A program made the position numbers and the translations under genes. A stretch of DNA of 64,000 nucleotides from Parvibaculum lavamentivorans DS-1 (GTDB lineage Bacteria > Pseudomonadota > Alphaproteobacteria > Parvibaculales > Parvibaculaceae): the NCBI RefSeq assembly GCF_000017565.1, contig NC_009719.1:1612001-1676000 (forward strand). Reading direction: 5' to 3'. This document shows positions 1 through 64,000 of this stretch, piece by piece (position 1 is the first letter of the stretch; every line of letters begins with the position of its first letter). The notes under the pieces are model-generated. The model was given only the letters and a program-made list of their open reading frames with translations, made no database searches and was not told the DNA's origin.

Positions 1-536
1 GGCAGGCCGGCCGCAATGACGCCTTCGAGGATCGAGGCGTGGATGGCCTGGCTCGAACGCATGGCGTCCGAGCCGCCGCGCAGGATCGCAGCGTTGCCGG
101 ATTTGAGGCACAGCGCGCCGGCATCGGCGGTGACGTTGGGCCGGCTTTCATAAATGATGCCGATGACGCCCAGCGGTACACGTACACGCGAAATGTGGAG
201 GCCGTTCGGCCGGTCCCATTCAGCCATTGTTGCGCCGACAGGATCGGGCAGGGCAGCAATCTCCTCAAGCGCGCGCGCGATCGCCTCGATGCGCTTCGTG
301 TCGAGCGTCATGCGGTCGATCAGCGAGGGCGCGGTGCCGCTTTTCACCGCGTCGGCCACATCTTCGGCATTCGCCGCCAGAATATCGTCGATATTGGCGC
401 GCACGGCCATGGCGGCGGCGAGCAGCGCGGCGTCCTTCTGCTTGGTCGGGGCTTGTGCGAGCAAGCGCGAGGCGCTGCGCGCTGCGACGCCGATCTCCTC
501 CATCAGAAGAGAAACATCCTGCCTGTCAGCGTTCAT
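1..536 (-). CDS. proA: gamma-glutamyl phosphate reductase, N-terminal part
   Basis: Second step of proline synthesis: NADPH-dependent reduction of gamma-glutamyl phosphate to the semialdehyde. The gene reads off the left window edge, so only about 178 N-terminal residues are present. I translated them from the complement: the ATG is at 534-536, and the product contains VPLGVIGIIYESRPNVT followed by LKSGNAAILRGGSDA, both typical of the ProA aldehyde-dehydrogenase fold. The catalytic Cys lies outside the window. It is the last visible gene of the GNAT-obgE-proB-proA run, 85 bases downstream of proB. Family assignment is firm; the C-terminal end is unseen. Confidence 0.93.
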   Translation of the reverse strand, partial: MNADRQDVSLLMEEIGVAARSASRLLAQAPTKQKDAALLAAAMAVRANIDDILAANAEDVADAVKSGTAPSLIDRMTLDTKRIEAIARALEEIAALPDPVGATMAEWDRPNGLHISRVRVPLGVIGIIYESRPNVTADAGALCLKSGNAAILRGGSDAMRSSQAIHASILEGVIAAGL

Positions 537-621
537 TTTCAGGATATTCACTTGCACTACCTGTTGTTCAGAGAGCCGCCCGAGTATTTCAGGCAGGCGG
601 AAGAGTTTCAACTTGGCTTAT

Positions 622-3357
<2,736 letters not shown>

Positions 3358-3370
3358 CCCGAAAGGGCAT

Positions 3371-3400
3371 GAAAAAAGGGAGATGGCGGCCCATCTCCCT
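3371..3400 (-). terminator. rho-independent terminator after rpmA
   Basis: A perfect 10-bp inverted repeat (AGGGAGATGG / CCATCTCCCT) with loop CGGC. On the minus strand it is followed by six U (complement of AAAAAA at 3372-3377). It lies 47 bases beyond the rpmA stop and just ahead of the GNAT start, closing the rplU-rpmA transcript. Confidence 0.9.
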
Positions 3401-3446
3401 CTCTATATTCCGATGGTCGCCACCCGAGGTGGCGTACACCTCGATA

Positions 3447-3728
3447 TCAGTCAGCCGCCTTGGCCGGCATCTCTGCCGGAACGACAACCGATACGAACGA
3501 GCGGCCGTTCTTGCCGTTGCGGAATTCCACAACGCCTTCCGACTTCGCGAAGATCGTATGATCCTTGCCGATACCGACATTGCGGCCGGGATGCCACTTG
3601 GTGCCGCGCTGGCGAATGATGATGTTGCCCGGAATGACGCTTTCGCCACCGAACTTCTTCACGCCGAGACGGCGGCCGGCGCTATCGCGACCGTTGCGGG
3701 ATGAACCGCCTGCCTTTTTATGGGCCAT
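3447..3728 (-). CDS. rpmA: 50S ribosomal protein L27
   Basis: Structural protein of the large subunit near the peptidyl-transferase centre. The 93-residue product begins [16 protein letters not shown], the near-invariant L27 N terminus. It continues through [14 protein letters not shown] and GKDHTIFA, and the length is normal. The N terminus starts directly at the mature sequence, without the cleaved extension seen in Firmicutes. It is 21 bases downstream of rplU and followed by a strong terminator, so the two form one transcript. Confidence 0.98.
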
Positions 3729-3749
3729 GTTTCTACTCCTGCGTGCCGC

Positions 3750-4061
3750 TTAGCCGGCGATGTCGAGGATCTTGACGAGCATCAGATCCTGGCGATGGCC
3801 GTTCTTGCGGCGATAGTTCTGGCGACGGCGCTTCTTGAAGATCGTGATCTTCGGGCCGCGCGTGTGTTCGACGATCTCGGCTTTGACCTTGGCGCCATCG
3901 ACGAGCGGCGCGCCGACTTTGAGCGTGCCGCCTTCGCCGCCCAGCATCAGGACTTCGAGGTCGATCTTGTCGCCGGCTTCGCCGCCGTTGCGCTCAACCT
4001 CGAGCACATCGTCTTTCGCGACCCTGTATTGCTTGCCGCCGGTCCGGATGACTGCGAACAT
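3750..4061 (-). CDS. rplU: 50S ribosomal protein L21
   Basis: Large-subunit protein binding 23S rRNA. The product from the ATG at 4061 is 103 residues and begins MFAVIRTGGKQYRV, the canonical L21 start. An upstream in-frame ATG at 4076 would add five residues (MVDLP) not expected in the family, so I used the inner start. The C-terminal KFKKRRRQNYRRKNGHRQ-like basic stretch is the RNA-binding signature region. First gene of the rplU-rpmA operon. Confidence 0.97.
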   Translation of the reverse strand: MFAVIRTGGKQYRVAKDDVLEVERNGGEAGDKIDLEVLMLGGEGGTLKVGAPLVDGAKVKAEIVEHTRGPKITIFKKRRRQNYRRKNGHRQDLMLVKILDIAG

Positions 4062-4202
4062 CGGTAAATCCACCATTTAACGAAATAAAGACCGGCGCGC
4101 CGCCTGTTGGAGCGGCACGGGCCGAATTGGCGCGCAATATACAGGGGGAGGTCGGAGTGTCAAGCGATGGAATCGCGCTGGAATGGCCGATTTCAAGGCT
4201 TT

Positions 4203-4967
4203 TCAGGCCGCTGCCGCCTTGCGGAAGCTGCGCCAGGCGCACAGGCAGAGAAAATAAAGAGAACTTGCCCAGAAGGCCCAGAAAGCGAGTGGGGCGGTAG
4301 CGGCCAGGGAGATCCCCGGTACGCTTTGAAATACCAGCCAGAAGGTGGCGGCGGCCCATATCGCGGTGGCGAGCAAAGTCGGTACCCGCAGATGAACCAC
4401 CCGGAACGGATGGACGAATTTCAGGGGCACGAAGGTGAGGATGCCCAGGACCGCGATGACCGCGAGATTGAGCCAAGGGCCGGTTCCGGCGATATAAAAG
4501 TAAAGAACCACCATGTTCCAGACGGCGGGAAAGCCCGAAAAATAGTTGTCGGGGGTCTTCATTTCCCTGTTGCCGAAGCAATAGAGCGAGGTTGTCATAA
4601 TGTAGGCGGCAGCGGGAATGCCCCAGCCGTCCGGCACCAGTCCGAAGCGGAAAATGAGCAGCGCCGGTATTACCGTGTAGGTCAGGTAGTCGATCACGAG
4701 GTCCAGTATCGCACCGTCGAAACGAGGGGCGTATTCGCTGACCCGGACCCGGCGAGCCATTGGCCCGTCAAAGCCATCGATGATGAGGGCTGCTCCCAGC
4801 CAGAGGAGAGCCAGGCGAAGGTCGCCCGCGATCAACGCCGCAATGGCCAGGAGCCCGGTGACGACGCCGCTGGCCGTGAAGGCATGTACGGCCCATGCGG
4901 CGGCCACGCGGGTGCGCGGCAGGGGCGCAGGGACGGGCTTTTCGCGTTCGCTCCGGGTGTCGCTCAT
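4203..4967 (-). CDS. pcs: phosphatidylcholine synthase (CDP-alcohol phosphatidyltransferase)
   Basis: Inner-membrane enzyme that condenses CDP-diacylglycerol with choline to give phosphatidylcholine in one step. The 254-residue product has several membrane segments. The modified CDP-alcohol transferase motif appears as DGFDGPMARR near residue 65 and RFDGAILDLVIDYLTY near 82, which is the Pcs version (DG...AR...G...D...D). The following YCFGNREMKTPDNYFSGFP stretch is also typical of Pcs. Found mainly in alphaproteobacteria. It lies alone between rplU and tRNA-Ser, and no terminator is obvious. Confidence 0.9.
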   Translation of the reverse strand: MSDTRSEREKPVPAPLPRTRVAAAWAVHAFTASGVVTGLLAIAALIAGDLRLALLWLGAALIIDGFDGPMARRVRVSEYAPRFDGAILDLVIDYLTYTVIPALLIFRFGLVPDGWGIPAAAYIMTTSLYCFGNREMKTPDNYFSGFPAVWNMVVLYFYIAGTGPWLNLAVIAVLGILTFVPLKFVHPFRVVHLRVPTLLATAIWAAATFWLVFQSVPGISLAATAPLAFWAFWASSLYFLCLCAWRSFRKAAAA

Positions 4968-5111
4968 GGCGCCATCCTAGCAGGACGCGGGAACTTCGCC
5001 CAACTGCCTGCTTTGGGGCCGAGATCCGGTCTTGTGCAAGCGAGGTGTCGCGTCTACATTCCGCGCCGTTTCGACCCTACGGGCGGCCCAGAGGCCCTGC
5101 CCGTCCTCTGC

Positions 5112-5201
<90 letters not shown>

Positions 5202-5276
5202 CTTACGGCTTGATAATTATCCGGTCATGCCCGAGTTTGATCTGAGATTTGTTGCTCGGCACGGGGGGTGTGGGTC

Positions 5277-5741
5277 GTGAGCAGAAATTTCCATTATTCC
5301 GTTCGGTTGCTTTTAACCGCCTGCGGCTTTGCTGTCGGGCTTGGCGTCCTGCCAGCCGGCGCGGCGGACAAGATCGTCATGATGCCGGTCAAGCCGGCGC
5401 TCGAAACACCTGCCGCGCGAGAGAAGCTCGACGGTTCGGTCGGTTTCTATTTCGGCGATACGGCCCATCCGCAAGTCGTGGAATCCCTTGGCACCGTCAC
5501 CTCAAGAAAGAAGACGAATGCCTTCGCCAAGTCGGATGCCGAAACCTGTCAGCATGTGGCGCTGTCGACCTTTATCGAGTTGCAGCATCAGGCGCAGCTG
5601 CGCGGGGGCAACGCGGTGATCAACATCGTCAGCGTCTATGACGGCAAGGAACGCAAGAGCGATACGGAATATGAATGCCGCGTTGGCTTTCTGATGTCTG
5701 GCGTCGCCCTCAAGGGTGAAGTCGTCAAACTGGCGAAGTAG
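5277..5741 (+). CDS. small exported protein of unknown function, beside the APE operon
   Basis: From the GTG at 5277 the product is 154 residues. It has an N-terminal signal peptide (hydrophobic stretch about 9-27, likely cut after AGA/A) and a mature domain with two Cys (ETCQHVALS and YECRVGFL) and the GGNAVINIVSVY motif. Small secreted proteins of this look have often been mislabelled as excinuclease ATPase subunits and, from memory, accompany APE clusters; nothing here is an ATPase. The start was chosen because GGGGG at 5263-5267 is well spaced for 5277 and too close for the GTG at 5268. It precedes the chain-length factor by 68 bases in the same direction and may be the first operon gene. 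Confidence 0.75.
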   Translation: MSRNFHYSVRLLLTACGFAVGLGVLPAGAADKIVMMPVKPALETPAAREKLDGSVGFYFGDTAHPQVVESLGTVTSRKKTNAFAKSDAETCQHVALSTFIELQHQAQLRGGNAVINIVSVYDGKERKSDTEYECRVGFLMSGVALKGEVVKLAK

Positions 5742-5809
5742 CTCCGGCCGAAGCCGGCGACGGAGGCGATGCCGGTGCCGGCTTGGTAAAGCGTTCCGGG
5801 GAGGGAGCG

Positions 5810-6571
5810 ATGCAATCCGATCGCGCAATGCCCGGTCCGGCAGGCCTGTCCGCCGTCTTTGTCGAATCCTGGGCGGCGATGCTTGCAGATGCGCCGGGCG
5901 AACCGCCGGTGCGGCTCGGTGCTTGTGCGGCCGACGCGGATATTCCGGCGGGGTTGAGACGCCGCCTTGGTCCGCTTGCGCGCATGGGGGTTGCCTGCGG
6001 CCTCGGCATAGCTCCGGAAGGAGACGCGGACATTGTCTTTTGTTCGCGCTATGGCGACCTCTCGCTCGCGCATCAATTGCTGGCGGCGCTTGTTGCAACC
6101 GAACCGATGTCGCCTGCGGGGTTTTCGATGTCAGTGCATAATGCGGTGCCGGGCGTGCTCGATCTCGCTCGCAAGGCGCGGATCGGCCATACGGCGATTG
6201 CCGCCGGTGCGCAAACTTTCTCGGCGGGCCTTGCGGAAGCATGGCTTCGCCTCGGAGAGCGGCCGCATCTCCGGCTTGTGCTTGTCTTTGCCGATCTTCC
6301 GCTGCCCGACATCTACCGTCAGTTTGCAGATGAGGATGCCGGCGGTGCCGCATTCGCGCTGCGGCTCTCTGCCGAGCCCGGAGAGGCGCGCGCGGTCTCG
6401 ATTACGCGTAGCGCCGCCGGGGACGCATCTCCCGCGGCGCTCGAAAATCCGCCTGCGGAACTTCTTGTAAGACGGCTCGTGGACAGTCTTTGCTCCGATG
6501 CGCCCGCGTTGTCATGGCGTTCGCAAGGATCGCTGTGGCGTTTGGGAAAATCCTCCGATGAAGCGGCTTGA
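5810..6571 (+). CDS. beta-ketoacyl synthase-like chain-length factor (ApeC-type)
   Basis: Probable non-catalytic partner of the APE ketosynthase, helping set polyene length. The 253-residue product matches the short ketoacyl-synthase-like family (PF13723 type): GFSMSVHNAVPGVLDLARK, then IAAGAQTFSAGLAEAW where an active ketosynthase would have its Cys nucleophile. No Cys is present there, so it should not condense by itself. The ATG at 5810 has GGGGAGGG 4 bases upstream; a longer in-frame start at 5783 lacks this. First clear biosynthetic gene of a run whose members overlap or abut up to 21892. Its stop lies inside the next gene. Confidence 0.88.
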   Translation: MQSDRAMPGPAGLSAVFVESWAAMLADAPGEPPVRLGACAADADIPAGLRRRLGPLARMGVACGLGIAPEGDADIVFCSRYGDLSLAHQLLAALVATEPMSPAGFSMSVHNAVPGVLDLARKARIGHTAIAAGAQTFSAGLAEAWLRLGERPHLRLVLVFADLPLPDIYRQFADEDAGGAAFALRLSAEPGEARAVSITRSAAGDASPAALENPPAELLVRRLVDSLCSDAPALSWRSQGSLWRLGKSSDEAA

Positions 6572-7361
6572 TTATTTCTGGAGGCTCTTCGGGACGGGGC
6601 TTTCCTTTTTCTTTTTCGGCATTGGCGGTCTTGTCCTGTCACTCACGGTCTTCCCGCTGATGAACCTCGTGGTCAGGGATCGCGAAAGGCGGGCCGCCCA
6701 TGCGCAGCGCCTCGTGCACATCATGTTTCGCCTGCACCGGAATTTCATGATCGTGATGGGTGTCCTCGATTTCGAGGTGCATAATGCGGAGGCGCTGGCT
6801 ACGGACGAGGGCGTGCTCGTTGTCGCGAACCATCCGACGCTTCTCGATGTCGTGTTGCTGATGTCGCTGATGCGCCGCTCGCAATGCATCGTGAAAGCGG
6901 ACATCTGGCGCAACCCCTTCATGCGCGGCGTGGTTAATGCAACCGGCTATATCCGTAACGACGGCGATGCGGAGACGCTTGTCGCGGATTGTGCACGTAT
7001 GCTCGCCCAGGGACACAACCTTATCGTGTTCCCTGAGGGCTCCCGCACGGTTCCGGACGCACCTGTCAAACTGCAGCGTGGCGTGGCGAATATCGCGATC
7101 CGGGCCGGCTCGCCGATACGTCTGGTTACCATAAGGTGCGAACCGCCGACCCTGATGAAGGGTCAGAAATGGTACGAGATTCCCCCGCGCCGCATGCATT
7201 TTACCATCACGGTGCACGGATTGGTTGAAACCGGGGCTTATATAGGTGAATCTGTGCCATCTATTGCCGCGCGGCGTCTGAACGATTTTCTGGCCGAGTG
7301 GCTGACGGGGGAAGTGGGGCATGGAACGGATCGAAGATCGAATTCGGCGTCTCATCGTTGA
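6558..7361 (+). CDS. lysophospholipid acyltransferase family protein (ApeD-type)
   Basis: Inner-membrane acyltransferase of the PlsC superfamily, 267 residues. An N-terminal membrane segment (residues 13-40) is followed by the catalytic NHPTLLD box (His92, Asp97) and FPEGSRT near residue 155, both diagnostic. In APE clusters this enzyme is thought to help build the lipid anchor of the pigment; the actual acceptor is not known from sequence. The start at 6558 overlaps the CLF stop by 14 bases, and the C terminus overlaps the first ACP gene by 41 bases, so the three are translationally coupled. Confidence 0.87.
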   Translation: MKRLDYFWRLFGTGLSFFFFGIGGLVLSLTVFPLMNLVVRDRERRAAHAQRLVHIMFRLHRNFMIVMGVLDFEVHNAEALATDEGVLVVANHPTLLDVVLLMSLMRRSQCIVKADIWRNPFMRGVVNATGYIRNDGDAETLVADCARMLAQGHNLIVFPEGSRTVPDAPVKLQRGVANIAIRAGSPIRLVTIRCEPPTLMKGQKWYEIPPRRMHFTITVHGLVETGAYIGESVPSIAARRLNDFLAEWLTGEVGHGTDRRSNSASHR

Positions 7362-7599
7362 GACGCTGAATCTGGAAGATATTTCCGCTCAGGACATTGA
7401 CGAGGAAGAGCCGCTTTTCGGGGAAGGGCTCGGGCTCGATTCCATCGATGCTCTCGAAATCGGTATCGAAATTCAGAAGACGTTTGGCGTGAAGATCGAC
7501 TCGAAGGATGAAGATCTTGCCGGTCACTTCTCAAGCGTGAGGGCATTGGCGCGCTTTATCACGCGGCAGCAGCAGGGGCAGGTTCATGAACCGGGATGA
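7321..7599 (+). CDS. acyl carrier protein, first APE copy (ApeE-type)
   Basis: Carries the growing aryl polyene as a 4'-phosphopantetheine thioester. The 92-residue acidic protein has the attachment motif GLGLDSIDALE with Ser41. Its sequence is clearly different from the ACP encoded next door (only the helix II motif is shared), so the pair is unlikely to be a recent duplication. APE systems commonly use two dedicated ACPs with different roles (starter loading and chain extension). It overlaps the preceding acyltransferase by 41 bases and the following ACP by 14. Confidence 0.93.
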   Translation: MERIEDRIRRLIVETLNLEDISAQDIDEEEPLFGEGLGLDSIDALEIGIEIQKTFGVKIDSKDEDLAGHFSSVRALARFITRQQQGQVHEPG

Positions 7600-7837
7600 A
7601 ATTTACGAGAAGCTGAAAGGGTTTCTGATCGAACTCTTCGAAATCCCGGAAGAGCGGATTTCGCTCGATGCCCACCTGTCGGATGATCTCGATCTCGACA
7701 GCATCGATGCAGTCGACCTCATTCTCAAACTCCAGGAATTTATCGGCCGCAAGGTTTCAGCGGAACAGTTCCGCTCGGTGCGGACGGTTCGCGATGTCAT
7801 CGACCAGGTTCATGAGCTTCTCGGCCAGGCGGCCTGA
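7586..7837 (+). CDS. acyl carrier protein, second APE copy (ApeF-type)
   Basis: An 83-residue ACP with the phosphopantetheine site DDLDLDSIDAVD, Ser39, and typical four-helix spacing (helix III region IGRKVSAEQF). No phosphopantetheinyl transferase gene is in the window, so activation must rely on an enzyme encoded elsewhere. It overlaps the first ACP by 14 bases and the following membrane protein by 26. Confidence 0.93.
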   Translation: MNRDEIYEKLKGFLIELFEIPEERISLDAHLSDDLDLDSIDAVDLILKLQEFIGRKVSAEQFRSVRTVRDVIDQVHELLGQAA

Positions 7838-8393
7838 TCCCTGGGCTACGGCCCTGACGATCGCGATGCTGCTCATCCCGATGGCAACGGCGATCGGTCT
7901 GCGCTGGATAGGACCCTGGCCCATCATCGTTGCGCTGGTAGGCTGCATTGCCGCGCGTATTCTCCTTCCGCGGGCGGTGCCCGTTCCTCTTGCAATGACG
8001 ATCTGTCTCGTCGCCGTTGCCGCCGGTGTGCTTGCTGTCGGCACGGTGGCTCCCGACCTTGCGGCGCGGCTCTATCCCGTCTTTATGAGCGTTACGATGC
8101 TTGTCGCCTTTGTCGTTACCCTGTTCCGCCCTCCGAGCATGATCGAGCGTTTCGCCCGGATCATGGAGCCGGATCTCGACATGCGGGGTGTGCGCTACAC
8201 CCGGAAAGTCACTTATGTCTGGGTGGGGTTTTTCGCGCTGAACGCTATCGTCGCCTTGTGGACCGTGCAACAGGGCGACCTTTTCTATTGGGGGCTTTAC
8301 AACGGCTTCATCAGCTATCTTCTTGCAGGCTCTCTCTTCGCAATCGAGTTTACCGTACGCCGGCGCGTGCGCGCGCGGAACGGGCCGGCATGA
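7812..8393 (+). CDS. COG4648-type membrane protein of APE cluster (ApeG-type)
   Basis: A 193-residue polytopic membrane protein with about five hydrophobic segments. It contains the conserved loop FRPPSMIERFARIMEPDL and the segment GLYNGFISYLLAG, which mark the COG4648 family found almost only in APE/xanthomonadin/flexirubin loci. Function is not established; a membrane scaffold or transport role is a guess. The start at 7812 lies inside the ACP gene, giving a 26-base overlap. Its stop overlaps the ligase start as ATGA. Confidence 0.82.
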   Translation: MSFSARRPDPWATALTIAMLLIPMATAIGLRWIGPWPIIVALVGCIAARILLPRAVPVPLAMTICLVAVAAGVLAVGTVAPDLAARLYPVFMSVTMLVAFVVTLFRPPSMIERFARIMEPDLDMRGVRYTRKVTYVWVGFFALNAIVALWTVQQGDLFYWGLYNGFISYLLAGSLFAIEFTVRRRVRARNGPA

Positions 8394-10045
8394 TGGAAAG
8401 TCTCTGGCATTTTCTGTCCACCGCAGCACCTGAAACGCTCGTTGCCACAGATGGTAAACGAGCGGCGACGGCGGGGCGTATTCGCGCAGCCGCGCGGCGT
8501 GTCACAGAGTATCTCGGCGCAGGCGAGGCGCCTGTCGTTCTCTATTGCGAGGATGCCGCGAACTTCATCGCAGGTTTCGCCGGCGCACTTGCCGCCGGCC
8601 GCGAAGTGCGCCTGCCCGGACATGCCGCGCCGGATTATCTGCGCGAAATAGGTGCCGGCGGCGCCGCCTTCGTGAGCGATCTGTACGGCGTGAATGCGAT
8701 CCCGGCCTCTGTCTGCGTGCCGGATGAGGCGGACGCGGTCCTTCCGCCTCTGCCGGATGGCCGGGTTTCTTTCTTCACCTCCGGCTCGTCCGGCGAGCCC
8801 AAGCTCTGCATGAAGTCGCTGCATCAACTCGCGGCGGAAGTTGAGGTGCTGCGCCGCCAATGGGGCGCGCCGGATGGTGCGGTCGCCGGAACCGTTTCGC
8901 ACCAGCATATATACGGAATGCTTTTTCGCGTTCTCTGGCCGCTCTCATCGGGGGCGCGGATTTTTTCGCCGCAACTCGAAACATGGGAAGCGGTGGCGGC
9001 GTGGCTGGAGCCCGGCGGCGTCATTGTATCGAGCCCCGCCCATCTGTCGCGGATACCCGCTGCCGTCCATTTGCCTGTCGTACCTGCGGCGATTTTTTCC
9101 TCGGGCGGACCGCTTTCTCTCCAGGACGCGCAGAATGCAGGCGCGCAGTTTGGCGTTATCCCTGTCGAGGTGTTGGGCAGCACGGAAACGGGGGGCGTCG
9201 CCTGGAGGCAACAAAGCGCTGCGGGTATTCCCTGGACGCCTATGCCCGAGGTCGAGATTCGCTCCGATGACGAAGGCGCGCTTGCGGTCAGGTCGCCCTT
9301 CACCGGCCATGAAGGTTTTCTCTCCATGGGGGACGCGGTTGAGATAAGTGAGGATGGCCGTTTCGTGCTCAAGGGCCGTCTCGACCGTATCGTGAAAGTT
9401 GAGGGCAAGCGGGTGTCGCTGCCGCGCGTGGAGGACGTGCTGAAGTCGCAACCGGAAGTCTCGGACGCTGCGGCTATCGACCTCCCCGCACGGCAGGGTG
9501 CGCTTGGCGCCGCCGTGGTGCTGACGGCCGAGGGCGATGCTCTGCTCGCGCGTATGGGCCGTTTTCGCTTCTCCCGTCATTTGCGCACCGCGCTCAAATC
9601 GCGCCTTGAATCTATGGAGCAGCCGCGCTACTGGCGTTTCATTTCCCGGCTCCCCGAGAATGCGCAGGGAAAACGTGTCGCAGCCGATCTCCGCGCGCTC
9701 TTCGTCTCGCCTGAGCTGCCGGAAATCGATGCGAGCGATGTCGATGGCGACAGTGCCCGGTTCGACCTTCGCCTGCAGCCGGACCTCCGCTGGTTCGAAG
9801 GCCATTTCCCGGATCAGCCGATCCTTCCCGGCGTTGCACAGCTTCACATCGCGGCGAAATTTGCCGAGCGGATATGGGGCTCCGTTTTCGATGGAAGGGA
9901 AATGTCCCGCATCAAGTTCAAACGCGTCATGCAGCCGGAAGAGCGCATATCGCTGGCGCTCGAGAGAAGCGGTTCGCGCCTCGACTTCAAATACAGCATT
10001 GACGGCGAGGTCGTGGCGAGTGGCACGCTCAGGAGCGATCCGTGA
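8390..10045 (+). CDS. fused acyl-ACP ligase and hotdog dehydratase (ApeH-ApeI)
   Basis: A 551-residue fusion of two APE activities that are usually separate proteins. Residues 1-445 form an ANL-superfamily adenylating ligase: P-loop FFTSGSSGEPK at 128-138, then VEVLGSTETGGVAWR and LKGRLDRIVKVEGKRV, the last holding the hinge/Lys region. It should activate the aryl acid and load it on an ACP. Residues about 450-551 are a FabZ/FabA-type hotdog domain with FEGHFPDQPILPG (His near 472), expected to dehydrate 3-hydroxyacyl-ACP. The ATG at 8390 overlaps the previous stop as ATGA; a second Met follows directly. No stop or restart separates the two domains, so this is a true single reading frame. Confidence 0.88.
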   Translation: MMESLWHFLSTAAPETLVATDGKRAATAGRIRAAARRVTEYLGAGEAPVVLYCEDAANFIAGFAGALAAGREVRLPGHAAPDYLREIGAGGAAFVSDLYGVNAIPASVCVPDEADAVLPPLPDGRVSFFTSGSSGEPKLCMKSLHQLAAEVEVLRRQWGAPDGAVAGTVSHQHIYGMLFRVLWPLSSGARIFSPQLETWEAVAAWLEPGGVIVSSPAHLSRIPAAVHLPVVPAAIFSSGGPLSLQDAQNAGAQFGVIPVEVLGSTETGGVAWRQQSAAGIPWTPMPEVEIRSDDEGALAVRSPFTGHEGFLSMGDAVEISEDGRFVLKGRLDRIVKVEGKRVSLPRVEDVLKSQPEVSDAAAIDLPARQGALGAAVVLTAEGDALLARMGRFRFSRHLRTALKSRLESMEQPRYWRFISRLPENAQGKRVAADLRALFVSPELPEIDASDVDGDSARFDLRLQPDLRWFEGHFPDQPILPGVAQLHIAAKFAERIWGSVFDGREMSRIKFKRVMQPEERISLALERSGSRLDFKYSIDGEVVASGTLRSDP

Positions 10046-11109
10046 ATGGCGTAAACGCATGTGCGGTCATTCCGACATACAAGCACACGGAGGCACTTGG
10101 CCGGATTGTCCAGTTTCTGCGCGGGCAAGGATTGCCTGTCATTATCGTCGATGATGGAAATGCGCCCGATGCCGCGCAGCGCATTGCCTGTCTCGCGGCA
10201 TCGCATGATGGCGTGGAGCTGTGCCGGCGCGATGTGAATGGCGGCAAGGGCGCTGCGGTGCTCGATGGTCTCGCCCGCGCCGAGATGCGCGGCTTTACGC
10301 ATGCGGTGCAAGTCGACGCCGATGGCCAGCACGATCTCGCGCGCGTGGCGGATCTGCTGGCGTCCGCCCGCACGCATCCCCATGCCCTCGTCACGGGCGA
10401 GCCGGTCTATGACGAAACGGTGCCGCAGAGCCGGCGCATCGCCCGCTGGATAACGCATTTCTGGGTAGCCGTGAACACGCTTTCCTTTCGCATCGTCGAC
10501 AGCATGTGCGGCTTCCGCGTTTATCCCGTGGCCGAGACACTTGCCGCGGCGCGTGCTGCCGGCATTTCCCGGCGTATGGCGTTCGACACGGAGATACTGG
10601 TGCGCCTCGTCTGGCGCGGCGTGGATGTCGTGACGCTTCCGGTCGCCGTTACCTATCCCGCCGGCAATCATTCCAATTTTGCGATGTGGGACGATAATCT
10701 GCGTCTTTCCGGAATGCACGCCAAGCTGTTCTTTCTCATGCTTGCGCGGCTGCCCGGCATCCTTCTTTCCCGCATGCTCGGTCTCTCTCCTTCGTCCTCC
10801 CGCTCTTCATCTCACTGGGCCGCCATAGGCGAACGTGGCAGCTATGCGGGGCTCTGGCTCCTCGGCCTTGTCTACCGGCTCTTTGGCCGTCATGTCGCCG
10901 GTCGTGCTCTTCTTCTTTCTCACAGGTACGGAGCAGCGGCGCGGTTCTCTCGGCTATCTCGCTCGCGCTCATGCCGCCGGTCTCATCGCTTCGAAGCCGA
11001 ACTGGCTTTTGTCGTTCCGACATTTCCTCACATTCGCCTCTTCAGCCGTCGACAAGCTTGCCGCATGGACAGGCAACATTCCGCCTTCGGCCGTCGACGG
11101 TGTGGATGA
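10042..11109 (+). CDS. GT2 glycosyltransferase running into a frameshifted acyltransferase N terminus (ApeJ-type)
   Basis: Starts at a GTG overlapping the previous stop (GTGA). Residues 1-240 are a family 2 glycosyltransferase: AVIPTYKH, IIVDDGN, VNGGKGAAVLDG and the metal-binding VDADGQHD, probably using an undecaprenyl or nucleotide sugar. After a short linker the frame continues into HWAAIGERGSYAGLWLL and YRLFGR, which look like the start of an LPLAT acyltransferase domain. From about 10890 the frame stops resembling the family. The remaining residues to 11109 are basic, Arg/Ser-rich and read as out of frame, while the rest of the acyltransferase continues one frame over. The real product is either a GT2 protein with a junk tail or part of a broken GT2-LPLAT fusion. 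Confidence 0.78.
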   Translation: MNGVNACAVIPTYKHTEALGRIVQFLRGQGLPVIIVDDGNAPDAAQRIACLAASHDGVELCRRDVNGGKGAAVLDGLARAEMRGFTHAVQVDADGQHDLARVADLLASARTHPHALVTGEPVYDETVPQSRRIARWITHFWVAVNTLSFRIVDSMCGFRVYPVAETLAAARAAGISRRMAFDTEILVRLVWRGVDVVTLPVAVTYPAGNHSNFAMWDDNLRLSGMHAKLFFLMLARLPGILLSRMLGLSPSSSRSSSHWAAIGERGSYAGLWLLGLVYRLFGRHVAGRALLLSHRYGAAARFSRLSRSRSCRRSHRFEAELAFVVPTFPHIRLFSRRQACRMDRQHSAFGRRRCG

Positions 11110-11746
11110 GGGCGCTTTCGCCGCTGCCAAGCAAGGCGGCGAGGGCGCGGTGGTGCTGACGGCACATTTCGGCAACCCAGAAATCCTTCGCGCTCTGGCG
11201 ACGCTGGGCGACCGCTGGCGCGTCAACGTGCTGGTGCACACTGCCCACGCCGTCCGTTTCAACCGTCTTATCGGTGAGGTTTCGGGCTCGGCCAGCGTCC
11301 GGGTCATTCAGGTGACCGAGGTCGGGCCGGACACGGCAATCCTGCTCCAGGAAGCGATCGCGAGGGGTGAGTGGATCGTCATGGCTGCAGACAGGGTGCC
11401 CGTCAGCGGCAATGAACGTATAAGCTGGGTGCCGTTTCTCGGTGAGCCCGCGCCTTTTCCGCAAGGTCCGCACATTCTGGCCGGGCTGCTCAAATGTCCG
11501 GTCTACCTGCTTTTCTGCCTTCGCGAGGGCGGACGCCATCGCATCCGCTTCGAACGGTTCGCGGACAGGATCGAACTGCCGCGCAAAGGCCGTGAAGAAG
11601 CGCTGGCCTTGTCCGTCGGGCGATATGCGGCACGGCTGGAAAGTCATTTGCGTATCGCGCCGCTACAATGGTTCAATTTTTTCGATTTCTGGCGTCCGGC
11701 GGGGCTCCAGCCGCCGGTTTCTTCCGACAAGTTCGAGGGGCAGTAA
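10835..11746 (+). CDS. LPLAT-superfamily acyltransferase, main part (COG4261-like), frame displaced from its N terminus
   Basis: Predicted acyltransferase that transfers acyl chains onto the aryl polyene lipid. Family resemblance starts at SPVVLFFFLTGTEQRRGSL (about 10895) and continues through VVLTAHFGNPEILRAL (the His-x4-acid-like catalytic box, HFGNPE) and VMAADRVPVSGNER, as in HtrB/LpxL-like proteins. The listed start is a GTG at 10835 that gives 303 residues, but the first 20 (MAAMRGSGSSALSTGSLAVM) are not family-like. An ATG at 10892 is the other candidate; neither has a good ribosome-binding site. The matching N-terminal helix lies in the upstream frame, so this is probably the 3' part of a frameshifted fusion gene. 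The stop is 1 base before the ammonia-lyase start. Confidence 0.72.
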   Translation: MAAMRGSGSSALSTGSLAVMSPVVLFFFLTGTEQRRGSLGYLARAHAAGLIASKPNWLLSFRHFLTFASSAVDKLAAWTGNIPPSAVDGVDEGAFAAAKQGGEGAVVLTAHFGNPEILRALATLGDRWRVNVLVHTAHAVRFNRLIGEVSGSASVRVIQVTEVGPDTAILLQEAIARGEWIVMAADRVPVSGNERISWVPFLGEPAPFPQGPHILAGLLKCPVYLLFCLREGGRHRIRFERFADRIELPRKGREEALALSVGRYAARLESHLRIAPLQWFNFFDFWRPAGLQPPVSSDKFEGQ

Positions 11747-11747
11747 A

Positions 11748-13334
11748 GTGGACGCAGTAGCCGACGATATTTCCGGTGAAGTGGTATTCGGCGAGACGCG
11801 CCTCACCATTGAGCATGTCCGTGCCATTGCGGCGGGCATCGCGCCCTCGCGTCTCGGCGCCGGTGCCGGCTTCCGGGAAGCTGTCGCGCGCTCAGCCGCT
11901 CATGTCGATGAGACGCTCCGCCGCGATGGCATGATCTATGGCGTCACGACCGGCTATGGCGATTCATGCACGACGCCTGTCTCCGACGAGTTGATTGCCG
12001 AATTGCCGCTCCACCTCACAAGGTTTCACGGAGTTGGCACGGGGCGCATTCTTTCGGAAGCCGAAACGCGTGCGGTCATGGCTGTTCGTCTTGCCTCGCT
12101 CGTTCACGGCTGGTCCGGCGTCAGTCTCGGCCTTGTCGAACTCCTCGCCGAAATGTTGAAGCAAAACATCCTGCCCATGATCCCCGCCGAGGGATCGGTC
12201 GGCGCGAGCGGTGACCTGACGCCGCTCAGCTATGTCGCGGGTGCGCTGGCTGGGGAGCGGATGGTCCGCTTCAACGGACGGGAGATGATGTCGGCGGATG
12301 CGTTCCGTGAAGCAGGTCTCGCGCCCATCGCGCTGCGTCCGAAAGAGGCGCTGGCTGTGATGAACGGCACCGCCGTCATGTCCGGTCTCGGCGCCATCGC
12401 TTTCTCCAAGGCGATCCATCTCGCCGCGCTGTCGACGCGCCTCACCTCGCTCGTCTGCATGGGCTTGATGGGCAATCCCGCGCATTTCGACGAGCGGCTT
12501 CACAGTGCAAAGCCGCATCCCGGTCAGATGCTTGTTGCCGCCCGCATTCGCGCCGATCTCGCCGCCTTCGCGCGCAGGCATGAGCCGTCGCGCCTGCAGG
12601 ACCGGTATTCCATCCGCTGTGCGCCGCATGTCATCGGCGTGCTGGAGGACATGTTGCCTTCCTTCCGCACCATTCTTGAAACGGAAATCAACAGCGCCAA
12701 TGACAACCCGCTGATCGATCCCGCCAGCGGCGACATTCTTCATGGCGGCCATTTCTATGGCGGCCATGTCGCCTTCACGATGGACAGTCTGAAAAACCTC
12801 GTTGCGAACATCGCCGATCTGATGGACCGGCAGATGACGCTTCTCGTCGACACGCGGTTCAATAATGGTCTCCCCGCAAATCTTTCGGGCGTCGAAGGTC
12901 CGCGCGCGGCCATCAATCACGGGTTGAAGGCGCTCCAGATCGCAACCTCCGCCTGGACCGCCGAAGCGTTGAAACTCACCATGCCGGCCAGCGTCTTTTC
13001 GCGATCGACCGAATGTCACAATCAGGACAAGGTTTCGATGGGCACCATCGCCGCGCGCGACGCGCTGCGCGTGCTCGAACTCACGGAACAGGTGGCAGCG
13101 GCCCTTGCCATCGCCTGCCGCCAGGCAATAAGGCTTCGCCTCCGCAGCGGCGAGATTGCGGCATCCGATCTTGAAGGCCCGCTCACCGCTTTCGTCGAGG
13201 AACTTGAAGCCGCCATTCCCTTCATCGAGGAAGACAGGCCGCTCGATCGCCTGCTTGGCGATCTTTGCGCCGGTATCGATCGCGGTGCTTGGACGCTTGA
13301 TTGGCCGTTCGGGCGGGCAGGGGGGAGCCTATGA
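11748..13334 (+). CDS. aromatic amino acid ammonia-lyase (HAL/PAL/TAL family)
   Basis: MIO-dependent enzyme that eliminates ammonia from an aromatic amino acid to give an arylacrylate, here probably the polyene starter. From the GTG at 11748 (GAGGGG 8 bases upstream) the product is 528 residues, normal for bacterial family members. Visible: YGVTTGYG with catalytic Tyr64, GSVGASGDLTPLSY with the MIO triad Ala153-Ser154-Gly155, SANDNPLID, and HGGHFYGGHV. In the selectivity loop LHLTRFHGVGTG the pair aligned with Ser-His of histidine lyases and His-Leu of tyrosine lyases reads Phe93-His94, so it is probably not a simple histidine-degradation enzyme. No hut genes are nearby. It overlaps the thioesterase by 4 bases. 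Confidence 0.9.
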   Translation: MDAVADDISGEVVFGETRLTIEHVRAIAAGIAPSRLGAGAGFREAVARSAAHVDETLRRDGMIYGVTTGYGDSCTTPVSDELIAELPLHLTRFHGVGTGRILSEAETRAVMAVRLASLVHGWSGVSLGLVELLAEMLKQNILPMIPAEGSVGASGDLTPLSYVAGALAGERMVRFNGREMMSADAFREAGLAPIALRPKEALAVMNGTAVMSGLGAIAFSKAIHLAALSTRLTSLVCMGLMGNPAHFDERLHSAKPHPGQMLVAARIRADLAAFARRHEPSRLQDRYSIRCAPHVIGVLEDMLPSFRTILETEINSANDNPLIDPASGDILHGGHFYGGHVAFTMDSLKNLVANIADLMDRQMTLLVDTRFNNGLPANLSGVEGPRAAINHGLKALQIATSAWTAEALKLTMPASVFSRSTECHNQDKVSMGTIAARDALRVLELTEQVAAALAIACRQAIRLRLRSGEIAASDLEGPLTAFVEELEAAIPFIEEDRPLDRLLGDLCAGIDRGAWTLDWPFGRAGGSL

Positions 13335-13750
13335 AGGCGATCGTCAGCGCCGCCGCCCCGGTCGATGTTCACTTTCACGATCTCGATCCGATGAACATCG
13401 TCTGGCACGGCAACTACGCCAAATATTTCGAGCTCGGCCGCGCGGCCCTTTTCACGAAGATCGGCTATGGCTATGCGGCAATGAAAAACTCCGGCTTTGC
13501 CTGGCCGGTCATCGACATGCATATCCGTTACTACCGGCCGCTTGAACTGGCGCAGCGCGCGGAGGTTGTGGCGGGCGTCGTCGAATGGGAAAACCGCCTC
13601 AAAATCGACTACCTGATCCGCGATCCGGAATCGGGGCGCAAGATCACCCGCGGCCATACCGTTCATGTGGCGCTCGACATCGCGACGAAGGAAATGCAAT
13701 GGGAAACGCCTCCTGTCCTGCGCGAGAAGCTTTCGCCGTGGCTCGCATGA
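13331..13750 (+). CDS. hotdog-fold acyl-CoA/ACP thioesterase (ApeK-type)
   Basis: A 139-residue 4HBT/YbgC-type thioesterase. The FHDLDPMNIVWHGNYAKYFELGR region carries the catalytic Asp (Asp17 or Asp19) and the HxNYxxxxE pattern of the 4-hydroxybenzoyl-CoA thioesterase family. In APE loci this enzyme may edit mis-acylated ACP or release chains, though that role is inferred. It starts at an ATG overlapping the ammonia-lyase stop (ATGA), and its stop overlaps the next start in the same way. Confidence 0.88.
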   Translation: MKAIVSAAAPVDVHFHDLDPMNIVWHGNYAKYFELGRAALFTKIGYGYAAMKNSGFAWPVIDMHIRYYRPLELAQRAEVVAGVVEWENRLKIDYLIRDPESGRKITRGHTVHVALDIATKEMQWETPPVLREKLSPWLA

Positions 13751-14313
13751 GAAGAGCGCTCCTCGTCGGCCTCACGGTTGTCCCGCTCGCCTTGCCCGCG
13801 CAGGCGGCGACCTGTCCCATGCCAGACGAAATCCGCGAAGAGGCTGTCACGCGCAGCTTCACGCAGGAGCGTCATATCGAAGGCATGTCGCGGCCGCTCA
13901 AATCGGAAGGCGTGCTCCGCGCGGAAGACGGTCGTATCGCCTGGCATATGCTGAAACCTTTCGATGTGGAAACGGTCATTACGGCGGAGGGCATCACCGA
14001 GGCCGTCGATGGCGGCGCCCCGCAGCCGGTAAGCGCCGGTCCCGCCAATATGGGCGCGGGCATCGCGCGCGCCGCCGCTGCATTGATGCGTGGCCAGTGG
14101 ACCGAGCTCGAAACGATCTTCGACGTTTCCCCGCCCGTCATTCTTGAAAGCGGCGAGTGGAAAATCATGCTGACGCCGGTTCAGGAACGTATGAAATCCG
14201 TTCTCGGCACGATTATGGTGCGTGGCTGCGAAGATGTTACGCATGTTGAAATCGGCGGCGAAAGCGGCGACCGGCAGGTGATCGAGTTCGCGCCGGCGGA
14301 TGTTGCGCCATGA
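13747..14313 (+). CDS. LolA-like periplasmic lipid carrier (ApeL-type)
   Basis: A 188-residue exported protein. It has a signal peptide MRRALLVGLTVVPLALPAQA cut before ATCPMPD, then a LolA-like fold: FTQERHIEGMSRPLKSEGVL and GRIAWHMLKPFDVETVIT match the opening strands of outer-membrane lipoprotein carriers. It probably ferries the aryl polyene lipid across the periplasm, working with the MMPL exporter encoded next. A longer upstream frame exists, but the ATG at 13747 gives the clean signal peptide and the ATGA coupling typical of this operon. Confidence 0.85.
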   Translation: MRRALLVGLTVVPLALPAQAATCPMPDEIREEAVTRSFTQERHIEGMSRPLKSEGVLRAEDGRIAWHMLKPFDVETVITAEGITEAVDGGAPQPVSAGPANMGAGIARAAAALMRGQWTELETIFDVSPPVILESGEWKIMLTPVQERMKSVLGTIMVRGCEDVTHVEIGGESGDRQVIEFAPADVAP

Positions 14314-16532
14314 GCCTGGCGCGGTGGCCGGCTTTCCTGATCGCGTTCGGGTTTATTGCCGCTCTCCTCTTTGCCGCCACCCGCATCGAAAGAGCCATCG
14401 ACACCGACATCATTTCGCTTCTTCCGGCCGACACGCATGACCCCGCGCTCGCTGCCGCCGTCACCCGGGCAAACGAGGTAGCGTCGAACCGCGTCGCCTT
14501 TGCCGTAGAGGGCGGTACGGCGGCCTTGCGGCGCTCCGCCCTTGCCGATCTTTCCGAGGTGCTTTCCGCGACCGGCCATTTCCGTGCCGCCGATGCCGAC
14601 GGCGAAGCACTCTGGCGCTGGTTCTTCGCGCATCGCGCATCGCTCCTCTGTCCGGCGGACCGGACGCTTCTCGAGGCGCGAGAGGGTGAGGTCATTGCGA
14701 ACGATGCCCTGCGCCAGTGGTATGCGCCGGGAAGCACCGGCGCAGGCGGCTTGCTGAAAAGCGATCCCTTCCTTCTCACCAACCGCCTGCTCGGCTGTCT
14801 TCTGCCGCGCGCGTTCCAGCCGGGAACGGCGGGTATGCTGTCGGGCAGCATAGAAGCCTCGGTCTTTCGTCTCGATGTGCAGGACGAGATCGCCGGCGCC
14901 GTCGCCGCCTGGCGCGCGGCATGGGAACCGCAGGGGCTTGCGCTCTTGCGGGCAGGCGCCGTCTTTCACGCCGCTTACGGTGCGGAGCGGGCGCGCATGG
15001 AAGTCTCAGCTATCGGCGGGATAACGCTCGCCGCCATTCTCCTTCTCTACTGGCTCATGTTCCGGTCGTTTCGTGCACCGGCGCTCGCGCTTTCGATGGT
15101 CGTCTATGCGCTCGTCACCGGCCTCACCGCCACGCTTCTGGCCTTTGGCGGCATCCATGTCATGGCGCTCGTCTTCGGCGCCGCGCTGATCGGCATGGTG
15201 GTGGACTACACCACCTATTATCTCGTCACCGGCATTGGCGAAGCGCCCGGCTCGAGCGCCGCGCGCCGCGCGCGCCTCTTCAAACCGTTGACGCTCGGCA
15301 TGCTCACCTCTATCGGCGCCTTTGCGGCACTGCTCGCCTTTCCCGTTCCGGCCTTCCGGCAGGTCGCCGTCTTCGGCATGGCGGGCCTCATCGCGGCATG
15401 GGCCGGCACGCTCTGGCTGGTGCCTTTCGTCGAGGGCGGCCGCGTGGCGACGGGGCCGGGCGCTGCCTGGATCGCGCGCCATGCGGATGTCTGGCTCGCC
15501 CGGACACCGCGTCCGCGCTGGCTGGGTGTTGCCGTGCTGGTTGTTCTTCTGTTTCTCGCGGCGGGCTGGCGGTTTGGCAGCGTGCTGGACGATGTGCGCG
15601 GCCTGCAGGCGCCCTCTCCCGTTCTCGCGGCAGAGGAAGCGCGTCTGCGCGAGCTAGCGGGCTTCGCGCCCTCCACCTCCTTCATTCTTGTGCGCGGCGG
15701 TTCCGCCGCGGAGGCCATTGCCCGCGAAGAGGCTTTGCTCGCCGCACTTCCGCCGGAGGACGGCGAAGCTGTCATTCTGGCGGCCAGCCGTATCGACCCC
15801 TCACCCGGCGTGCGGCAGCGCGATGGGGATCTTCTGAAGGCGCGGCTCATCGCTCCCCATCTGCAGCCGCTTGCCGCGGCGCTCGGCGTGGCAGACGCCT
15901 CTCCCTATGAGCGCGGGGCGGAGGCGCCGCTCCCGCCGCTCGCCGCCGCGCTTCGAGGCGAAACCTCCGGCACCTATTGGTCCATCCTGCCGGTTGCGCG
16001 GGCCTTTCCCCTGCCACCGGGCGGGGAGGGCGCATGGCAGCTGGTCGATCCGGTTTCCATCTATTCGGGCCTCTTCGCCGATTATCGCCGTCTCGCCGTC
16101 CTGGGCGTCGCCGCCGCCTGTTTCGCCACCGCATTGATGTTGCTTCTGATCTATCGCCGCCTCGCGGCTCTGCGCATCCTCGTTCCGGCGCTTCTCGCGG
16201 TTCTGGTGACTCCCGCCATTGTCATGCTGCTCGGCCTGCCCTTTTCCTTCTTTTCCGCCATGGGCCTCTTTCTGGTCGTCGGCGCGGGGGTCGATTATGC
16301 AATCTTCCAGCGCGAACATCCCGGCGAAGATGGTAAATGGACCAGGGTGGGCATCGTCCTCGCCGCCTTGATGACCTGTATCTCGGTCGGGCTCCTCGGC
16401 CTCAGTTCGGTCTTGCCCGTAAAGAGTTTCGGCGTCACCGTGGCGGTGGGCATTTTCGTGTCGCTGGCGCTTTCGCCCCTCGCGAGAGGACGAAGCGTGC
16501 GCGTGTCGGGTGGGGAAGAAAGTGAATCCTGA
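14310..16532 (+). CDS. MMPL/RND-type exporter (ApeM-type)
   Basis: A 740-residue inner-membrane transporter with the RND/MMPL layout: one N-terminal helix, a large periplasmic loop (about residues 30-220), a five-helix block (225-420) with GMVVDYTTYYLVTG, a second loop, and a final five-helix block starting near 590 with GAGVDYAIF. The D-Y pairs in each half are the proton-relay positions of MMPL proteins. It likely extracts the pigment lipid from the inner membrane and hands it to the LolA-like protein. ATGA overlap with the previous gene; the flavoenzyme start lies inside its last codons. Confidence 0.9.
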   Translation: MSLARWPAFLIAFGFIAALLFAATRIERAIDTDIISLLPADTHDPALAAAVTRANEVASNRVAFAVEGGTAALRRSALADLSEVLSATGHFRAADADGEALWRWFFAHRASLLCPADRTLLEAREGEVIANDALRQWYAPGSTGAGGLLKSDPFLLTNRLLGCLLPRAFQPGTAGMLSGSIEASVFRLDVQDEIAGAVAAWRAAWEPQGLALLRAGAVFHAAYGAERARMEVSAIGGITLAAILLLYWLMFRSFRAPALALSMVVYALVTGLTATLLAFGGIHVMALVFGAALIGMVVDYTTYYLVTGIGEAPGSSAARRARLFKPLTLGMLTSIGAFAALLAFPVPAFRQVAVFGMAGLIAAWAGTLWLVPFVEGGRVATGPGAAWIARHADVWLARTPRPRWLGVAVLVVLLFLAAGWRFGSVLDDVRGLQAPSPVLAAEEARLRELAGFAPSTSFILVRGGSAAEAIAREEALLAALPPEDGEAVILAASRIDPSPGVRQRDGDLLKARLIAPHLQPLAAALGVADASPYERGAEAPLPPLAAALRGETSGTYWSILPVARAFPLPPGGEGAWQLVDPVSIYSGLFADYRRLAVLGVAAACFATALMLLLIYRRLAALRILVPALLAVLVTPAIVMLLGLPFSFFSAMGLFLVVGAGVDYAIFQREHPGEDGKWTRVGIVLAALMTCISVGLLGLSSVLPVKSFGVTVAVGIFVSLALSPLARGRSVRVSGGEESES

Positions 16533-17742
16533 TGTCGTGATTATCGGCGCCGGGCCGGCGGGTTCGGTTGCGGCTGCCATGCTGGCCGGTGCGGGCTTTT
16601 CGGTCGAGGTTCTGGAGCGGGCGCATTTTCCGCGCTTCTCCATCGGCGAAAGCCTGTTGCCGCAGGCCATGGAGTGGCTCGCAGAAGCGGATTTGCTGCG
16701 CGATGTCGTCGAGGCTGGCTTCCAGCACAAGAACGGGGCCATGTTCCGTCACGGCGACAGGGAGGAGAGCTTCGACTTCCGTATGAAAAGTTCGGATGGC
16801 TGGGGCACGACCTATCAGGTTCGCCGCGACAAGTTCGACGATCTCCTCGCAAAGGGTGCGGTGCGCAAGGGCGCGAAGGTGAGCTTCGGACAAACCGTCA
16901 TCGCGATGCGGCCCGATCCCGTTGCCCCCAGCCTCACGGTGCGCGACGAAGAAGGCAATGAGCGCGAGATCACCGCACGTTTCGTTCTCGATGCGAGCGG
17001 CTTCGGCCGCGTGCTGGCGCGTCTTCTCGATCTTGAATCGCCAGCGGGCTTCCCCGATCGCATGTCGATCTTCACCCATGTCGAAGACAACATCCCGCCA
17101 CAGGCATACGACCGGAACAAGATCCTCATAACGGTCAATCCGCGAAACAGCGAAATCTGGTACTGGATGATCCCGTTGGCGGATGGTCTCTGTTCGATGG
17201 GCGTCGTCGGTAAACCCGAACATCTTGCACCCTATGGTTCGACGCGAGAGGAACAGCTCGCCTCACTTGTCGCCGAATCCGGTCTGATGGGTGAGCTTCT
17301 CGTGAATGCGCGCCGCGTGCGCGATGTTGGCGAAATATCGGGCTATGCCGCCCGTGTCAGCAGCCTCACCGGCCCCGGCTACGCGCTGCTCGGCAATGCG
17401 GGCGAGTTTCTCGATCCCGTGTTTTCCTCAGGCGTCACCATCGCGCTCAAATCGGCCTCGCTCGCAACGCATGCGCTTGTCAGGCAGCTTAAGGGTGAAA
17501 CGCCCGACTGGGACAAGGAGTTCGCACAGCCGCTTGCTCGAGGCGTCGAGACTTTCCGCGCCTATGTCAGCGGCTGGTATGACGGCTCGCTGCAGAAAAT
17601 TATCTTCAGCCAGCCGGCGGATGCGAACCAGATCAAGAAGATGATCACCTCGGTGCTTGCCGGCTACGCCTGGGACGAGGCCAACCCCTTTGTCCGAGAG
17701 CCGGGCAAATATCTCAAGATGGTGGAAGAGTTGTGCGGCTGA
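16522..17742 (+). CDS. flavin-dependent halogenase-like FAD oxidoreductase
   Basis: A 406-residue FAD enzyme. Residues 5-34 hold the dinucleotide-binding fold (VVIIGAGPAGSVAAAMLA then VLERAHF), followed by GESLLP. WYWMIP at residues 213-218 fits the WxWxIP motif that separates flavin-dependent halogenases from monooxygenases. Lys70 in HKNGAMF sits where phenolic halogenases keep the catalytic Lys. Related proteins occur in APE, xanthomonadin and flexirubin loci. It may halogenate or otherwise oxidise the aryl head group; activity is not proven by motifs, and a flavin reductase would have to come from elsewhere. The GTG at 16522 was chosen for the GGGGAAG just upstream; GTG 16510 would add four residues. 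Confidence 0.82.
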   Translation: MNPDVVIIGAGPAGSVAAAMLAGAGFSVEVLERAHFPRFSIGESLLPQAMEWLAEADLLRDVVEAGFQHKNGAMFRHGDREESFDFRMKSSDGWGTTYQVRRDKFDDLLAKGAVRKGAKVSFGQTVIAMRPDPVAPSLTVRDEEGNEREITARFVLDASGFGRVLARLLDLESPAGFPDRMSIFTHVEDNIPPQAYDRNKILITVNPRNSEIWYWMIPLADGLCSMGVVGKPEHLAPYGSTREEQLASLVAESGLMGELLVNARRVRDVGEISGYAARVSSLTGPGYALLGNAGEFLDPVFSSGVTIALKSASLATHALVRQLKGETPDWDKEFAQPLARGVETFRAYVSGWYDGSLQKIIFSQPADANQIKKMITSVLAGYAWDEANPFVREPGKYLKMVEELCG

Positions 17743-18305
17743 TCGGTTTCATTCTGCCGGTATTGCTCCTCGTCGCCGGTTGTGCGGCCGGTGCGCCGCC
17801 CTTGCCCGCGCAGCAACGGATTGCGCCGGGCGTTTCGCTGACGCTGCCCGAGGTGCCGCCTTTCGGTCCCTCCGCCAATGCGGTGCAGCTCGTCCGGGCA
17901 AGCCATGGCGGCAGGGTGGATCGCTTTCAGGCCACAATCGAAACGTCGCCGTCGCGCTTCGCGCTCGCCATGACCGTGCCTTCCGGTCCCTTGGTCATGA
18001 CCATCGAATGGCATGAGGGCGCCGTGGCCGTACGGCGCGGTATCGCACCGGAAAGCCTGCCAGCCGCGCGGCTCCTTGCCGATTTCATGCTGGTCTATGC
18101 ACCGGAAGAGGCGCTCCGCGCGGCGCTCACCGGTGGAACGCTGGTTACATCGGGCAGCGGCGCGCGGCGGATTTTCCGCAATGGCGACCTTCTCGTCGAG
18201 GTACGGCGGCCCACGGGAAACCCCTGGGAGGGTTCGGCGCAGCTCGAAAATTTCGCTTATGATTACCAGCTCGCCATCGACAGCCAGTGGGTAGCGCCGG
18301 AATGA
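17733..18305 (+). CDS. DUF3261 lipoprotein of APE cluster
   Basis: A 190-residue predicted outer-membrane lipoprotein. The N-terminal signal MRLIGFILPVLLLVAGC ends in a lipobox with Cys17. The mature part is beta-rich, with no catalytic motif that I recognise. DUF3261 proteins are restricted largely to aryl polyene-type loci and are presumed, like LolB, to receive the pigment lipid at the outer membrane; that is inference. It starts at a GTG 10 bases before the flavoenzyme stop and overlaps the ketosynthase start (ATGA). Confidence 0.83.
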   Translation: MRLIGFILPVLLLVAGCAAGAPPLPAQQRIAPGVSLTLPEVPPFGPSANAVQLVRASHGGRVDRFQATIETSPSRFALAMTVPSGPLVMTIEWHEGAVAVRRGIAPESLPAARLLADFMLVYAPEEALRAALTGGTLVTSGSGARRIFRNGDLLVEVRRPTGNPWEGSAQLENFAYDYQLAIDSQWVAPE

Positions 18306-19474
18306 ATGCGCCCGTCTACATCGCCGCATCCTCGGTCGCCAATGCGCTTGGCGCGGATTGGGCACAAGTGTCGGATGCGCTTTTCGCGGGCGATCCGTCG
18401 GGGCTCGCGCAAACGGAAACACTCAGCGACGGCCGCACGCCGCCTGTCGGCCGGCTGCGTTTTCCCCTTGCCGACCTGCCTCCCGCACTTGCCGAGTGGG
18501 AAAGCCGCAACAATCGTCTCATCCATCATTGCCTTCTGCCGCTTCTGCCCGCAATCCACGAAGCCCTTTCGGCGTACGGCCCGTCCCGCGTCGGCATCGT
18601 GATCGGCACCAGCACATCCGGCATCGAGAGTTGGGAACATGCGCTGGCGCGGAAGATGACGGGCGGCGTCTGGCCGAATGATTTTCATTTCAGGCGTCAC
18701 GAGCTTGGCGATCCCGCCGCCTTCGTTCAGGCGGTCACGGGCGCGGGCGGCCCCTGCTACGGCGTCTCCACTGCTTGCACATCCGGTGGCAAGGCCATTG
18801 TCAGCGCCGCGCGCCTGCTGCAGGCGGGGCTCTGCGATGCGGTCATCACCGGCGGCGTCGATACGCTGTGCGGCCTGACGCTCAATGGTTTCTCGGTTCT
18901 CGATTCCATCTCTTCCGCCCGCTGCAATCCCTTCAGCACAAATCGCGATGGCATCAATATCGGCGATGGCGGTGCGCTCTTCCTGCTGACGCGCGAAGAA
19001 AATGACGTCCGCATCGCCGGCTGGGGTGAGAGCTCCGATGCCCACCATCTGAGCGCGCCGGACCCGGAAGGCGGCGGTGCCGCGCTCGCCATCGGCCAGG
19101 CGCTCGGTCATGCGGGCATTGAAGCCGCCGACATTGCCTATCTCAATCTCCATGGCACGGCGACGCGCCTCAACGATGCGATGGAGGCGCAGGTCACGCA
19201 GCGGATTTTCGGCGACGATCTCCCCTGCAGTTCGACCAAGGCGCTGACGGGCCATATGCTCGGCGCGGCGGGCTCCTGCGAGGCGGCATTCGTCTCCATG
19301 GCGCTTTCGCGCGGCGAGGCGCCGCCGCATCTCTGGGACGGCGAAGCAGACCCGGCGCTTCCCGTGCTTCATCTCACCGATCGTCCCGGCGAGCGTGTCG
19401 AAGGCCGCTACATGATGAGTTGTTCCTATGCCTTTGGCGGCAACAATCTCGCCCTCATCCTGGCGCGCGCGTGA
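18302..19474 (+). CDS. beta-ketoacyl-ACP synthase (ApeO-type)
   Basis: A 390-residue catalytically complete ketosynthase: nucleophile Cys159 in STACTSGGKA, His in NLHGTATRLND and His in KALTGHMLGAAG. It extends the arylacyl chain by decarboxylative condensation with malonyl-ACP, probably as a heterodimer with a chain-length factor such as the 5810-6571 product. Start chosen at the ATG of the ATGA overlap with the lipoprotein; an in-frame upstream start would add five residues. It ends one base into the next start. Confidence 0.9.
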   Translation: MNAPVYIAASSVANALGADWAQVSDALFAGDPSGLAQTETLSDGRTPPVGRLRFPLADLPPALAEWESRNNRLIHHCLLPLLPAIHEALSAYGPSRVGIVIGTSTSGIESWEHALARKMTGGVWPNDFHFRRHELGDPAAFVQAVTGAGGPCYGVSTACTSGGKAIVSAARLLQAGLCDAVITGGVDTLCGLTLNGFSVLDSISSARCNPFSTNRDGINIGDGGALFLLTREENDVRIAGWGESSDAHHLSAPDPEGGGAALAIGQALGHAGIEAADIAYLNLHGTATRLNDAMEAQVTQRIFGDDLPCSSTKALTGHMLGAAGSCEAAFVSMALSRGEAPPHLWDGEADPALPVLHLTDRPGERVEGRYMMSCSYAFGGNNLALILARA

Positions 19475-19932
19475 TGCAGCAGGCGTTTCCCCATATCGGC
19501 GAGCTCGTCCGGCACAGCGGCACCATGCTGCTGATCGACCGGCTGGTCGAAGCGTCGCAGACCCATGCGGTCTCGGAAGTGACGATCTCCGAACACGCCA
19601 CCTTCTTTCGCCCCGGCGCGGGCGTTCCCGCCTATGTCGGCCTTGAATATCTGGCGCAGACGATTGCCGCCTATGACGGCGAGCTCCGCCGCGGGAGCGG
19701 CGAGCCGCCCGCTATAGGTTTTCTTCTCGGCACACGGCGCTATAAATCGACGCGGCATTATTTTGCGGACGGCGAAACGCTTCGCGTCCGCGTCGATTTA
19801 ACTTTCAACGAGAACGGCATGGCGGCTTTCGACGGTGTCATCCGTATCGGCGGCGAGGAATGCGTCACCGCCACCATCAATGTCTACCGGCCCGAAGACG
19901 GTTCGTTCGACATGCCGGGAGAAGCAACATGA
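19474..19932 (+). CDS. 3-hydroxyacyl-ACP dehydratase-like hotdog protein (ApeP-type)
   Basis: A 152-residue single-domain hotdog protein. HSGTMLLIDRLVEAS and GLEYLAQTIAAYDGE correspond to the FabZ/FabA-like core. It should remove water from the 3-hydroxyarylacyl-ACP during polyene growth. It is the second dehydratase of the operon; the other is fused to the ligase (8390-10045), and APE systems are known to use two such proteins. TGATG overlap with the ketosynthase; ATGA overlap with the reductase. Confidence 0.87.
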   Translation: MQQAFPHIGELVRHSGTMLLIDRLVEASQTHAVSEVTISEHATFFRPGAGVPAYVGLEYLAQTIAAYDGELRRGSGEPPAIGFLLGTRRYKSTRHYFADGETLRVRVDLTFNENGMAAFDGVIRIGGEECVTATINVYRPEDGSFDMPGEAT

Positions 19933-20666
19933 GCGAAAATGCAAAGCGCGGCATTCTCGTTACCGGTGCCAGCAAGGGCATCGGCCGCGCCATCGCGCTC
20001 CGCGTCGCACGCGATGGTTTCCCCGTCACCGTGCATTACGGTTCCGACAAGGCAGGCGCCGACGAAACGCGCCGCGCCATCGAGGAAGCCGGCGGCACGG
20101 CGCGCATCCTCGGCTTCGATATTGCGAACCGCGCCGCATCCCTTGCCGCCCTCGAAGCCGATCTCGCAGCCTATGGCGCTTATTGGGGCATCGTCCTCAA
20201 TGCGGGCATCGCGCGCGACAATGCATTCCCCGCCCTCACCGGCGAGGATTGGGACGGCGTCGTCGATACCAATCTCGGCGGCTTCTTCAATGTCGTCCAT
20301 CCGCTCGTCATGCCGATGATAAGGCGGCGCGATGGCGGCCGCGTCGTCACCATTTCGTCGGTCTCCGGCATCACCGGCAATCGCGGCCAGGTGAATTACA
20401 GCGCCGCCAAGGCCGGCATCATCGGCGCCACCAAGGCGCTGGCGGTCGAGCTCGCGACGCGGAAGATCACCGTCAATTGCGTGGCGCCCGGCGTCATAGA
20501 AACCGCTATGATCGAGGCGGCGCCGGTCGAGGAAATCCTGAAGATGATCCCGATGCAGCGTCTCGGGCAACCGGACGAGATCGCCGGCATCGTCGCCTTC
20601 ATTCTGTCGGATGAGGCGGGCTACATGACGCGGCAGGTCATATCGGTAAACGGGGGCATGTGCTGA
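19929..20666 (+). CDS. 3-ketoacyl-ACP reductase, SDR family (ApeQ-type)
   Basis: A 245-residue FabG-like short-chain dehydrogenase. It has the cofactor loop TGASKGIGRA at residues 13-22, LNAGIARDN, catalytic Ser in TISSVSG, and Tyr/Lys in YSAAKAG. The C terminus YMTRQVISVNGGMC is the FabG tetramer tail. It reduces the 3-keto group to the hydroxyl with NADPH in each extension cycle. Overlaps the dehydratase by 4 bases, and its last base is the first of the next ATG. Confidence 0.9.
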   Translation: MSENAKRGILVTGASKGIGRAIALRVARDGFPVTVHYGSDKAGADETRRAIEEAGGTARILGFDIANRAASLAALEADLAAYGAYWGIVLNAGIARDNAFPALTGEDWDGVVDTNLGGFFNVVHPLVMPMIRRRDGGRVVTISSVSGITGNRGQVNYSAAKAGIIGATKALAVELATRKITVNCVAPGVIETAMIEAAPVEEILKMIPMQRLGQPDEIAGIVAFILSDEAGYMTRQVISVNGGMC

Positions 20667-21892
20667 TGCGTCGGGTGGTGGTAACGGGCATGGCGGGGAT
20701 CACGCCGCTCGGCAGCGAATGGAGCGAGATCCGTACCGCCATGGCAGCCGGCCGCACCGGCGTCCGCTATATCGGCGATTGGGACAGGCTCGGCGATTTG
20801 AAGACGCGGCTCGGCGCACCGGCCGCCTGTTTCGAACATGACAGGATTTTTCCGCGCAAGAAGATGCGCTCCATGGGCCGCGTCGCCGCGCTCGCCGTGC
20901 ATTCGGCGGAGCAGGCGCTCGGTCATGCGGGTCTTGCGGAAGATCCCGTTCTCACCTCAGGCCGCACCGGCGTCGCCTTCGGTTCCTCCTATGGATCGAC
21001 CGAGCCGACAAAGGGCTTCGTCCATTTCATGGATACGGGCGAGGCGACCGGCCTCAGCGCCATGAGCTACATCAAGATGATGAGCCACACGGCGGCCATC
21101 AATATCGGCATCTTCTTCGGCCTGCAGGGCCGCGTCATCACCACGTCGTCGGCCTGCACGTCGGGCTCGCAGGCGGTCGGCTATTCCTACGAAGCCATCA
21201 AATACGGTCATGCGGATGTGATGATCGCCGGCGGCGCCGAAGAGCTTTGCCCCACCATGGCCATCGTCTTCGACACGCTCTTTGCGACAAGCTGCCATAA
21301 TGATGCGCCCGAAACCGCACCGCGTCCCTATGATCGCGACCGCGACGGCCTCGTCATCGGCGAAGGCGCCGCCTCGCTCATTCTCGAAGAGCGTGAACAT
21401 GCGCTGGCGCGCGGCGCAACGATCCTTGCCGAGATCGTCGGCTTCGGCACAAACATGGATGGTTCGCACGTCACCGATCCGAAATCGGAAACCATGGGCG
21501 GCGCGCTTGAATTGGCGCTCGCCGATGCCCGGTTGCCGGCGCAGGCCATCGGCTTCGTCAGCGGCCATGGCACCGCGACGCTGCAGGGCGATGTTGCCGA
21601 AACCATCGCCACCTCGCGCGTCCTCGGCCCCGCCGTGCCGATCCATTCGCTGAAAGGCTATTTCGGGCACTCGCTCGGCGCCTGCGGCGCCATCGAGGCC
21701 TGGCTCACCATCGAGATGATGCGCGAGAAAAGCTTCGCGCCCAATGTGAACCTGCGCAACGTCGACGAGAAATGCGGCGAGCTCGACTACATCGTCGGCG
21801 GCTTCCGCGACATCGATGCCGAATTCGCCATGTCCAACAATTTCGCTTTCGGCGGCGTCAACACCTCGCTGATCTTCAAGCGCCCGGCTTGA
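20666..21892 (+). CDS. beta-ketoacyl-ACP synthase (ApeR-type)
   Basis: A 408-residue ketosynthase, last gene of the APE run. Nucleophile Cys164 in TTSSACTSGSQAVG, His in VSGHGTATLQGD and His in LKGYFGHSLGACGA are all present, so it should be active. In studied APE systems the terminal KS is thought to carry out the first condensation with the starter; that role is transferred from the family. The KS/CLF and two KS genes lie at opposite ends of this operon. A 156-base gap without clear terminator separates it from the ABC exporter genes. Confidence 0.9.
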   Translation: MRRVVVTGMAGITPLGSEWSEIRTAMAAGRTGVRYIGDWDRLGDLKTRLGAPAACFEHDRIFPRKKMRSMGRVAALAVHSAEQALGHAGLAEDPVLTSGRTGVAFGSSYGSTEPTKGFVHFMDTGEATGLSAMSYIKMMSHTAAINIGIFFGLQGRVITTSSACTSGSQAVGYSYEAIKYGHADVMIAGGAEELCPTMAIVFDTLFATSCHNDAPETAPRPYDRDRDGLVIGEGAASLILEEREHALARGATILAEIVGFGTNMDGSHVTDPKSETMGGALELALADARLPAQAIGFVSGHGTATLQGDVAETIATSRVLGPAVPIHSLKGYFGHSLGACGAIEAWLTIEMMREKSFAPNVNLRNVDEKCGELDYIVGGFRDIDAEFAMSNNFAFGGVNTSLIFKRPA

Positions 21893-22048
21893 TGCCGCCC
21901 TCCGCCGCCGTGGCAAAGCCCGGCAGGCGGATCGCGCCGGGGGTTGAAGAAAAAATGTAAACCATGCTGTCTCATCTGTCCGCTGGCTGAGGCACCGGGG
22001 CCTTTGTGTCGCAGTGATTTTTCTCCGTAGAAAGCGTATCCTTTGCGG

Positions 22049-23122
22049 ATGCGGTATCTGAACCGAACCATGTTGCTGAGGTCATGGGCGGCGCTTGCGG
22101 CAGCGGTGGCCGCCTATTTCATCTGGCAATCCGTCAACAATGAGGGGCTCGCGGAAGGCTTCGCCAGCGGCAATGGGCGCATCGAGGCGGTGGAGATCGA
22201 CATTGCCGCGAAGACGCCCGGCCGGGTGCAGGAAATGTTCGTGGACGAAGGCGATTTCGTTACCGCCGGCGAGATACTGGTCAAGCTCGGTACCGCCTCG
22301 CTGGAAGCGCAGCTTCGTCAGGCCGAAGCGCAGTTGCACCAGGCGGTGATTGGCGTCGAAAGCGTGAAAAGCCAGGTGGAGCAGCGGCAGGCGGAAAAAG
22401 CCGCCGCCACGGCGGTCGTCGCGCAGCGCCGTGCCGAGCTGGACGCCGCGCAGAGCCGGCTCAACCGCACCGAACAACTCACCTCCAAAGGCACGGCCTC
22501 GCGCCAGACGCTGGATGATGATCGCGCGCGCTTTCAAGCGGCGAAGGCGGCGGTTAGCGCCGCCGAAGCGCAGCTCGCCGCGTCGGATGCGGCCATCGCC
22601 ACCGCGAAGTCGCAGGTCATCGGCGCCGAGGCGGAAGTAGAGGCCGGGCGCGCCACGATCGAGCGTCTCAAAGCCGACATAGAAGACGCCACCTTGCTCG
22701 CGCCGCGCGACGGACGCATCCAGTACCGGGTGACGCAGCCGGGCGAAGTCGTGGCGGCGGGCGGCAAGGTGCTGAACATGATCGACGTCAGCGACGTCTA
22801 CATGACGTTCTTCCTGCCGACCGATGCGGCGGGCCGCGTCGCGCTCGGCGCGGAAGTTCATCTCGTGCTCGACGCCGCGCCCCAGTATGTCATTCCCGCG
22901 ACAGCGACTTTCGTCGCCGACGTCGCGCAGTTCACGCCGAAGACGGTGGAGACGCTGGACGAGCGCGAGAAGCTCATGTTCCGCGTCAAGGCCTCCATCG
23001 ACCCCGACCTTCTCCGCAAGCATATCCGCAACGTGAAGACGGGACTGCCCGGCATGGCCTATGTGCGCCTCGATCCGCGCGTCGAATGGCCGGCCGAGTT
23101 GCAGGTCAAGCTGCCCCAATGA
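22049..23122 (+). CDS. HlyD-family periplasmic adaptor (YhiI-like)
   Basis: A 357-residue membrane fusion protein: one N-terminal membrane anchor (about residues 8-26), a lipoyl half-motif around [18 protein letters not shown], a long alpha-helical hairpin rich in Ala/Gln/Glu (85-215), then a beta-barrel segment ([16 protein letters not shown]). It links an inner-membrane ABC exporter to the periplasm or outer membrane. It forms an operon with the RbbA-like ATPase (ATGA overlap) and permease, matching the E. coli yhiI-rbbA-yhhJ order. ATG 22049 is a choice; ATG 22070 is also possible, and no strong ribosome-binding site helps. Confidence 0.85.
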
Positions 23123-25863
23123 CGGCCCCTCCGGCCGTCGCGCGTCTTCGGGATGTCACGCTGCAATATGGCCGGCAATATGCACTGCGGAACGTCACGC
23201 TCGATATTCCCGAAGGCGGAATGGTCGGACTGATCGGCCCGGACGGGGTCGGCAAATCGAGCCTTCTCTCGCTCGTCGCCGGTGCCCGCGCGCTGCAGCA
23301 GGGAAGCCTTGAGGTTTTCGGCGGCGACATGCGCAAGCCCGATCATCGCCGTGCCATCGGCCCGCGCATCGCCTACATGCCGCAGGGCCTCGGCAAGAAC
23401 CTCTATCCCACTCTGTCCGTCTTCGAGAATATCGATTTCTTCGGCCGTCTCTTCGGTCACGGTCGCGCGCAGCGTGAACGCCGGATTGCGGCACTTCTCG
23501 AAAGCACGGGCCTTGCGCCCTTCGCGGACCGCCCGGCGCAGAAACTTTCAGGCGGCATGAAGCAGAAGCTCAGCCTGTGCTGCGCGCTGATCCACGATCC
23601 GGATCTGCTTGTGCTCGACGAGCCCACCACGGGTGTCGATCCCTTGTCGCGCCGCCAGTTCTGGGAGCTGATCCAGCGTATCCGCGACGAGCGCCCGCAA
23701 ATGAGCGTGGTCGTCGCAACCGCCTATATGGAGGAGGCGGACCGGTTCGACTGGCTGGCGGCGATGGATGCAGGGCAGGTGCTTGCGACGGGGACGCCTG
23801 CCGAGCTCCGCGCCCGAACCGGGGCCGCCTCGCTCGAAGCGGCCTTCATCGCGCTGCTGCCGGAAGAAAAGCGCCGCGAGCATCGCCCCGTGGACATTCC
23901 GCCACGCGATGCCTCGGCTGACGGCGAGATCGCTATCGAGGCACGCGGCCTCACCATGCGTTTCGGTGATTTCACGGCGGTCGACAATGTGAGTTTCCGG
24001 ATCGAACGCGGCGAGATTTTCGGCTTCCTGGGCTCGAATGGCTGCGGCAAGACGACGACGATGAAGATGCTGACGGGCCTTCTGCCCGCGAGCGAGGGTC
24101 AGGCATGGCTGTTCGGCCAGCCGGTCGACAGTTACGGCATCGGCATCCGCCGCCGCGTCGGCTATATGTCGCAAGGCTTCTCGCTCTATACCGAACTCAC
24201 GGTGCGGCAGAATCTCGAGCTTCACGCGCGGCTCTTCGATGTGCCCGCGAGTGATATCCCGTCGCGTATCGACGAGATGATATCGCGCTTCGGCCTTGCC
24301 GACGTCATCGATCTCCTGCCGGAGAAGTTGCCGCTCGGCCAGCGCCAGCGCCTCTCTCTTGCGGTTGCCATGATCCACCGGCCGGAAATGCTGATCCTCG
24401 ACGAACCCACATCCGGCGTCGATCCGGTCGCGCGCGACAATTTCTGGCGCATGCTGGTGGAGCTTTCTCGGCGCGACAAGGTCACGATCTTCATTTCCAC
24501 CCATTTCATGAACGAGGCGGAGCGCTGCGATCGCATATCGCTGATGCATGCCGGCCGCGTTCTCGTCAGCGACACGCCCGCGAACATCGTCGAAAGCCAT
24601 GCCGCCGCCACGCTGGAAGATGCCTTTATCGCCTGCCTCAAGGAGGCTGGTGCCGGCGGCGAGGTCAGCGACGCACCGCTCGATCACGATATACTGGCGC
24701 AGGGCGAGGCGCAGGTGTCCGAGGAGAAGGCAACGCGACGCCGCTTCAGTCCAGGCCGCATGTTCAGCTACACGCGGCGCGAGGCGCTCGAACTGCAACG
24801 AGATCCGGTCCGTGCCACGCTCGCGCTGATCGGCAGTGTGATGTTGATGTTCGTGATCGGCTACGGCATCAATCTCGATGTCGAGGATATGAGTTTCGCC
24901 GTTCTCGACCGGGACCGCACGACGACAAGCCGCGACTACACGCTGAATATCGCGGGGTCGCGCTATTTCACGGAAGAACCCGAGATTGTCGACTATGCCG
25001 ATCTGGACAGGCGTATGCGCGCGGGCAAGCTTTCTCTTGCCATCGAAATACCGCCGGATTTCGCGCGTGACATTGCACGAGGGCGGCAGGTCAAGATAGG
25101 TGCCTGGATCGACGGCGCCATGCCGACGCGCGCCGAGACGATTCAGGGCTATGTCGCGGGCATGCATTCGCAATGGCTGAGAATGAAGGCGGTGGAGGAG
25201 GGCATTCCGGTGACAAGCCTCGTCACCATCGAAACGCGCTTTCGTTACAATCCCGATGTGAAGAGCATCGTTGCGATGGTGCCTGCGGTGATACCGCTCC
25301 TCCTGATGTTGATCCCGGCCATGCTCGCCGCGCTCAGCGTCGTGCGCGAAAAGGAGCTCGGCTCCATCGTCAATCTCTATGTGACGCCGGTCACGCGGCT
25401 CGAGTTTCTGCTCGGCAAGCAGCTTCCCTATGTCGCGCTCGCCATGCTGAATTTCGTGCTGCTGGCTCTCTTCGCGGTCCTGTTCTTCGGCGTGCCGGTG
25501 AAGGGAAGCGTCCTCACGCTTACGGCGGCGACGTTTCTCTATGTCCTGTCCTCCACCGCCATGGGCCTCCTGATCTCGTCTCTCATGCGCAGCCAGATCG
25601 CCGCTATTTTCGGCACCGCGATCCTCACCATCCTGCCGGCCGCGCAATTCTCCGGCCTCATCGATCCCGTCTCCTCGCTCGAAGGTGTGGGGGCGCTGAT
25701 CGGGCAGGTCTATCCGACGACGTATTACCTTACCATCGTGCGCGGCACCTTTTCCAAGGCGCTCGATTTCAGCGATCTGCAGGCTTCCTTCGTGCCGCTT
25801 CTCATCGCTGCTCCGGTGCTGATCTGTCTCAGTGCCTTGTTCCTGAAAAAGCAGGAGCGCTGA
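23119..25863 (+). CDS. rbbA: RbbA-like fused ABC ATPase and permease
   Basis: A 914-residue protein with two ATPase domains and an ABC-2 permease. The first (residues 5-265) has Walker [11 protein letters not shown], signature [11 protein letters not shown] and Walker [13 protein letters not shown]. The second (about 280-505) has [11 protein letters not shown], a degenerate signature [11 protein letters not shown] and [12 protein letters not shown]. Residues about 540-914 contain one early helix, a large extracytoplasmic loop and five C-terminal helices ([17 protein letters not shown]). This is the RbbA/YhiH architecture; the degenerate second signature is usual in that family. It presumably exports a substrate with the adaptor and the downstream permease. 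The ribosome-associated role claimed for E. coli RbbA is not testable here. Confidence 0.9.
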
Positions 25864-25866
25864 GCC

Positions 25867-26988
25867 ATGCGTGTCGCCAATATATTCAATCTGGGCGTGA
25901 AGGAGCTTCGCAGCCTCGGCCGCGATCCGACCATGTTGTTGCTGATCGTCTATGCCTTCACGCTCGCCATTTACGCGGCGGCCACCGCCATGCCGGAAGC
26001 ACTCAACAAGGCGGCTATAGCGATCGTCGACGAGGACCGCTCGCCGCTCTCGGCTCGCATCGTGGATGCTTTCTACCCGCCTTATTTCATCACCCCATCG
26101 CTGATCGATCAGGCCGAGATGGATGCGCGCATGGATTCAGGCCTCGACACATTTGCGCTCGACATCCCGCCCAATTTCCAGCGCGACGTGCTGGCGGGGC
26201 GCATTCCTGTCATCCAGCTCAATGTCGATGCGACGCGCATGACGCAGGCCTTCACCGGCAGCAGCTATATCCAGTCCATCGTGACGGGCGAGGTCACGAG
26301 CTTTGCCCGGCGCTACCGGGCGGATACGGAACTGCCCGTCGATCTCGAATTGCGCGCCCGCTTCAATCCGGAGCTCAACAAGTCCTGGTTCGGCTCCGTC
26401 ATGGAGGTCATCAACAATGTGACGCTGCTCTCCATCGTGCTGACAGGGGCGGCGCTCATCCGCGAGCGCGAGCACGGCACCATCGAGCATCTCCTCGTCA
26501 TGCCGGTCACGCCGTTCGAGATCATGACGGCCAAACTCTGGGCGATGGCACTGGTCGTGCTTACTGCCTGTGCGTTCTCGCTCATCTTTGTCGTGGAGGG
26601 ATTTCTCTCCGTGCCGATCGAGGGTTCGATTGCGCTTTTTCTCGTGGGCGCGCTCTTCCATCTCTTCGCCACGACGTCGATGGGTATTTTCCTCGGCACC
26701 ATCGCGCGCTCCATGCCCCAGTTCGGACTTCTCATCATCCTCATCCTGGTGCCGCTCGAAATGCTTTCGGGCGGCACGACGCCACGCGAAAGCATGCCGG
26801 ATACCGTGCGCTATCTCATGCTCGCCGCGCCGACCACGCATTTCGTGATGTTGGCGCAGGCCATTCTCTATCGGGGCGCCGGCTTCTCCGTGGTCTGGCC
26901 GCAATTCCTGGCATTGGCGCTGATCGGCTCGGCGCTCTTCAGCTATGCGCTCGCCCGCTTCCGCTCCACGATCTCCACGATGACGTGA
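25867..26988 (+). CDS. ABC-2 type permease (YhhJ-like)
   Basis: A 373-residue inner-membrane permease. It has one N-terminal helix (residues 22-42), an extracytoplasmic domain to about residue 170, then five helices including LFHLFATTSMGIFLGTIARSM. EREHGTIEHLLVMPVTPFEI is the conserved coupling segment of this group. It follows the RbbA-like gene by 3 bases and completes the adaptor-ATPase-permease exporter. The last 50 bases are overlapped on the other strand by the apparent tail of the epimerase gene, probably because that tail is frameshifted. Confidence 0.9.
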   Translation: MRVANIFNLGVKELRSLGRDPTMLLLIVYAFTLAIYAAATAMPEALNKAAIAIVDEDRSPLSARIVDAFYPPYFITPSLIDQAEMDARMDSGLDTFALDIPPNFQRDVLAGRIPVIQLNVDATRMTQAFTGSSYIQSIVTGEVTSFARRYRADTELPVDLELRARFNPELNKSWFGSVMEVINNVTLLSIVLTGAALIREREHGTIEHLLVMPVTPFEIMTAKLWAMALVVLTACAFSLIFVVEGFLSVPIEGSIALFLVGALFHLFATTSMGIFLGTIARSMPQFGLLIILILVPLEMLSGGTTPRESMPDTVRYLMLAAPTTHFVMLAQAILYRGAGFSVVWPQFLALALIGSALFSYALARFRSTISTMT

Positions 26989-28033
26989 GCGGCGGCCCCG
27001 GTTCCGGCGCGTCGAAGGATGCGGCATCCGTCATCCCGTCGGTTGCATCGCCGCGAGCCCTTCTTCCGCGGTCACCAGGGGCATATCCGAGTTCGCTGCG
27101 GGCGCGCGCGATATTGAGCGTAAAGTCCTTGCCGATCAGGCGCAGCATCTGCCGTGTGATGGGGGGCTCGCCTCTCAGGCGGAAGAGGCGCCAGACGGCT
27201 CCCATGATACCGGCCATCGTCCAGGCCAGACCGAAAGCAACGGTGCGGTCCCCGGGCTCGACGCCGCGGCTGGCCAGGAGGTGCGAGAGGAACGCCTTGA
27301 GCGTCGTATCCGCGTCGTCCGAAACGAAATAGGCCTGACCTCCCTTGCCGTGATCGGCGGCGAGAATCACGGCATGGCAGAGATTCTCCACATGACATGT
27401 GGACATCGCCTGACTGCCGCCCGCCACCCATTGGAACTGGCCGGCCTTCACTGTCTCGACCATGTGGTCGAGCGCCGGCATGTCGGGGCCCCAGATAAAA
27501 GGCGGGCGGATTGCCACCGTCGTAAAGCCTTCGCGGCGTCCGTTGGCGGCAAGCACGATCTTCTCGGCTGCGGCCTTGGTTGCCGAGTAGGGGGCAAACC
27601 GCATGCGGTGCAGCGGAAGATCTTCGGTCGCCTGCATTTGCGGCTCCGGGCGTCCCATGACGACGGCGGCGGCGCTGACATAGACGACCCGGCGGACACC
27701 TGCGCGTTCGGCCGCGGCGATCACGTTGCGCGCGCCACCGACATTGATCGCGCGGAACACTCGCTTTGGTCCCCAGAGTTTGAAATGGGCGGCGACGTGA
27801 AAGACCGTGTCCACCCCATCCATGGCCCGCGCAAGCGCCGCTTTATCGGTGAGGTCGGCCTCTTTCGGTTCGGCCCCAAGTGCCTCGACGGCGGCGAGGC
27901 TTTGGGCCGACCGGCCGATGGCACGGACCCGCCAACCCTCGGAGATCAGCCGGGAAATGAGGTGCCCCCCGACGAAGCCTGATCCGCCGGTCACCAGGGC
28001 GATCCGGTGCGGGACTGTTTGCTCAGAAGTCAT
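26939..28033 (-). CDS. NAD-dependent epimerase/3-beta-hydroxysteroid dehydrogenase-like protein, tail probably frameshifted
   Basis: An extended-SDR enzyme of 364 residues as read. It has the Rossmann motif ALVTGGSGFVGGHL at residues 12-25, HVAAHFKLWG, catalytic Ser region VYVSAAAV and YSATKAAAEK. The sugar or sterol-like substrate is unknown. After ELGYAP the frame gives an Arg-rich tail that runs into the yhhJ 3' end. Shifting one frame at the C run (27078-27081) instead gives LVTAEEGLAAMQPTG and a stop at 27031-27033, which is how family members normally end. A 1-base gain or 2-base loss is therefore likely. Start chosen at ATG 28033 (MTSEQTV); an upstream extension is unlike the family. 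Divergent from a TetR gene. Confidence 0.8.
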   Translation of the reverse strand: MTSEQTVPHRIALVTGGSGFVGGHLISRLISEGWRVRAIGRSAQSLAAVEALGAEPKEADLTDKAALARAMDGVDTVFHVAAHFKLWGPKRVFRAINVGGARNVIAAAERAGVRRVVYVSAAAVVMGRPEPQMQATEDLPLHRMRFAPYSATKAAAEKIVLAANGRREGFTTVAIRPPFIWGPDMPALDHMVETVKAGQFQWVAGGSQAMSTCHVENLCHAVILAADHGKGGQAYFVSDDADTTLKAFLSHLLASRGVEPGDRTVAFGLAWTMAGIMGAVWRLFRLRGEPPITRQMLRLIGKDFTLNIARARSELGYAPGDRGRRARGDATDGMTDAASFDAPEPGPPLTSSWRSWSGSGRAHS

Positions 28034-28104
28034 GTGCTTGCTCCGTGGTTGGACACAGGGAGCTTGGCAGAGCTGAGGGTGATACACAATACAAAATATG
28101 AAAT

Positions 28105-28120
28105 ATGTTACATGTTGCAT
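28105..28120. promoter_or_regulatory. candidate TetR operator in divergent promoter region
   Basis: An imperfect palindrome ATGTTACATGTTGCAT centred on ACATGT, inside an AT-rich stretch (28085-28125) that contrasts with the GC-rich surroundings. It lies between the divergent epimerase-like and TetR genes (118-base gap), where an autoregulatory operator is expected. Assignment is by position and symmetry only. Confidence 0.4.
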
Positions 28121-28151
28121 TCTATTGAGCCGTTGCGTAAGAACTGATCCC

Positions 28152-28772
28152 ATGGATACCGCCGAACCCAGCCAGCGCGATCGCATCCTGCAGGCCGCAA
28201 CCGACCTGATCCGCCGCTTTGGCGAAGCGAAGACAAACGTGGTGGATATCGCCCAGGCCATGGGTCTGTCGCATTCGGCGATCTACCGGCATTTCCGGTC
28301 CAAGGCCGAAATTTTCGATGCGTTGGCTGAAGCGACGATGGCCGAGGAGGCGGTGCTTGCCGAAACCTTCGTCGAGGCCGATGGACCTGCTTCCGCCCGC
28401 CTGTTGGCGCTGGTTCTCGCACTCCACCAGAGCAAGTGTCGGAAATACGCTCAGGACGCCGAGATGCACGCGCTCTACCGGCGCATCCTGGAAGAGCGCC
28501 CCGACCTCGTTCTCGATTACGCGCAGAGGATGACGGGCCTCGTCCGCAGGATCATTGCCGACGGCGTGGAAAGGCGCGAGTTCGTCGTCGACGATCCGGA
28601 TATTGCGGCAGGGGTCGTGCGCGACGCCGTTACCGTTTTCGTCCACCCGGCCCATGTCGAAGCTGCGGCGAAGGCGGGCATCGACATGGAATCCGGGCTG
28701 AGGAACTTGATGAAGGTGATCCTGCGCGGCCTGTCGTCAAGCTGGCCTGAGGAGCGTGCGGCGCCGCGTTGA
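28152..28772 (+). CDS. TetR/AcrR family transcriptional regulator
   Basis: A 206-residue repressor-type regulator. The N-terminal helix-turn-helix covers residues 10-55 (ILQAATDLIRRFGEAKTNV, then MGLSHSAIYRHFRSKAEIF), the textbook TetR pattern. The C-terminal ligand domain ends near residue 195. It is transcribed away from the epimerase-like gene and probably controls it and itself through the shared AT-rich spacer. Ligand unknown. The start at ATG 28152 has a poor ribosome-binding site; a TTG/ATG extension upstream (28098) is less family-like. It ends at a bidirectional terminator shared with katG. Confidence 0.9.
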   Translation: MDTAEPSQRDRILQAATDLIRRFGEAKTNVVDIAQAMGLSHSAIYRHFRSKAEIFDALAEATMAEEAVLAETFVEADGPASARLLALVLALHQSKCRKYAQDAEMHALYRRILEERPDLVLDYAQRMTGLVRRIIADGVERREFVVDDPDIAAGVVRDAVTVFVHPAHVEAAAKAGIDMESGLRNLMKVILRGLSSSWPEERAAPR

Positions 28773-28809
28773 GTGTCCGCCGTCCGTCAGCGGCTGAAAC
28801 TTCCAGAAC

Positions 28810-28850
28810 AAAAACGCCGCCCCCGGATTTCTCCGGGGACGGCTCATTTT
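28810..28850. terminator. bidirectional terminator between tetR-type gene and katG
   Basis: Stem of 12 bp with one A-C mismatch (GCCGCCCCCGGA 28816-28827 / TCCGGGGACGGC 28832-28843), loop TTTC. It is flanked by AAAAA on the left and ATTTTGTTT on the right, so it can stop transcription from both convergent genes. Confidence 0.85.
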
Positions 28851-28872
28851 GTTTCGCACCTGAGGTGCAGCG

Positions 28873-31206
<2,334 letters not shown>

Positions 31207-31887
31207 TTAACCGGCCTTCTTCCTGAAGCCCATGTTGAAGCTGATGGAAACCCGCGATTCCTCGCTGCGGTTCGGCTGCACCGAATGCTGCAGCCAGCCG
31301 GGGAAGATCAGCAGCAGCCCTTCCTTGCCCTTGTATTCCATCGCTTGCGTGTTCGCGCGCGTGCGCTCCTTCACCGGAAAGGTGCTCATCACCCGTTCGC
31401 GCACCGGATCGTAGAATTCGATATTGCCGCAAAGCGGCGGCACCTTCGCGTAATAGGCGCCCGACAGGATCGAGTTCGGGTGCACATGCGCCTTGTTGAA
31501 GTCGCCCGGGCCGTTCCGGTTCAGCCACATCTCCTGGAAAATCAGTTCGAAGCGGTCGAAGTCGAACGACAGATGCGTCGCGCAGCCGGCACAGGCATTG
31601 CCGATGATGCGCCTGATCTCGCTCAGTTCCGGCCGCAGGTGAAGGTCGGCGGCGCTGTGCCAGCCGCCCACATTGGAGCGCGTGATGGCGCGGTCGTTCG
31701 CCTCCAGTTCCTCCAGAACGGACAGAATATGCGCGTTGATGCGCTCATGATCCGGCACATGCCGCGACCATACCGGCGCCGGAAACCAGGTTTCGGGGGC
31801 AAAGCCCGGGCGCTTTTCCTGTGCGGGCGCGGGCTTTCCCGCCTTCGCCTGCACCTCCTTCAACGCGCCTTTCCGCGGCGCGCTCAT
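31207..31887 (-). CDS. putative 2OG-Fe(II) oxygenase (TIGR02466-like)
   Basis: A 226-residue protein resembling the TIGR02466/PF13759 putative 2-oxoglutarate/Fe(II) oxygenases. HVHPNSILSGAYYAKVP near residue 140 supplies a candidate metal His (HxHPN), LLIFPGWLQHSVQPN near 200 the second His, and SRVSISFNMGF the C-terminal oxoglutarate-binding region. The N-terminal 30 residues are basic and look disordered. Substrate unknown. ATG 31887 was chosen for the AAGGGAG upstream. It is transcribed away from the TIGR03032-like gene across a 192-base spacer, suggesting joint regulation. Confidence 0.82.
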   Translation of the reverse strand: MSAPRKGALKEVQAKAGKPAPAQEKRPGFAPETWFPAPVWSRHVPDHERINAHILSVLEELEANDRAITRSNVGGWHSAADLHLRPELSEIRRIIGNACAGCATHLSFDFDRFELIFQEMWLNRNGPGDFNKAHVHPNSILSGAYYAKVPPLCGNIEFYDPVRERVMSTFPVKERTRANTQAMEYKGKEGLLLIFPGWLQHSVQPNRSEESRVSISFNMGFRKKAG

Positions 31888-31970
31888 GGCCTTGCTCCCT
31901 TTTCGATAGCTGCGGAAATGGAGCCAATAGAAGTCGAGAATCTTCGCGTGCCCATGCTGCAATGTGTCCT

Positions 31971-31991
31971 GTTGCAAGCGGTTGCATCCGG
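31971..31991. promoter_or_regulatory. GTTGCA-doublet motif between divergent genes
   Basis: Two TTGCA half-sites in direct orientation, GTTGCAAGCGG then TTGCATCCGG, in the spacer between the 2OG oxygenase-like and TIGR03032-like genes. A near-identical arrangement (GTTGCAGCGG then GTTGCATTATCCGG) stands upstream of the GNAT gene at 40160-40183. Possible binding site of one shared regulator; no regulator is identified. Confidence 0.35.
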
Positions 31992-32079
31992 CGCGGCGCC
32001 GTCCTCTCGATTCTTATGCCGATGCGGCCGCCGGGCGGCGGTGTTTCATATCCAAACAGGAAGCAATTTTTCAGAGGAG

Positions 32080-33243
32080 ATGCAGGTGGGGACGGACAAG
32101 CCGGAAAAGAAAGCGACGAAGCAGAAAGCATCCGCGAAGCCGGAAGAAAAGGCGCCGGAAAAGCAAGGCGTGCAGATTTCCTGTTCGCGCGGCCTCAGCT
32201 CATGGATGGAGCGCACCAATCTCAGCTTTGGTTTCACCTCCTATCAGAGCGGCAGGCTCTATCTGATCGGCCGCCTGCCAAAGGGCCGCGTCAGCTTTCA
32301 CGAGCGTCACTTCCTTCATGCGATGGGCGTCGCCGCCACGCCGCAGCGTCTCTATCTCGCCACGCAGTATCAGATATGGCGGCTGGAAAACGTGCTTCGC
32401 CCCGGCCAGCTATCCGACGGGTTCGATCGCAACTTCGTGCCGCGCAACGCGCAGACGACAGGCGATCTCGACGCGCATGAAATCGGCGTCGAGAAAAGCG
32501 GCCGCGTCATTTTCGTCAACACTAAATATTCCTGCCTCTCCGCCTTCAGCCTGACGCACAGCTTCAAGCCCTTGTGGAAGCCACCCTTCATTTCCCGCCT
32601 CGCGCCGGAAGACAGGTGCCATTTGAACGGGCTGGCGATGGAGGAGGGCGAGGCCGCCTACGTCACCGCCGTCTGCAAGAGCGACATCATCACCGGCTGG
32701 CGCGACAGGCGTGCTTCCGGCGGTTGCATCATGGATGTGCGCAGCAATGCGATGGTGACGGAGGACCTCTCCATGCCGCATTCGCCGCGTGTCCATAATG
32801 GCCAGCTCTGGGTGCTCGACAGCGGGCGCGGCCGGCTTTGCCGCGTCGACAGGCAGACCGGAAAGCCGGAGCCCGTCGCCTTCCTCCCCGGCTTTGCACG
32901 CGGCCTCGCGTTCCACGGGCATTACGCGTTGATCGGATTGTCCCTGCCGCGCGACGGCAGCTTCTCCGGCCTTGAGCTCGACAGCGAACTGGCGAAGCGC
33001 GACGCGGAGCCATGGTGCGGTGTGCAGGTCGTGGATCTGCGAAATGGCGACATCGTGGAGTGGATCAGGCTCAGCGGCGATGTGCGCGAACTCTTCGATG
33101 TCTTCGTGCTGCCGGGCGTCAAATGCCCGAAGGCGACAGGGCTCCTCGACGGTTCGATCCGCAGCGAGATCTCCATCGAAAACGGCGCGCCCGCCATCGC
33201 CCGCGAAGAAAAGCCCGTAGCCGTCGCGGCGGCGGGCGCGTGA
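32080..33243 (+). CDS. TIGR03032-like protein of unknown function
   Basis: A 387-residue protein of a conserved family without assigned function. The first 30 residues are Lys/Glu/Ala-rich and probably disordered. The rest looks like a beta-propeller-type repeat protein: WRLENVLRPGQ, DLDAHEIGVEKSGRVIFVNTKYSCLS, CHLNGLAMEEG, MPHSPRVHNGQLWVLDSGRG and FARGLAFHGHYALIGLS. These recurring Gly-His/hydrophobic blades resemble the family. It has no signal peptide. ATG 32080 is directly preceded by AGAGGAG with no spacer; GTG 32086 has better spacing and would shorten the protein by two residues. Divergent from the oxygenase-like gene. Confidence 0.8.
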   Translation: MQVGTDKPEKKATKQKASAKPEEKAPEKQGVQISCSRGLSSWMERTNLSFGFTSYQSGRLYLIGRLPKGRVSFHERHFLHAMGVAATPQRLYLATQYQIWRLENVLRPGQLSDGFDRNFVPRNAQTTGDLDAHEIGVEKSGRVIFVNTKYSCLSAFSLTHSFKPLWKPPFISRLAPEDRCHLNGLAMEEGEAAYVTAVCKSDIITGWRDRRASGGCIMDVRSNAMVTEDLSMPHSPRVHNGQLWVLDSGRGRLCRVDRQTGKPEPVAFLPGFARGLAFHGHYALIGLSLPRDGSFSGLELDSELAKRDAEPWCGVQVVDLRNGDIVEWIRLSGDVRELFDVFVLPGVKCPKATGLLDGSIRSEISIENGAPAIAREEKPVAVAAAGA

Positions 33244-33249
33244 TTCCGG

Positions 33250-33283
33250 TGCGCGGGCGGTTCTTTTTCCCGCCGCCCGCGCA
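33250..33283 (+). terminator. GC hairpin after TIGR03032-like gene
   Basis: An 11-bp perfect inverted repeat (TGCGCGGGCGG 33250-33260 / CCGCCCGCGCA 33273-33283) 7 bases beyond the stop. No U-run follows on the plus strand, so it may be a pause or stability hairpin rather than an intrinsic terminator. Confidence 0.45.
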
Positions 33284-33332
33284 AACGGATTCATCCGCTT
33301 CCAGTGCCAGATTGAATCAATCGTAACGAGTC

Positions 33333-33418
33333 GCTAACCGCTCTGCTGGCGCCGCTTCCGTCTTTTCCGCGGAAAGCATGGGTTAGCGCAGGACGCCGCA
33401 GAAAACGTCTCGTTTTCT
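33333..33418. promoter_or_regulatory. cluster of palindromes upstream of the autotransporter
   Basis: Three symmetric elements lie 110-195 bases before the start: GCTAACC (33333-33339) with GGTTAGC (33381-33387); a perfect 12-bp palindrome TTTCCGCGGAAA (33364-33375) between them; and AGAAAACG / CGTTTTCT (33400-33407 / 33411-33418) with a 3-base loop. They could be operator sites or leader RNA structure; no known regulator consensus is recognised. Confidence 0.4.
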
Positions 33419-33526
33419 CTCCGGTTTGGCATAAAACATCGCGCCTTTTTGGCTGCAACTCCGGTGGAGCGTTTTCCGGCCCACGCGCAGTCTGTGCCCC
33501 GAATTATATCTCCTTGGGGGCTCCAC

Positions 33527-36500
33527 ATGACGACGCGACATTCGAAAAACATCACCGGCACAACCGGCGCCATCGACAGCAGCCTGCTCGGTTCCGCCTA
33601 CAGCTATTATGGCGGCGTCGTGCAAACGGCCCATTCATCCGGCAAGACGGCGAGCGGCGTAAAACGCGTCTTCGCCGCCGCCATGCTGTCCGGCGCTTCG
33701 GTGCTTGCGGTCGGCATAGCGGGCACGGGAAATGCGGCGGCGGGAACTTGCGTCGGCCCGATCAACGAAACCTATACCTGCGCCGGCACGTTCGACGACA
33801 CGATCGAATATGATTCCGGCGTCGACGACGTCACGCTGGTGCTGGGGCCCGGCTCCTTCATCGACACGACGGAGAACACCTCCGAGCACGATCACGACAA
33901 TGCCGGCATCGTCGTTGTCGGTGAAAGCGATATGGCCATCGTCAATAACGGCTCGATCTTCACCGGCGACAATACGACCTGGGTCGAGACCGATGAGGAG
34001 TACGGCTACTACGCCTATCTCGGCGACGGACATCACGGTATTGCCGCCTATTCGAATTGGGACGACGCGGCTGTAGAGAACACCGCGTTCGGCACCATCG
34101 TTACCACGTCGTCCGAGTCGCATGGCATGGTCGCCGAAGCCCTGGAAGGGTCCGCGTCGGCGGACAATGCAGGCCTCATCGGGACGAGCGGCGAAGACTC
34201 CCACGGCATCTCCGCTACCGCGAAATACAGTGTCGATGTCGTGAACAGCGGCACGATCACGACAGACGGTACCTATTCCCACGGTATTTGGGCCGCGCTC
34301 GACAGCGAATACGGCTATGGCAGCTTCGGCGGCATTATTGAAATTTCCAATAGCGGCAGCATCGAAACCTCCGGCGAAAGTGCGAGCGGTATTTCGGCGA
34401 ATGCTGAAGAGGGTGATGTCGAGATCGCGAACAGCGGTTCGATCGTCACCGAAGGTGATGAAGCGCTCGGCATCTGGGCCCATGGCGACGATGTGGATGT
34501 CGTCAATACGGCAGACGGCTCCATCGTGACCTATGGAGCAGACGCTCACGGCGTCTACATCTTCGGCGACACCGTCTCGCTCTCCAATGCGGGCACGATT
34601 GAGACCTATGGCGAGGACGCCCATGCAGTGGTCGCCTATTCCGGCGGCATCGACACCACCACAATCGTCAATACCGGCCTGATCCAGGCGACCGGCGAGG
34701 AAGCGGATGCAATCCGCGCCAGCGGCCCGACGGTGCGCATTACAAACGATGTCATCGAGGAAGACGAAGAAGTCGTCGATTATGGCGTCATCCGGTCGGA
34801 AGACGGCGCCGCCATTCATGTCACTGAAGCGGACGATGCGCGCCTCTACAATAATGGCGCCATCTACGGCAATGTGAGCATCGAGACCGACGAATACGGC
34901 TATGCCGTCAATACGGGGTCGATCTCCTCCGATCGCAAGTGGAAAGCGGCTCTCGCCATCGATGCCGAGGAAGGCGATGTCGTCGTCGTCAATGATGGCG
35001 ACATCGAAGCCTCCGGCCGCAAGGCCAAGGGCGTCGAGCTCGAAGGCTATGACGTCACTCTCACGAATACCGGCAGCATCGAGACCTGGGGGAGCGACGG
35101 CCATGCTGTCGATCTCGAAGGCGATGAAGAATATGGCGAGGTAACGCTCAACAATTCCGGCTTGATCCAGGCGTCGGGCGAAGAGGCGGATGCCGTCCGC
35201 GCCTCGGGCGAAACGGTCCGCATCACCAACCAGGCGGTTCTGGTTCCGGGTGAGACGGATGCCTATGACACGACGATTTACGGCATCATCCGCTCGGAAG
35301 ACGGCGCCGCCATTCGCGTCGACGAGAGCGACGTCGTCTATGTCGTCAATGACGGTTTCATCTACAGCAATATCAGCATCGAAGCCGATGATTACGCCTA
35401 TGTGAGCAATGCCGGATCGGTCTCCTCCGATCGCAGGTGGAAGGCGGCTGTCTCGGCCGATGTCGAGGAAGGAAATGCCGTTATCGTCAATGATGGCGAG
35501 ATCGTCACCACGGCGTCGCGCGCCGCGGGCATCGAGGTCGATGTCGAGCTGGGCGATGCCTATGTCGTCAACAGCGGTACGATCACGACAGGGTCCCTTG
35601 AAGAGGGCGAGCCGGAAGGCGGCTGGCGCTCGCATGGCATCGACGTCTTCGCCGAGGATACCGTTCTCGTTCTCAATACGGGCGATGTGACGACCTATGG
35701 CCACAAGGCGAAGGGTATCAGGATCGAGACGCAGGAAGGCACGGCAGCCGGCGTCAATTCAGGCACCATCGACACCTGGGGCGAAGATTCCACAGGTCTC
35801 ATCGTAACCGCCACCAGCCGGGAACATTACGACGGCTACAGCTACTTCGATATTTCGGGCATCGCGCTCGCCGGCAATATCGGTTCCGTCGAAACGCGGG
35901 GCGACGATGCCATGGGCGTCGTGGCCGTCGCGGAGGGTAATTTCGCGGCAGCCCTTAACGTGCTGGGCGGATCGATCTCGACATCGGGCGACGATGCCCA
36001 CGGTCTGGTCGCGGTGTCCGGCTTCGAAAGCGTCGAAGATGCGCTCGAAGGCAGCGAATACAGCGAAGGCGGCGAAGGCAGCTACGCCATCGCCGTGAAC
36101 GGCTTGCCGCCGCAGCTCCTTGCCGGCTTCAGCGGGATCGGAACCGAAATGGGCTCCGGCGTCCTGGGCGAGATTGCGGATGTGCTGGCGGAAGCTCTTC
36201 CCGAAGGCGAATATGATCCCGCGGATTTCCGTTCCACCATCGTCACCACAGGCGACGGCGCTATCGGTGTCCTCGCGGTATCGAGCAATGGCGGCGCTGT
36301 CGCCGGTAACCTCTATGGCGACGTCGTTACGGGCGTCCTCCATGAGGAGGGCTACTCGGTGGGTGGCGATCACGCCTATGGCGTTGCCGCGATGTCGGTT
36401 GACGAGGGCGGTGCGATCGCTTTCAACGCGTACAACGCGTCCATCGTCACCAACGGCGCCTATGCGCATGGTCTTCTCGCGATCAGCGAAGACGGCGATG

Positions 36501-39187
36501 CCATGGCGATGAACAAATACGCATCGAGCATCGTCACCAACGGCCTCGGCGCGGTCGGTATCCGCGTCTGGACGGATGGCGAAAGCGACGAGTACAGCTC
36601 CGCCGATGCCCTTGTCTGGAATGTCGGTTCCTCGGTCACCACTTACGGCCAGGGCGCCCAGGGCATCGTCGCCTTCTCGGAAGAGGGCGATGTTACTGTG
36701 GCCAATGCGCCGATGACGATTGGCGAAGGGGAGGATGAGGAAATCCTCGCCGGCCTGATCGAGACCCATGGCGATGAAGCCGATGGCATCTGGGCTTCCG
36801 GCGAGAGCGATGTCGATGTCTATAACAGCGGCTCCATCATCACCCATGGTGAAGGTGCCAATGGCATCTCTGCTTCCGGGGATGAGGTCGACATAGACAA
36901 TAGCGGCACCATCCAGACGAGCGGCGACGAGGCTTTCGGCGTCGATATGCGAGGCTGGTCCGTCTCGCTCGACAATTCCGGCACGATCTCGACATCCGGC
37001 AAATATGCCCATGCCGTTGTCGGGGACTCCTATAGCGATCTGACGACGACCGTCTACAACTCCGGCACCATCGAGGCGACGGGCAAATATGCCAATGCCG
37101 TCCGCGTTTCCGGCCCGACGGTTCATGTCACCAACACGGAAGACGGCGTCATCTCGTCCGGCGACGTGGCGATCTACGCCTTCGAGACCAAATATGCCTC
37201 GATCGCGAACCATGGCGAGGTCGAAGGCAGCATCCATGTCTCGGCCTACGATTATGAGGACTTTGCCTCCACCTATATCGTCAACACCGGCAGCGTGTCG
37301 GGCGACATCGACACGTCATTCGGCGAGAGCGACGACATCATCATCGTCGATGGCGGCACGGTCGGCGGCGCCATCTTCACCGGTGACGGCGAAGACGAGG
37401 TGACGATCTCCGGCACCGGCGTCTCCATCGCCAAGGGTATTCATGGCGACGGCGAAGGCGACCTGCATGTCCTCTTCGAACAGGACGATACCGTCACCTT
37501 CAGCGACGGCATCGAAGGCTATGCCATCTCGAATGCCCATTTTGTCGGCTTCTCCAGCGGCACCACGGTCTTCGACGGCGTGAACATCCACACCGAGGAA
37601 GGCGAAATCCTGGTCGGCGAGGATGCAACGCTCGCCACCACGATCGAGAACGCCTTCGCTTTCGCGGACGAAACGTCGGTCCTCGGCCGCCTCAAGGTCG
37701 TCGCTGGCAGCAGCTTCGGCTTCTCGGGCGATGTTGTCTTCGACGAGGGCGGCACCTTCGAAACGGGCCTCACCGGCGATGGTGCCGGCGTCGTCACGGG
37801 CGACACGGTTCGCTTCGCCAGCGGCTCGACCATTCATGTGGATGCCGGAGCAGGCTTCACTGAGACGGTCGGCAGCGATTTCCTGATCGCCTCTTCAGAG
37901 AGCGAGAGCGGCGTCACCGATGACGGTGCGTCCGTCACCGACAACCTCATCCTCTTCAAGTTCCTGAAGGTGATGAACGGCGATGTGGTGAGCGAAGGGG
38001 CGGCCGACGAACTCTTCCTCAGGATCGAGGTGGAGGAAACCGCGTTCGATCTCGAAACGGAAGCCAAGGGAACCGGCAACCTTCTCAGCGTCGCCTCCGC
38101 GCTCGACGTCTATATCGAGACGCAGCCGCTCGACAACCCGCTCGTGCAGTATCTGCTGCAGTTCGAAACGGAAGAAGAGCAGCTCGCCGCTCTCCTCAAG
38201 GTCATCAAGGATACGGTGCCCGACGAGAGCAACGCTTCGGCCGGCGCCACCATCGCCTCGACCGATCTCATCTACGACATGATCATGGACCGTCTCAGCG
38301 GTGGCGGCTTCGTGGTCGCGGATGGCGGCATGACGGGCCTCTCCGCCGGTGACGCGGTTCTCGGCGGCGACGGCAACTGGGCGCTCTGGGGCCGGGTCGG
38401 CGGCTCCAAGGCCTCCTTCACGCCAAGCGGCGTCAACGGCTTCGACGCCGATAGCTGGGGCGTCAGCCTCGGCCTCGACGGCGAAGTGGCGCCCGCGCTC
38501 AGGCTCGGCTTCGGCGGCTTCTACATCGCCTCCGACGTTGAGGAAAACGGCGCCGGTGCAAACTCGACCAACGACATCGCCGGCTACGGCTTCACCACCT
38601 ATATGAGCTGGCGTCCGGGGGCCTGGTATGTGAACGGCGCGCTCGGCTACGGCATGAACACCTATGACAGCCGGCGGACATCGCTCGGCAGCGTCAATAC
38701 GGCCGATTACGACGGTACGCAGTTCGTCGCCCGCGCCGAAGCCGGTTACATGATCGTCTCCGGCCAGTGGGATCTCACCCCCAATGTCGGCCTGCGCTAC
38801 AACAGGGTGGATATCGACGGCTACGCCGAAACGGGTCCGCTGCCGATCAGCGTCAACTCGCAGACGGTGGACTCGCTCCGTGCGGTGGCAGGCGTCAATG
38901 CCCGCTACACCATGCCGCTCGATGGCGGCGGCAAGCTCATCCCCGAGTTCGGCGTCAAGCTCCTCGGCGAGCTCGCGGATCCCGATGGCGCCATTACCGG
39001 CCAGATCGTCGGCGGCGGCGTCTTCGTCACGCAAACGACCCCGCGCGACGACATCTCCTACGGCGTCGGTACCGGCATCACCTACGAAGCCTCCGACAAG
39101 TTCAGCATTCGCGTCACCTATGATGGCGAATTCCAGAGCGACTACGACGAACAGGCACTCTCGGCGGCGATCCGCTGGGCGTTCTGA
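33527..39187 (+). CDS. very large autotransporter with repetitive acidic passenger
   Basis: An 1886-residue type Va autotransporter. An extended signal region (residues 1-72) has its hydrophobic core at 48-66 and a likely cut near GNAAAG. The passenger, about residues 73-1610, is built of many roughly 20-22-residue units of the pattern NSGxIxTxGxxAxGIxA, poor in Lys/Arg and rich in Asp/Glu/Gly/Ser, as in beta-helix adhesins. Residues about 1616-1886 are the outer-membrane beta-barrel (GNWALWGRVGGSKASF onward) ending in IRWAF with a terminal Phe for BAM recognition. ATG 33527 has TTGGGGG upstream; a longer frame from 33449 would precede the signal. Adhesion or aggregation is likely; ligand unknown. 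A strong terminator follows. Confidence 0.9.
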   Translation: MTTRHSKNITGTTGAIDSSLLGSAYSYYGGVVQTAHSSGKTASGVKRVFAAAMLSGASVLAVGIAGTGNAAAGTCVGPINETYTCAGTFDDTIEYDSGVDDVTLVLGPGSFIDTTENTSEHDHDNAGIVVVGESDMAIVNNGSIFTGDNTTWVETDEEYGYYAYLGDGHHGIAAYSNWDDAAVENTAFGTIVTTSSESHGMVAEALEGSASADNAGLIGTSGEDSHGISATAKYSVDVVNSGTITTDGTYSHGIWAALDSEYGYGSFGGIIEISNSGSIETSGESASGISANAEEGDVEIANSGSIVTEGDEALGIWAHGDDVDVVNTADGSIVTYGADAHGVYIFGDTVSLSNAGTIETYGEDAHAVVAYSGGIDTTTIVNTGLIQATGEEADAIRASGPTVRITNDVIEEDEEVVDYGVIRSEDGAAIHVTEADDARLYNNGAIYGNVSIETDEYGYAVNTGSISSDRKWKAALAIDAEEGDVVVVNDGDIEASGRKAKGVELEGYDVTLTNTGSIETWGSDGHAVDLEGDEEYGEVTLNNSGLIQASGEEADAVRASGETVRITNQAVLVPGETDAYDTTIYGIIRSEDGAAIRVDESDVVYVVNDGFIYSNISIEADDYAYVSNAGSVSSDRRWKAAVSADVEEGNAVIVNDGEIVTTASRAAGIEVDVELGDAYVVNSGTITTGSLEEGEPEGGWRSHGIDVFAEDTVLVLNTGDVTTYGHKAKGIRIETQEGTAAGVNSGTIDTWGEDSTGLIVTATSREHYDGYSYFDISGIALAGNIGSVETRGDDAMGVVAVAEGNFAAALNVLGGSISTSGDDAHGLVAVSGFESVEDALEGSEYSEGGEGSYAIAVNGLPPQLLAGFSGIGTEMGSGVLGEIADVLAEALPEGEYDPADFRSTIVTTGDGAIGVLAVSSNGGAVAGNLYGDVVTGVLHEEGYSVGGDHAYGVAAMSVDEGGAIAFNAYNASIVTNGAYAHGLLAISEDGDAMAMNKYASSIVTNGLGAVGIRVWTDGESDEYSSADALVWNVGSSVTTYGQGAQGIVAFSEEGDVTVANAPMTIGEGEDEEILAGLIETHGDEADGIWASGESDVDVYNSGSIITHGEGANGISASGDEVDIDNSGTIQTSGDEAFGVDMRGWSVSLDNSGTISTSGKYAHAVVGDSYSDLTTTVYNSGTIEATGKYANAVRVSGPTVHVTNTEDGVISSGDVAIYAFETKYASIANHGEVEGSIHVSAYDYEDFASTYIVNTGSVSGDIDTSFGESDDIIIVDGGTVGGAIFTGDGEDEVTISGTGVSIAKGIHGDGEGDLHVLFEQDDTVTFSDGIEGYAISNAHFVGFSSGTTVFDGVNIHTEEGEILVGEDATLATTIENAFAFADETSVLGRLKVVAGSSFGFSGDVVFDEGGTFETGLTGDGAGVVTGDTVRFASGSTIHVDAGAGFTETVGSDFLIASSESESGVTDDGASVTDNLILFKFLKVMNGDVVSEGAADELFLRIEVEETAFDLETEAKGTGNLLSVASALDVYIETQPLDNPLVQYLLQFETEEEQLAALLKVIKDTVPDESNASAGATIASTDLIYDMIMDRLSGGGFVVADGGMTGLSAGDAVLGGDGNWALWGRVGGSKASFTPSGVNGFDADSWGVSLGLDGEVAPALRLGFGGFYIASDVEENGAGANSTNDIAGYGFTTYMSWRPGAWYVNGALGYGMNTYDSRRTSLGSVNTADYDGTQFVARAEAGYMIVSGQWDLTPNVGLRYNRVDIDGYAETGPLPISVNSQTVDSLRAVAGVNARYTMPLDGGGKLIPEFGVKLLGELADPDGAITGQIVGGGVFVTQTTPRDDISYGVGTGITYEASDKFSIRVTYDGEFQSDYDEQALSAAIRWAF
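34665..34996 (+). repeat. long internal repeat of autotransporter passenger, copy 1
   Basis: Codes for a block that starts GLIQATGEEADAIRASG, runs through VIRSEDGAAIHV and TGSISSDRKWKAAL, and ends VVVNDGDIEASG. The same order of elements recurs in copy 2 about 480 bases downstream, so it is a duplication above the level of the short beta-helix repeat. Confidence 0.75.
35146..35492 (+). repeat. long internal repeat of autotransporter passenger, copy 2
   Basis: Second copy: GLIQASGEEADAVRASG, IIRSEDGAAIRV, AGSVSSDRRWKAAV, VIVNDGEIVTT. A third, more diverged copy can be followed around 37050-37320 (GTIEATGKYANAVRVSG, then TGSVSGDI). Confidence 0.75.
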
Positions 39188-39232
39188 CCTCCTGAAGAAG
39201 ACGACCCTCGCACACTAACCTCCTCAAACTTG

Positions 39233-39266
39233 TGGCGCCCCGGAAATTTCCGGGGCGCCATTTTCT
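39233..39266 (+). terminator. rho-independent terminator of the autotransporter gene
   Basis: A perfect 14-bp palindrome (TGGCGCCCCGGAAA / TTTCCGGGGCGCCA, 39233-39260) followed by TTTTCTTT, 45 bases past the stop codon. Confidence 0.93.
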
Positions 39267-39294
39267 TTCGGCCTTTGCTGCGGAGAGCTGAAGG

Positions 39295-39564
39295 TCAGCG
39301 CGGCAGTTCGGCGTAGGTGAGCGGCTGTCCGGTCGCGAGGTCGACACAGGGCGCCGGGCCGCTCGTGCTGGCGCGGCAGAGGAAGAGCGTGCCGTCGCGT
39401 TCGATCCAGACGCCGCCTTGCGGATTGGCGACGATGCCGCGTCCGGGCGCGGTGAGCGCCGTCACCACAATGGCGATGGCGACAAGCGTTCCCGCCGCGA
39501 GCACGGCATAGGAACGGTGGAGGCTGCTGCTGTCCTCGCGGGAGCCGATGGTGACGTTGCTCAT
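39295..39564 (-). CDS. small single-span membrane protein, unknown function
   Basis: An 89-residue product from ATG 39564. One hydrophobic segment lies at about residues 20-40 (VLAAGTLVAIAIVVTALTA). The extracytoplasmic part has two Cys (LFLCRAS and PCVDLATG) that could form a disulfide. No family recognised. It overlaps the upstream GNAT-like gene by 4 bases (ATGA), so the two are probably co-translated. Confidence 0.7.
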   Translation of the reverse strand: MSNVTIGSREDSSSLHRSYAVLAAGTLVAIAIVVTALTAPGRGIVANPQGGVWIERDGTLFLCRASTSGPAPCVDLATGQPLTYAELPR

Positions 39565-40100
39565 ACTGCTTTCTTTCCTGTTTTCGATTGTTCGTTTTCT
39601 GCGTGCAGGCGGACGGGATAACCCTCCGTCAGCGGCAGGTGGTTGAACCAGACGACGCGCACCTGAAAGCCTTCCGGCGTATAGCCGATCAGGGTCAGGC
39701 CCGATTCGCCGATGGGGTAATGGCCGAGTTTCGGCGACTGGTAGATCGCCGCCATGCCGGCGAGGCCCGCCTGCGGATGGGCGATCGACCATTCCTCCAG
39801 CAGGTCCCGGCACCGCGATGCAAGGCCGATGGCAACGTCCTGCTGCTCATAGTCTGGCCGCGTGAAGACGCGCAGAAAGCCGAAGCGCTTGTTGCGGAGC
39901 GGCGGATAGGGGCGGATGTCGATTGTCGACACGCCGATCATCCTGTCGCCGTCAAAAGCGGCGCAGCAGATTTCCTTCGCCCGCGCCTCGGGCGTAACGC
40001 CATGCGGCAGCGCGCCATATTCGTGCCACAGCGCCGCCGCCGCCGCCTCGAGGGCGGTGTCGTTCTTCTTCCAGCCCGGTGCATACCGGATGTTGTTCAT
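39561..40100 (-). CDS. GNAT-like acetyltransferase domain protein
   Basis: A 179-residue protein with a weak GNAT-type pattern: AAFDGDRMIGVSTIDIRPYPPLRNKRFGFLRVFTRP (central strands) and QQDVAIGLASRCRDLLEEWS (helix after the acetyl-CoA loop). There is no clean Q/RxxGxG/A loop, so activity is uncertain. ATG 40100 has GGGGAAGGG 6 bases upstream (40107-40115), and that element can be sequestered in a hairpin. An upstream start at 40136 would lie inside the hairpin region. Operon with the small membrane protein. Confidence 0.65.
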   Translation of the reverse strand: MNNIRYAPGWKKNDTALEAAAAALWHEYGALPHGVTPEARAKEICCAAFDGDRMIGVSTIDIRPYPPLRNKRFGFLRVFTRPDYEQQDVAIGLASRCRDLLEEWSIAHPQAGLAGMAAIYQSPKLGHYPIGESGLTLIGYTPEGFQVRVVWFNHLPLTEGYPVRLHAENEQSKTGKKAV

Positions 40101-40105
40101 GATGA

Positions 40106-40191
40106 GCCCTTCCCCTGGTTGCAATGCATGCCGCAACGGCGCCGACTCGAATATCGGCCGTTGCAGCGGGTTGCATTATCCGGGGAAGGGC
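40106..40191 (-). promoter_or_regulatory. leader hairpin that pairs with the Shine-Dalgarno of the GNAT-like gene
   Basis: GCCCTTCCCC (40106-40115) is a perfect 10-bp complement of GGGGAAGGGC (40182-40191), with an inner 8-bp perfect stem GCAACGGC (40133-40140) / GCCGTTGC (40157-40164). On the minus-strand mRNA the outer stem covers the GGGGAAGGG ribosome-binding site of the gene starting at 40100. Looks like a translational switch; trigger unknown. Confidence 0.5.
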
Positions 40192-40250
40192 CATGCGGCC
40201 GCGAGCGGGGATCGAACCCTTTTGGATGGATCGCCGTTCGCGGCGCGGCA

Positions 40251-41003
40251 TCAGCCCTTGTTCGGGTGTCTGATCGCTTCGATCAGGTCCATGGGCAGCG
40301 GGAAGACGATGGTGTTGGTGCGGTCGCCGGCTATGTCGTGCAGCGCCGAAAAATAGCGAAGCTGCATCGCGCGCGGATCGCCGGCGAGAATGCGTCCCGC
40401 CTCCACCAGCTTTTCGGCCGCCTGCTGCTCGCCTTCCGAGTTGATGATCTTGGCGCGGCGGATACGTTCGGCTTCCGCCTGCTTCGCAATGGCGCGGATC
40501 ATGCTCTCGTCGATATCGACATGCTTGATCTCGACATTCGCCACCTTGATGCCCCAGGCATCCGTCTGCTCGTCGAGGATCGACTGAATGTCGGCGTTCA
40601 GCTTGTCGCGTTCGGCCAGCATTTCGTCGAGTTCGTGCTTGCCGAGCACGGAACGCAGCGTCGTCTGCGCCAGCTGGCTCGTCGCCGTGAGGTAATCCTC
40701 GACATTCAGGATCGCCTTTTGCGGATCGACGATGCGGAAGTAAAGCACCGCGTTCACTTTCACCGACACATTGTCGCGCGAGATCACGTCCTGCGTCGGC
40801 ACGTCCTCGACAAAGGTACGCAAATCCACCCGTACCATCTGCTGGATAATCGGAATGAGGATGATGAGCCCCGGCCCCTTCACATTGGTAAAGCGGCCCA
40901 GTGTGAAGACGACGCCGCGTTCATATTCCCGGAGCACCCGGATCGCGGAGAACAGGAAGGCGATAATGAGGATCGCCGGCAGGAGGTAAAATGTCAGTCC
41001 CAT
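40251..41003 (-). CDS. slipin/stomatin-like SPFH-domain protein
   Basis: A 250-residue membrane-associated SPFH protein. It has one N-terminal membrane segment ([21 protein letters not shown]), then the stomatin core: [55 protein letters not shown] and the coiled-coil [15 protein letters not shown]. It oligomerises on the membrane and partners NfeD proteases. ATG 41003 has AAGGAAAG upstream. It follows the NfeD gene by 80 bases, the conserved nfeD-slipin pairing. Confidence 0.95.
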
Positions 41004-41042
41004 GATCTTTCCTTTGCGTTCGGCCTCGATATTTCTTCTTCT

Positions 41043-41067
41043 CCACCCTCCCGCAGGGGGAGGGTGG
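41043..41067. repeat. GC-rich palindrome between nfeD-type and slipin genes
   Basis: A 10-bp perfect inverted repeat CCACCCTCCC / GGGAGGGTGG with loop GCAGG. The sequence is of the intergenic repeat type common in GC-rich genomes; it may stabilise or terminate part of the operon mRNA. Confidence 0.6.
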
Positions 41068-41083
41068 GGCATTCTTCGCACCG

Positions 41084-42466
41084 TCAGCCGCGCGCTTCGC
41101 TCACGACAAGCGTCAGCCCGTCCATCTCCTCGACGCGCACCAGGCTCTGCGGCGCAAGGCTCAGCGGTCCCCGCGCGTGCCAGCGTTCGCCATGCACGTG
41201 AACCCAGCCTTCGCCCTCCGCCCATTCGAGCACGCGCGCCTCGGCGCCCGTCATCTCTTCCTTCCCCGTCACCACGGGGCGGCCCATGGCGCGCAGCGCA
41301 TAGCCGATGATGACGGCGATGAGGATGGCGCTCGCAATGCCGGTGCCGCCGATGGTCCACCAGGAAAGCTGGAATTCCGGGCTGTCGCTGTCGATGAGGA
41401 TGGCCGAGCCGAAAATGAAGGCGATGAGGCCGCCCGCGCCCAAGGCGCCGAAGGCGGGTGTGAAGGCCTCCGCCGCCATAAGCCCGATGCCGAGCAGGAT
41501 GAGCGCCAGCCCCGCATAATCGAGCGGCAATTCATTGAGCGCGTAAAGCCCGAGCAGCAGGCAGATCGCGCCGAGAATGCCGGGGCCGATGGAGCCGGGA
41601 TTGGAGAGTTCGAAAATAATGCCGTAAACGCCGATCATCATCAGCAGGAAGGCGACATTCGGATTGCTGATGATGGCGAGCACCTGGGTCATGAAGCCCG
41701 GTTCGACATGCTCGATTTGCGCGCCCGCGGTGCGGAGCGTTCTCGGCCCCGCCGCCGTTTCCGTCTCGCGGCCGTCCATTTGCGCCAGCAGATCGTCGAG
41801 GTCGGTGGCGACGATCTCGACCACGCCTTGTTCCAGCGCCGCGCGCGCGCCAATGCTCACGCCTTCGCGCACCGCTTCCTCCGCCCATTCGGCGTTCCGT
41901 CCGTGGCGTTCGGCAAGGCCGGTGATCAGCGCCACGGCGTCGTTCGTCGCCTTCTTCGCCAGCGCCTGGTCGTTCGAGGGCGCGGGCTTTTCCGCGCCGT
42001 CCTCCGGCGTCTCTTCCGGTGCGCCGGGCATGCCGCCGCCGCCCATGGAAACAGGCGTCGCCGCGCCGATATTCGTCCCCGGCGCCATCGCCGCCACATT
42101 CGTCGCATAGACGATATAGGTGCCGGCGCTCGCCGCATGTCCGCCCGCCGGCCAGACATAGCCGGCGACAGGCACTTCGGATGCGAGAATGTCGGAGACG
42201 ATGTCGCGCGTCGAACTGACAAGCCCGCCCGGCGTGTCGATGCGGATGATGAGCACATCCGCCTCGCGCTCTTCCGCCGCCTCGATCGCATCCGAAATCT
42301 GCTTCGCCGTCGCCGGGCCGATAGCGCCCGTCACGGTCGCGACGATGGCAAGCGGCGCCTCCGCTTCCGCCGCAGCGGGCTCGACCGCGTCCTGTCCGGC
42401 AAGCGGCAGCGCCGCGCCGCAGATCGCGAGAAGCGTGAAGAAGAAAAGACGCAACCGGAGAGGCAT
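41084..42466 (-). CDS. NfeD-family membrane-bound serine protease
   Basis: A 460-residue NfeD long form. It has a signal peptide (residues 1-24), then a ClpP-class protease domain (about 35-230): [32 protein letters not shown] with the nucleophile Ser, and [11 protein letters not shown] with the candidate Lys of the Ser-Lys dyad. Residues about 265-385 form a multi-helix membrane region, followed by a C-terminal OB-like NfeD domain. In relatives it cleaves slipin. The ATG at 42466 has GGAAGGAG upstream; longer in-frame extensions run through repeat DNA and are not real. Confidence 0.94.
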
Positions 42467-42839
42467 GGCACTCCTTCCCGGATTGTCTCCGGCTTTGTTT
42501 TCGTCGCTCTCCCCAGTCTGCCAAAGCACGGCCGCAATAGCCATGCTTTCCGGCTGCGGTGCTTTGCTTCTGAAAATGGGCCGCAAATCAAGAATAGAAG
42601 TGTCATCCCGGCGAAAGCCGGGACCCATTGGTTCCCTCGGCAAGAACTGTGGTGTGGGGCGATTGCGCTGGGACAGAACTGAAAAGCTGTCAAAGCGATT
42701 TCGCGTGGATTGGGTCCCGGCTTTCGCCGGGATGACATCTGGTTTGTGGCTGAAGGGACGGAGGCTCCGCCGCCCTTGCCGCGCCGCGCAATCGCTCCAT
42801 CTCCCTCCGCATCCAGAGAAACGGCAAGAGGAGATCGCC
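42467..42839. other. 373-base intergenic region with inverted repeat element
   Basis: Divergent spacer between the NfeD and dodecin genes. It holds no credible gene. The main content is the paired palindromic element at 42601-42737. Promoters for both flanking genes must lie here, but I cannot pick clear -10/-35 boxes. Confidence 0.7.
42601..42737. repeat. REP-like paired inverted repeat
   Basis: TGTCATCCCGGCGAAAGC (42601 on) reappears in inverted form at 42711-42737 (GGGTCCCGGCTTTCGCC then GGGATGACA). The arms match over about 26 bp and enclose about 80 bases. Each arm is itself palindromic (CCGGCGAAAGCCGG). This is a short dispersed repeat type frequent in alphaproteobacterial spacers. Confidence 0.75.
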
Positions 42840-43046
42840 ATGTCCGAACATGTCTACAAGGTCGTCGAAATCGTCGGCTCATCGCCGAAAGGCATCGAGG
42901 ATGCGATTTCGAATGCGGTTGAAAAAGCGGGCAAGAGTCTCCGCGAGTTGCGCTGGTTTGAAGTGGTCGAAACGCGCGGCCATATCGAAGGCAGCAAGGT
43001 TGGGCATTACCAGGTGAAGCTCAAAGTCGCCTTCACGCTGGAGTGA
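42840..43046 (+). CDS. dodecin flavin-binding protein
   Basis: A 68-residue dodecin that assembles into a hollow dodecamer storing flavin. It has the full family pattern: [20 protein letters not shown], then [17 protein letters not shown] (Trp of the flavin sandwich) and [18 protein letters not shown] 42840 follows AGGAGAT at good spacing. Monocistronic, with a hairpin terminator candidate after the stop. Confidence 0.95.
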
Positions 43047-43054
43047 GCCTCCAT

Positions 43055-43090
43055 GCGCCCGGCATCGGGGTGCCGGGCGCCGATCTCTTC
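43055..43090 (+). terminator. candidate terminator of the dodecin gene
   Basis: A 10-bp perfect stem GCGCCCGGCA (43055-43064) / TGCCGGGCGC (43071-43080) followed by a pyrimidine-rich stretch (TCTCTTCCTCT). The U-run is imperfect, hence moderate confidence. Confidence 0.6.
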
Positions 43091-43271
43091 CTCTATTATT
43101 GTTGCGTTTTGCAATATTCGTTAGTTTTCACTCTGTGTAGATAAATGAAATTCAGTTTTCCGTTTCGTGGACGGGAATCAATATAATTTTCCTCCTTGTA
43201 AATACTTGTTTCTTTCCCATTTATAGTACGCGGCGCCTTCTTTCCGGCGGCCGCCTGAAAGGCTCCCCCTC

Positions 43272-43427
43272 ATGATCAGGTATCAGTCGAACCCCGTGCA
43301 GCCCATGCCCGAACCCGCCGCAAAGCCGGCTCCTGCCCCCGCTCCGGCGGAAAAGGCGCCGGTGCTGGCGGAGGATATGGACAAGCGCGACTGTGAAAAG
43401 CTCGGTCCGGTCATTCTCGACGCGTGA
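43272..43427 (+). CDS. possible small ORF, Pro/Ala-rich, unknown
   Basis: A 51-residue frame from ATG 43272: a Pro/Ala-rich middle (AAKPAPAPAPAEKAP), then an acidic-basic end with one Cys (DMDKRDCEKLGPVILDA). No recognised family, no signal peptide, and only a weak ribosome-binding site. It follows an unusually AT-rich stretch (about 43085-43230) that looks promoter-like. It could be spurious. Confidence 0.35.
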   Translation: MIRYQSNPVQPMPEPAAKPAPAPAPAEKAPVLAEDMDKRDCEKLGPVILDA

Positions 43428-43600
43428 GCCTTCGGCCGGGGGCGGGACTTGTCCTGTTTCCGGCCTTTCAATTTTCTATGGAAACTTTTCCCCTCACCGG
43501 CGTTTAACTTCTGCCCGCTTCCCTCCGAGGCGGGTTTCGGCACGCGCGGTCACTCCGGCAGGGCAGGTCCTTCCGGAGGCAATCCTGAAGGAAATCCCAT

Positions 43601-43789
43601 ATGCCTCTTCTCAATTTGATCGTGATCCTGATTGTGATCGGCGTGCTGCTTTGGCTCGTCAACACCTACATCCCAATGGACAGCAAGATCAAAAGCATCC
43701 TGAACATCGTGGTCGTCGTGGCGGTGGTGATCTGGCTGCTTCAGGTCTTCGGCCTGCTCGGCTCGCTGAACGGCATCACCGTCGGCTAG
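43601..43789 (+). CDS. Thivi_2564-family small membrane protein
   Basis: A 62-residue protein made almost wholly of two membrane segments: LLNLIVILIVIGVLLWLVNTY (residues 3-23) and a second at 33-57. The turn YIPMDSKIKSILNIV is the hallmark of this small family of unknown function. Nearby sequence offers GGAGG about 20 bases upstream and AAGGA close to the ATG. Probably monocistronic; the next gene points the other way. Confidence 0.85.
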   Translation: MPLLNLIVILIVIGVLLWLVNTYIPMDSKIKSILNIVVVVAVVIWLLQVFGLLGSLNGITVG

Positions 43790-43812
43790 CGAAAACCATT
43801 CTTCCAAGGCGC

Positions 43813-44250
43813 TCAGTCTTCGGCCGCGCCGATCAGGCTGAGCGCCTCCCGGTATTTCCTCGCCTTCTCTTCCCGCGTTTCTTCCGGTTCATGTTCCAGC
43901 ACGGCGGCAAGGTTGTCGCGAAGGTCGGCGATCTTTACCGGCCGCGCCAGCGCGTTCGCCGCGGCGCGTTTCGCGAAATCGAGATAGGCCTCGCCGTCCC
44001 GCCGCGTCAGCGCATCGACAGCGGCCACCGTCTCCGCATCGCAGCCTTCCGATGCCAGCCGCTCGAAGCTCCAGCCCTCCACATGCTCGACCACATCATG
44101 CAGCGCCGCGACAATGCGCTCCTTCCCGCCGCGCACCGCCAGCACGACGCGCATCACATGCAGCATGTAAGCCTCGCCCGACTTGCTGTCGGTCTCGTCC
44201 CGATGCGCGGCCGCGGCCAGCGCAATGGCTTTCCCGAGCGTCATGGTCAT
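43813..44250 (-). CDS. HD-domain phosphohydrolase (MESH1/SpoT-hydrolase-like)
   Basis: A 145-residue protein with the minimal HD layout of ppGpp/NADPH hydrolases: AIALAAAAHRDETDSKSGEAYMLHVMRV supplies the first His residues, VAALHDVVEH the HD pair, and KIADLRDN the late Asp-containing helix. The size fits stand-alone small alarmone hydrolases. Substrate is inferred only. Two starts 6 bases apart (44250, 44244) are possible. Confidence 0.8.
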   Translation of the reverse strand: MTMTLGKAIALAAAAHRDETDSKSGEAYMLHVMRVVLAVRGGKERIVAALHDVVEHVEGWSFERLASEGCDAETVAAVDALTRRDGEAYLDFAKRAAANALARPVKIADLRDNLAAVLEHEPEETREEKARKYREALSLIGAAED

Positions 44251-44381
44251 CTTTTCGCATCCTTCCGCAACTTTCCGCGCTTCTGCCAGAACGCGCCCGC
44301 GCGCCCTTCGTTCAACCTCGCGCGGGCGTCCGGCTTTCGCTACTCTCCCTTCACAACAAAATATGCAGAGGGAGAGAGACG

Positions 44382-45161
44382 ATGGAACCGATCCGCAAGC
44401 TCAGCCGCTCGATCGCGGGCAAGGTGGCGCTGGTCACGGGCGCAGCGAGCGGCATGGGCCGCGCCACCGCGCATATCTTCGCGGGCGAGGGCGCGAAAGT
44501 CGCCGTGCTGGATCTGAAGCACGATCGTGTCGATGCCGTCGTCGCCGAGATCAAGGCCGAGGGCGGCGAGGCGCATGGCTGGGCGCTCGATGTCGCCGAC
44601 GCCGAAGGGATCGTCCGTGTCGTGAAGGAAGTGGAGGCGCATTTCGGCGGCCTCGATATTCTCGTCAACAATGCCGGCCTCTCGACCTTCCGCGGCATTT
44701 CCGAGCCCGATTATGAAGATGTCTGGACCCTGGCGCTCGACGTGATGCTGACCGCGCATATGCGTTTCGTGCGTGCGGCGCTGCCGTCGCTGAAGAAATC
44801 GGGCGAGGGCCGCATCGTCAACATCGCTTCCACCGAAGGCTTCGGCGCGACGCCCGGCAACTCCACCTATGTCGCCGCCAAGCATGGCGTCATCGGCCTC
44901 ACCCGCGCGCTCGCCGTCGAGCTTGGCCGCGAGGGCGTCACGGTCAACTGCATCTGCCCCGGTCCGATCCGCACCGGCATCACCTCGGAGATACCGGACG
45001 AACATAAAGAGATCTTCGCCAAGCGCCGCGTGCCGCTCCGCCGCTATGGCTTCCCGGAAGAAGTCGCGCATATGACGCTCAGCCTCGTCCTCCCCGCCGC
45101 CTCCTACCTCAACGGCGTCGCCATTCCCGTCGATGGCGGCATGCTGGTGAAGAACGCTTGA
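44382..45161 (+). CDS. SDR-family oxidoreductase
   Basis: A 259-residue classical short-chain dehydrogenase. It has the cofactor motif TGAASGMGRA near residue 20, VNNAGLSTF, Ser in NIASTEG, and catalytic Tyr/Lys in YVAAKHGVIG. The C-terminal LNGVAIPVDGGMLV is typical of FabG-like dehydrogenases. Substrate unknown. ATG 44382 has GGGAGAGAG upstream. It is divergent from the HD gene and stands alone. Confidence 0.9.
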   Translation: MEPIRKLSRSIAGKVALVTGAASGMGRATAHIFAGEGAKVAVLDLKHDRVDAVVAEIKAEGGEAHGWALDVADAEGIVRVVKEVEAHFGGLDILVNNAGLSTFRGISEPDYEDVWTLALDVMLTAHMRFVRAALPSLKKSGEGRIVNIASTEGFGATPGNSTYVAAKHGVIGLTRALAVELGREGVTVNCICPGPIRTGITSEIPDEHKEIFAKRRVPLRRYGFPEEVAHMTLSLVLPAASYLNGVAIPVDGGMLVKNA

Positions 45162-45185
45162 AGTGGAATTTTTAAACTGTCTTTG

Positions 45186-45291
45186 CCGGGCTTGACCCGG
45201 CAATCCAGTAGCCGCGCAAGCGGCGTCCTTCTTCGGAAAACTCTTCTGCGGAGGTTTTCTGGACCCCCGGGTCAAGCCCGGGGGTGACGAG
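45186..45291. repeat. REP-like inverted repeat element
   Basis: CCGGGCTTGACCCGG near 45187-45201 and its inverted counterpart CCGGGTCAAGCCCGG near 45267-45281, with CAATCCAG / CTGGACC on the inner sides. A GCCGC/GCGGC hairpin (45212-45225) lies between. Dispersed-repeat type, different from the one at 42601. Confidence 0.7.
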
Positions 45292-45337
45292 TTGGTGGAG
45301 GGGCATAACAATTTTTATTCAGGGCGATGTAAGAAAT

Positions 45338-45401
45338 TTATCCCCGCCCGGGGATAAGCAGCAGCGTCACGCTCCGCCCGCTTTATCCCCACGGGGGATA
45401 A
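45338..45401. repeat. two TTATCCCC palindromic hairpins
   Basis: TTATCCCCG / CGGGGATAA (45338-45346 / 45349-45357) and TTATCCCC / GGGGATAA (45383-45390 / 45394-45401). Two copies of the same palindrome 45 bases apart, downstream of the SDR gene. They could act as a weak tandem terminator; no U-run follows either. Confidence 0.6.
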
Positions 45402-45463
45402 GCCGGCTCACCGGCAAAATCATCCGTCCACAGATCGAACCTTCACCCGGGCATAAACCGTTT

Positions 45464-45496
45464 ATGACAGTTCAATAACAGTTCGATGACAGTCAG
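45464..45496. repeat. three tandem 11-base repeats
   Basis: ATGACAGTTCA, ATAACAGTTCG and ATGACAGTCAG follow without gaps. The third copy covers the stop codon of the flavoprotein gene on the other strand. Confidence 0.65.
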
Positions 45497-46728
45497 CGCG
45501 TCCGCGCGAGGAATTCACCCGCGCCAAGGCCCGCCGCGCGGCCTGTCGCAAGGCACGCTGTCAGCAGGTAACCCCCTGTAGGCGCTTCCCAATCCAGCAT
45601 TTCGCCTGCCGCGAAAAGGCCAGGGACAGACGTCATATAATCCGTACCAAGATCATCAAGCGCAATGCCGCCCGCACTCGAGATGGCTTCGGCGATCGGT
45701 CGCGGGGCGGTCAGCACCAGCTCCAAGTGCTTGATACGCTTCATCAATTGCGTCGGATCCCAGGGCAGGTCCGGTCCCGCCTCGCGCAGAAGTGCCGCCT
45801 TCACACCCTCTATCCCCGCCACTTTCCGCAGGAAATTCGCCATCGAGCTTTTGCCCTGCGGCCGTTCCAGCTCGCGCACAAGCCGCGCCTCGTCGCGGTC
45901 CGGCGCGAGGTCGATTTTCAGTAAAGCCTTGCCATTGCTCGCGATTTCGTCGCGAAGCGGGCCCGACAGCGCATAGACGGCGCTGCCCTCCACCCCCGTC
46001 TCCGTCACCACGAAGTCGCCTTTGATCCGTGTACCGCCGAATTCGAGCGCAACGGACTTCACGGGGTGGCCTGCGAAGCGCGTCTTCAGGTGCTCGCTCC
46101 AGCTCACCTCGAAGCCGCAATTGGCGGGCTTCAACTCATTGATGCGTATGCCTTTTTCGGCGAGCAGCCTGGTCCATCCGCCGTCCGATCCGAGCCTCGG
46201 CCAGCTCGCCCCGCCCAGTGCCAGCACAGTCGCCGCCGGTGTGAACAGGCGTTCGCCGTCCGGCGTCTCGAAGACGAGCGCGCCGTCATCCGTCCATCCG
46301 CGCCATTTGTGTTTCGTGTGAAAGGTAACGCCCGCGCGGCCAAGTCTTTGAATCCACGCGCGTAACAGCGGCGAGGCCTTCATCTGGCGCGGGAAGATGC
46401 GGTGCGAGCTGCCCTCGAAAGTCTCGATGCCGAGCCCCGCCGCCCAGTCGCGCACATCCTGCGGCGTGAAGGCTTCGAGTGCCGTCCGCAGCTTTTCGCG
46501 CGCATCGCCGAAGCGATTGATAAAGCTCGCGAATTCCTCTCCATGCGTGATGTTGAGGCCGCTCTTCCCGGCCAGCAGAAACTTCCGCGCCAGCGAGGGC
46601 ATGGCGTCGAAGACATGCACCTCCGCCTGTTCGCTCAGCATTTCAGCCGCCATAAGCCCTGCGGGTCCGCCGCCGATAATGGCGGCAAGGGGCTTCGCGC
46701 CGTCGATTTTTTCAGGAGATGCGTTCAC
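45493..46728 (-). CDS. TIGR03862-family flavoprotein (BaiN/HI0933-like)
   Basis: A 411-residue FAD/NAD(P)-binding protein. It has the Rossmann motif AAIIGGGPAGLMAAEML at residues 15-31, the HI0933-type LLAGKSGLNITHGE around 52, SSHRIFPRQMKASPLLRAW, and the C-terminal FAD loop VPGLFAAGEMLDWEAPTGGYLL. The family is of unsettled function; distant relatives reduce unsaturated bile-acid or other alkene substrates. Convergent with the SDR gene, divergent from the YaiI-like gene. Confidence 0.87.
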   Translation of the reverse strand: MNASPEKIDGAKPLAAIIGGGPAGLMAAEMLSEQAEVHVFDAMPSLARKFLLAGKSGLNITHGEEFASFINRFGDAREKLRTALEAFTPQDVRDWAAGLGIETFEGSSHRIFPRQMKASPLLRAWIQRLGRAGVTFHTKHKWRGWTDDGALVFETPDGERLFTPAATVLALGGASWPRLGSDGGWTRLLAEKGIRINELKPANCGFEVSWSEHLKTRFAGHPVKSVALEFGGTRIKGDFVVTETGVEGSAVYALSGPLRDEIASNGKALLKIDLAPDRDEARLVRELERPQGKSSMANFLRKVAGIEGVKAALLREAGPDLPWDPTQLMKRIKHLELVLTAPRPIAEAISSAGGIALDDLGTDYMTSVPGLFAAGEMLDWEAPTGGYLLTACLATGRAAGLGAGEFLARTR

Positions 46729-46778
46729 GCGCGCAAGCTATCATCGGGCATGAACGAAATCAGCAAATCATTGAAAAC

Positions 46779-47237
46779 ATGACCGAAATTTACGTCGATG
46801 CGGATGCCTGCCCGGTCAAGGACGAGGCGGTGAAGGTCGCCGAGCGGCATGGGCTCACCGTCCATATCGTCAGCAATAGCGGCATGCGGCCGACCGGCCA
46901 TCCGCTGGTGAAGCAGGTCGTGGTGCCCGCCGGGCCGGATGTCGCGGATGACTGGATCGCCGAGCGGGCAGGGCCGCAAGACATTGTAATCACTGGCGAT
47001 ATTCCGCTTGCCGCCCGCGCGCTGGAGAAGGGCGCCGCCGCGCTCGGTCATGATGGACGGCCCTTCACGCAGGACAGTATCGGCATGGCGCTCGCCATGC
47101 GCGACCTGATGCGGGAGCTGCGTGAGACGGGTCAGTCGAAGGGCGGCGGTCCTGCCTTTTCGAAGGAGGACCGCTCGCGTTTTCTGCGTTCGCTGGAAGA
47201 CACGGTGCAGGCGATCAGGCGGCGCCCGCCGCCTTGA
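46779..47237 (+). CDS. YaiI/YqxD family protein (DUF188)
   Basis: A 152-residue protein of the widespread DUF188 family. IYVDADACPVKDEAVKVAERH at the start, then VPAGPDVADDWIAERAGPQDIVITGDIPLAARALEKG, is the full signature; the conserved Asp residues suggest a PIN-like nuclease fold, unproven. ATG 46779 gives the normal family start; a GTG/ATG extension at 46719 is not family-like. The 3' end overlaps msrB by 23 bases in convergent orientation. Confidence 0.92.
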   Translation: MTEIYVDADACPVKDEAVKVAERHGLTVHIVSNSGMRPTGHPLVKQVVVPAGPDVADDWIAERAGPQDIVITGDIPLAARALEKGAAALGHDGRPFTQDSIGMALAMRDLMRELRETGQSKGGGPAFSKEDRSRFLRSLEDTVQAIRRRPPP

Positions 47238-47718
47238 ACAGCATCGCAACGCCGTTCATGCAATAGCGTTTTCCGGTTGGCGGCGGGCCATCGTCGAAGA
47301 CATGGCCGAGATGTCCGCCGCAGCGGCGGCAATGGACTTCCGTCCGCGTGATGAAGAGCGAGCGGTCTTCAGAGGTGCCGATGGAATTGTCGAGCGGCGC
47401 ATAGAAGCTCGGCCATCCGGTGCCGCTTTCATATTTCGTTTCCGAGCTGAAGACCGGCAGGTCGCAGCCCGCGCAAGTGTATGTGCCGGCTCGCTTTTCC
47501 TTGTTGAGCGGGCTCGTTCCGGCGCGCTCGGTGCCATGCTCGCGCAGCACGTAATATTGCTCCGGCGTCAGCGCCGCCTTCCATTCATCCGCGGTCTTCG
47601 TCACCTCGAAGCTACCGTTTTCACTGGCGTTTCCATTGCCGCCGCGCGCCATCAGCCCTGCCGCTGCAAGAACGCCCGCAATCGCCGTGCTGCCGAAAAA
47701 CATGCGTCGTGACATCAT
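47215..47718 (-). CDS. msrB: exported methionine-R-sulfoxide reductase
   Basis: Repairs the R form of methionine sulfoxide. The 167-residue product has a twin-arginine-like N terminus (MMSRRMFFGSTAIAG), suggesting Tat export to the periplasm. The MsrB domain follows: zinc pairs CAGCD and CRRCGGHLGHVFDDG, and catalytic Cys in RYCMNGVAM. It is placed 3 bases after msrA, so the two form a periplasmic methionine-repair operon. Both proteins carry signals, consistent with joint export. Confidence 0.94.
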   Translation of the reverse strand: MMSRRMFFGSTAIAGVLAAAGLMARGGNGNASENGSFEVTKTADEWKAALTPEQYYVLREHGTERAGTSPLNKEKRAGTYTCAGCDLPVFSSETKYESGTGWPSFYAPLDNSIGTSEDRSLFITRTEVHCRRCGGHLGHVFDDGPPPTGKRYCMNGVAMLFKAAGAA

Positions 47719-47721
47719 TTC

Positions 47722-48360
47722 CTACTCCTCATGGCGGCCCGCCTCGTCGCCCCAGAGCTGCTCGAGCCGCGCGTCGCGGCCGCAGCCCCAGCGGTAATAG
47801 GCATAGCGGACCGGGTTCTTCAGATAATAATCCTGGTGATAGGTCTCGGCCGGATAAAAGGGTCCGGCCTTGGTGATCTCCGTGACAACCGGCTTTGGAA
47901 TGCGGCCCGAGGCGTCGAGCTCTGCCTTCGATTTTTCCGCCAGCTGCCGCTGTTCCTCGTCGAGATAGAAAATCGCACTGCGATACTGGCTGCCGACATC
48001 GCAGAACTGCGCGTCCTTGCGGATCGGGTCGATATTCTGCCAGAAAACATGAAGCAACTGCTCGTAGCTGACCTTTGAAGGGTCGTAGACGACCTTCACG
48101 GCTTCCGCATGTCCGGTGCCGCCGGCGGAAACTTCCTTGTAGGTCGGGTTCGCCTTCATGCCGCCGGTATAGCCCGACGTCGTGCTGATGACGCCTTCGG
48201 TCTTGTCGAAGGGCGGTTCCATGCACCAGAAGCAGCCGCCCGCGAAGATCGCCACGGCTTCCTTGTTCGAGGTTTCCTGCGCATGGGCCGCGCCGAAACC
48301 CGTCAGAACGAGGAGCACGAGGCCGAGCAGGAATACGAAACGGTTCACGTCAAGCTCCAT
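47722..48360 (-). CDS. msrA: exported methionine-S-sulfoxide reductase
   Basis: Repairs the S form of methionine sulfoxide. The 212-residue product has a Sec-type signal peptide (hydrophobic core residues 7-21, cut near AHA-QE). The catalytic motif GGCFWCMEPPF has its active Cys at 43. VSAGGTGHAEAVKVVYDP and FWQNIDPIRKDAQFCDVGSQYRSAIFY are family blocks, and the resolving region is near the C terminus (YRWGCGRD). First gene of the msrA-msrB operon. Confidence 0.95.
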   Translation of the reverse strand: MELDVNRFVFLLGLVLLVLTGFGAAHAQETSNKEAVAIFAGGCFWCMEPPFDKTEGVISTTSGYTGGMKANPTYKEVSAGGTGHAEAVKVVYDPSKVSYEQLLHVFWQNIDPIRKDAQFCDVGSQYRSAIFYLDEEQRQLAEKSKAELDASGRIPKPVVTEITKAGPFYPAETYHQDYYLKNPVRYAYYRWGCGRDARLEQLWGDEAGRHEE

Positions 48361-48543
48361 CCGTTGTCAGGCAGGTGCTCCCTTCGGGAGGTATGTCCTG
48401 TTTCTCTTACGAAGATATAGGACGATCCCGCCGCGCCCGGCTTCACTTTGCAGTCACGTCTTTGCGAGCATGTCCACATGGACGGCATGGGTATGGGGGA
48501 GTAGCATGAACGCTGCCGCTGGAAAGCCTTGGGAGGGGTGGGG

Positions 48544-49332
48544 ATGAGTGTTTTGCTGGAGAAAACGGCCCTTGTGCCGGGCGCATCGCACGGTGTCCGC
48601 CGCATCCGCGCGGACGAGCCTTGGCGCTGGCTTGCGGCGGGATGGGCGGACATGCGGGCCGTGCCCTCGATCAGCCTCGCTTACGGCTTCGTTTTCTTCC
48701 TCATCTCGCTGTCGCTTGCGGGCCTGCTTTTTCTTTTCAAGCTCGGGGCCTTCCTTCCCGTCATGGCAGCAGGCTTCCTGCTTCTCGGGCCGATGCTCGC
48801 CGTCGGACTTTACGAGGCGAGCCGCCGCCTGGAGGCCGGGCTTCCCGTCCGTTTCGCCGATGTCGCCTTTGTTTCGACGCGCAACCTCACGCAGCTCGCC
48901 TTTCTCGGTGCGATGCTGATGGGCGCGATGATCGTCTGGCTGCAGATCGCGGGCTGGCTCTTCGCGCTTTTTTACGGCCCGGTCGGCTTGCCGCCGCTTT
49001 CCGCCTTTATCCCCGCCCTGCTGCTGACATCGCGCGGCCTCACGCTTCTCGTCGTCGGCACTGCGGCGGGCGCGGTGCTGGCCTTCGTCGTTTTTTCGAT
49101 TTCCGCGATTTCGGCGCCGCTGCTTCTTGCGCGCGATATAGACGCGGTGACGGCGGTCCTCACCAGCATCGAGGCGGTGCGCCATAATTTCTGGCCGATG
49201 CTGCTCTGGGCGTGGATCGTGACGCTGCTGACGGCCTTCGGCATTGCGAGCGGGTTTCTCGGCCTCGTCGTCATCTTCCCGCTGCTCGGCCATGCCACAT
49301 GGCATGCGCATCGGGCGCTTGCGGGTTCCTAA
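48544..49332 (+). CDS. DUF2189 membrane protein
   Basis: A 262-residue polytopic membrane protein. A short cytoplasmic N terminus with RRIRADEPWRWLAAGWADM is followed by about six hydrophobic segments including SISLAYGFVFFLISLSLAGLLF. HATWHAHRAL closes the protein and marks the DUF2189 family. Function unknown; it often neighbours respiratory oxidase genes, as here. ATG 48544 has GGGAGGGG upstream. It overlaps the ccoS 3' end by 4 bases on the other strand. Confidence 0.85.
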   Translation: MSVLLEKTALVPGASHGVRRIRADEPWRWLAAGWADMRAVPSISLAYGFVFFLISLSLAGLLFLFKLGAFLPVMAAGFLLLGPMLAVGLYEASRRLEAGLPVRFADVAFVSTRNLTQLAFLGAMLMGAMIVWLQIAGWLFALFYGPVGLPPLSAFIPALLLTSRGLTLLVVGTAAGAVLAFVVFSISAISAPLLLARDIDAVTAVLTSIEAVRHNFWPMLLWAWIVTLLTAFGIASGFLGLVVIFPLLGHATWHAHRALAGS

Positions 49333-49496
49333 TTCTTCTCTTCGTCCGGCTTGTCGTCTTCATCGTCGAACAGGATGCGCTGCGCCGCGCCTTCAAGATC
49401 GTCATACTGGCCGCTCCTGAGCGACCAGAGAAAACCGGCGAGACCGAAAAGTCCGAGAATAAGCGCGGCAGGCACGAGGAAGACGAGGATATTCAC
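49329..49496 (-). CDS. ccoS: cbb3 oxidase assembly protein CcoS
   Basis: A 55-residue single-span protein needed to insert haem b and copper into cbb3 oxidase. Translated from a GTG at 49494-49496, it reads MNILVFLVPAALILGLFGL, then FLWSLRSGQYDDLEGAA and FDDEDDKPDEEKN. The W-SLRSGQYDDLEG segment is diagnostic of CcoS. The GTG overlaps the ccoI stop (GTGA). It is short and easily missed by automatic callers. Confidence 0.92.
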   Translation of the reverse strand: MNILVFLVPAALILGLFGLAGFLWSLRSGQYDDLEGAAQRILFDDEDDKPDEEKN

Positions 49497-51709
49497 CTGG
49501 CTTCCTTTCTTCCGCCGAAATTCAGCCGCAGCGAGTTGAGCGTCACGGTGATCGAGGAACTCGACATCGCAACAGCCGCCACAAGCGGCGTCACAAACCC
49601 TGCCACCGCCAGCGGCACCGCCACGGCGTTATAGGCAAGCGCCAGCCCGAAATTCTCGAAGACAAGCCGCCGCGCCTGCCGCGCGACATCGACCGCCTCG
49701 ATGACGGGCGACAGCCGTGCGCCCTGGAAGATGAAATCCGCCGCCGTCTGGCTCACATCGGCGGCGTCCGACGGCGAGATCGAGACATGCGCGGCGCGGA
49801 GCGCGGGCGCATCGTTCAACCCATCGCCGATCATCGCGACTTTCCGGCCGAGCGCCGCCAGTTCTTCCAGCCGCGCGATCTTCGCATCCGGCCGCGCGGC
49901 GGCGCGCCACTCCTTTATCCCCAGTTCGTCCGCGAGCTTGCGCACCGCCGGCTCGCGGTCGCCGGAAAGAAGTTCGATGGCAAAGCCGCGTGCTCTCAGC
50001 GCGGCAACGGCTTCCTTCGCATCGGGCCTTGGCGTGTCTTCGAAGCGAAAGCAAACCGCCGGTTTGGCGCCGCACCGGAGCCAGAGTTCGGAGCCCGCGT
50101 GATCGGGCCCGTTTCCGGAAACTTCGACAAAGCCTGCATTTCCGAGCCGGATCGTCTCGCCGCCAAGCTTCGCCTCAAGGCCCATGCCGGGTTCCTCGCG
50201 AATGTCGTCGAGCAGCGGCAATGGCAGCGTCCGCCCGCAGCCCGCCAGAGCGACGGAAAGCGGATGGCGGCTCTTGCCGGCCAGCGCCATGGCGAGCGCG
50301 AGATCGGCGGCGGGGATTTCTTTGGCGTTCATCAGGCGCGGGCGGCCGAGCGTCAACGTACCGGTCTTGTCGAAGACAATGGTGTCCGCCTGTGCAAGCC
50401 GTTCCAGTCCGTCTGCTGCCTTCACGAGAACGCCTTGGCGCGTCAGCCGTCCTGTCGCCACGACCTGAACCACGGGCACGGCAAGGCCGAGCGCGCAGGG
50501 GCATGTGACGATGAGGACCGCAATCGCATGTGTCAGCGCCGTTTCCCAATGCGCGCCGAGGGCGAACCAGAGCGCGAGCGTGCCAAAGGCCATGATATGC
50601 ACAGCCGGAGAATAAAGGCGTGCCGCGCGGTCGGCGATGCGGACATAGCGTGCGCGGCCCTGTTCGGCGCTTTCCATCAGCCGCACGATTTCGGCGAGCA
50701 GGCTGTCATCGTCGCGCTTCGTCACGCGGATGACCAGGGGTGCGCCGAGATTAAGCGTTCCGGCGAAGACGGTAGAGCCCGGCTTCACAGCTTCCGGCAC
50801 GCTCTCGCCGGTCACGAGGCTGGTGTCGACATCGCCGATGCCGCTCATCACCTCGCCATCGGCGGGAATGCGCCCGCCCGAAGCCACGATGACGCGCATC
50901 GCCGGCTCGAGATTTTCGATGGCGACGGAACGCTGCGAACCGTCGGGCGCGATCAGCGTTGCCGCAATAGCGCGCAGTCCCAGCAGGTTCTGCGCCGCGG
51001 AGCAGGCTTTCGCGCGCGCCTGTACGTCGAGATAGCGGCCGATCAGCAGGAAAAAAAGCAGCGTCACGCTGGCATCGAAATACACATGACGCGCATTCAC
51101 GATGGTCTGGACGAGGCTCATCGTCGTGGCGAGGATAACCGCGAGCGCGATCGGTACATCCATATTCATCGCGCGCCCGCGCAGCGCCCGCAGTGCCGAG
51201 CGGAAGAAGGGCTGGCCGGCATAGGCAATGGCGGGAAGCGCGATCAGCGCGGAAACCCAATGGAAAAATGCGCGCGTCGTCTCGTCCATATCGGTCACGA
51301 GGCCTGACCAGACGGCAACCGAGACGAGCATCACATTCGCGGCGGCAAACCCGGCAACGCCGAGGGCGCGCAGGAGCGAGCGGCCTTCGCCCTCATCCAT
51401 CGCGCTGGTGAGTTTCTGGTCGAATGGAACGGCATTGAAGCCGATTTCGCCAAGCTTTCCGGTGATGGCGCTGGCTTTCAGCAGGGCCGGGTCCCATCTG
51501 ACCGTCACCCGCTTGGTCGACAGGTTGGCGCGGGCATATTCGACGCCGGGCAATTCCGTCAGCCCGCGCTCCACCTTGCGCAGGCATCCCGCGCAATGCA
51601 TGCCGGCAACGACGAGGTCGAGGCGGTCGCGGCCCTCCGGCGTTTTCCGCACGAAGAGGGCGGGGTCCGCCCTCGGCGCTTCCATTGCCCTTGTTGCCGT
51701 GTCGCTCAT
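49493..51709 (-). CDS. ccoI: copper-transporting P-type ATPase for cbb3 oxidase (CcoI/FixI)
   Basis: Delivers copper across the inner membrane for the CuB site. The 738-residue protein has an N-terminal HMA domain with GMHCAGC (Cys39, Cys42), paired transmembrane helices, the TGES phosphatase loop, the membrane CPC motif in TCPCALGLAVP, phosphorylated Asp in DKTGTLT, and the hinge GDGLNDAPAL. Order and length fit FixI. It lies between ccoH (8-base gap) and ccoS (overlap), completing the ccoGHIS assembly operon. Confidence 0.95.
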   Translation of the reverse strand: MSDTATRAMEAPRADPALFVRKTPEGRDRLDLVVAGMHCAGCLRKVERGLTELPGVEYARANLSTKRVTVRWDPALLKASAITGKLGEIGFNAVPFDQKLTSAMDEGEGRSLLRALGVAGFAAANVMLVSVAVWSGLVTDMDETTRAFFHWVSALIALPAIAYAGQPFFRSALRALRGRAMNMDVPIALAVILATTMSLVQTIVNARHVYFDASVTLLFFLLIGRYLDVQARAKACSAAQNLLGLRAIAATLIAPDGSQRSVAIENLEPAMRVIVASGGRIPADGEVMSGIGDVDTSLVTGESVPEAVKPGSTVFAGTLNLGAPLVIRVTKRDDDSLLAEIVRLMESAEQGRARYVRIADRAARLYSPAVHIMAFGTLALWFALGAHWETALTHAIAVLIVTCPCALGLAVPVVQVVATGRLTRQGVLVKAADGLERLAQADTIVFDKTGTLTLGRPRLMNAKEIPAADLALAMALAGKSRHPLSVALAGCGRTLPLPLLDDIREEPGMGLEAKLGGETIRLGNAGFVEVSGNGPDHAGSELWLRCGAKPAVCFRFEDTPRPDAKEAVAALRARGFAIELLSGDREPAVRKLADELGIKEWRAAARPDAKIARLEELAALGRKVAMIGDGLNDAPALRAAHVSISPSDAADVSQTAADFIFQGARLSPVIEAVDVARQARRLVFENFGLALAYNAVAVPLAVAGFVTPLVAAVAMSSSSITVTLNSLRLNFGGRKEAR

Positions 51710-51717
51710 GCTTGCCC

Positions 51718-52233
51718 TCAGCCGCGCACGAAAACGCGCTGTTCCTCGGTAAAGGTTTCGCCCTGCGGGCCCGTTCCGGAAATGCGGACAAGCCAGTTGC
51801 CGGAGTGGGCGAGGGCGAATACCGCCGTATAGATGCCCGGCGCCGTTTCCGTAAGGCTCATGCGCCGGTCCTCGCCGGCCGCCACCGGCCGCCAGAAAGT
51901 GCCGTGAACGGCAAGGCCCTCAAGCGGCGCCCCGGCCGCGTCGGTAAAGGTCACGGTAAGCGCGGTATCGCCGTTGCTCGCCGGTGCAACGTCGATTGCG
52001 GCCTTCCAGCCAAGTTTCTCCTGCGCTTCCATCCGGGCGAGGAGATGATTATAGGCCCGGCCCTTCTGATAGGCGCCTTCCACTTCCACGCCATCGAAAG
52101 TCGAAAGCGCCTGGAAGACCATCAACCCGTTCATGCCGAAGACCACGATAAAGAATCCGGCGAAGAGCATCAGAGTTCGCCGTCCGGTCAGCTTCGGGCC
52201 CCTGGGCCGGTAGTCGCTGTCATGGATCGTCAT
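51718..52233 (-). CDS. ccoH: cbb3 oxidase assembly protein CcoH (FixH)
   Basis: A 171-residue single-span membrane protein that supports cbb3 assembly. One transmembrane segment near residues 20-42 (TLMLFAGFFIVVFGMNGLMVF) is followed by an extracytoplasmic beta-rich FixH domain (NGDTALTVTFTDAAGAPLEG, AHSGNWLVRISG). The NGLMVF-QALSTFDGVEVEGAY-K-GRAYN arrangement is typical. The start overlaps the ccoG stop by 4 bases. Confidence 0.93.
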   Translation of the reverse strand: MTIHDSDYRPRGPKLTGRRTLMLFAGFFIVVFGMNGLMVFQALSTFDGVEVEGAYQKGRAYNHLLARMEAQEKLGWKAAIDVAPASNGDTALTVTFTDAAGAPLEGLAVHGTFWRPVAAGEDRRMSLTETAPGIYTAVFALAHSGNWLVRISGTGPQGETFTEEQRVFVRG

Positions 52234-53771
52234 TTCGAAGGCCCCCGGAATGTCGTCGCCCTGGCGACGGTCTTGCCGTTCTCAAGATCGGTGACGATGA
52301 AGTTCATTTCTGCTTCTCCGTTCAGCTTGCTGGCGCGATCGCCGGGCAGGCTGACGAAAAAGCGCGCCGTGCCGAGCTTGTCCGGGCCGACGACCAGCAG
52401 CGGGCCGTTGTCGCCGGTCAGGGCCGGCCGCGTCAGAACGGCGCCCTCGACGCCTTCGACCGAAATGCCGAATGTCCGCTCGCTGTGTTCCTTGTTGACG
52501 ATCTTCACTTCATAGCCGTTGCGGATGCTGCCATCGGACAAGGTGACGAAAAGCGGATTGCGGTCGCGCAACACGCTCAGTTCGAGTGTCGAACGGTTGA
52601 CGAGCGCCACCAGCATGATAGCCGCGACGAGGCCGAGGATAAGTGTGTAGAGGATGGTTCGCGGCCGCACGATGTTGAGGCGCGGGGTTTCTCCGGCGCT
52701 GCGCCGCTGCTGGTTGCGGAGCGTGTCATAGGCGATGAGGCCGCGGGGGCGTTCCACCTTGTCCATGATCTCGTCGCAGGCGTCGATGCAAAGCGCGCAC
52801 TGAATGCATTCGAGCTGCATGCCGTCGCGGATGTCGATGCCCATCGGGCAGGCGGCTACGCATTGTCCGCAATCGATGCAGTCGCCCCGGCCTTCCCAGC
52901 TCGTGCCTTTCTTGTGGGGTCCGCGTTTCTCGCCCCGATCTTCCTTGTAGCTGACGAGAAGGGATTCTTCGTCGAACATGGCGCCCTGGATGCGCGGCCA
53001 GGGGCACATGTAGATGCAGACTTGTTCCCGGGCGAGGCCGCCCAGCGTATAGGTCGTCAGCGCAAAAAGCCCGATGAAGAGATAGGCGATGGCAGGTGCA
53101 TCGAAGGTCGTCAGGTCGCCTGCGAGCGTCGGTGCATCGGCGAAATAGAAGACCCAGGCGCCGCCGGTCGCCAGCGAAATGAGGATCCAGGACAAATGCT
53201 TGCCCGTCTTGCGGGCGAGCTTTGCCGCCGTCCATGGCGATTTGTCGAGGCGGATGCGCGCCGCGCGTTCGCCCTCGAAGAAGCGTTCGACATGGAGAAA
53301 GAGGTCGGTCCAGACCGTTTGCGGGCAGGCATAGCCGCACCAGACGCGGCCTGCCACGCTCGTTACCAGGAACAGGCCGAGTGCGGCGAGGATGAGAAGC
53401 CCGGTGACGTAGTAGAATTCCTGCGGCCAGATTTCGAGAAAGAAGAAGTAGAAGCGCCGGGCGGGGAAATCGAGAAGCACCGCCTGGTCGGGCAGGCCCG
53501 GTCCCCGGTCCCAGCGCAGCCAGGGCGTCACGTAATAGATTGTGAGGGTCACCGCCATCACGAGCCATTTCAGCTTGCGGAAAGTGCCGTGGACGAGTTT
53601 CGGATAGACCTTGACCCGGCTTTCATAAAGCGGGCGGTTCTTCTCGGAATTCACCGCCGTGTAGCGTTCGCCTTCGTCTCCATGCGGGTTGCCGGCGCCG
53701 GACGCAGCAGGCCCCGCCTGCCCCGTGGCTTGCCGGGCAAGGAGTTCGAGGCCTGTCGCGGTATCCGTCAT
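52230..53771 (-). CDS. ccoG: cbb3 oxidase accessory ferredoxin-like protein CcoG (FixG/RdxA)
   Basis: A 513-residue membrane iron-sulfur protein, proposed to reduce copper for cbb3 assembly. It has five or so transmembrane helices, the VWCGYACPQTVWTDLF motif after the first helices, and two ferredoxin clusters CIDCGQCVAACPMGIDI and CIQCALCIDACDEI. The C-terminal periplasmic Ig-like domain follows residue 370. It is 36 bases downstream of ccoP and overlaps ccoH. Confidence 0.95.
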   Translation of the reverse strand: MTDTATGLELLARQATGQAGPAASGAGNPHGDEGERYTAVNSEKNRPLYESRVKVYPKLVHGTFRKLKWLVMAVTLTIYYVTPWLRWDRGPGLPDQAVLLDFPARRFYFFFLEIWPQEFYYVTGLLILAALGLFLVTSVAGRVWCGYACPQTVWTDLFLHVERFFEGERAARIRLDKSPWTAAKLARKTGKHLSWILISLATGGAWVFYFADAPTLAGDLTTFDAPAIAYLFIGLFALTTYTLGGLAREQVCIYMCPWPRIQGAMFDEESLLVSYKEDRGEKRGPHKKGTSWEGRGDCIDCGQCVAACPMGIDIRDGMQLECIQCALCIDACDEIMDKVERPRGLIAYDTLRNQQRRSAGETPRLNIVRPRTILYTLILGLVAAIMLVALVNRSTLELSVLRDRNPLFVTLSDGSIRNGYEVKIVNKEHSERTFGISVEGVEGAVLTRPALTGDNGPLLVVGPDKLGTARFFVSLPGDRASKLNGEAEMNFIVTDLENGKTVARATTFRGPSK

Positions 53772-53807
53772 CTGCTTACTCGAAAAACACGCCCGGCCGG
53801 GGCAACG

Positions 53808-54698
53808 TTACTCGCCGCCGCCGAGGGAATGCACATAGAGCGTCAACGCATTGATAGTGCCTTCTCCAAGACGTCCGCCCCAAGCAGGCATGGCGCCGCT
53901 GCGTCCGTTTGACACGCTCTGCAGGATGCTCGTGCGGTCGCCGCCATAGAGCCAGATGTGATCGCTGAGATCGGGGGCGCCGAGTTCACGGTTGCCTTTG
54001 CCGCCTTCTCCGTGACACGCCACGCATTGGCTCGCAAAGGTTTCCGCGCCTCGTGCCGCGGCTTCCATGTTCTCGGACCGGTTCGAGAGCGAAAGCACAT
54101 ATTCGGTAACGTCGGCGATTTCAGCCCGGGTAAGAATGCCGTCGCGTCCATAGGCCATCATGATGTTCTGGCGTGTGTCCTCGTCCGCGTCCCAGCGAAT
54201 GCCGTGCATCAGGGTCGCGCGGATGTCGTCCAGCGTGCCGCCCCAGATCCAGTCGTCATCGTTCAGGTTCGGGAAGCCATTGCCGCCTTGCGCGCCGGAG
54301 CCATGGCAGGGCGCGCAATTGTCGCCGAAGGCAGCCTTGCCGGCACCGAGCGCCACTTCCATCAGGGCCGGGTCGGCGGCCACGTCGCGAAGCGGCATGG
54401 CCGCGATCCGCTGCATCGTTTCGGCCCGCCCGTCTGCGATGGCGGCGAGTTCATTGTTGACGACTTCCCGCTGCTCATAGCCGATCACGCCTTTGGTATA
54501 GGTCCAGACGCCGCCCGAGAGGTAGGGCCATGTCGGCATGACGATCCAGTAGGCGAAGGACCAGACGATGCAGGCGTAGAAGGTATAGAGCCACCACTTG
54601 GGCATGGGGTTGTCGAGTTCGCGGATACCGTCCCATTCGTGCCCGGTGGTTTCGACGCCGGTGATATCGTCTTTCTCTCTCTGCTTGTGGTCGCTCAT
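53808..54698 (-). CDS. ccoP: cbb3 oxidase di-haem subunit III (CcoP)
   Basis: Membrane-anchored c-type cytochrome that passes electrons to CcoO. The 296-residue protein has an N-terminal domain and a transmembrane helix (about residues 38-55), PKWWLYTFYACIVW being typical. Two haem c motifs are present, CAPCHGSGAQGG and CVACHGEGGKG, each with a later Met ligand. It overlaps ccoQ by 4 bases. Part of the ccoNOQP structural operon. Confidence 0.96.
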   Translation of the reverse strand: MSDHKQREKDDITGVETTGHEWDGIRELDNPMPKWWLYTFYACIVWSFAYWIVMPTWPYLSGGVWTYTKGVIGYEQREVVNNELAAIADGRAETMQRIAAMPLRDVAADPALMEVALGAGKAAFGDNCAPCHGSGAQGGNGFPNLNDDDWIWGGTLDDIRATLMHGIRWDADEDTRQNIMMAYGRDGILTRAEIADVTEYVLSLSNRSENMEAAARGAETFASQCVACHGEGGKGNRELGAPDLSDHIWLYGGDRTSILQSVSNGRSGAMPAWGGRLGEGTINALTLYVHSLGGGE

Positions 54699-54919
54699 CG
54701 TCCGGTCTCCGTGCTGTCGGTATCGCCGTTTTCAGCTTTTTTTGAATCTGCGGGCTTGTCGTCGTCCTGCAGGGGCAGATGCGCCAGCCGGTCGAATTTT
54801 TTCTTGTTCTTCGGCCACAGTGCATAAGCGACGATGCCGGCAAACAGCACGACCATGAAGACAAGGCCGCCGGCGCTTGCCCATGTTCTCACCAGTTCAT
54901 AAGTGGATTGGCTTTCCAT
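54695..54919 (-). CDS. ccoQ: cbb3 oxidase small subunit CcoQ
   Basis: A 74-residue single-span protein that stabilises the cbb3 core. The transmembrane stretch ASAGGLVFMVVLFAGIVAYA is followed by the CcoQ signature LWPKNKKKFDRLAHLPLQDDD and a charged tail. It sits between ccoO (9-base gap) and ccoP (4-base overlap), as expected. Confidence 0.93.
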   Translation of the reverse strand: MESQSTYELVRTWASAGGLVFMVVLFAGIVAYALWPKNKKKFDRLAHLPLQDDDKPADSKKAENGDTDSTETGR

Positions 54920-54928
54920 GGAGCGCCC

Positions 54929-55660
54929 CTATTGCTTGAAGTCGGCGTTCTCGTAGGCATTGAAGTCCACGAGGGTGCCAAGCATCTGGAGATAGGCGAC
55001 AAGGGCATCCAGTTCGGAAATCATTGCCGGGTTGCCGTCGAAATCGCGTGCAACGGCCTTCGGATAGCGCTGCATCAGCCCGTCGATGTCGGCGTCGGGC
55101 GTTGCCTGTGCCTGAAGATCGGCGCGGGCATTGGCTATTTCTTCTTCGCCATAGGGTACCCCCGCCATCGCAAGCGACTGCAGCGCCTTGTCGATGTTGC
55201 GATAGTCCAGTGCCTTCCTGGCGAGGAAGGGATAGCCGGGCATAACCGATTCAGGTACGACTGAGCGCGGCGCTTCCATATGGAGCCGGTGCCATTCGTC
55301 GGAATACTTGCCGCCGACGCGGGCAAGGTCGGGTCCCGTTCTCTTCGAGCCCCACTGGAAGGGGTGATCGTATTTGCTTTCGGCGGCCAGCGAGTAATGG
55401 CCATAGCGTTCCACTTCCGAGCGGAGCGAACGGATCATCTGGCTATGGCAGTTGTAGCAGCCTTCGCGCAGATAGATGTTGCGCCCCGCCAGTTCGAGCG
55501 GGCTATAGGGACGAACGCCCTTTACGTCCTCAATCGTGCTCTTGATGAGAAAGGTCGGCACGATTTCCACAAGGCCGCCGATGGCGACGACGATCAGCGT
55601 CAGCACCAGAAGCAGAATGGAGTTCTTTTCGACGGTCGCGTGAGAAAACTTTTTTGACAT
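54929..55660 (-). CDS. ccoO: cbb3 oxidase mono-haem subunit II (CcoO)
   Basis: A 243-residue membrane-anchored cytochrome c. The N-terminal helix (residues 12-34) precedes [13 protein letters not shown] with the CxxCH haem site near residue 70, followed by [16 protein letters not shown] and the Met ligand in SVMPGYPFL. It transfers electrons from CcoP to CcoN. Twelve bases separate it from ccoN. Confidence 0.96.
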
Positions 55661-55672
55661 GATCTGGATTCC

Positions 55673-57364
55673 TCACTCGGCCGGTTGAAGCGTTGCGCCG
55701 GCGGGCGCCGTTGGCGCGGTCGCGGACAAGGGTTCGCTCTCGCGGACATGCCCGAGGATGGTCCGCCAGCAGTTGTAGACCATGATCAGCGCGCCAATGA
55801 GGAAGAGCACGCCGCCAAGGGCCCGGATGACATAGAAGGGATGCATGGCGGCAACCGTTTCCGCGAAGGAGTATTCGAGGAAGCCCTGCGCGTCATAGGC
55901 GCGCCACATCAGGCCCTGCAGGATGCCGGAGACCCACATCGCGGTGATGTAGAGAACGATGCCGATGGTGGCGATCCAGAAGTGCCAGCTCACAAGGGCG
56001 AGCGAATAGAGCCGCTCGCGCTTCCAGAGCCACGGCACCAGGCAGTAGACGGCGCCGAAGGAGACGAAGCCAACCCAGCCGAGCGCGCCGGAATGCACAT
56101 GACCGATGGTCCAGTCCGTGTAGTGCGAAAGCGAATTCACCGCCTTCACCGACATGACCGGGCCTTCGAAGGTCGACATGCCGTAGAAAGCGACCGAGAC
56201 GACGAGCATGCGGATCACGGGGTCGGTGCGGAGCTTGTCCCAGGCGCCGGACAGCGTCATCAGGCCATTGATCATGCCGCCCCATGAGGGCATCCACAGC
56301 ATGATGGAGAAGGTCATGCCGAGGGTCTGTGCCCAGTCGGGCAGCGCCGTGAAGTGAAGATGGTGGGGGCCTGCCCAGATATAGAGGAAGATCAGCGACC
56401 AGAAATGGATGATCGACAGCCGGTAGGAATAGACGGGGCGTTCGGCGCGCTTCGGGATGAAGTAGTACATCATGCCGAGGAAGCCCGCGGTCAGGAAGAA
56501 GCCGACCGCGTTATGCCCATACCACCACTGGATCAGTGCATCCTGCACGCCGGGGAAGAGCGCATAGCTTTTCGACGAAGTGAGGCTTTCGGGAATCGCC
56601 AGATTATTGCCGATATGCAGCATGGCGATCGTCACGATGAAAGCGAGATAGAACCAGTTCGCCACGTAGATGTGCGGTTCCTTGCGCTTCGCGAGCGTTG
56701 CCAGGAAGACCAACAGGTAGGTGACCCAGACGATGGTGAGCCAGATGTCGGCATACCATTCCGGTTCGGCATATTCCTTCGACTGGGTAACGCCCATCAG
56801 GTAGCCGGTCGCCGCCACGACGATGAAGAGCTGGTAGCCCCAGAAGACGAACCACGGCGCGACGTCGCCGGCAAGGCGGGCTCGGGAGGTGCGCTGCACG
56901 ACATAGAACGATGTCGCGATCAACGCGTTGCCGCCAAAAGCGAAGATCACGGCCGAGGTGTGCAGCGGGCGCAGCCGGCCGAAGTTCAGAAATTCAGTGT
57001 CGAAGTTCAGCACCGGGAAGGCGAGCTGGAAGGCGATCACCACGCCGACGAGGAAGCCCGCCACGCCCCAAAACAGGGTGGCAATGGCGCCGGCCTTGAC
57101 GACGCCGTCATTGTAGCCGGCGCTTTCGTCGATTGCCGCCGGGCCGCGCGCTTCGGCCGAGAAGTGGCGCTGCCAGAGGGCCATGGCGCCTGCCAGGAAA
57201 GAGAAGGCAAAGAGCCAGGCATGGGCGGCAATCGGCGCGTCCTGTGCTTTGCCTGCAACTACGATTGAAAGAAGTGCTCCTGCGACGAGCGCCCCCGCGA
57301 CCAGCCAGGCCGCAGTCGTCATCGTCCCCGGAAGCTTTACTCCCGGCGCCCCTGAAACCGCCAT
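55673..57364 (-). CDS. ccoN: cbb3 cytochrome c oxidase catalytic subunit I (CcoN)
   Basis: High-affinity oxygen-reducing, proton-pumping subunit. The 563-residue protein keeps all haem and copper ligands: [10 protein letters not shown] (low-spin haem b), [18 protein letters not shown] and [14 protein letters not shown] (CuB), and [11 protein letters not shown] (haem b3/b). The first 90 residues add two helices before the core, as in other alphaproteobacterial FixN/CcoN. AAGGACAG precedes the ATG. First gene of ccoNOQP; by eye I found no FNR/FixK box upstream. Confidence 0.97.
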
Positions 57365-57793
57365 ATCACGCTGTCCTTCATATGCGTTGCCTCACGCCGG
57401 GCGGCGGAGACGCGGTGCGCATGCGCAGTTACGCCGCATAGCCCCAATTCCACCCAGCAGAAAAACCATAGCAGTTAAGTGGCTTTTTCGGGGATGTGCG
57501 CTGGCGCCGCTGCATCACCATGTCGCACGGAAATACCGTTCCGCAGGCGCAAGGGCGGCGAAACACGCGAAGGGAATTAACCATGATGGCAGCGCGCCCG
57601 TCCCGCCGCTCAGCGTCAATTACGCGGATTGCGGAGTTGAGGTCCGGAGCCATGCGTATACGTATGAGCGCAAATTGCAGGTATTGCAGGCTTTTTCGGC
57701 GGGAGGGCGCCGCAAATATGGCTGTGCCAACGCAGGGCAGCATGTTAGATAGGCCCCTCATGCGCCTCAGTACGGTGCTAGGGGAATTGTGCT
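57365..57793. other. 429-base region without a supported gene
   Basis: Divergent spacer between ccoN and the hypothetical gene at 57794. Several overlapping frames exist on both strands, but all are Arg/Cys/Ser-rich and lack family features. It must hold the ccoN promoter. No TTGAT-N4-ATCAA box seen. Confidence 0.6.
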
Positions 57794-58231
57794 TTGATCG
57801 GGTTTTCTGCGAGGAAAAAGGCTGCCGGGAGTCTGCTTCAGCTTGAAGTGGCGCCGCGTCCTGCCATCGCGACGATTGCCTTTCTGGCTTTCCTTGGCGT
57901 CATTGCGGTCACGGGCATGGCCCGTGCCTCGATGCTGACGGACGAGTATGTGCGGGACTCCCTGCTGGAGCGGTCTGCCTCGCAGACGCAGCTTCGTCTC
58001 TCCGACGAAGACGTGTTGCGAAACCAGGACCTGGTGCGGAAAGAGAAGTCCATGCGCGGCAACGGTTCGGGCGTCGTCCCGTTCGCCGTGCGTGATACCG
58101 GGCGGGTTCTCCGGCCTGCCGGGTTTGCTCTTGAACCGGCCAGTGCCGAAATGCCGCCGCTCCCGGCCGGGCATTTTCCGCGGGCACCGCCCATGCCGGT
58201 GCAGGGGATGGCCGGACAAACGAACGTCTGA
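57794..58231 (+). CDS. hypothetical protein with one membrane segment
   Basis: A 145-residue frame beginning at TTG 57794, with AGGGGAA 7 bases upstream. One hydrophobic segment lies at about residues 22-45 (PAIATIAFLAFLGVIAVTG), followed by an exported-looking hydrophilic part and a Pro-rich tail (RAPPMPVQG). No family recognised. The good ribosome-binding site and the signal-like helix support it; the rare start codon and low conservation cues argue for caution. It could be the first gene of the transcript leading to the HAE3 transporter. Confidence 0.5.
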   Translation: MIGFSARKKAAGSLLQLEVAPRPAIATIAFLAFLGVIAVTGMARASMLTDEYVRDSLLERSASQTQLRLSDEDVLRNQDLVRKEKSMRGNGSGVVPFAVRDTGRVLRPAGFALEPASAEMPPLPAGHFPRAPPMPVQGMAGQTNV

Positions 58232-58246
58232 CGGCTCCTGTGGCAA

Positions 58247-58380
58247 GCCGCTCCCCGAAAGGGCGGCACCTGATATAAGTCGCCCGGGCTCCAAAGAAGC
58301 CGGCGAAAATCCAAGAAGAGCATAACGCTCCGCAACATCCTGAGAACTCCGACGCGGTCCCCGCAAAAAGACCGTGCGTC
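58247..58380 (+). promoter_or_regulatory. structured leader upstream of HAE3 transporter
   Basis: Four successive small hairpins: GCCG...CCC-GAAA-GGG-CGGC (58247-58267, GNRA tetraloop), GGCT/AGCC (58287-58301), GAGC/GCTC (58318-58330), and GACGCGGTC / GACC..GCGTC (58351-58380), the last ending 5 bases before the ribosome-binding site. No known riboswitch core is recognised. Confidence 0.35.
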
Positions 58381-58397
58381 CCAAAGGGGAGGTTACT

Positions 58398-60761
58398 TTG
58401 CAGCGTATTGAAAATCTGGTGTTCGGCCTGCGTGCCGTCATTCTAGTGGCACTGTTGGCGTTCACGGTCGTGATGGGCATCTTCGCATCCCAACTGCGGA
58501 TGGATGCCGGCTTCACGAAGATGCTTCCTATCGGCCATCCCTACATCGAAACCTTCACCGAGTATTCCGAGAGCTTCGGCGGCGGCAACCGCGTGCTGGT
58601 GGTGCTGGAGAACAAGGAAGGCGATATCTTCGAGAAGGACTTCCTCTATACGCTGAACGATGCGACCCAGGATCTCTTCTATATTCCCGGTGTCGCGCGC
58701 CACACGGTCACCTCGCTCTGGACGCCGAACACGCGCTTCATCGCCGTTACGGAAGAAGGTCTTGAAGCCGGCGACGTGATCCCGGCCAATTTCGCCGGTA
58801 CGGACGAAGACATCGATACGGTTCTGCAGAACACGCTGCGCGCCGACCTCGTCGGACGTCTCGTTTCCAACGATTTCAGTTCGTCGATGATCCGCGCCGA
58901 ACTTCTCGACTTCAATCCGGAGACGCAAGAGCGCCTCGATTATTTCGACGTGGCGCGCAAGCTCGAAACCGATCTTCGCGACAAATATGTCTCGGACAAG
59001 GTCGATGTGAAGATCGTCGGTTTTGCGAAACTTGTTGGCGACATCGCGGACGGCGCTTCCTCCGTCGTCACCTTCTTCTCGGTGGCCTTCTTCCTCACCG
59101 CCTTCATGCTCTGGCTCTATTGCCGCTCATGGGTCCTGACGGCGGTCACGGTCGGCGCCTCGCTCTGCTCGGTCGTCTGGCAGTTCGGCCTGCTTCATAT
59201 TCTCGGCTTCGGCCTCGACCCGCTCGGCGTGCTCGTGCCGTTCCTCGTCTTCGCCATTGGCGTCAGCCACGGCGTGCAGCAGATCAACATGGTCGGCGCG
59301 GAGATGGCCGCCGGTCTCAACAAGAACGAGGCCGCGCGCGCGACCTTCACCTTCCTGCTGCGTCCGGGCCTCGTGGCACTTCTGACCACGCTGGCTGGCT
59401 TTGCGACGCTCTACATCATTCCGATCGGCATGATCCAGGAACTCGCGATCACGGCGTCGATCGGTATCGGGTTCAAGATCATCTCGAACCTCATCATGCT
59501 GCCGCTGCTGGTGTCCTATGTGGCGCCGCCGGAAGAGGAGTATGGTGCGAAGGTTCGTCGCGCCATGGAGACCCGTGCCAAGCTCTGGCCGGCCCTCTCC
59601 CGGATCGCGACACCGCCGATCGCCTTTCCGTTCGTCATCATCTGCTTCATCGTCGGCTGCATCGGCTTCTACGAGGCCCGCGACAAGCAGATCGGCGACG
59701 TCCATGCGGGTGCGGGCGAGTTGTGGCCGGATGCGCGCTACAATCAGGACAGCCGCTATATCGCCGAGAAGTTCAACCTCGGTCTCAACGTGCTGACCGT
59801 GATCGTCGAATCGGAAGATGTCGTCTGCGTCGATTACGGCAAGATGCATTATCTCGAGAGCTTCAGCTGGCACATGCGTAATGTGGATGGCGTGCAGTCG
59901 GTCATCAGCCTTCCGATCCTCGCGCGCAAGATCAACAGCATGTGGCAGGAGGGCAATCCGAAGTGGCAGAACCTGCCGCGCAATCCGGCCGCTCTCGCCC
60001 AGGCGACCTCCAGCATCGGAAGCTCGTCTGGCATCGTGAACGCCGACTGCTCCACAGCCGCCGTCGCCATCTTCATCGCGGATACGAAGGCCGGCACAGT
60101 CAAGCACGTCGTCAACGAACTCGAAGCGTGGATGGCTGCCCCTGAAAACAAATACGAGGGCATCAACCTTCGCGTCGGTACGGGCAACGTCCCGATCGTC
60201 GCCGCCACCAACGAAATCGTGCATAAGTCCGAGCTGCCCATGCTGCTCTATGTGTACGCGGTGGTCATGACGCTCGTCATTCTCACCTATCGCGAATGGC
60301 GCGGTGCGCTTTGCTGCGTGTTGCCGCTCATCCTGTCGACCATTATCGGCGACTGGTTCCTGACGGCGGCGGGCATCGGACTCAAGATATCGACGCTCCC
60401 GGTTCTCGCCATCGCGGTCGGTATCGGTGTCGACTATGGCATCTACGAGTACAACCGTATGCAGCGCTATATGCGCATGGGCAAGAACCCGCATGAGGCG
60501 TATCTCCAGGCGCTCTACGACGTGGGTTCGGCAACCATGTTCACGGGCGGCACACTTGCTATCGGCGTCAGCACCTGGGCGTTCTCGGCGCTCAAGTTCC
60601 AGGCCGATATGGGCCTGCTCCTCACCTTCATGTTCATGGTCAACATGATCGGTGCGGTGACGTTGCTGCCGGCGCTGGTTGCGGTCTTCGAGTATATCTG
60701 GCCGCTGAAGCGCGAGCCGCTTTCCGAAGAGGAAGCGCGTGCGGTGATGCGCGGGCACTGA
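58398..60761 (+). CDS. HAE3/MMPL-type RND transporter
   Basis: A 787-residue inner-membrane transporter of the hydrophobe/amphiphile efflux-3 type. It has an N-terminal helix, a periplasmic loop with SFGGGNRVLVVLENKEGDIF, a helix block with VPFLVFAIGVSHGVQQINMV, a second loop, and a final block with AVGIGVDYGIYEYNRM. Such proteins move lipids, hopanoids or sterol-like molecules, often with DUF1302/DUF1329 partners, none of which are here. The start is chosen at TTG 58398, which has AGGGGAGG 5 bases upstream; GTG 58374 would add eight residues with no ribosome-binding site. A terminator follows. Confidence 0.88.
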   Translation: MQRIENLVFGLRAVILVALLAFTVVMGIFASQLRMDAGFTKMLPIGHPYIETFTEYSESFGGGNRVLVVLENKEGDIFEKDFLYTLNDATQDLFYIPGVARHTVTSLWTPNTRFIAVTEEGLEAGDVIPANFAGTDEDIDTVLQNTLRADLVGRLVSNDFSSSMIRAELLDFNPETQERLDYFDVARKLETDLRDKYVSDKVDVKIVGFAKLVGDIADGASSVVTFFSVAFFLTAFMLWLYCRSWVLTAVTVGASLCSVVWQFGLLHILGFGLDPLGVLVPFLVFAIGVSHGVQQINMVGAEMAAGLNKNEAARATFTFLLRPGLVALLTTLAGFATLYIIPIGMIQELAITASIGIGFKIISNLIMLPLLVSYVAPPEEEYGAKVRRAMETRAKLWPALSRIATPPIAFPFVIICFIVGCIGFYEARDKQIGDVHAGAGELWPDARYNQDSRYIAEKFNLGLNVLTVIVESEDVVCVDYGKMHYLESFSWHMRNVDGVQSVISLPILARKINSMWQEGNPKWQNLPRNPAALAQATSSIGSSSGIVNADCSTAAVAIFIADTKAGTVKHVVNELEAWMAAPENKYEGINLRVGTGNVPIVAATNEIVHKSELPMLLYVYAVVMTLVILTYREWRGALCCVLPLILSTIIGDWFLTAAGIGLKISTLPVLAIAVGIGVDYGIYEYNRMQRYMRMGKNPHEAYLQALYDVGSATMFTGGTLAIGVSTWAFSALKFQADMGLLLTFMFMVNMIGAVTLLPALVAVFEYIWPLKREPLSEEEARAVMRGH

Positions 60762-60785
60762 TCGCCCCGTCAGGTCTGAAAATCG

Positions 60786-60824
60786 AAAGGGCGGCGCCTC
60801 GCGAGAGGGCCGCCCTTTCTCTTT
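60786..60824 (+). terminator. rho-independent terminator of the HAE3 transporter gene
   Basis: A 10-bp perfect stem AAAGGGCGGC (60786-60795) / GCCGCCCTTT (60809-60818) followed by CTCTTT, 25 bases past the stop. By its symmetry it may also serve the RND gene on the other strand. Confidence 0.82.
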
Positions 60825-60876
60825 GGCCGCGGCGGATGAGGGAGTCCGTCCGGCGGCCGAGGAGTGCTTTCCGCCG

Positions 60877-63800
60877 TCAGTCGGCGGGCGCGCCTTGCAT
60901 TTGCGCATGCGCCCTTTCCGGTTCGTCCAGTTCCTTCGGCGCGAGCAGAAGGTACATGGCGGGCGTCACCAGCCGGGACAGCACGGTCGAAGAGATGAGG
61001 CCGCCGATGATGACGAAGGCAAGCGGCGAATAGAGACCTGATCCCTCAAGCGCGAGCGCGGTCAGCCCGCCAATCGCTGTCATCGAGGTCAGCAGTACCG
61101 GCAGAAAGCGGATCTCGCCCGCCTGTTCGACCGCCTCCTTCAAGGGCACGCCCTGGCGGCGGAGCTGGTTCGTGAAATCGACCAGCAGGATCGAGCTTTT
61201 GATCTCTATGCCGATCAGCGCGATGAAGCCGATCACCGCGGTGAAGGACAGCGAATAGCCGGAGAGCCAGAGTCCCACCAGCCCGCCGACAATGCCGAGC
61301 GGGATGACGCCCGCCACCACGAGCGTCGTGCGGAACGAACGGAACTCCAGAATAAGCACGCCGAGAATGCCGAAGATCGCGATCAGGACGGCATTGGTAA
61401 GGCCGGAGAAGCCCTCTTGCCGTGCTTCGATCTCGCCGCCCGCACGGAAATCGTAGCCCGGCGGTTTTGGCAGCGAGGCGATGGCCTCGAAAACTTCGTT
61501 CGTCACTTTCTCGGTGTTGTAGCCGGTTCTGGTATAGGCCGTCACGGTGACGAGGCGCTGGCGGTCGAAACGGTCGATGCGGCCGGGGCTCGACTCGAGA
61601 TAAGGGCTCGAGAGCTGGTTGAGCGGTATCGAGGCGCCGCTTGCCGTCGGTACGAAGACGTTCTGCAAGGCCTGAATCGCATGGTGCTCCTCGAGCGGTA
61701 GTCGCGCCACGATGGGAAATTCGTCGCCGTCCGCCTCACGAAAGGCGCCGACCGTTTCCCCGACAATGGCAAGGCGGACCGTGCGGTCGATCTCGCCCGG
61801 CGGCACGCCGAGCAGGCCAGCCTTCTCCGTGTTGAGCCCGAGATTATAGTCGGTCCGGTCCAAGCGGACGGGGTTCACCACATCGCGCGTGCCCTCCACG
61901 TCTTCCACGATGCGGCTCACATCGGCTGCGAGCTCCTTCAACACGCGCAGGTCGGGCCCGAAAATACGCACCGCAATCGGCGCTTCGATGGGCGGTCCGT
62001 TCTGAAAGACGCGCAGCACGATCTGGGCGCCGGGATATTTGTTGAATTCGGCGCGCAGCTCGTCCTGCAGGATCGGTGTCCTCTCCTGGTCGAATTCGGC
62101 CATCTGCGCGAAGGCTTCGGCCTTGTTGGCGCGCTGCTCGCGGGCGTTCTCGTTGTAGTAGATCTGCGGATTGGAGCGGCCGAGATTGGAGATGACCCAG
62201 TCTATTTCCGGCCGGGCGCGCAGCGTCTCGGTCACATAGTCGAGTACTTTTTTGGTTTCCTGAAGGCTCGTCCCCTGCGGCGTTTCGATCTGCACGAGGA
62301 ACTGCCGGCTGTCGGCGGGCGGGAACAGGCTGAAGCCGATACGGGGCACAAGCGCCAGGCTTGTGACGCAGACAAGCATGGCGGCGAAGGTTGTCGCACG
62401 CGGCCAGCCGAGTGCGATGTGAAGAAGCGGCCGGTAGATCGTGTGAATGCCGCGCATCACAATGCGCAGAAAAATATTGCCCTCCGGGTGGGCCTTGTCG
62501 CTGAGGAGCCGGCTGGCGAGAAAGGGAATGATGGTCAGCGCGACAAGCAACGACGCCGAAACGGTGAAGAGAACGGAAACGGGCAGCGAGCGCGTGAACT
62601 TTCCGGCGCCGCCCGGCAGAAAGAGCAAGGGCAGGAAGGCGAGGATCAGCACCACCGTGCAGCCGACCACCGCAAGCGAGATTTGCGAAGTCGCGGCGAT
62701 TGCCGCTTCATAGCGTTTCTTGCCTTCGCGCAAATGGCGCTCGATGTTCTCGACCACGACGATGGAATCGTCGACCAAAAGGCCGAGCGCGAGCACCAGC
62801 CCCGCAATCGATAGCTGGTTCAGCGAAAAGCCGAAGAAATCGAGCAGCGCCACGCCCATGGCAAGCGATAGCGGGATCGAAACCATCACGATACCGGCGG
62901 CGCGGAAGCCGAGCGGCAGCAGGGTAATGGCGACAAGGCTTACCGCGATGGCAAAATCGAGATAGAGGCGGCTCAGCCGGTGCGACACGGAGACCGTCTG
63001 GTCGAAGGCGCGTTCCATTCGTACATCCGCCGGCAGGTGCGGTTCGAATTCGTCCAGCACCTCGTAGATGCCATTGCGCACGTCGAAAACGTTCTGCGCT
63101 TCCTTCTGGTTCGCGGTCACGAAGACGGCGCGCTCGCCGTTGTACCAGCCGAGATAGGTTGCCTCTTCGGTCGCCCAGCTCACCTCGGCGACATCGCGCA
63201 CCCGCACGATGTTGCCGCCAAAATAGCCGATCACCGTATTGCGAATATCCTCGATACTGTCATAGCCGCCAGCCGTCTTGAGGTTGAAGCGCCGGGCGCC
63301 GGCGTGAATGGGACCGCCGGGCAATTCGGAGGCGTCGGCGCCGACCGCGTTTGCCACCGCCGTCACGGGAATGCCGAGATTGGCGAGACGTCCGAAATTG
63401 ATGGATACGCGCACTTCCGAACGCGGCAAGCCCCAGGCCTCGGCGTCGCGGACGCCGGGCACGCGGTAGATTTCATCGGTGAGATCGTCCGCGAGGTCTT
63501 CCAGCACGCGGTTCGGTGCCGTCTCCGAAACAAGCGCCACCTGTACGACATTGGTAAGCGACGTGCGGAACTTGTTGATGTCGAGGCGGCGGATACCTGC
63601 GGGAAGCGTCGGCCGGAGTGCGTTTATCTCGCGCACCACGTCGTCATACTTCTTGTCCGGATCGGTCGACCAGTCGAACTGCACCTGAATGATCGCGAGC
63701 CCGTCCTCGGCACGGCTCTTGATTTCGTCGAGATCGTCGAGCCGGTTTATCGCGTCCTCGATGGGCCGGATCACGAGCTTCTCGATATCGGCGGGGTCCG

Positions 63801-63969
63801 CGCCAGGCAAGGCCACGTTGACGATGGCGAAAGGCCCCTTCATATCGGGATCTTCGGCGCGCGGAATGGAATTGAAGGCGCTGAGGCCGACCGCTATCAA
63901 CATGCCGAAGACGACAAGCGTGAATTGCCAGTTCCGGACGGAGAAGGCGCTGATGCTGCTGATGTTCAT
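60877..63969 (-). CDS. HAE1-type RND efflux pump permease (AcrB-like)
   Basis: A 1030-residue proton-driven efflux permease with the duplicated 12-helix RND layout. The N-terminal FSVRNWQFTLVVFGMLIA helix and RAEDPDMKGPFAIVNVALPGA are typical. The fourth-helix motif GLVLALGLLVDDSIVVVENIERH holds the proton-relay Asp pair; the second half has GFIALIGIEIKSSILLVDF. It probably exports small lipophilic compounds with an adaptor and outer-membrane channel. The ATG overlaps the stop of an upstream gene (ATGA), whose end is at the window edge. Confidence 0.94.
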   Translation of the reverse strand: MNISSISAFSVRNWQFTLVVFGMLIAVGLSAFNSIPRAEDPDMKGPFAIVNVALPGADPADIEKLVIRPIEDAINRLDDLDEIKSRAEDGLAIIQVQFDWSTDPDKKYDDVVREINALRPTLPAGIRRLDINKFRTSLTNVVQVALVSETAPNRVLEDLADDLTDEIYRVPGVRDAEAWGLPRSEVRVSINFGRLANLGIPVTAVANAVGADASELPGGPIHAGARRFNLKTAGGYDSIEDIRNTVIGYFGGNIVRVRDVAEVSWATEEATYLGWYNGERAVFVTANQKEAQNVFDVRNGIYEVLDEFEPHLPADVRMERAFDQTVSVSHRLSRLYLDFAIAVSLVAITLLPLGFRAAGIVMVSIPLSLAMGVALLDFFGFSLNQLSIAGLVLALGLLVDDSIVVVENIERHLREGKKRYEAAIAATSQISLAVVGCTVVLILAFLPLLFLPGGAGKFTRSLPVSVLFTVSASLLVALTIIPFLASRLLSDKAHPEGNIFLRIVMRGIHTIYRPLLHIALGWPRATTFAAMLVCVTSLALVPRIGFSLFPPADSRQFLVQIETPQGTSLQETKKVLDYVTETLRARPEIDWVISNLGRSNPQIYYNENAREQRANKAEAFAQMAEFDQERTPILQDELRAEFNKYPGAQIVLRVFQNGPPIEAPIAVRIFGPDLRVLKELAADVSRIVEDVEGTRDVVNPVRLDRTDYNLGLNTEKAGLLGVPPGEIDRTVRLAIVGETVGAFREADGDEFPIVARLPLEEHHAIQALQNVFVPTASGASIPLNQLSSPYLESSPGRIDRFDRQRLVTVTAYTRTGYNTEKVTNEVFEAIASLPKPPGYDFRAGGEIEARQEGFSGLTNAVLIAIFGILGVLILEFRSFRTTLVVAGVIPLGIVGGLVGLWLSGYSLSFTAVIGFIALIGIEIKSSILLVDFTNQLRRQGVPLKEAVEQAGEIRFLPVLLTSMTAIGGLTALALEGSGLYSPLAFVIIGGLISSTVLSRLVTPAMYLLLAPKELDEPERAHAQMQGAPAD

Positions 63970-64000
63970 GGACGAGCGGCCTCGTCCTCGGACGCCGTTT
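63966..64000 (-). CDS. C-terminal end of an upstream gene, probably the RND adaptor
   Basis: Only 11 codons are visible: TASEDEAARP then TGA, the stop overlapping the RND start as ATGA. Position and coupling suggest a HlyD-type periplasmic adaptor, but the residues themselves carry no family information. Confidence 0.45.
   Translation of the reverse strand, partial: TASEDEAARP

Follow-up and report, generated by a model that had tools for sequence, protein, structure and literature searches.

The window analysed here, a stretch of 64,000 nucleotides from Parvibaculum lavamentivorans DS-1, carries an aryl polyene (APE) operon of the layout common among proteobacteria, in which apeJ is split and which very probably works as proposed below (probability roughly 0.86). 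The system is of a known kind, and its product is most likely a yellow, membrane-bound aryl polyene pigment. The type strain is called non-pigmented yet possesses this nearly intact pigment operon with one gene split. What makes the operon most interesting is that apeJ is damaged in a strain without pigment; with a single gene affected, both the role of apeJ and silence of the operon are easy to test.

The operon (5810-21892, plus strand) comprises 18 open frames, or 17 genes if the split glycosyltransferase-acyltransferase (GT-AT) is counted as one ancestral gene (Table 1). The genes are arranged as apeC-D-E-F-G-(H+I)-J-lyase-K-L-M-flavoenzyme-N-O-P-Q-R, the last-named addition being a flavin-dependent halogenase-type enzyme, and apeA and apeB are missing. 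With the best start codons (7812, 11748 and 13747 for apeG, the lyase and the LolA gene, respectively), neighbouring genes overlap by 4-41 bases at 15 of 17 junctions and are separated by a single base at another. The remaining overlap, 218 bases between the GT and AT frames, results from the apeJ lesion. Pfam and NCBIfam profiles matched all operon proteins except the COG4648-like protein and the exporter, which had no Pfam match and were named by position and similarity to E. coli ape genes. The APE core set is present (ketosynthase with chain length factor, second ketosynthase, two acyl carrier proteins, ketoreductase, ApeI- and ApeP-type dehydratases, ligase), as are acyltransferases and the export set (LolA-like, MMPL and DUF3261 proteins, the exporter being assigned by similarity and position). 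The operon holds no separate enoyl reductase, a FabG-type SDR being its sole reductase, and none of its proteins matched a methyltransferase family in Pfam or NCBIfam. The preliminary description had portrayed about 17 coupled one-strand genes of APE type with a fused ligase-dehydratase and without methyltransferase, all of which agrees with these data. It had also called the operon complete, which does not stand given the break in apeJ.

Table 1. Features of the APE operon (positions in the window).
Feature	Position	Strand	Evidence
apeC-like chain length factor	5810..6571	+	PF13723 E 3.7e-42
apeD-like lysophospholipid acyltransferase (LPLAT)	6558..7361	+	PF01553; 46% to E. coli CFT073 gene
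apeE-like acyl carrier protein	7321..7599	+	PF00550
apeF-like acyl carrier protein	7586..7837	+	PF00550
apeG-like COG4648 membrane protein	7812..8393	+	no Pfam match; 40% to E. coli gene at apeG position
apeH+apeI fusion, AMP ligase + ApeI-like dehydratase	8390..10045	+	PF00501, PF13193, PF22818
apeJ 5' part, family 2 glycosyltransferase, acyltransferase start, out-of-frame tail	10042..11109	+	PF00535
apeJ 17-bp deletion junction	10892..10893	+	comparison with nearest relative
apeJ 3' part, LpxL-like acyltransferase	10892..11746	+	PF03279
MIO-type aromatic amino acid ammonia-lyase	11748..13334	+	PF00221 E 2.3e-153
apeK-like thioesterase	13331..13750	+	PF13279
apeL-like LolA-like carrier	13747..14313	+	PF19574
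apeM-like MMPL/RND exporter	14310..16532	+	no Pfam match; 28% to E. coli gene at apeM position
flavin-dependent halogenase-type enzyme	16510..17742	+	PF04820 E 1.2e-22; CmlS halogenase profile E 7.6e-44, below cut-off
apeN-like DUF3261	17733..18305	+	PF11659
apeO-like ketosynthase	18302..19474	+	NF006618 above cut-off
apeP-like dehydratase	19471..19932	+	PF22817 E 2.2e-15
apeQ-like ketoreductase (FabG2)	19929..20666	+	TIGR01831 above cut-off
apeR-like ketosynthase	20660..21892	+	NF006587 above cut-off

The assignment to the APE family is further supported by collinearity with known clusters. Genes apeC to apeR stand in the same order as in E. coli CFT073, both in its annotated APE region (apeA-R) and in Table 1 of PMC8253772; there, apeJ encodes a GT-acyltransferase fusion, as it does in the Parvibaculum relatives. 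Unlike CFT073, the window lacks apeA and apeB (methyltransferase), possesses the lyase and the flavoenzyme, has apeH fused to apeI and has apeJ split. In tblastn at 1e-3 the ApeP-like and DUF3261 proteins had no match in the CFT073 cluster and were paired by family and position only. Two Pseudoalteromonas megaplasmid clusters (L043 and L045) share the genes and their order, down to a lyase gene that separates apeJ from apeK and a flavoenzyme gene inserted between apeM and apeN; like the window operon, they have no annotated methyltransferase in the stretch. They differ in that ligase and dehydratase, as well as GT and acyltransferase, are separate and that a MipA/OmpV gene follows. Within Parvibaculum, clusters of 11 genomes show the content and order of the window wherever they are covered, with the HI fusion in 10 of the 10 clusters covering it; they differ from the window in that GT and acyltransferase form one continuous frame across its break. 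The ligase part stands alone, without HI fusion, in a distant alphaproteobacterial locus (L041).

Other pigment systems share parts of this plan. The flexirubin of Chitinophaga pinensis is esterified with a dialkylresorcinol (PMC3992019), for which the window operon has no synthesis genes: all its proteins fit ape roles and none was assigned as DarA or DarB. Xanthomonadin-type clusters of Xanthomonas and Azoarcus resemble the window in combining a type II PKS polyene pathway with an annotated halogenase gene, but obtain their starter through the action of a XanB2-type enzyme on chorismate (PMC3691225, PMC3949708), whereas the window operon has a lyase and no protein matching a XanB2-type chorismatase.

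We propose that the pathway starts with deamination of an aromatic amino acid by the lyase. The substrate is most likely tyrosine, which would yield 4-coumarate, to be loaded onto an ApeE/F carrier by the ligase part of the HI fusion. ApeO/ApeC and ApeR would then act as a type II PKS and elongate the chain with malonyl units, while reduction by ApeQ and dehydration by ApeI and ApeP, without enoyl reduction, would produce a polyene with conjugated double bonds. A possible additional step is halogenation of the phenolic head by the flavoenzyme. ApeK, ApeD and ApeJ are predicted to free the chain and link it to a lipid, and ApeG, L, M and N to carry the product to the outer membrane.

The step assigned to ApeJ is the one hit by the lesion. 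Compared with the nearest relative, 17 bp are missing at 10892/10893, turning one reading frame into two. A programmed frameshift was rejected because the frame runs unbroken through this site in all 11 congeneric clusters with coverage. Sequencing error may be the source of the break, against which speaks that the published DS-1T genome is a finished Sanger sequence at 16x (PMC3368416). The ATG at 10892 is a possible restart for the 3' part, which, as read from the sequence, retains the H-x4-E motif. Since apeJ is split, lipid attachment in DS-1T is probably impaired or carried out by two separate pieces.

We wondered whether the operon is still in use, as DS-1T is described as non-pigmented (PMC3368416). 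This agrees with half of what the preliminary description had named as speaking against it, namely a lack of yellow pigment with the operon expressed. Together with the deletion at a site where congeners keep a continuous frame, it would fit a decaying or silent relic whose pathway is dead or unexpressed, and the flavoenzyme gene is found in only 11 of 26 congeners, or 12 of 27 genomes including the window's own (E < 1e-200; some genomes incomplete). Such a relic is a tentative explanation, with somewhat less than even odds. Against it, the remaining operon genes are open, and the acyltransferase may still work, given the start codon at the junction and the retained H-x4-E motif. All 16 gene segments compared with the nearest relative (two ACPs and the first part of the lyase left out) have dN/dS values of 0.04-0.26, among them 0.115 for the acyltransferase part after the break, in a measure that spans the divergence from another species and cannot reveal very recent decay. 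Colonies of DS-1T are moreover pinpoint and very slow to appear, which may mask colour (PMC3368416). As E. coli without apeJ retains partial pigment (PMC8253772), the break in apeJ alone may not explain the lack of colour.

The lyase and the flavoenzyme, a combination which the preliminary description did not recognise, proved to be widespread. Among 398 Pseudomonadota genomes searched, 71 (the window's own included) passed the ApeP cut-off. In 36 of these, from 13 families, ApeP has both extra genes no more than 20 kb away. Within the same distance, 10 genomes have the flavoenzyme only, five the lyase only and 20 neither, giving totals of 46/71 for the flavoenzyme and 41/71 for the lyase. The layout with lyase and flavoenzyme is thus the commonest in the sample examined and is not to be pursued as a new pathway. 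Close neighbours with the same content do exist, as the collinear Pseudoalteromonas clusters illustrate, which is part of what the preliminary description, asking for neighbours that also have a known product, had named as speaking against its view. In a sample of the class, counted by eye, 16 of 337 genomes were above the ApeP cut-off and six of the 16 had both extra genes. Our literature search, which left most subscription papers beyond its reach, found nothing joining aryl polyenes with Parvibaculum and one unrelated paper joining aryl polyene, ammonia lyase and halogenase.

For the survey, 67 of the 71 genomes were searched at E <= 1e-60 and four (G000, G072, G078 and G300) in separate searches. 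Coordinates were transcribed by hand before counting. The lyase was counted only at E < 1e-200; weaker matches (E between about 1e-64 and 1e-96) were attributed to other lyases, HutH for example, and excluded, so that G550, with a lyase match of 1.6e-86 about 12 kb from ApeP, was scored as flavoenzyme only. Genomes whose ApeP match fell short of the cut-off, five in the phylum set and six in the class set, were excluded from the counts; two of the six, G049 and G181, had been covered by the separate searches.

The ammonia-lyase of the preliminary description has the sequence features of a MIO-type enzyme acting on aromatic amino acids: it is the only PF00221 match in the whole genome, and the triad A155-S156-G157, typical of MIO-type lyases, is present in 9/9 aligned sequences. 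Its best NCBIfam profile is the BagA/FevW tyrosine ammonia-lyase, below cut-off, and histidine ammonia-lyase profiles match as well. At the positions that we take to be the selectivity pair, an ungapped profile alignment, which differs in register from that with plant PAL, gives F-H, residues unlike those of a textbook tyrosine ammonia-lyase. FlxA of the flexirubin pathway, although a TAL, also resembles HAL at one of its motifs (PMC3992019).

A starter other than 4-coumarate is conceivable, with the ligase loading 4-hydroxybenzoate and the lyase serving elsewhere. In E. coli, whose cluster is devoid of a lyase, 4-hydroxybenzoate is the predicted starter (PMC8253772), and the flavoenzyme occurs without this lyase near ApeP in the 10 survey genomes mentioned above and in Cupriavidus L044 (27 kb read). 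We consider this improbable, given that the lyase is near ApeP in 41 survey genomes and lies between apeJ and apeK in all loci read that cover both sides, and that 4-coumarate--CoA ligase, albeit below its cut-off, is the best NCBIfam profile of the ligase half. A lyase-then-ligase start has also been demonstrated experimentally for flexirubin (PMC3992019).

The halogenase-like enzyme of the preliminary description is borne out at the level of motifs, and clusters of the xanthomonadin type were already known from the literature to contain halogenase genes (PMC3691225, PMC3949708). The flavoenzyme scores above the Pfam Trp_halogenase cut-off (PF04820) and reaches 150.1 bits with the CmlS profile, whose cut-off is 900. 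It carries GxGxxG, WxWxIP and a catalytic lysine, presumably with the roles that these have in flavin-dependent halogenases. All 10 of the 10 aligned orthologues share WxWxIP and the lysine, the latter at a position where solved halogenases also have lysines. In further loci, obtained from 30 of 39 genomes, WxWxIP was found in 30/30 and the lysine pattern in 29/30, L059 having its lysine in a slightly different context; as the first frame picker had preferred WxWxIP frames, the check was repeated with one ignoring the motif.

Whether the enzyme halogenates the pigment is close to evenly balanced, the odds that it does not falling just short of one half. It might instead be a hydroxylase or dehydrogenase with the aryl head or the polyene as its target, or be idle in pigment synthesis. 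Reductases and monooxygenases are near relatives of its family, its halogenase profile scores stay below the curated NCBIfam cut-offs, and its closest solved relative, 3nix, is labelled only flavoprotein/dehydrogenase. Immediately before WxWxIP, the 10 aligned orthologues have I or V where the solved halogenases 8zop and 3e1t have G. The presence of such a gene does not guarantee a halogenated pigment: arcuflavin from Azoarcus (C41H52O4) is non-brominated despite an annotated halogenase gene in its cluster (PMC3949708). Arguing for halogenation are the conserved motifs and the observation that brominated pigments come from Xanthomonas clusters that contain a halogenase gene, and a non-brominated one from Lysobacter, which lacks it (PMC3691225), a system likened to ours by description. 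The flavoenzyme occurs both with and without the lyase in survey loci. That halogenated APEs are far more widespread than recorded, with the enzyme halogenating heads of both starter types, Parvibaculum's included, seems doubtful. In the available parts of the literature on these clusters we found no demonstrated role of a halogenase-type gene outside xanthomonadin-type pigments, and the presence of such a gene in 46 of the 71 sampled clusters is a point of modest value.

A promoter scan gave three promoter-like sites, all on the minus strand, versus 2.9 in shuffles, and was uninformative. The G+C content of the operon (0.634) is near that of its flanks (0.625 and 0.627), which argues against a recently acquired island. 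A tRNA-Ser lies directly upstream of the operon.

The aryl polyene (APE) operon of P. lavamentivorans DS-1T is ordinary, has a layout that is widespread, and is almost but not completely intact. The genome is a single contig of 3,914,745 bp (window, 1612001-1676000), the length reported for the DS-1T chromosome in its genome description (PMC3368416). The operon holds 18 open frames that represent 17 ancestral genes. Of the 17 junctions, 15 show overlaps of 4-41 bases when apeG, the ammonia-lyase and LolA are given their listed starts; a 218-base overlap joins the frames of glycosyltransferase and acyltransferase, and the lyase starts one base past the acyltransferase end. Domain searches placed every operon protein apart from two that have no Pfam match, the COG4648-like protein and the exporter; both resemble E. 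coli CFT073 genes at corresponding places. The ApeP-like and DUF3261 proteins match their Pfam families, and neither was matched in CFT073 by tblastn at 1e-3. The gene calls of the preliminary description were good. Its claim of a complete operon is not supported, as apeJ carries a 17-bp deletion relative to the nearest relative, G011.

Coordinates of the features in the window
Feature	Position	Strand
tRNA-Ser (cga) gene	5112-5201	
APE operon	5810-21892	+
17-bp deletion in apeJ vs G011	between 10892 and 10893	+
ATG across the deletion junction	10892	+
HlyD-type membrane fusion protein, then large ABC transporter frame	22043-25863	+

Compared with the CFT073 cluster, listed as apeA-R in Table 1 of PMC8253772, the genes apeC to apeR occur in the same order, whereas apeA and the methyltransferase gene apeB are absent and apeH and apeI are fused instead of separate. 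Two genes are added: apeJ is followed by an aromatic amino acid ammonia-lyase gene that precedes apeK, and a gene for a halogenase-type flavoenzyme separates apeM from apeN. All 12 gene-covering loci of the Parvibaculaceae, 10 of them from Parvibaculum and 2 from other members, have the ligase-dehydratase fusion, and so does Cupriavidus, whereas ligase and dehydratase are separate genes in E. coli and in two Pseudoalteromonas clusters. In L041, a distant alphaproteobacterial locus, only the ligase part was matched.

The mix of lyase and flavoenzyme is common, and the claim that it is unfamiliar is not supported. Among 398 Pseudomonadota genomes (the window's own included), 71 passed the profile cut-off for the ApeP-like dehydratase, and 36 of these, from 13 families, carried both additions within 20 kb of ApeP. 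The flavoenzyme occurred there without the lyase in 10 genomes (counting G550, where a lyase match of lower score some 12 kb from ApeP was left out), the lyase without the flavoenzyme in 5, and neither in 20. Two annotated Pseudoalteromonas plasmid clusters share gene set and order with the window, both additions included, and have no annotated methyltransferase. In an alphaproteobacterial sample 16 of 337 genomes passed the cut-off, with the flavoenzyme beside ApeP in 8, the lyase in 8 and both in 6 (counted by eye). The APE cluster on the Cupriavidus metallidurans CH34 megaplasmid has the flavoenzyme but, over the 27 kb that were read, lacks an ammonia-lyase, indicating that the two additions are independent. 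Six named loci with the flavoenzyme belong to four Parvibaculum MAGs, one uncultured Rhodobiaceae and one distant Verrucomicrobiales. Of 27 Parvibaculum genomes, some incomplete, 12 have the flavoenzyme gene, which suggests loss or gain within the genus. Halogenase genes in such clusters, absent from Lysobacter and Xylella, were reported in 2013 (PMC3691225), and an account of the Vibrio fischeri APE cluster implies an ammonia-lyase (PMC5851621). L041 (genome G049, same class) is a polyene-like cluster of different arrangement, with a distant flavoenzyme relative (30% identity) on the strand opposite to the ACP, ligase and ketosynthase genes.

In Parvibaculum relatives glycosyltransferase and acyltransferase lie in one frame, an arrangement shared by the 1677-bp apeJ of E. 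coli. The deletion splits this gene in the window, so that the reading frame departs from the acyltransferase; the frame is unbroken across this point in all 11 congeneric clusters with coverage. In one of these, L035, the fused frame ends early, further downstream inside the acyltransferase (462 open codons; at least 573 in the other ten). Downstream of the junction the acyltransferase keeps, as read from the sequence, an H-x4-E motif, and has a dN/dS of 0.115 against G011. Across the 16 segments tested, which cover the lyase beyond its first part but neither ACP, dN/dS was 0.04-0.26, with synonymous distances of about 1 in several. Cupriavidus, Pseudoalteromonas and two members of the family from outside Parvibaculum have separate glycosyltransferase and acyltransferase frames; by analogy, the two pieces in DS-1T could remain functional. 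An E. coli strain without apeJ is described as retaining partial pigmentation and late intermediates (PMC8253772). The genome description calls DS-1T non-pigmented and reports that on complex medium it forms pinpoint colonies only after over two weeks (PMC3368416). The absence of pigment may stem from the apeJ lesion, from a silent operon or from slow growth.

The flavoenzyme scored above the Pfam Trp_halogenase cut-off and far under that of the CmlS profile. Its nearest solved structure is 3nix, labelled flavoprotein/dehydrogenase, followed by several halogenases. All 10 aligned orthologues share the WxWxIP motif and a lysine that lines up with the one in solved halogenases, and both features also occur in each of 30 further loci. 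Pigments from Xanthomonas clusters that contain a halogenase gene are reported as brominated, that of Lysobacter, which lacks the gene, as non-brominated (PMC3691225), which speaks for halogenation; against it, the Azoarcus BH72 cluster has a gene annotated as halogenase, but its pigment arcuflavin is given as C41H52O4, non-brominated (PMC3949708). Both comparisons would apply if those halogenases belong to the family of this flavoenzyme. Given the kept motifs and this mixed pigment evidence, predicted halogenase is a fair reading of the protein, and the pigment may or may not be halogenated.

The lyase, the sole PF00221 match in the genome, has the A-S-G triad. No NCBIfam profile reached its cut-off, the best being tyrosine ammonia-lyase BagA/FevW (410.5 bits) and the best histidine ammonia-lyase profile scoring 382.8. 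Its selectivity residues do not single out a substrate; the flexirubin lyase FlxA is likewise described as HAL-like at one motif, yet proved to use tyrosine (PMC3992019).

Around the operon, the tRNA-Ser gene lies about 600 bases upstream and is a possible integration site. Downstream, the HlyD gene is about 2 kb closer to apeR than in the compared locus L028.
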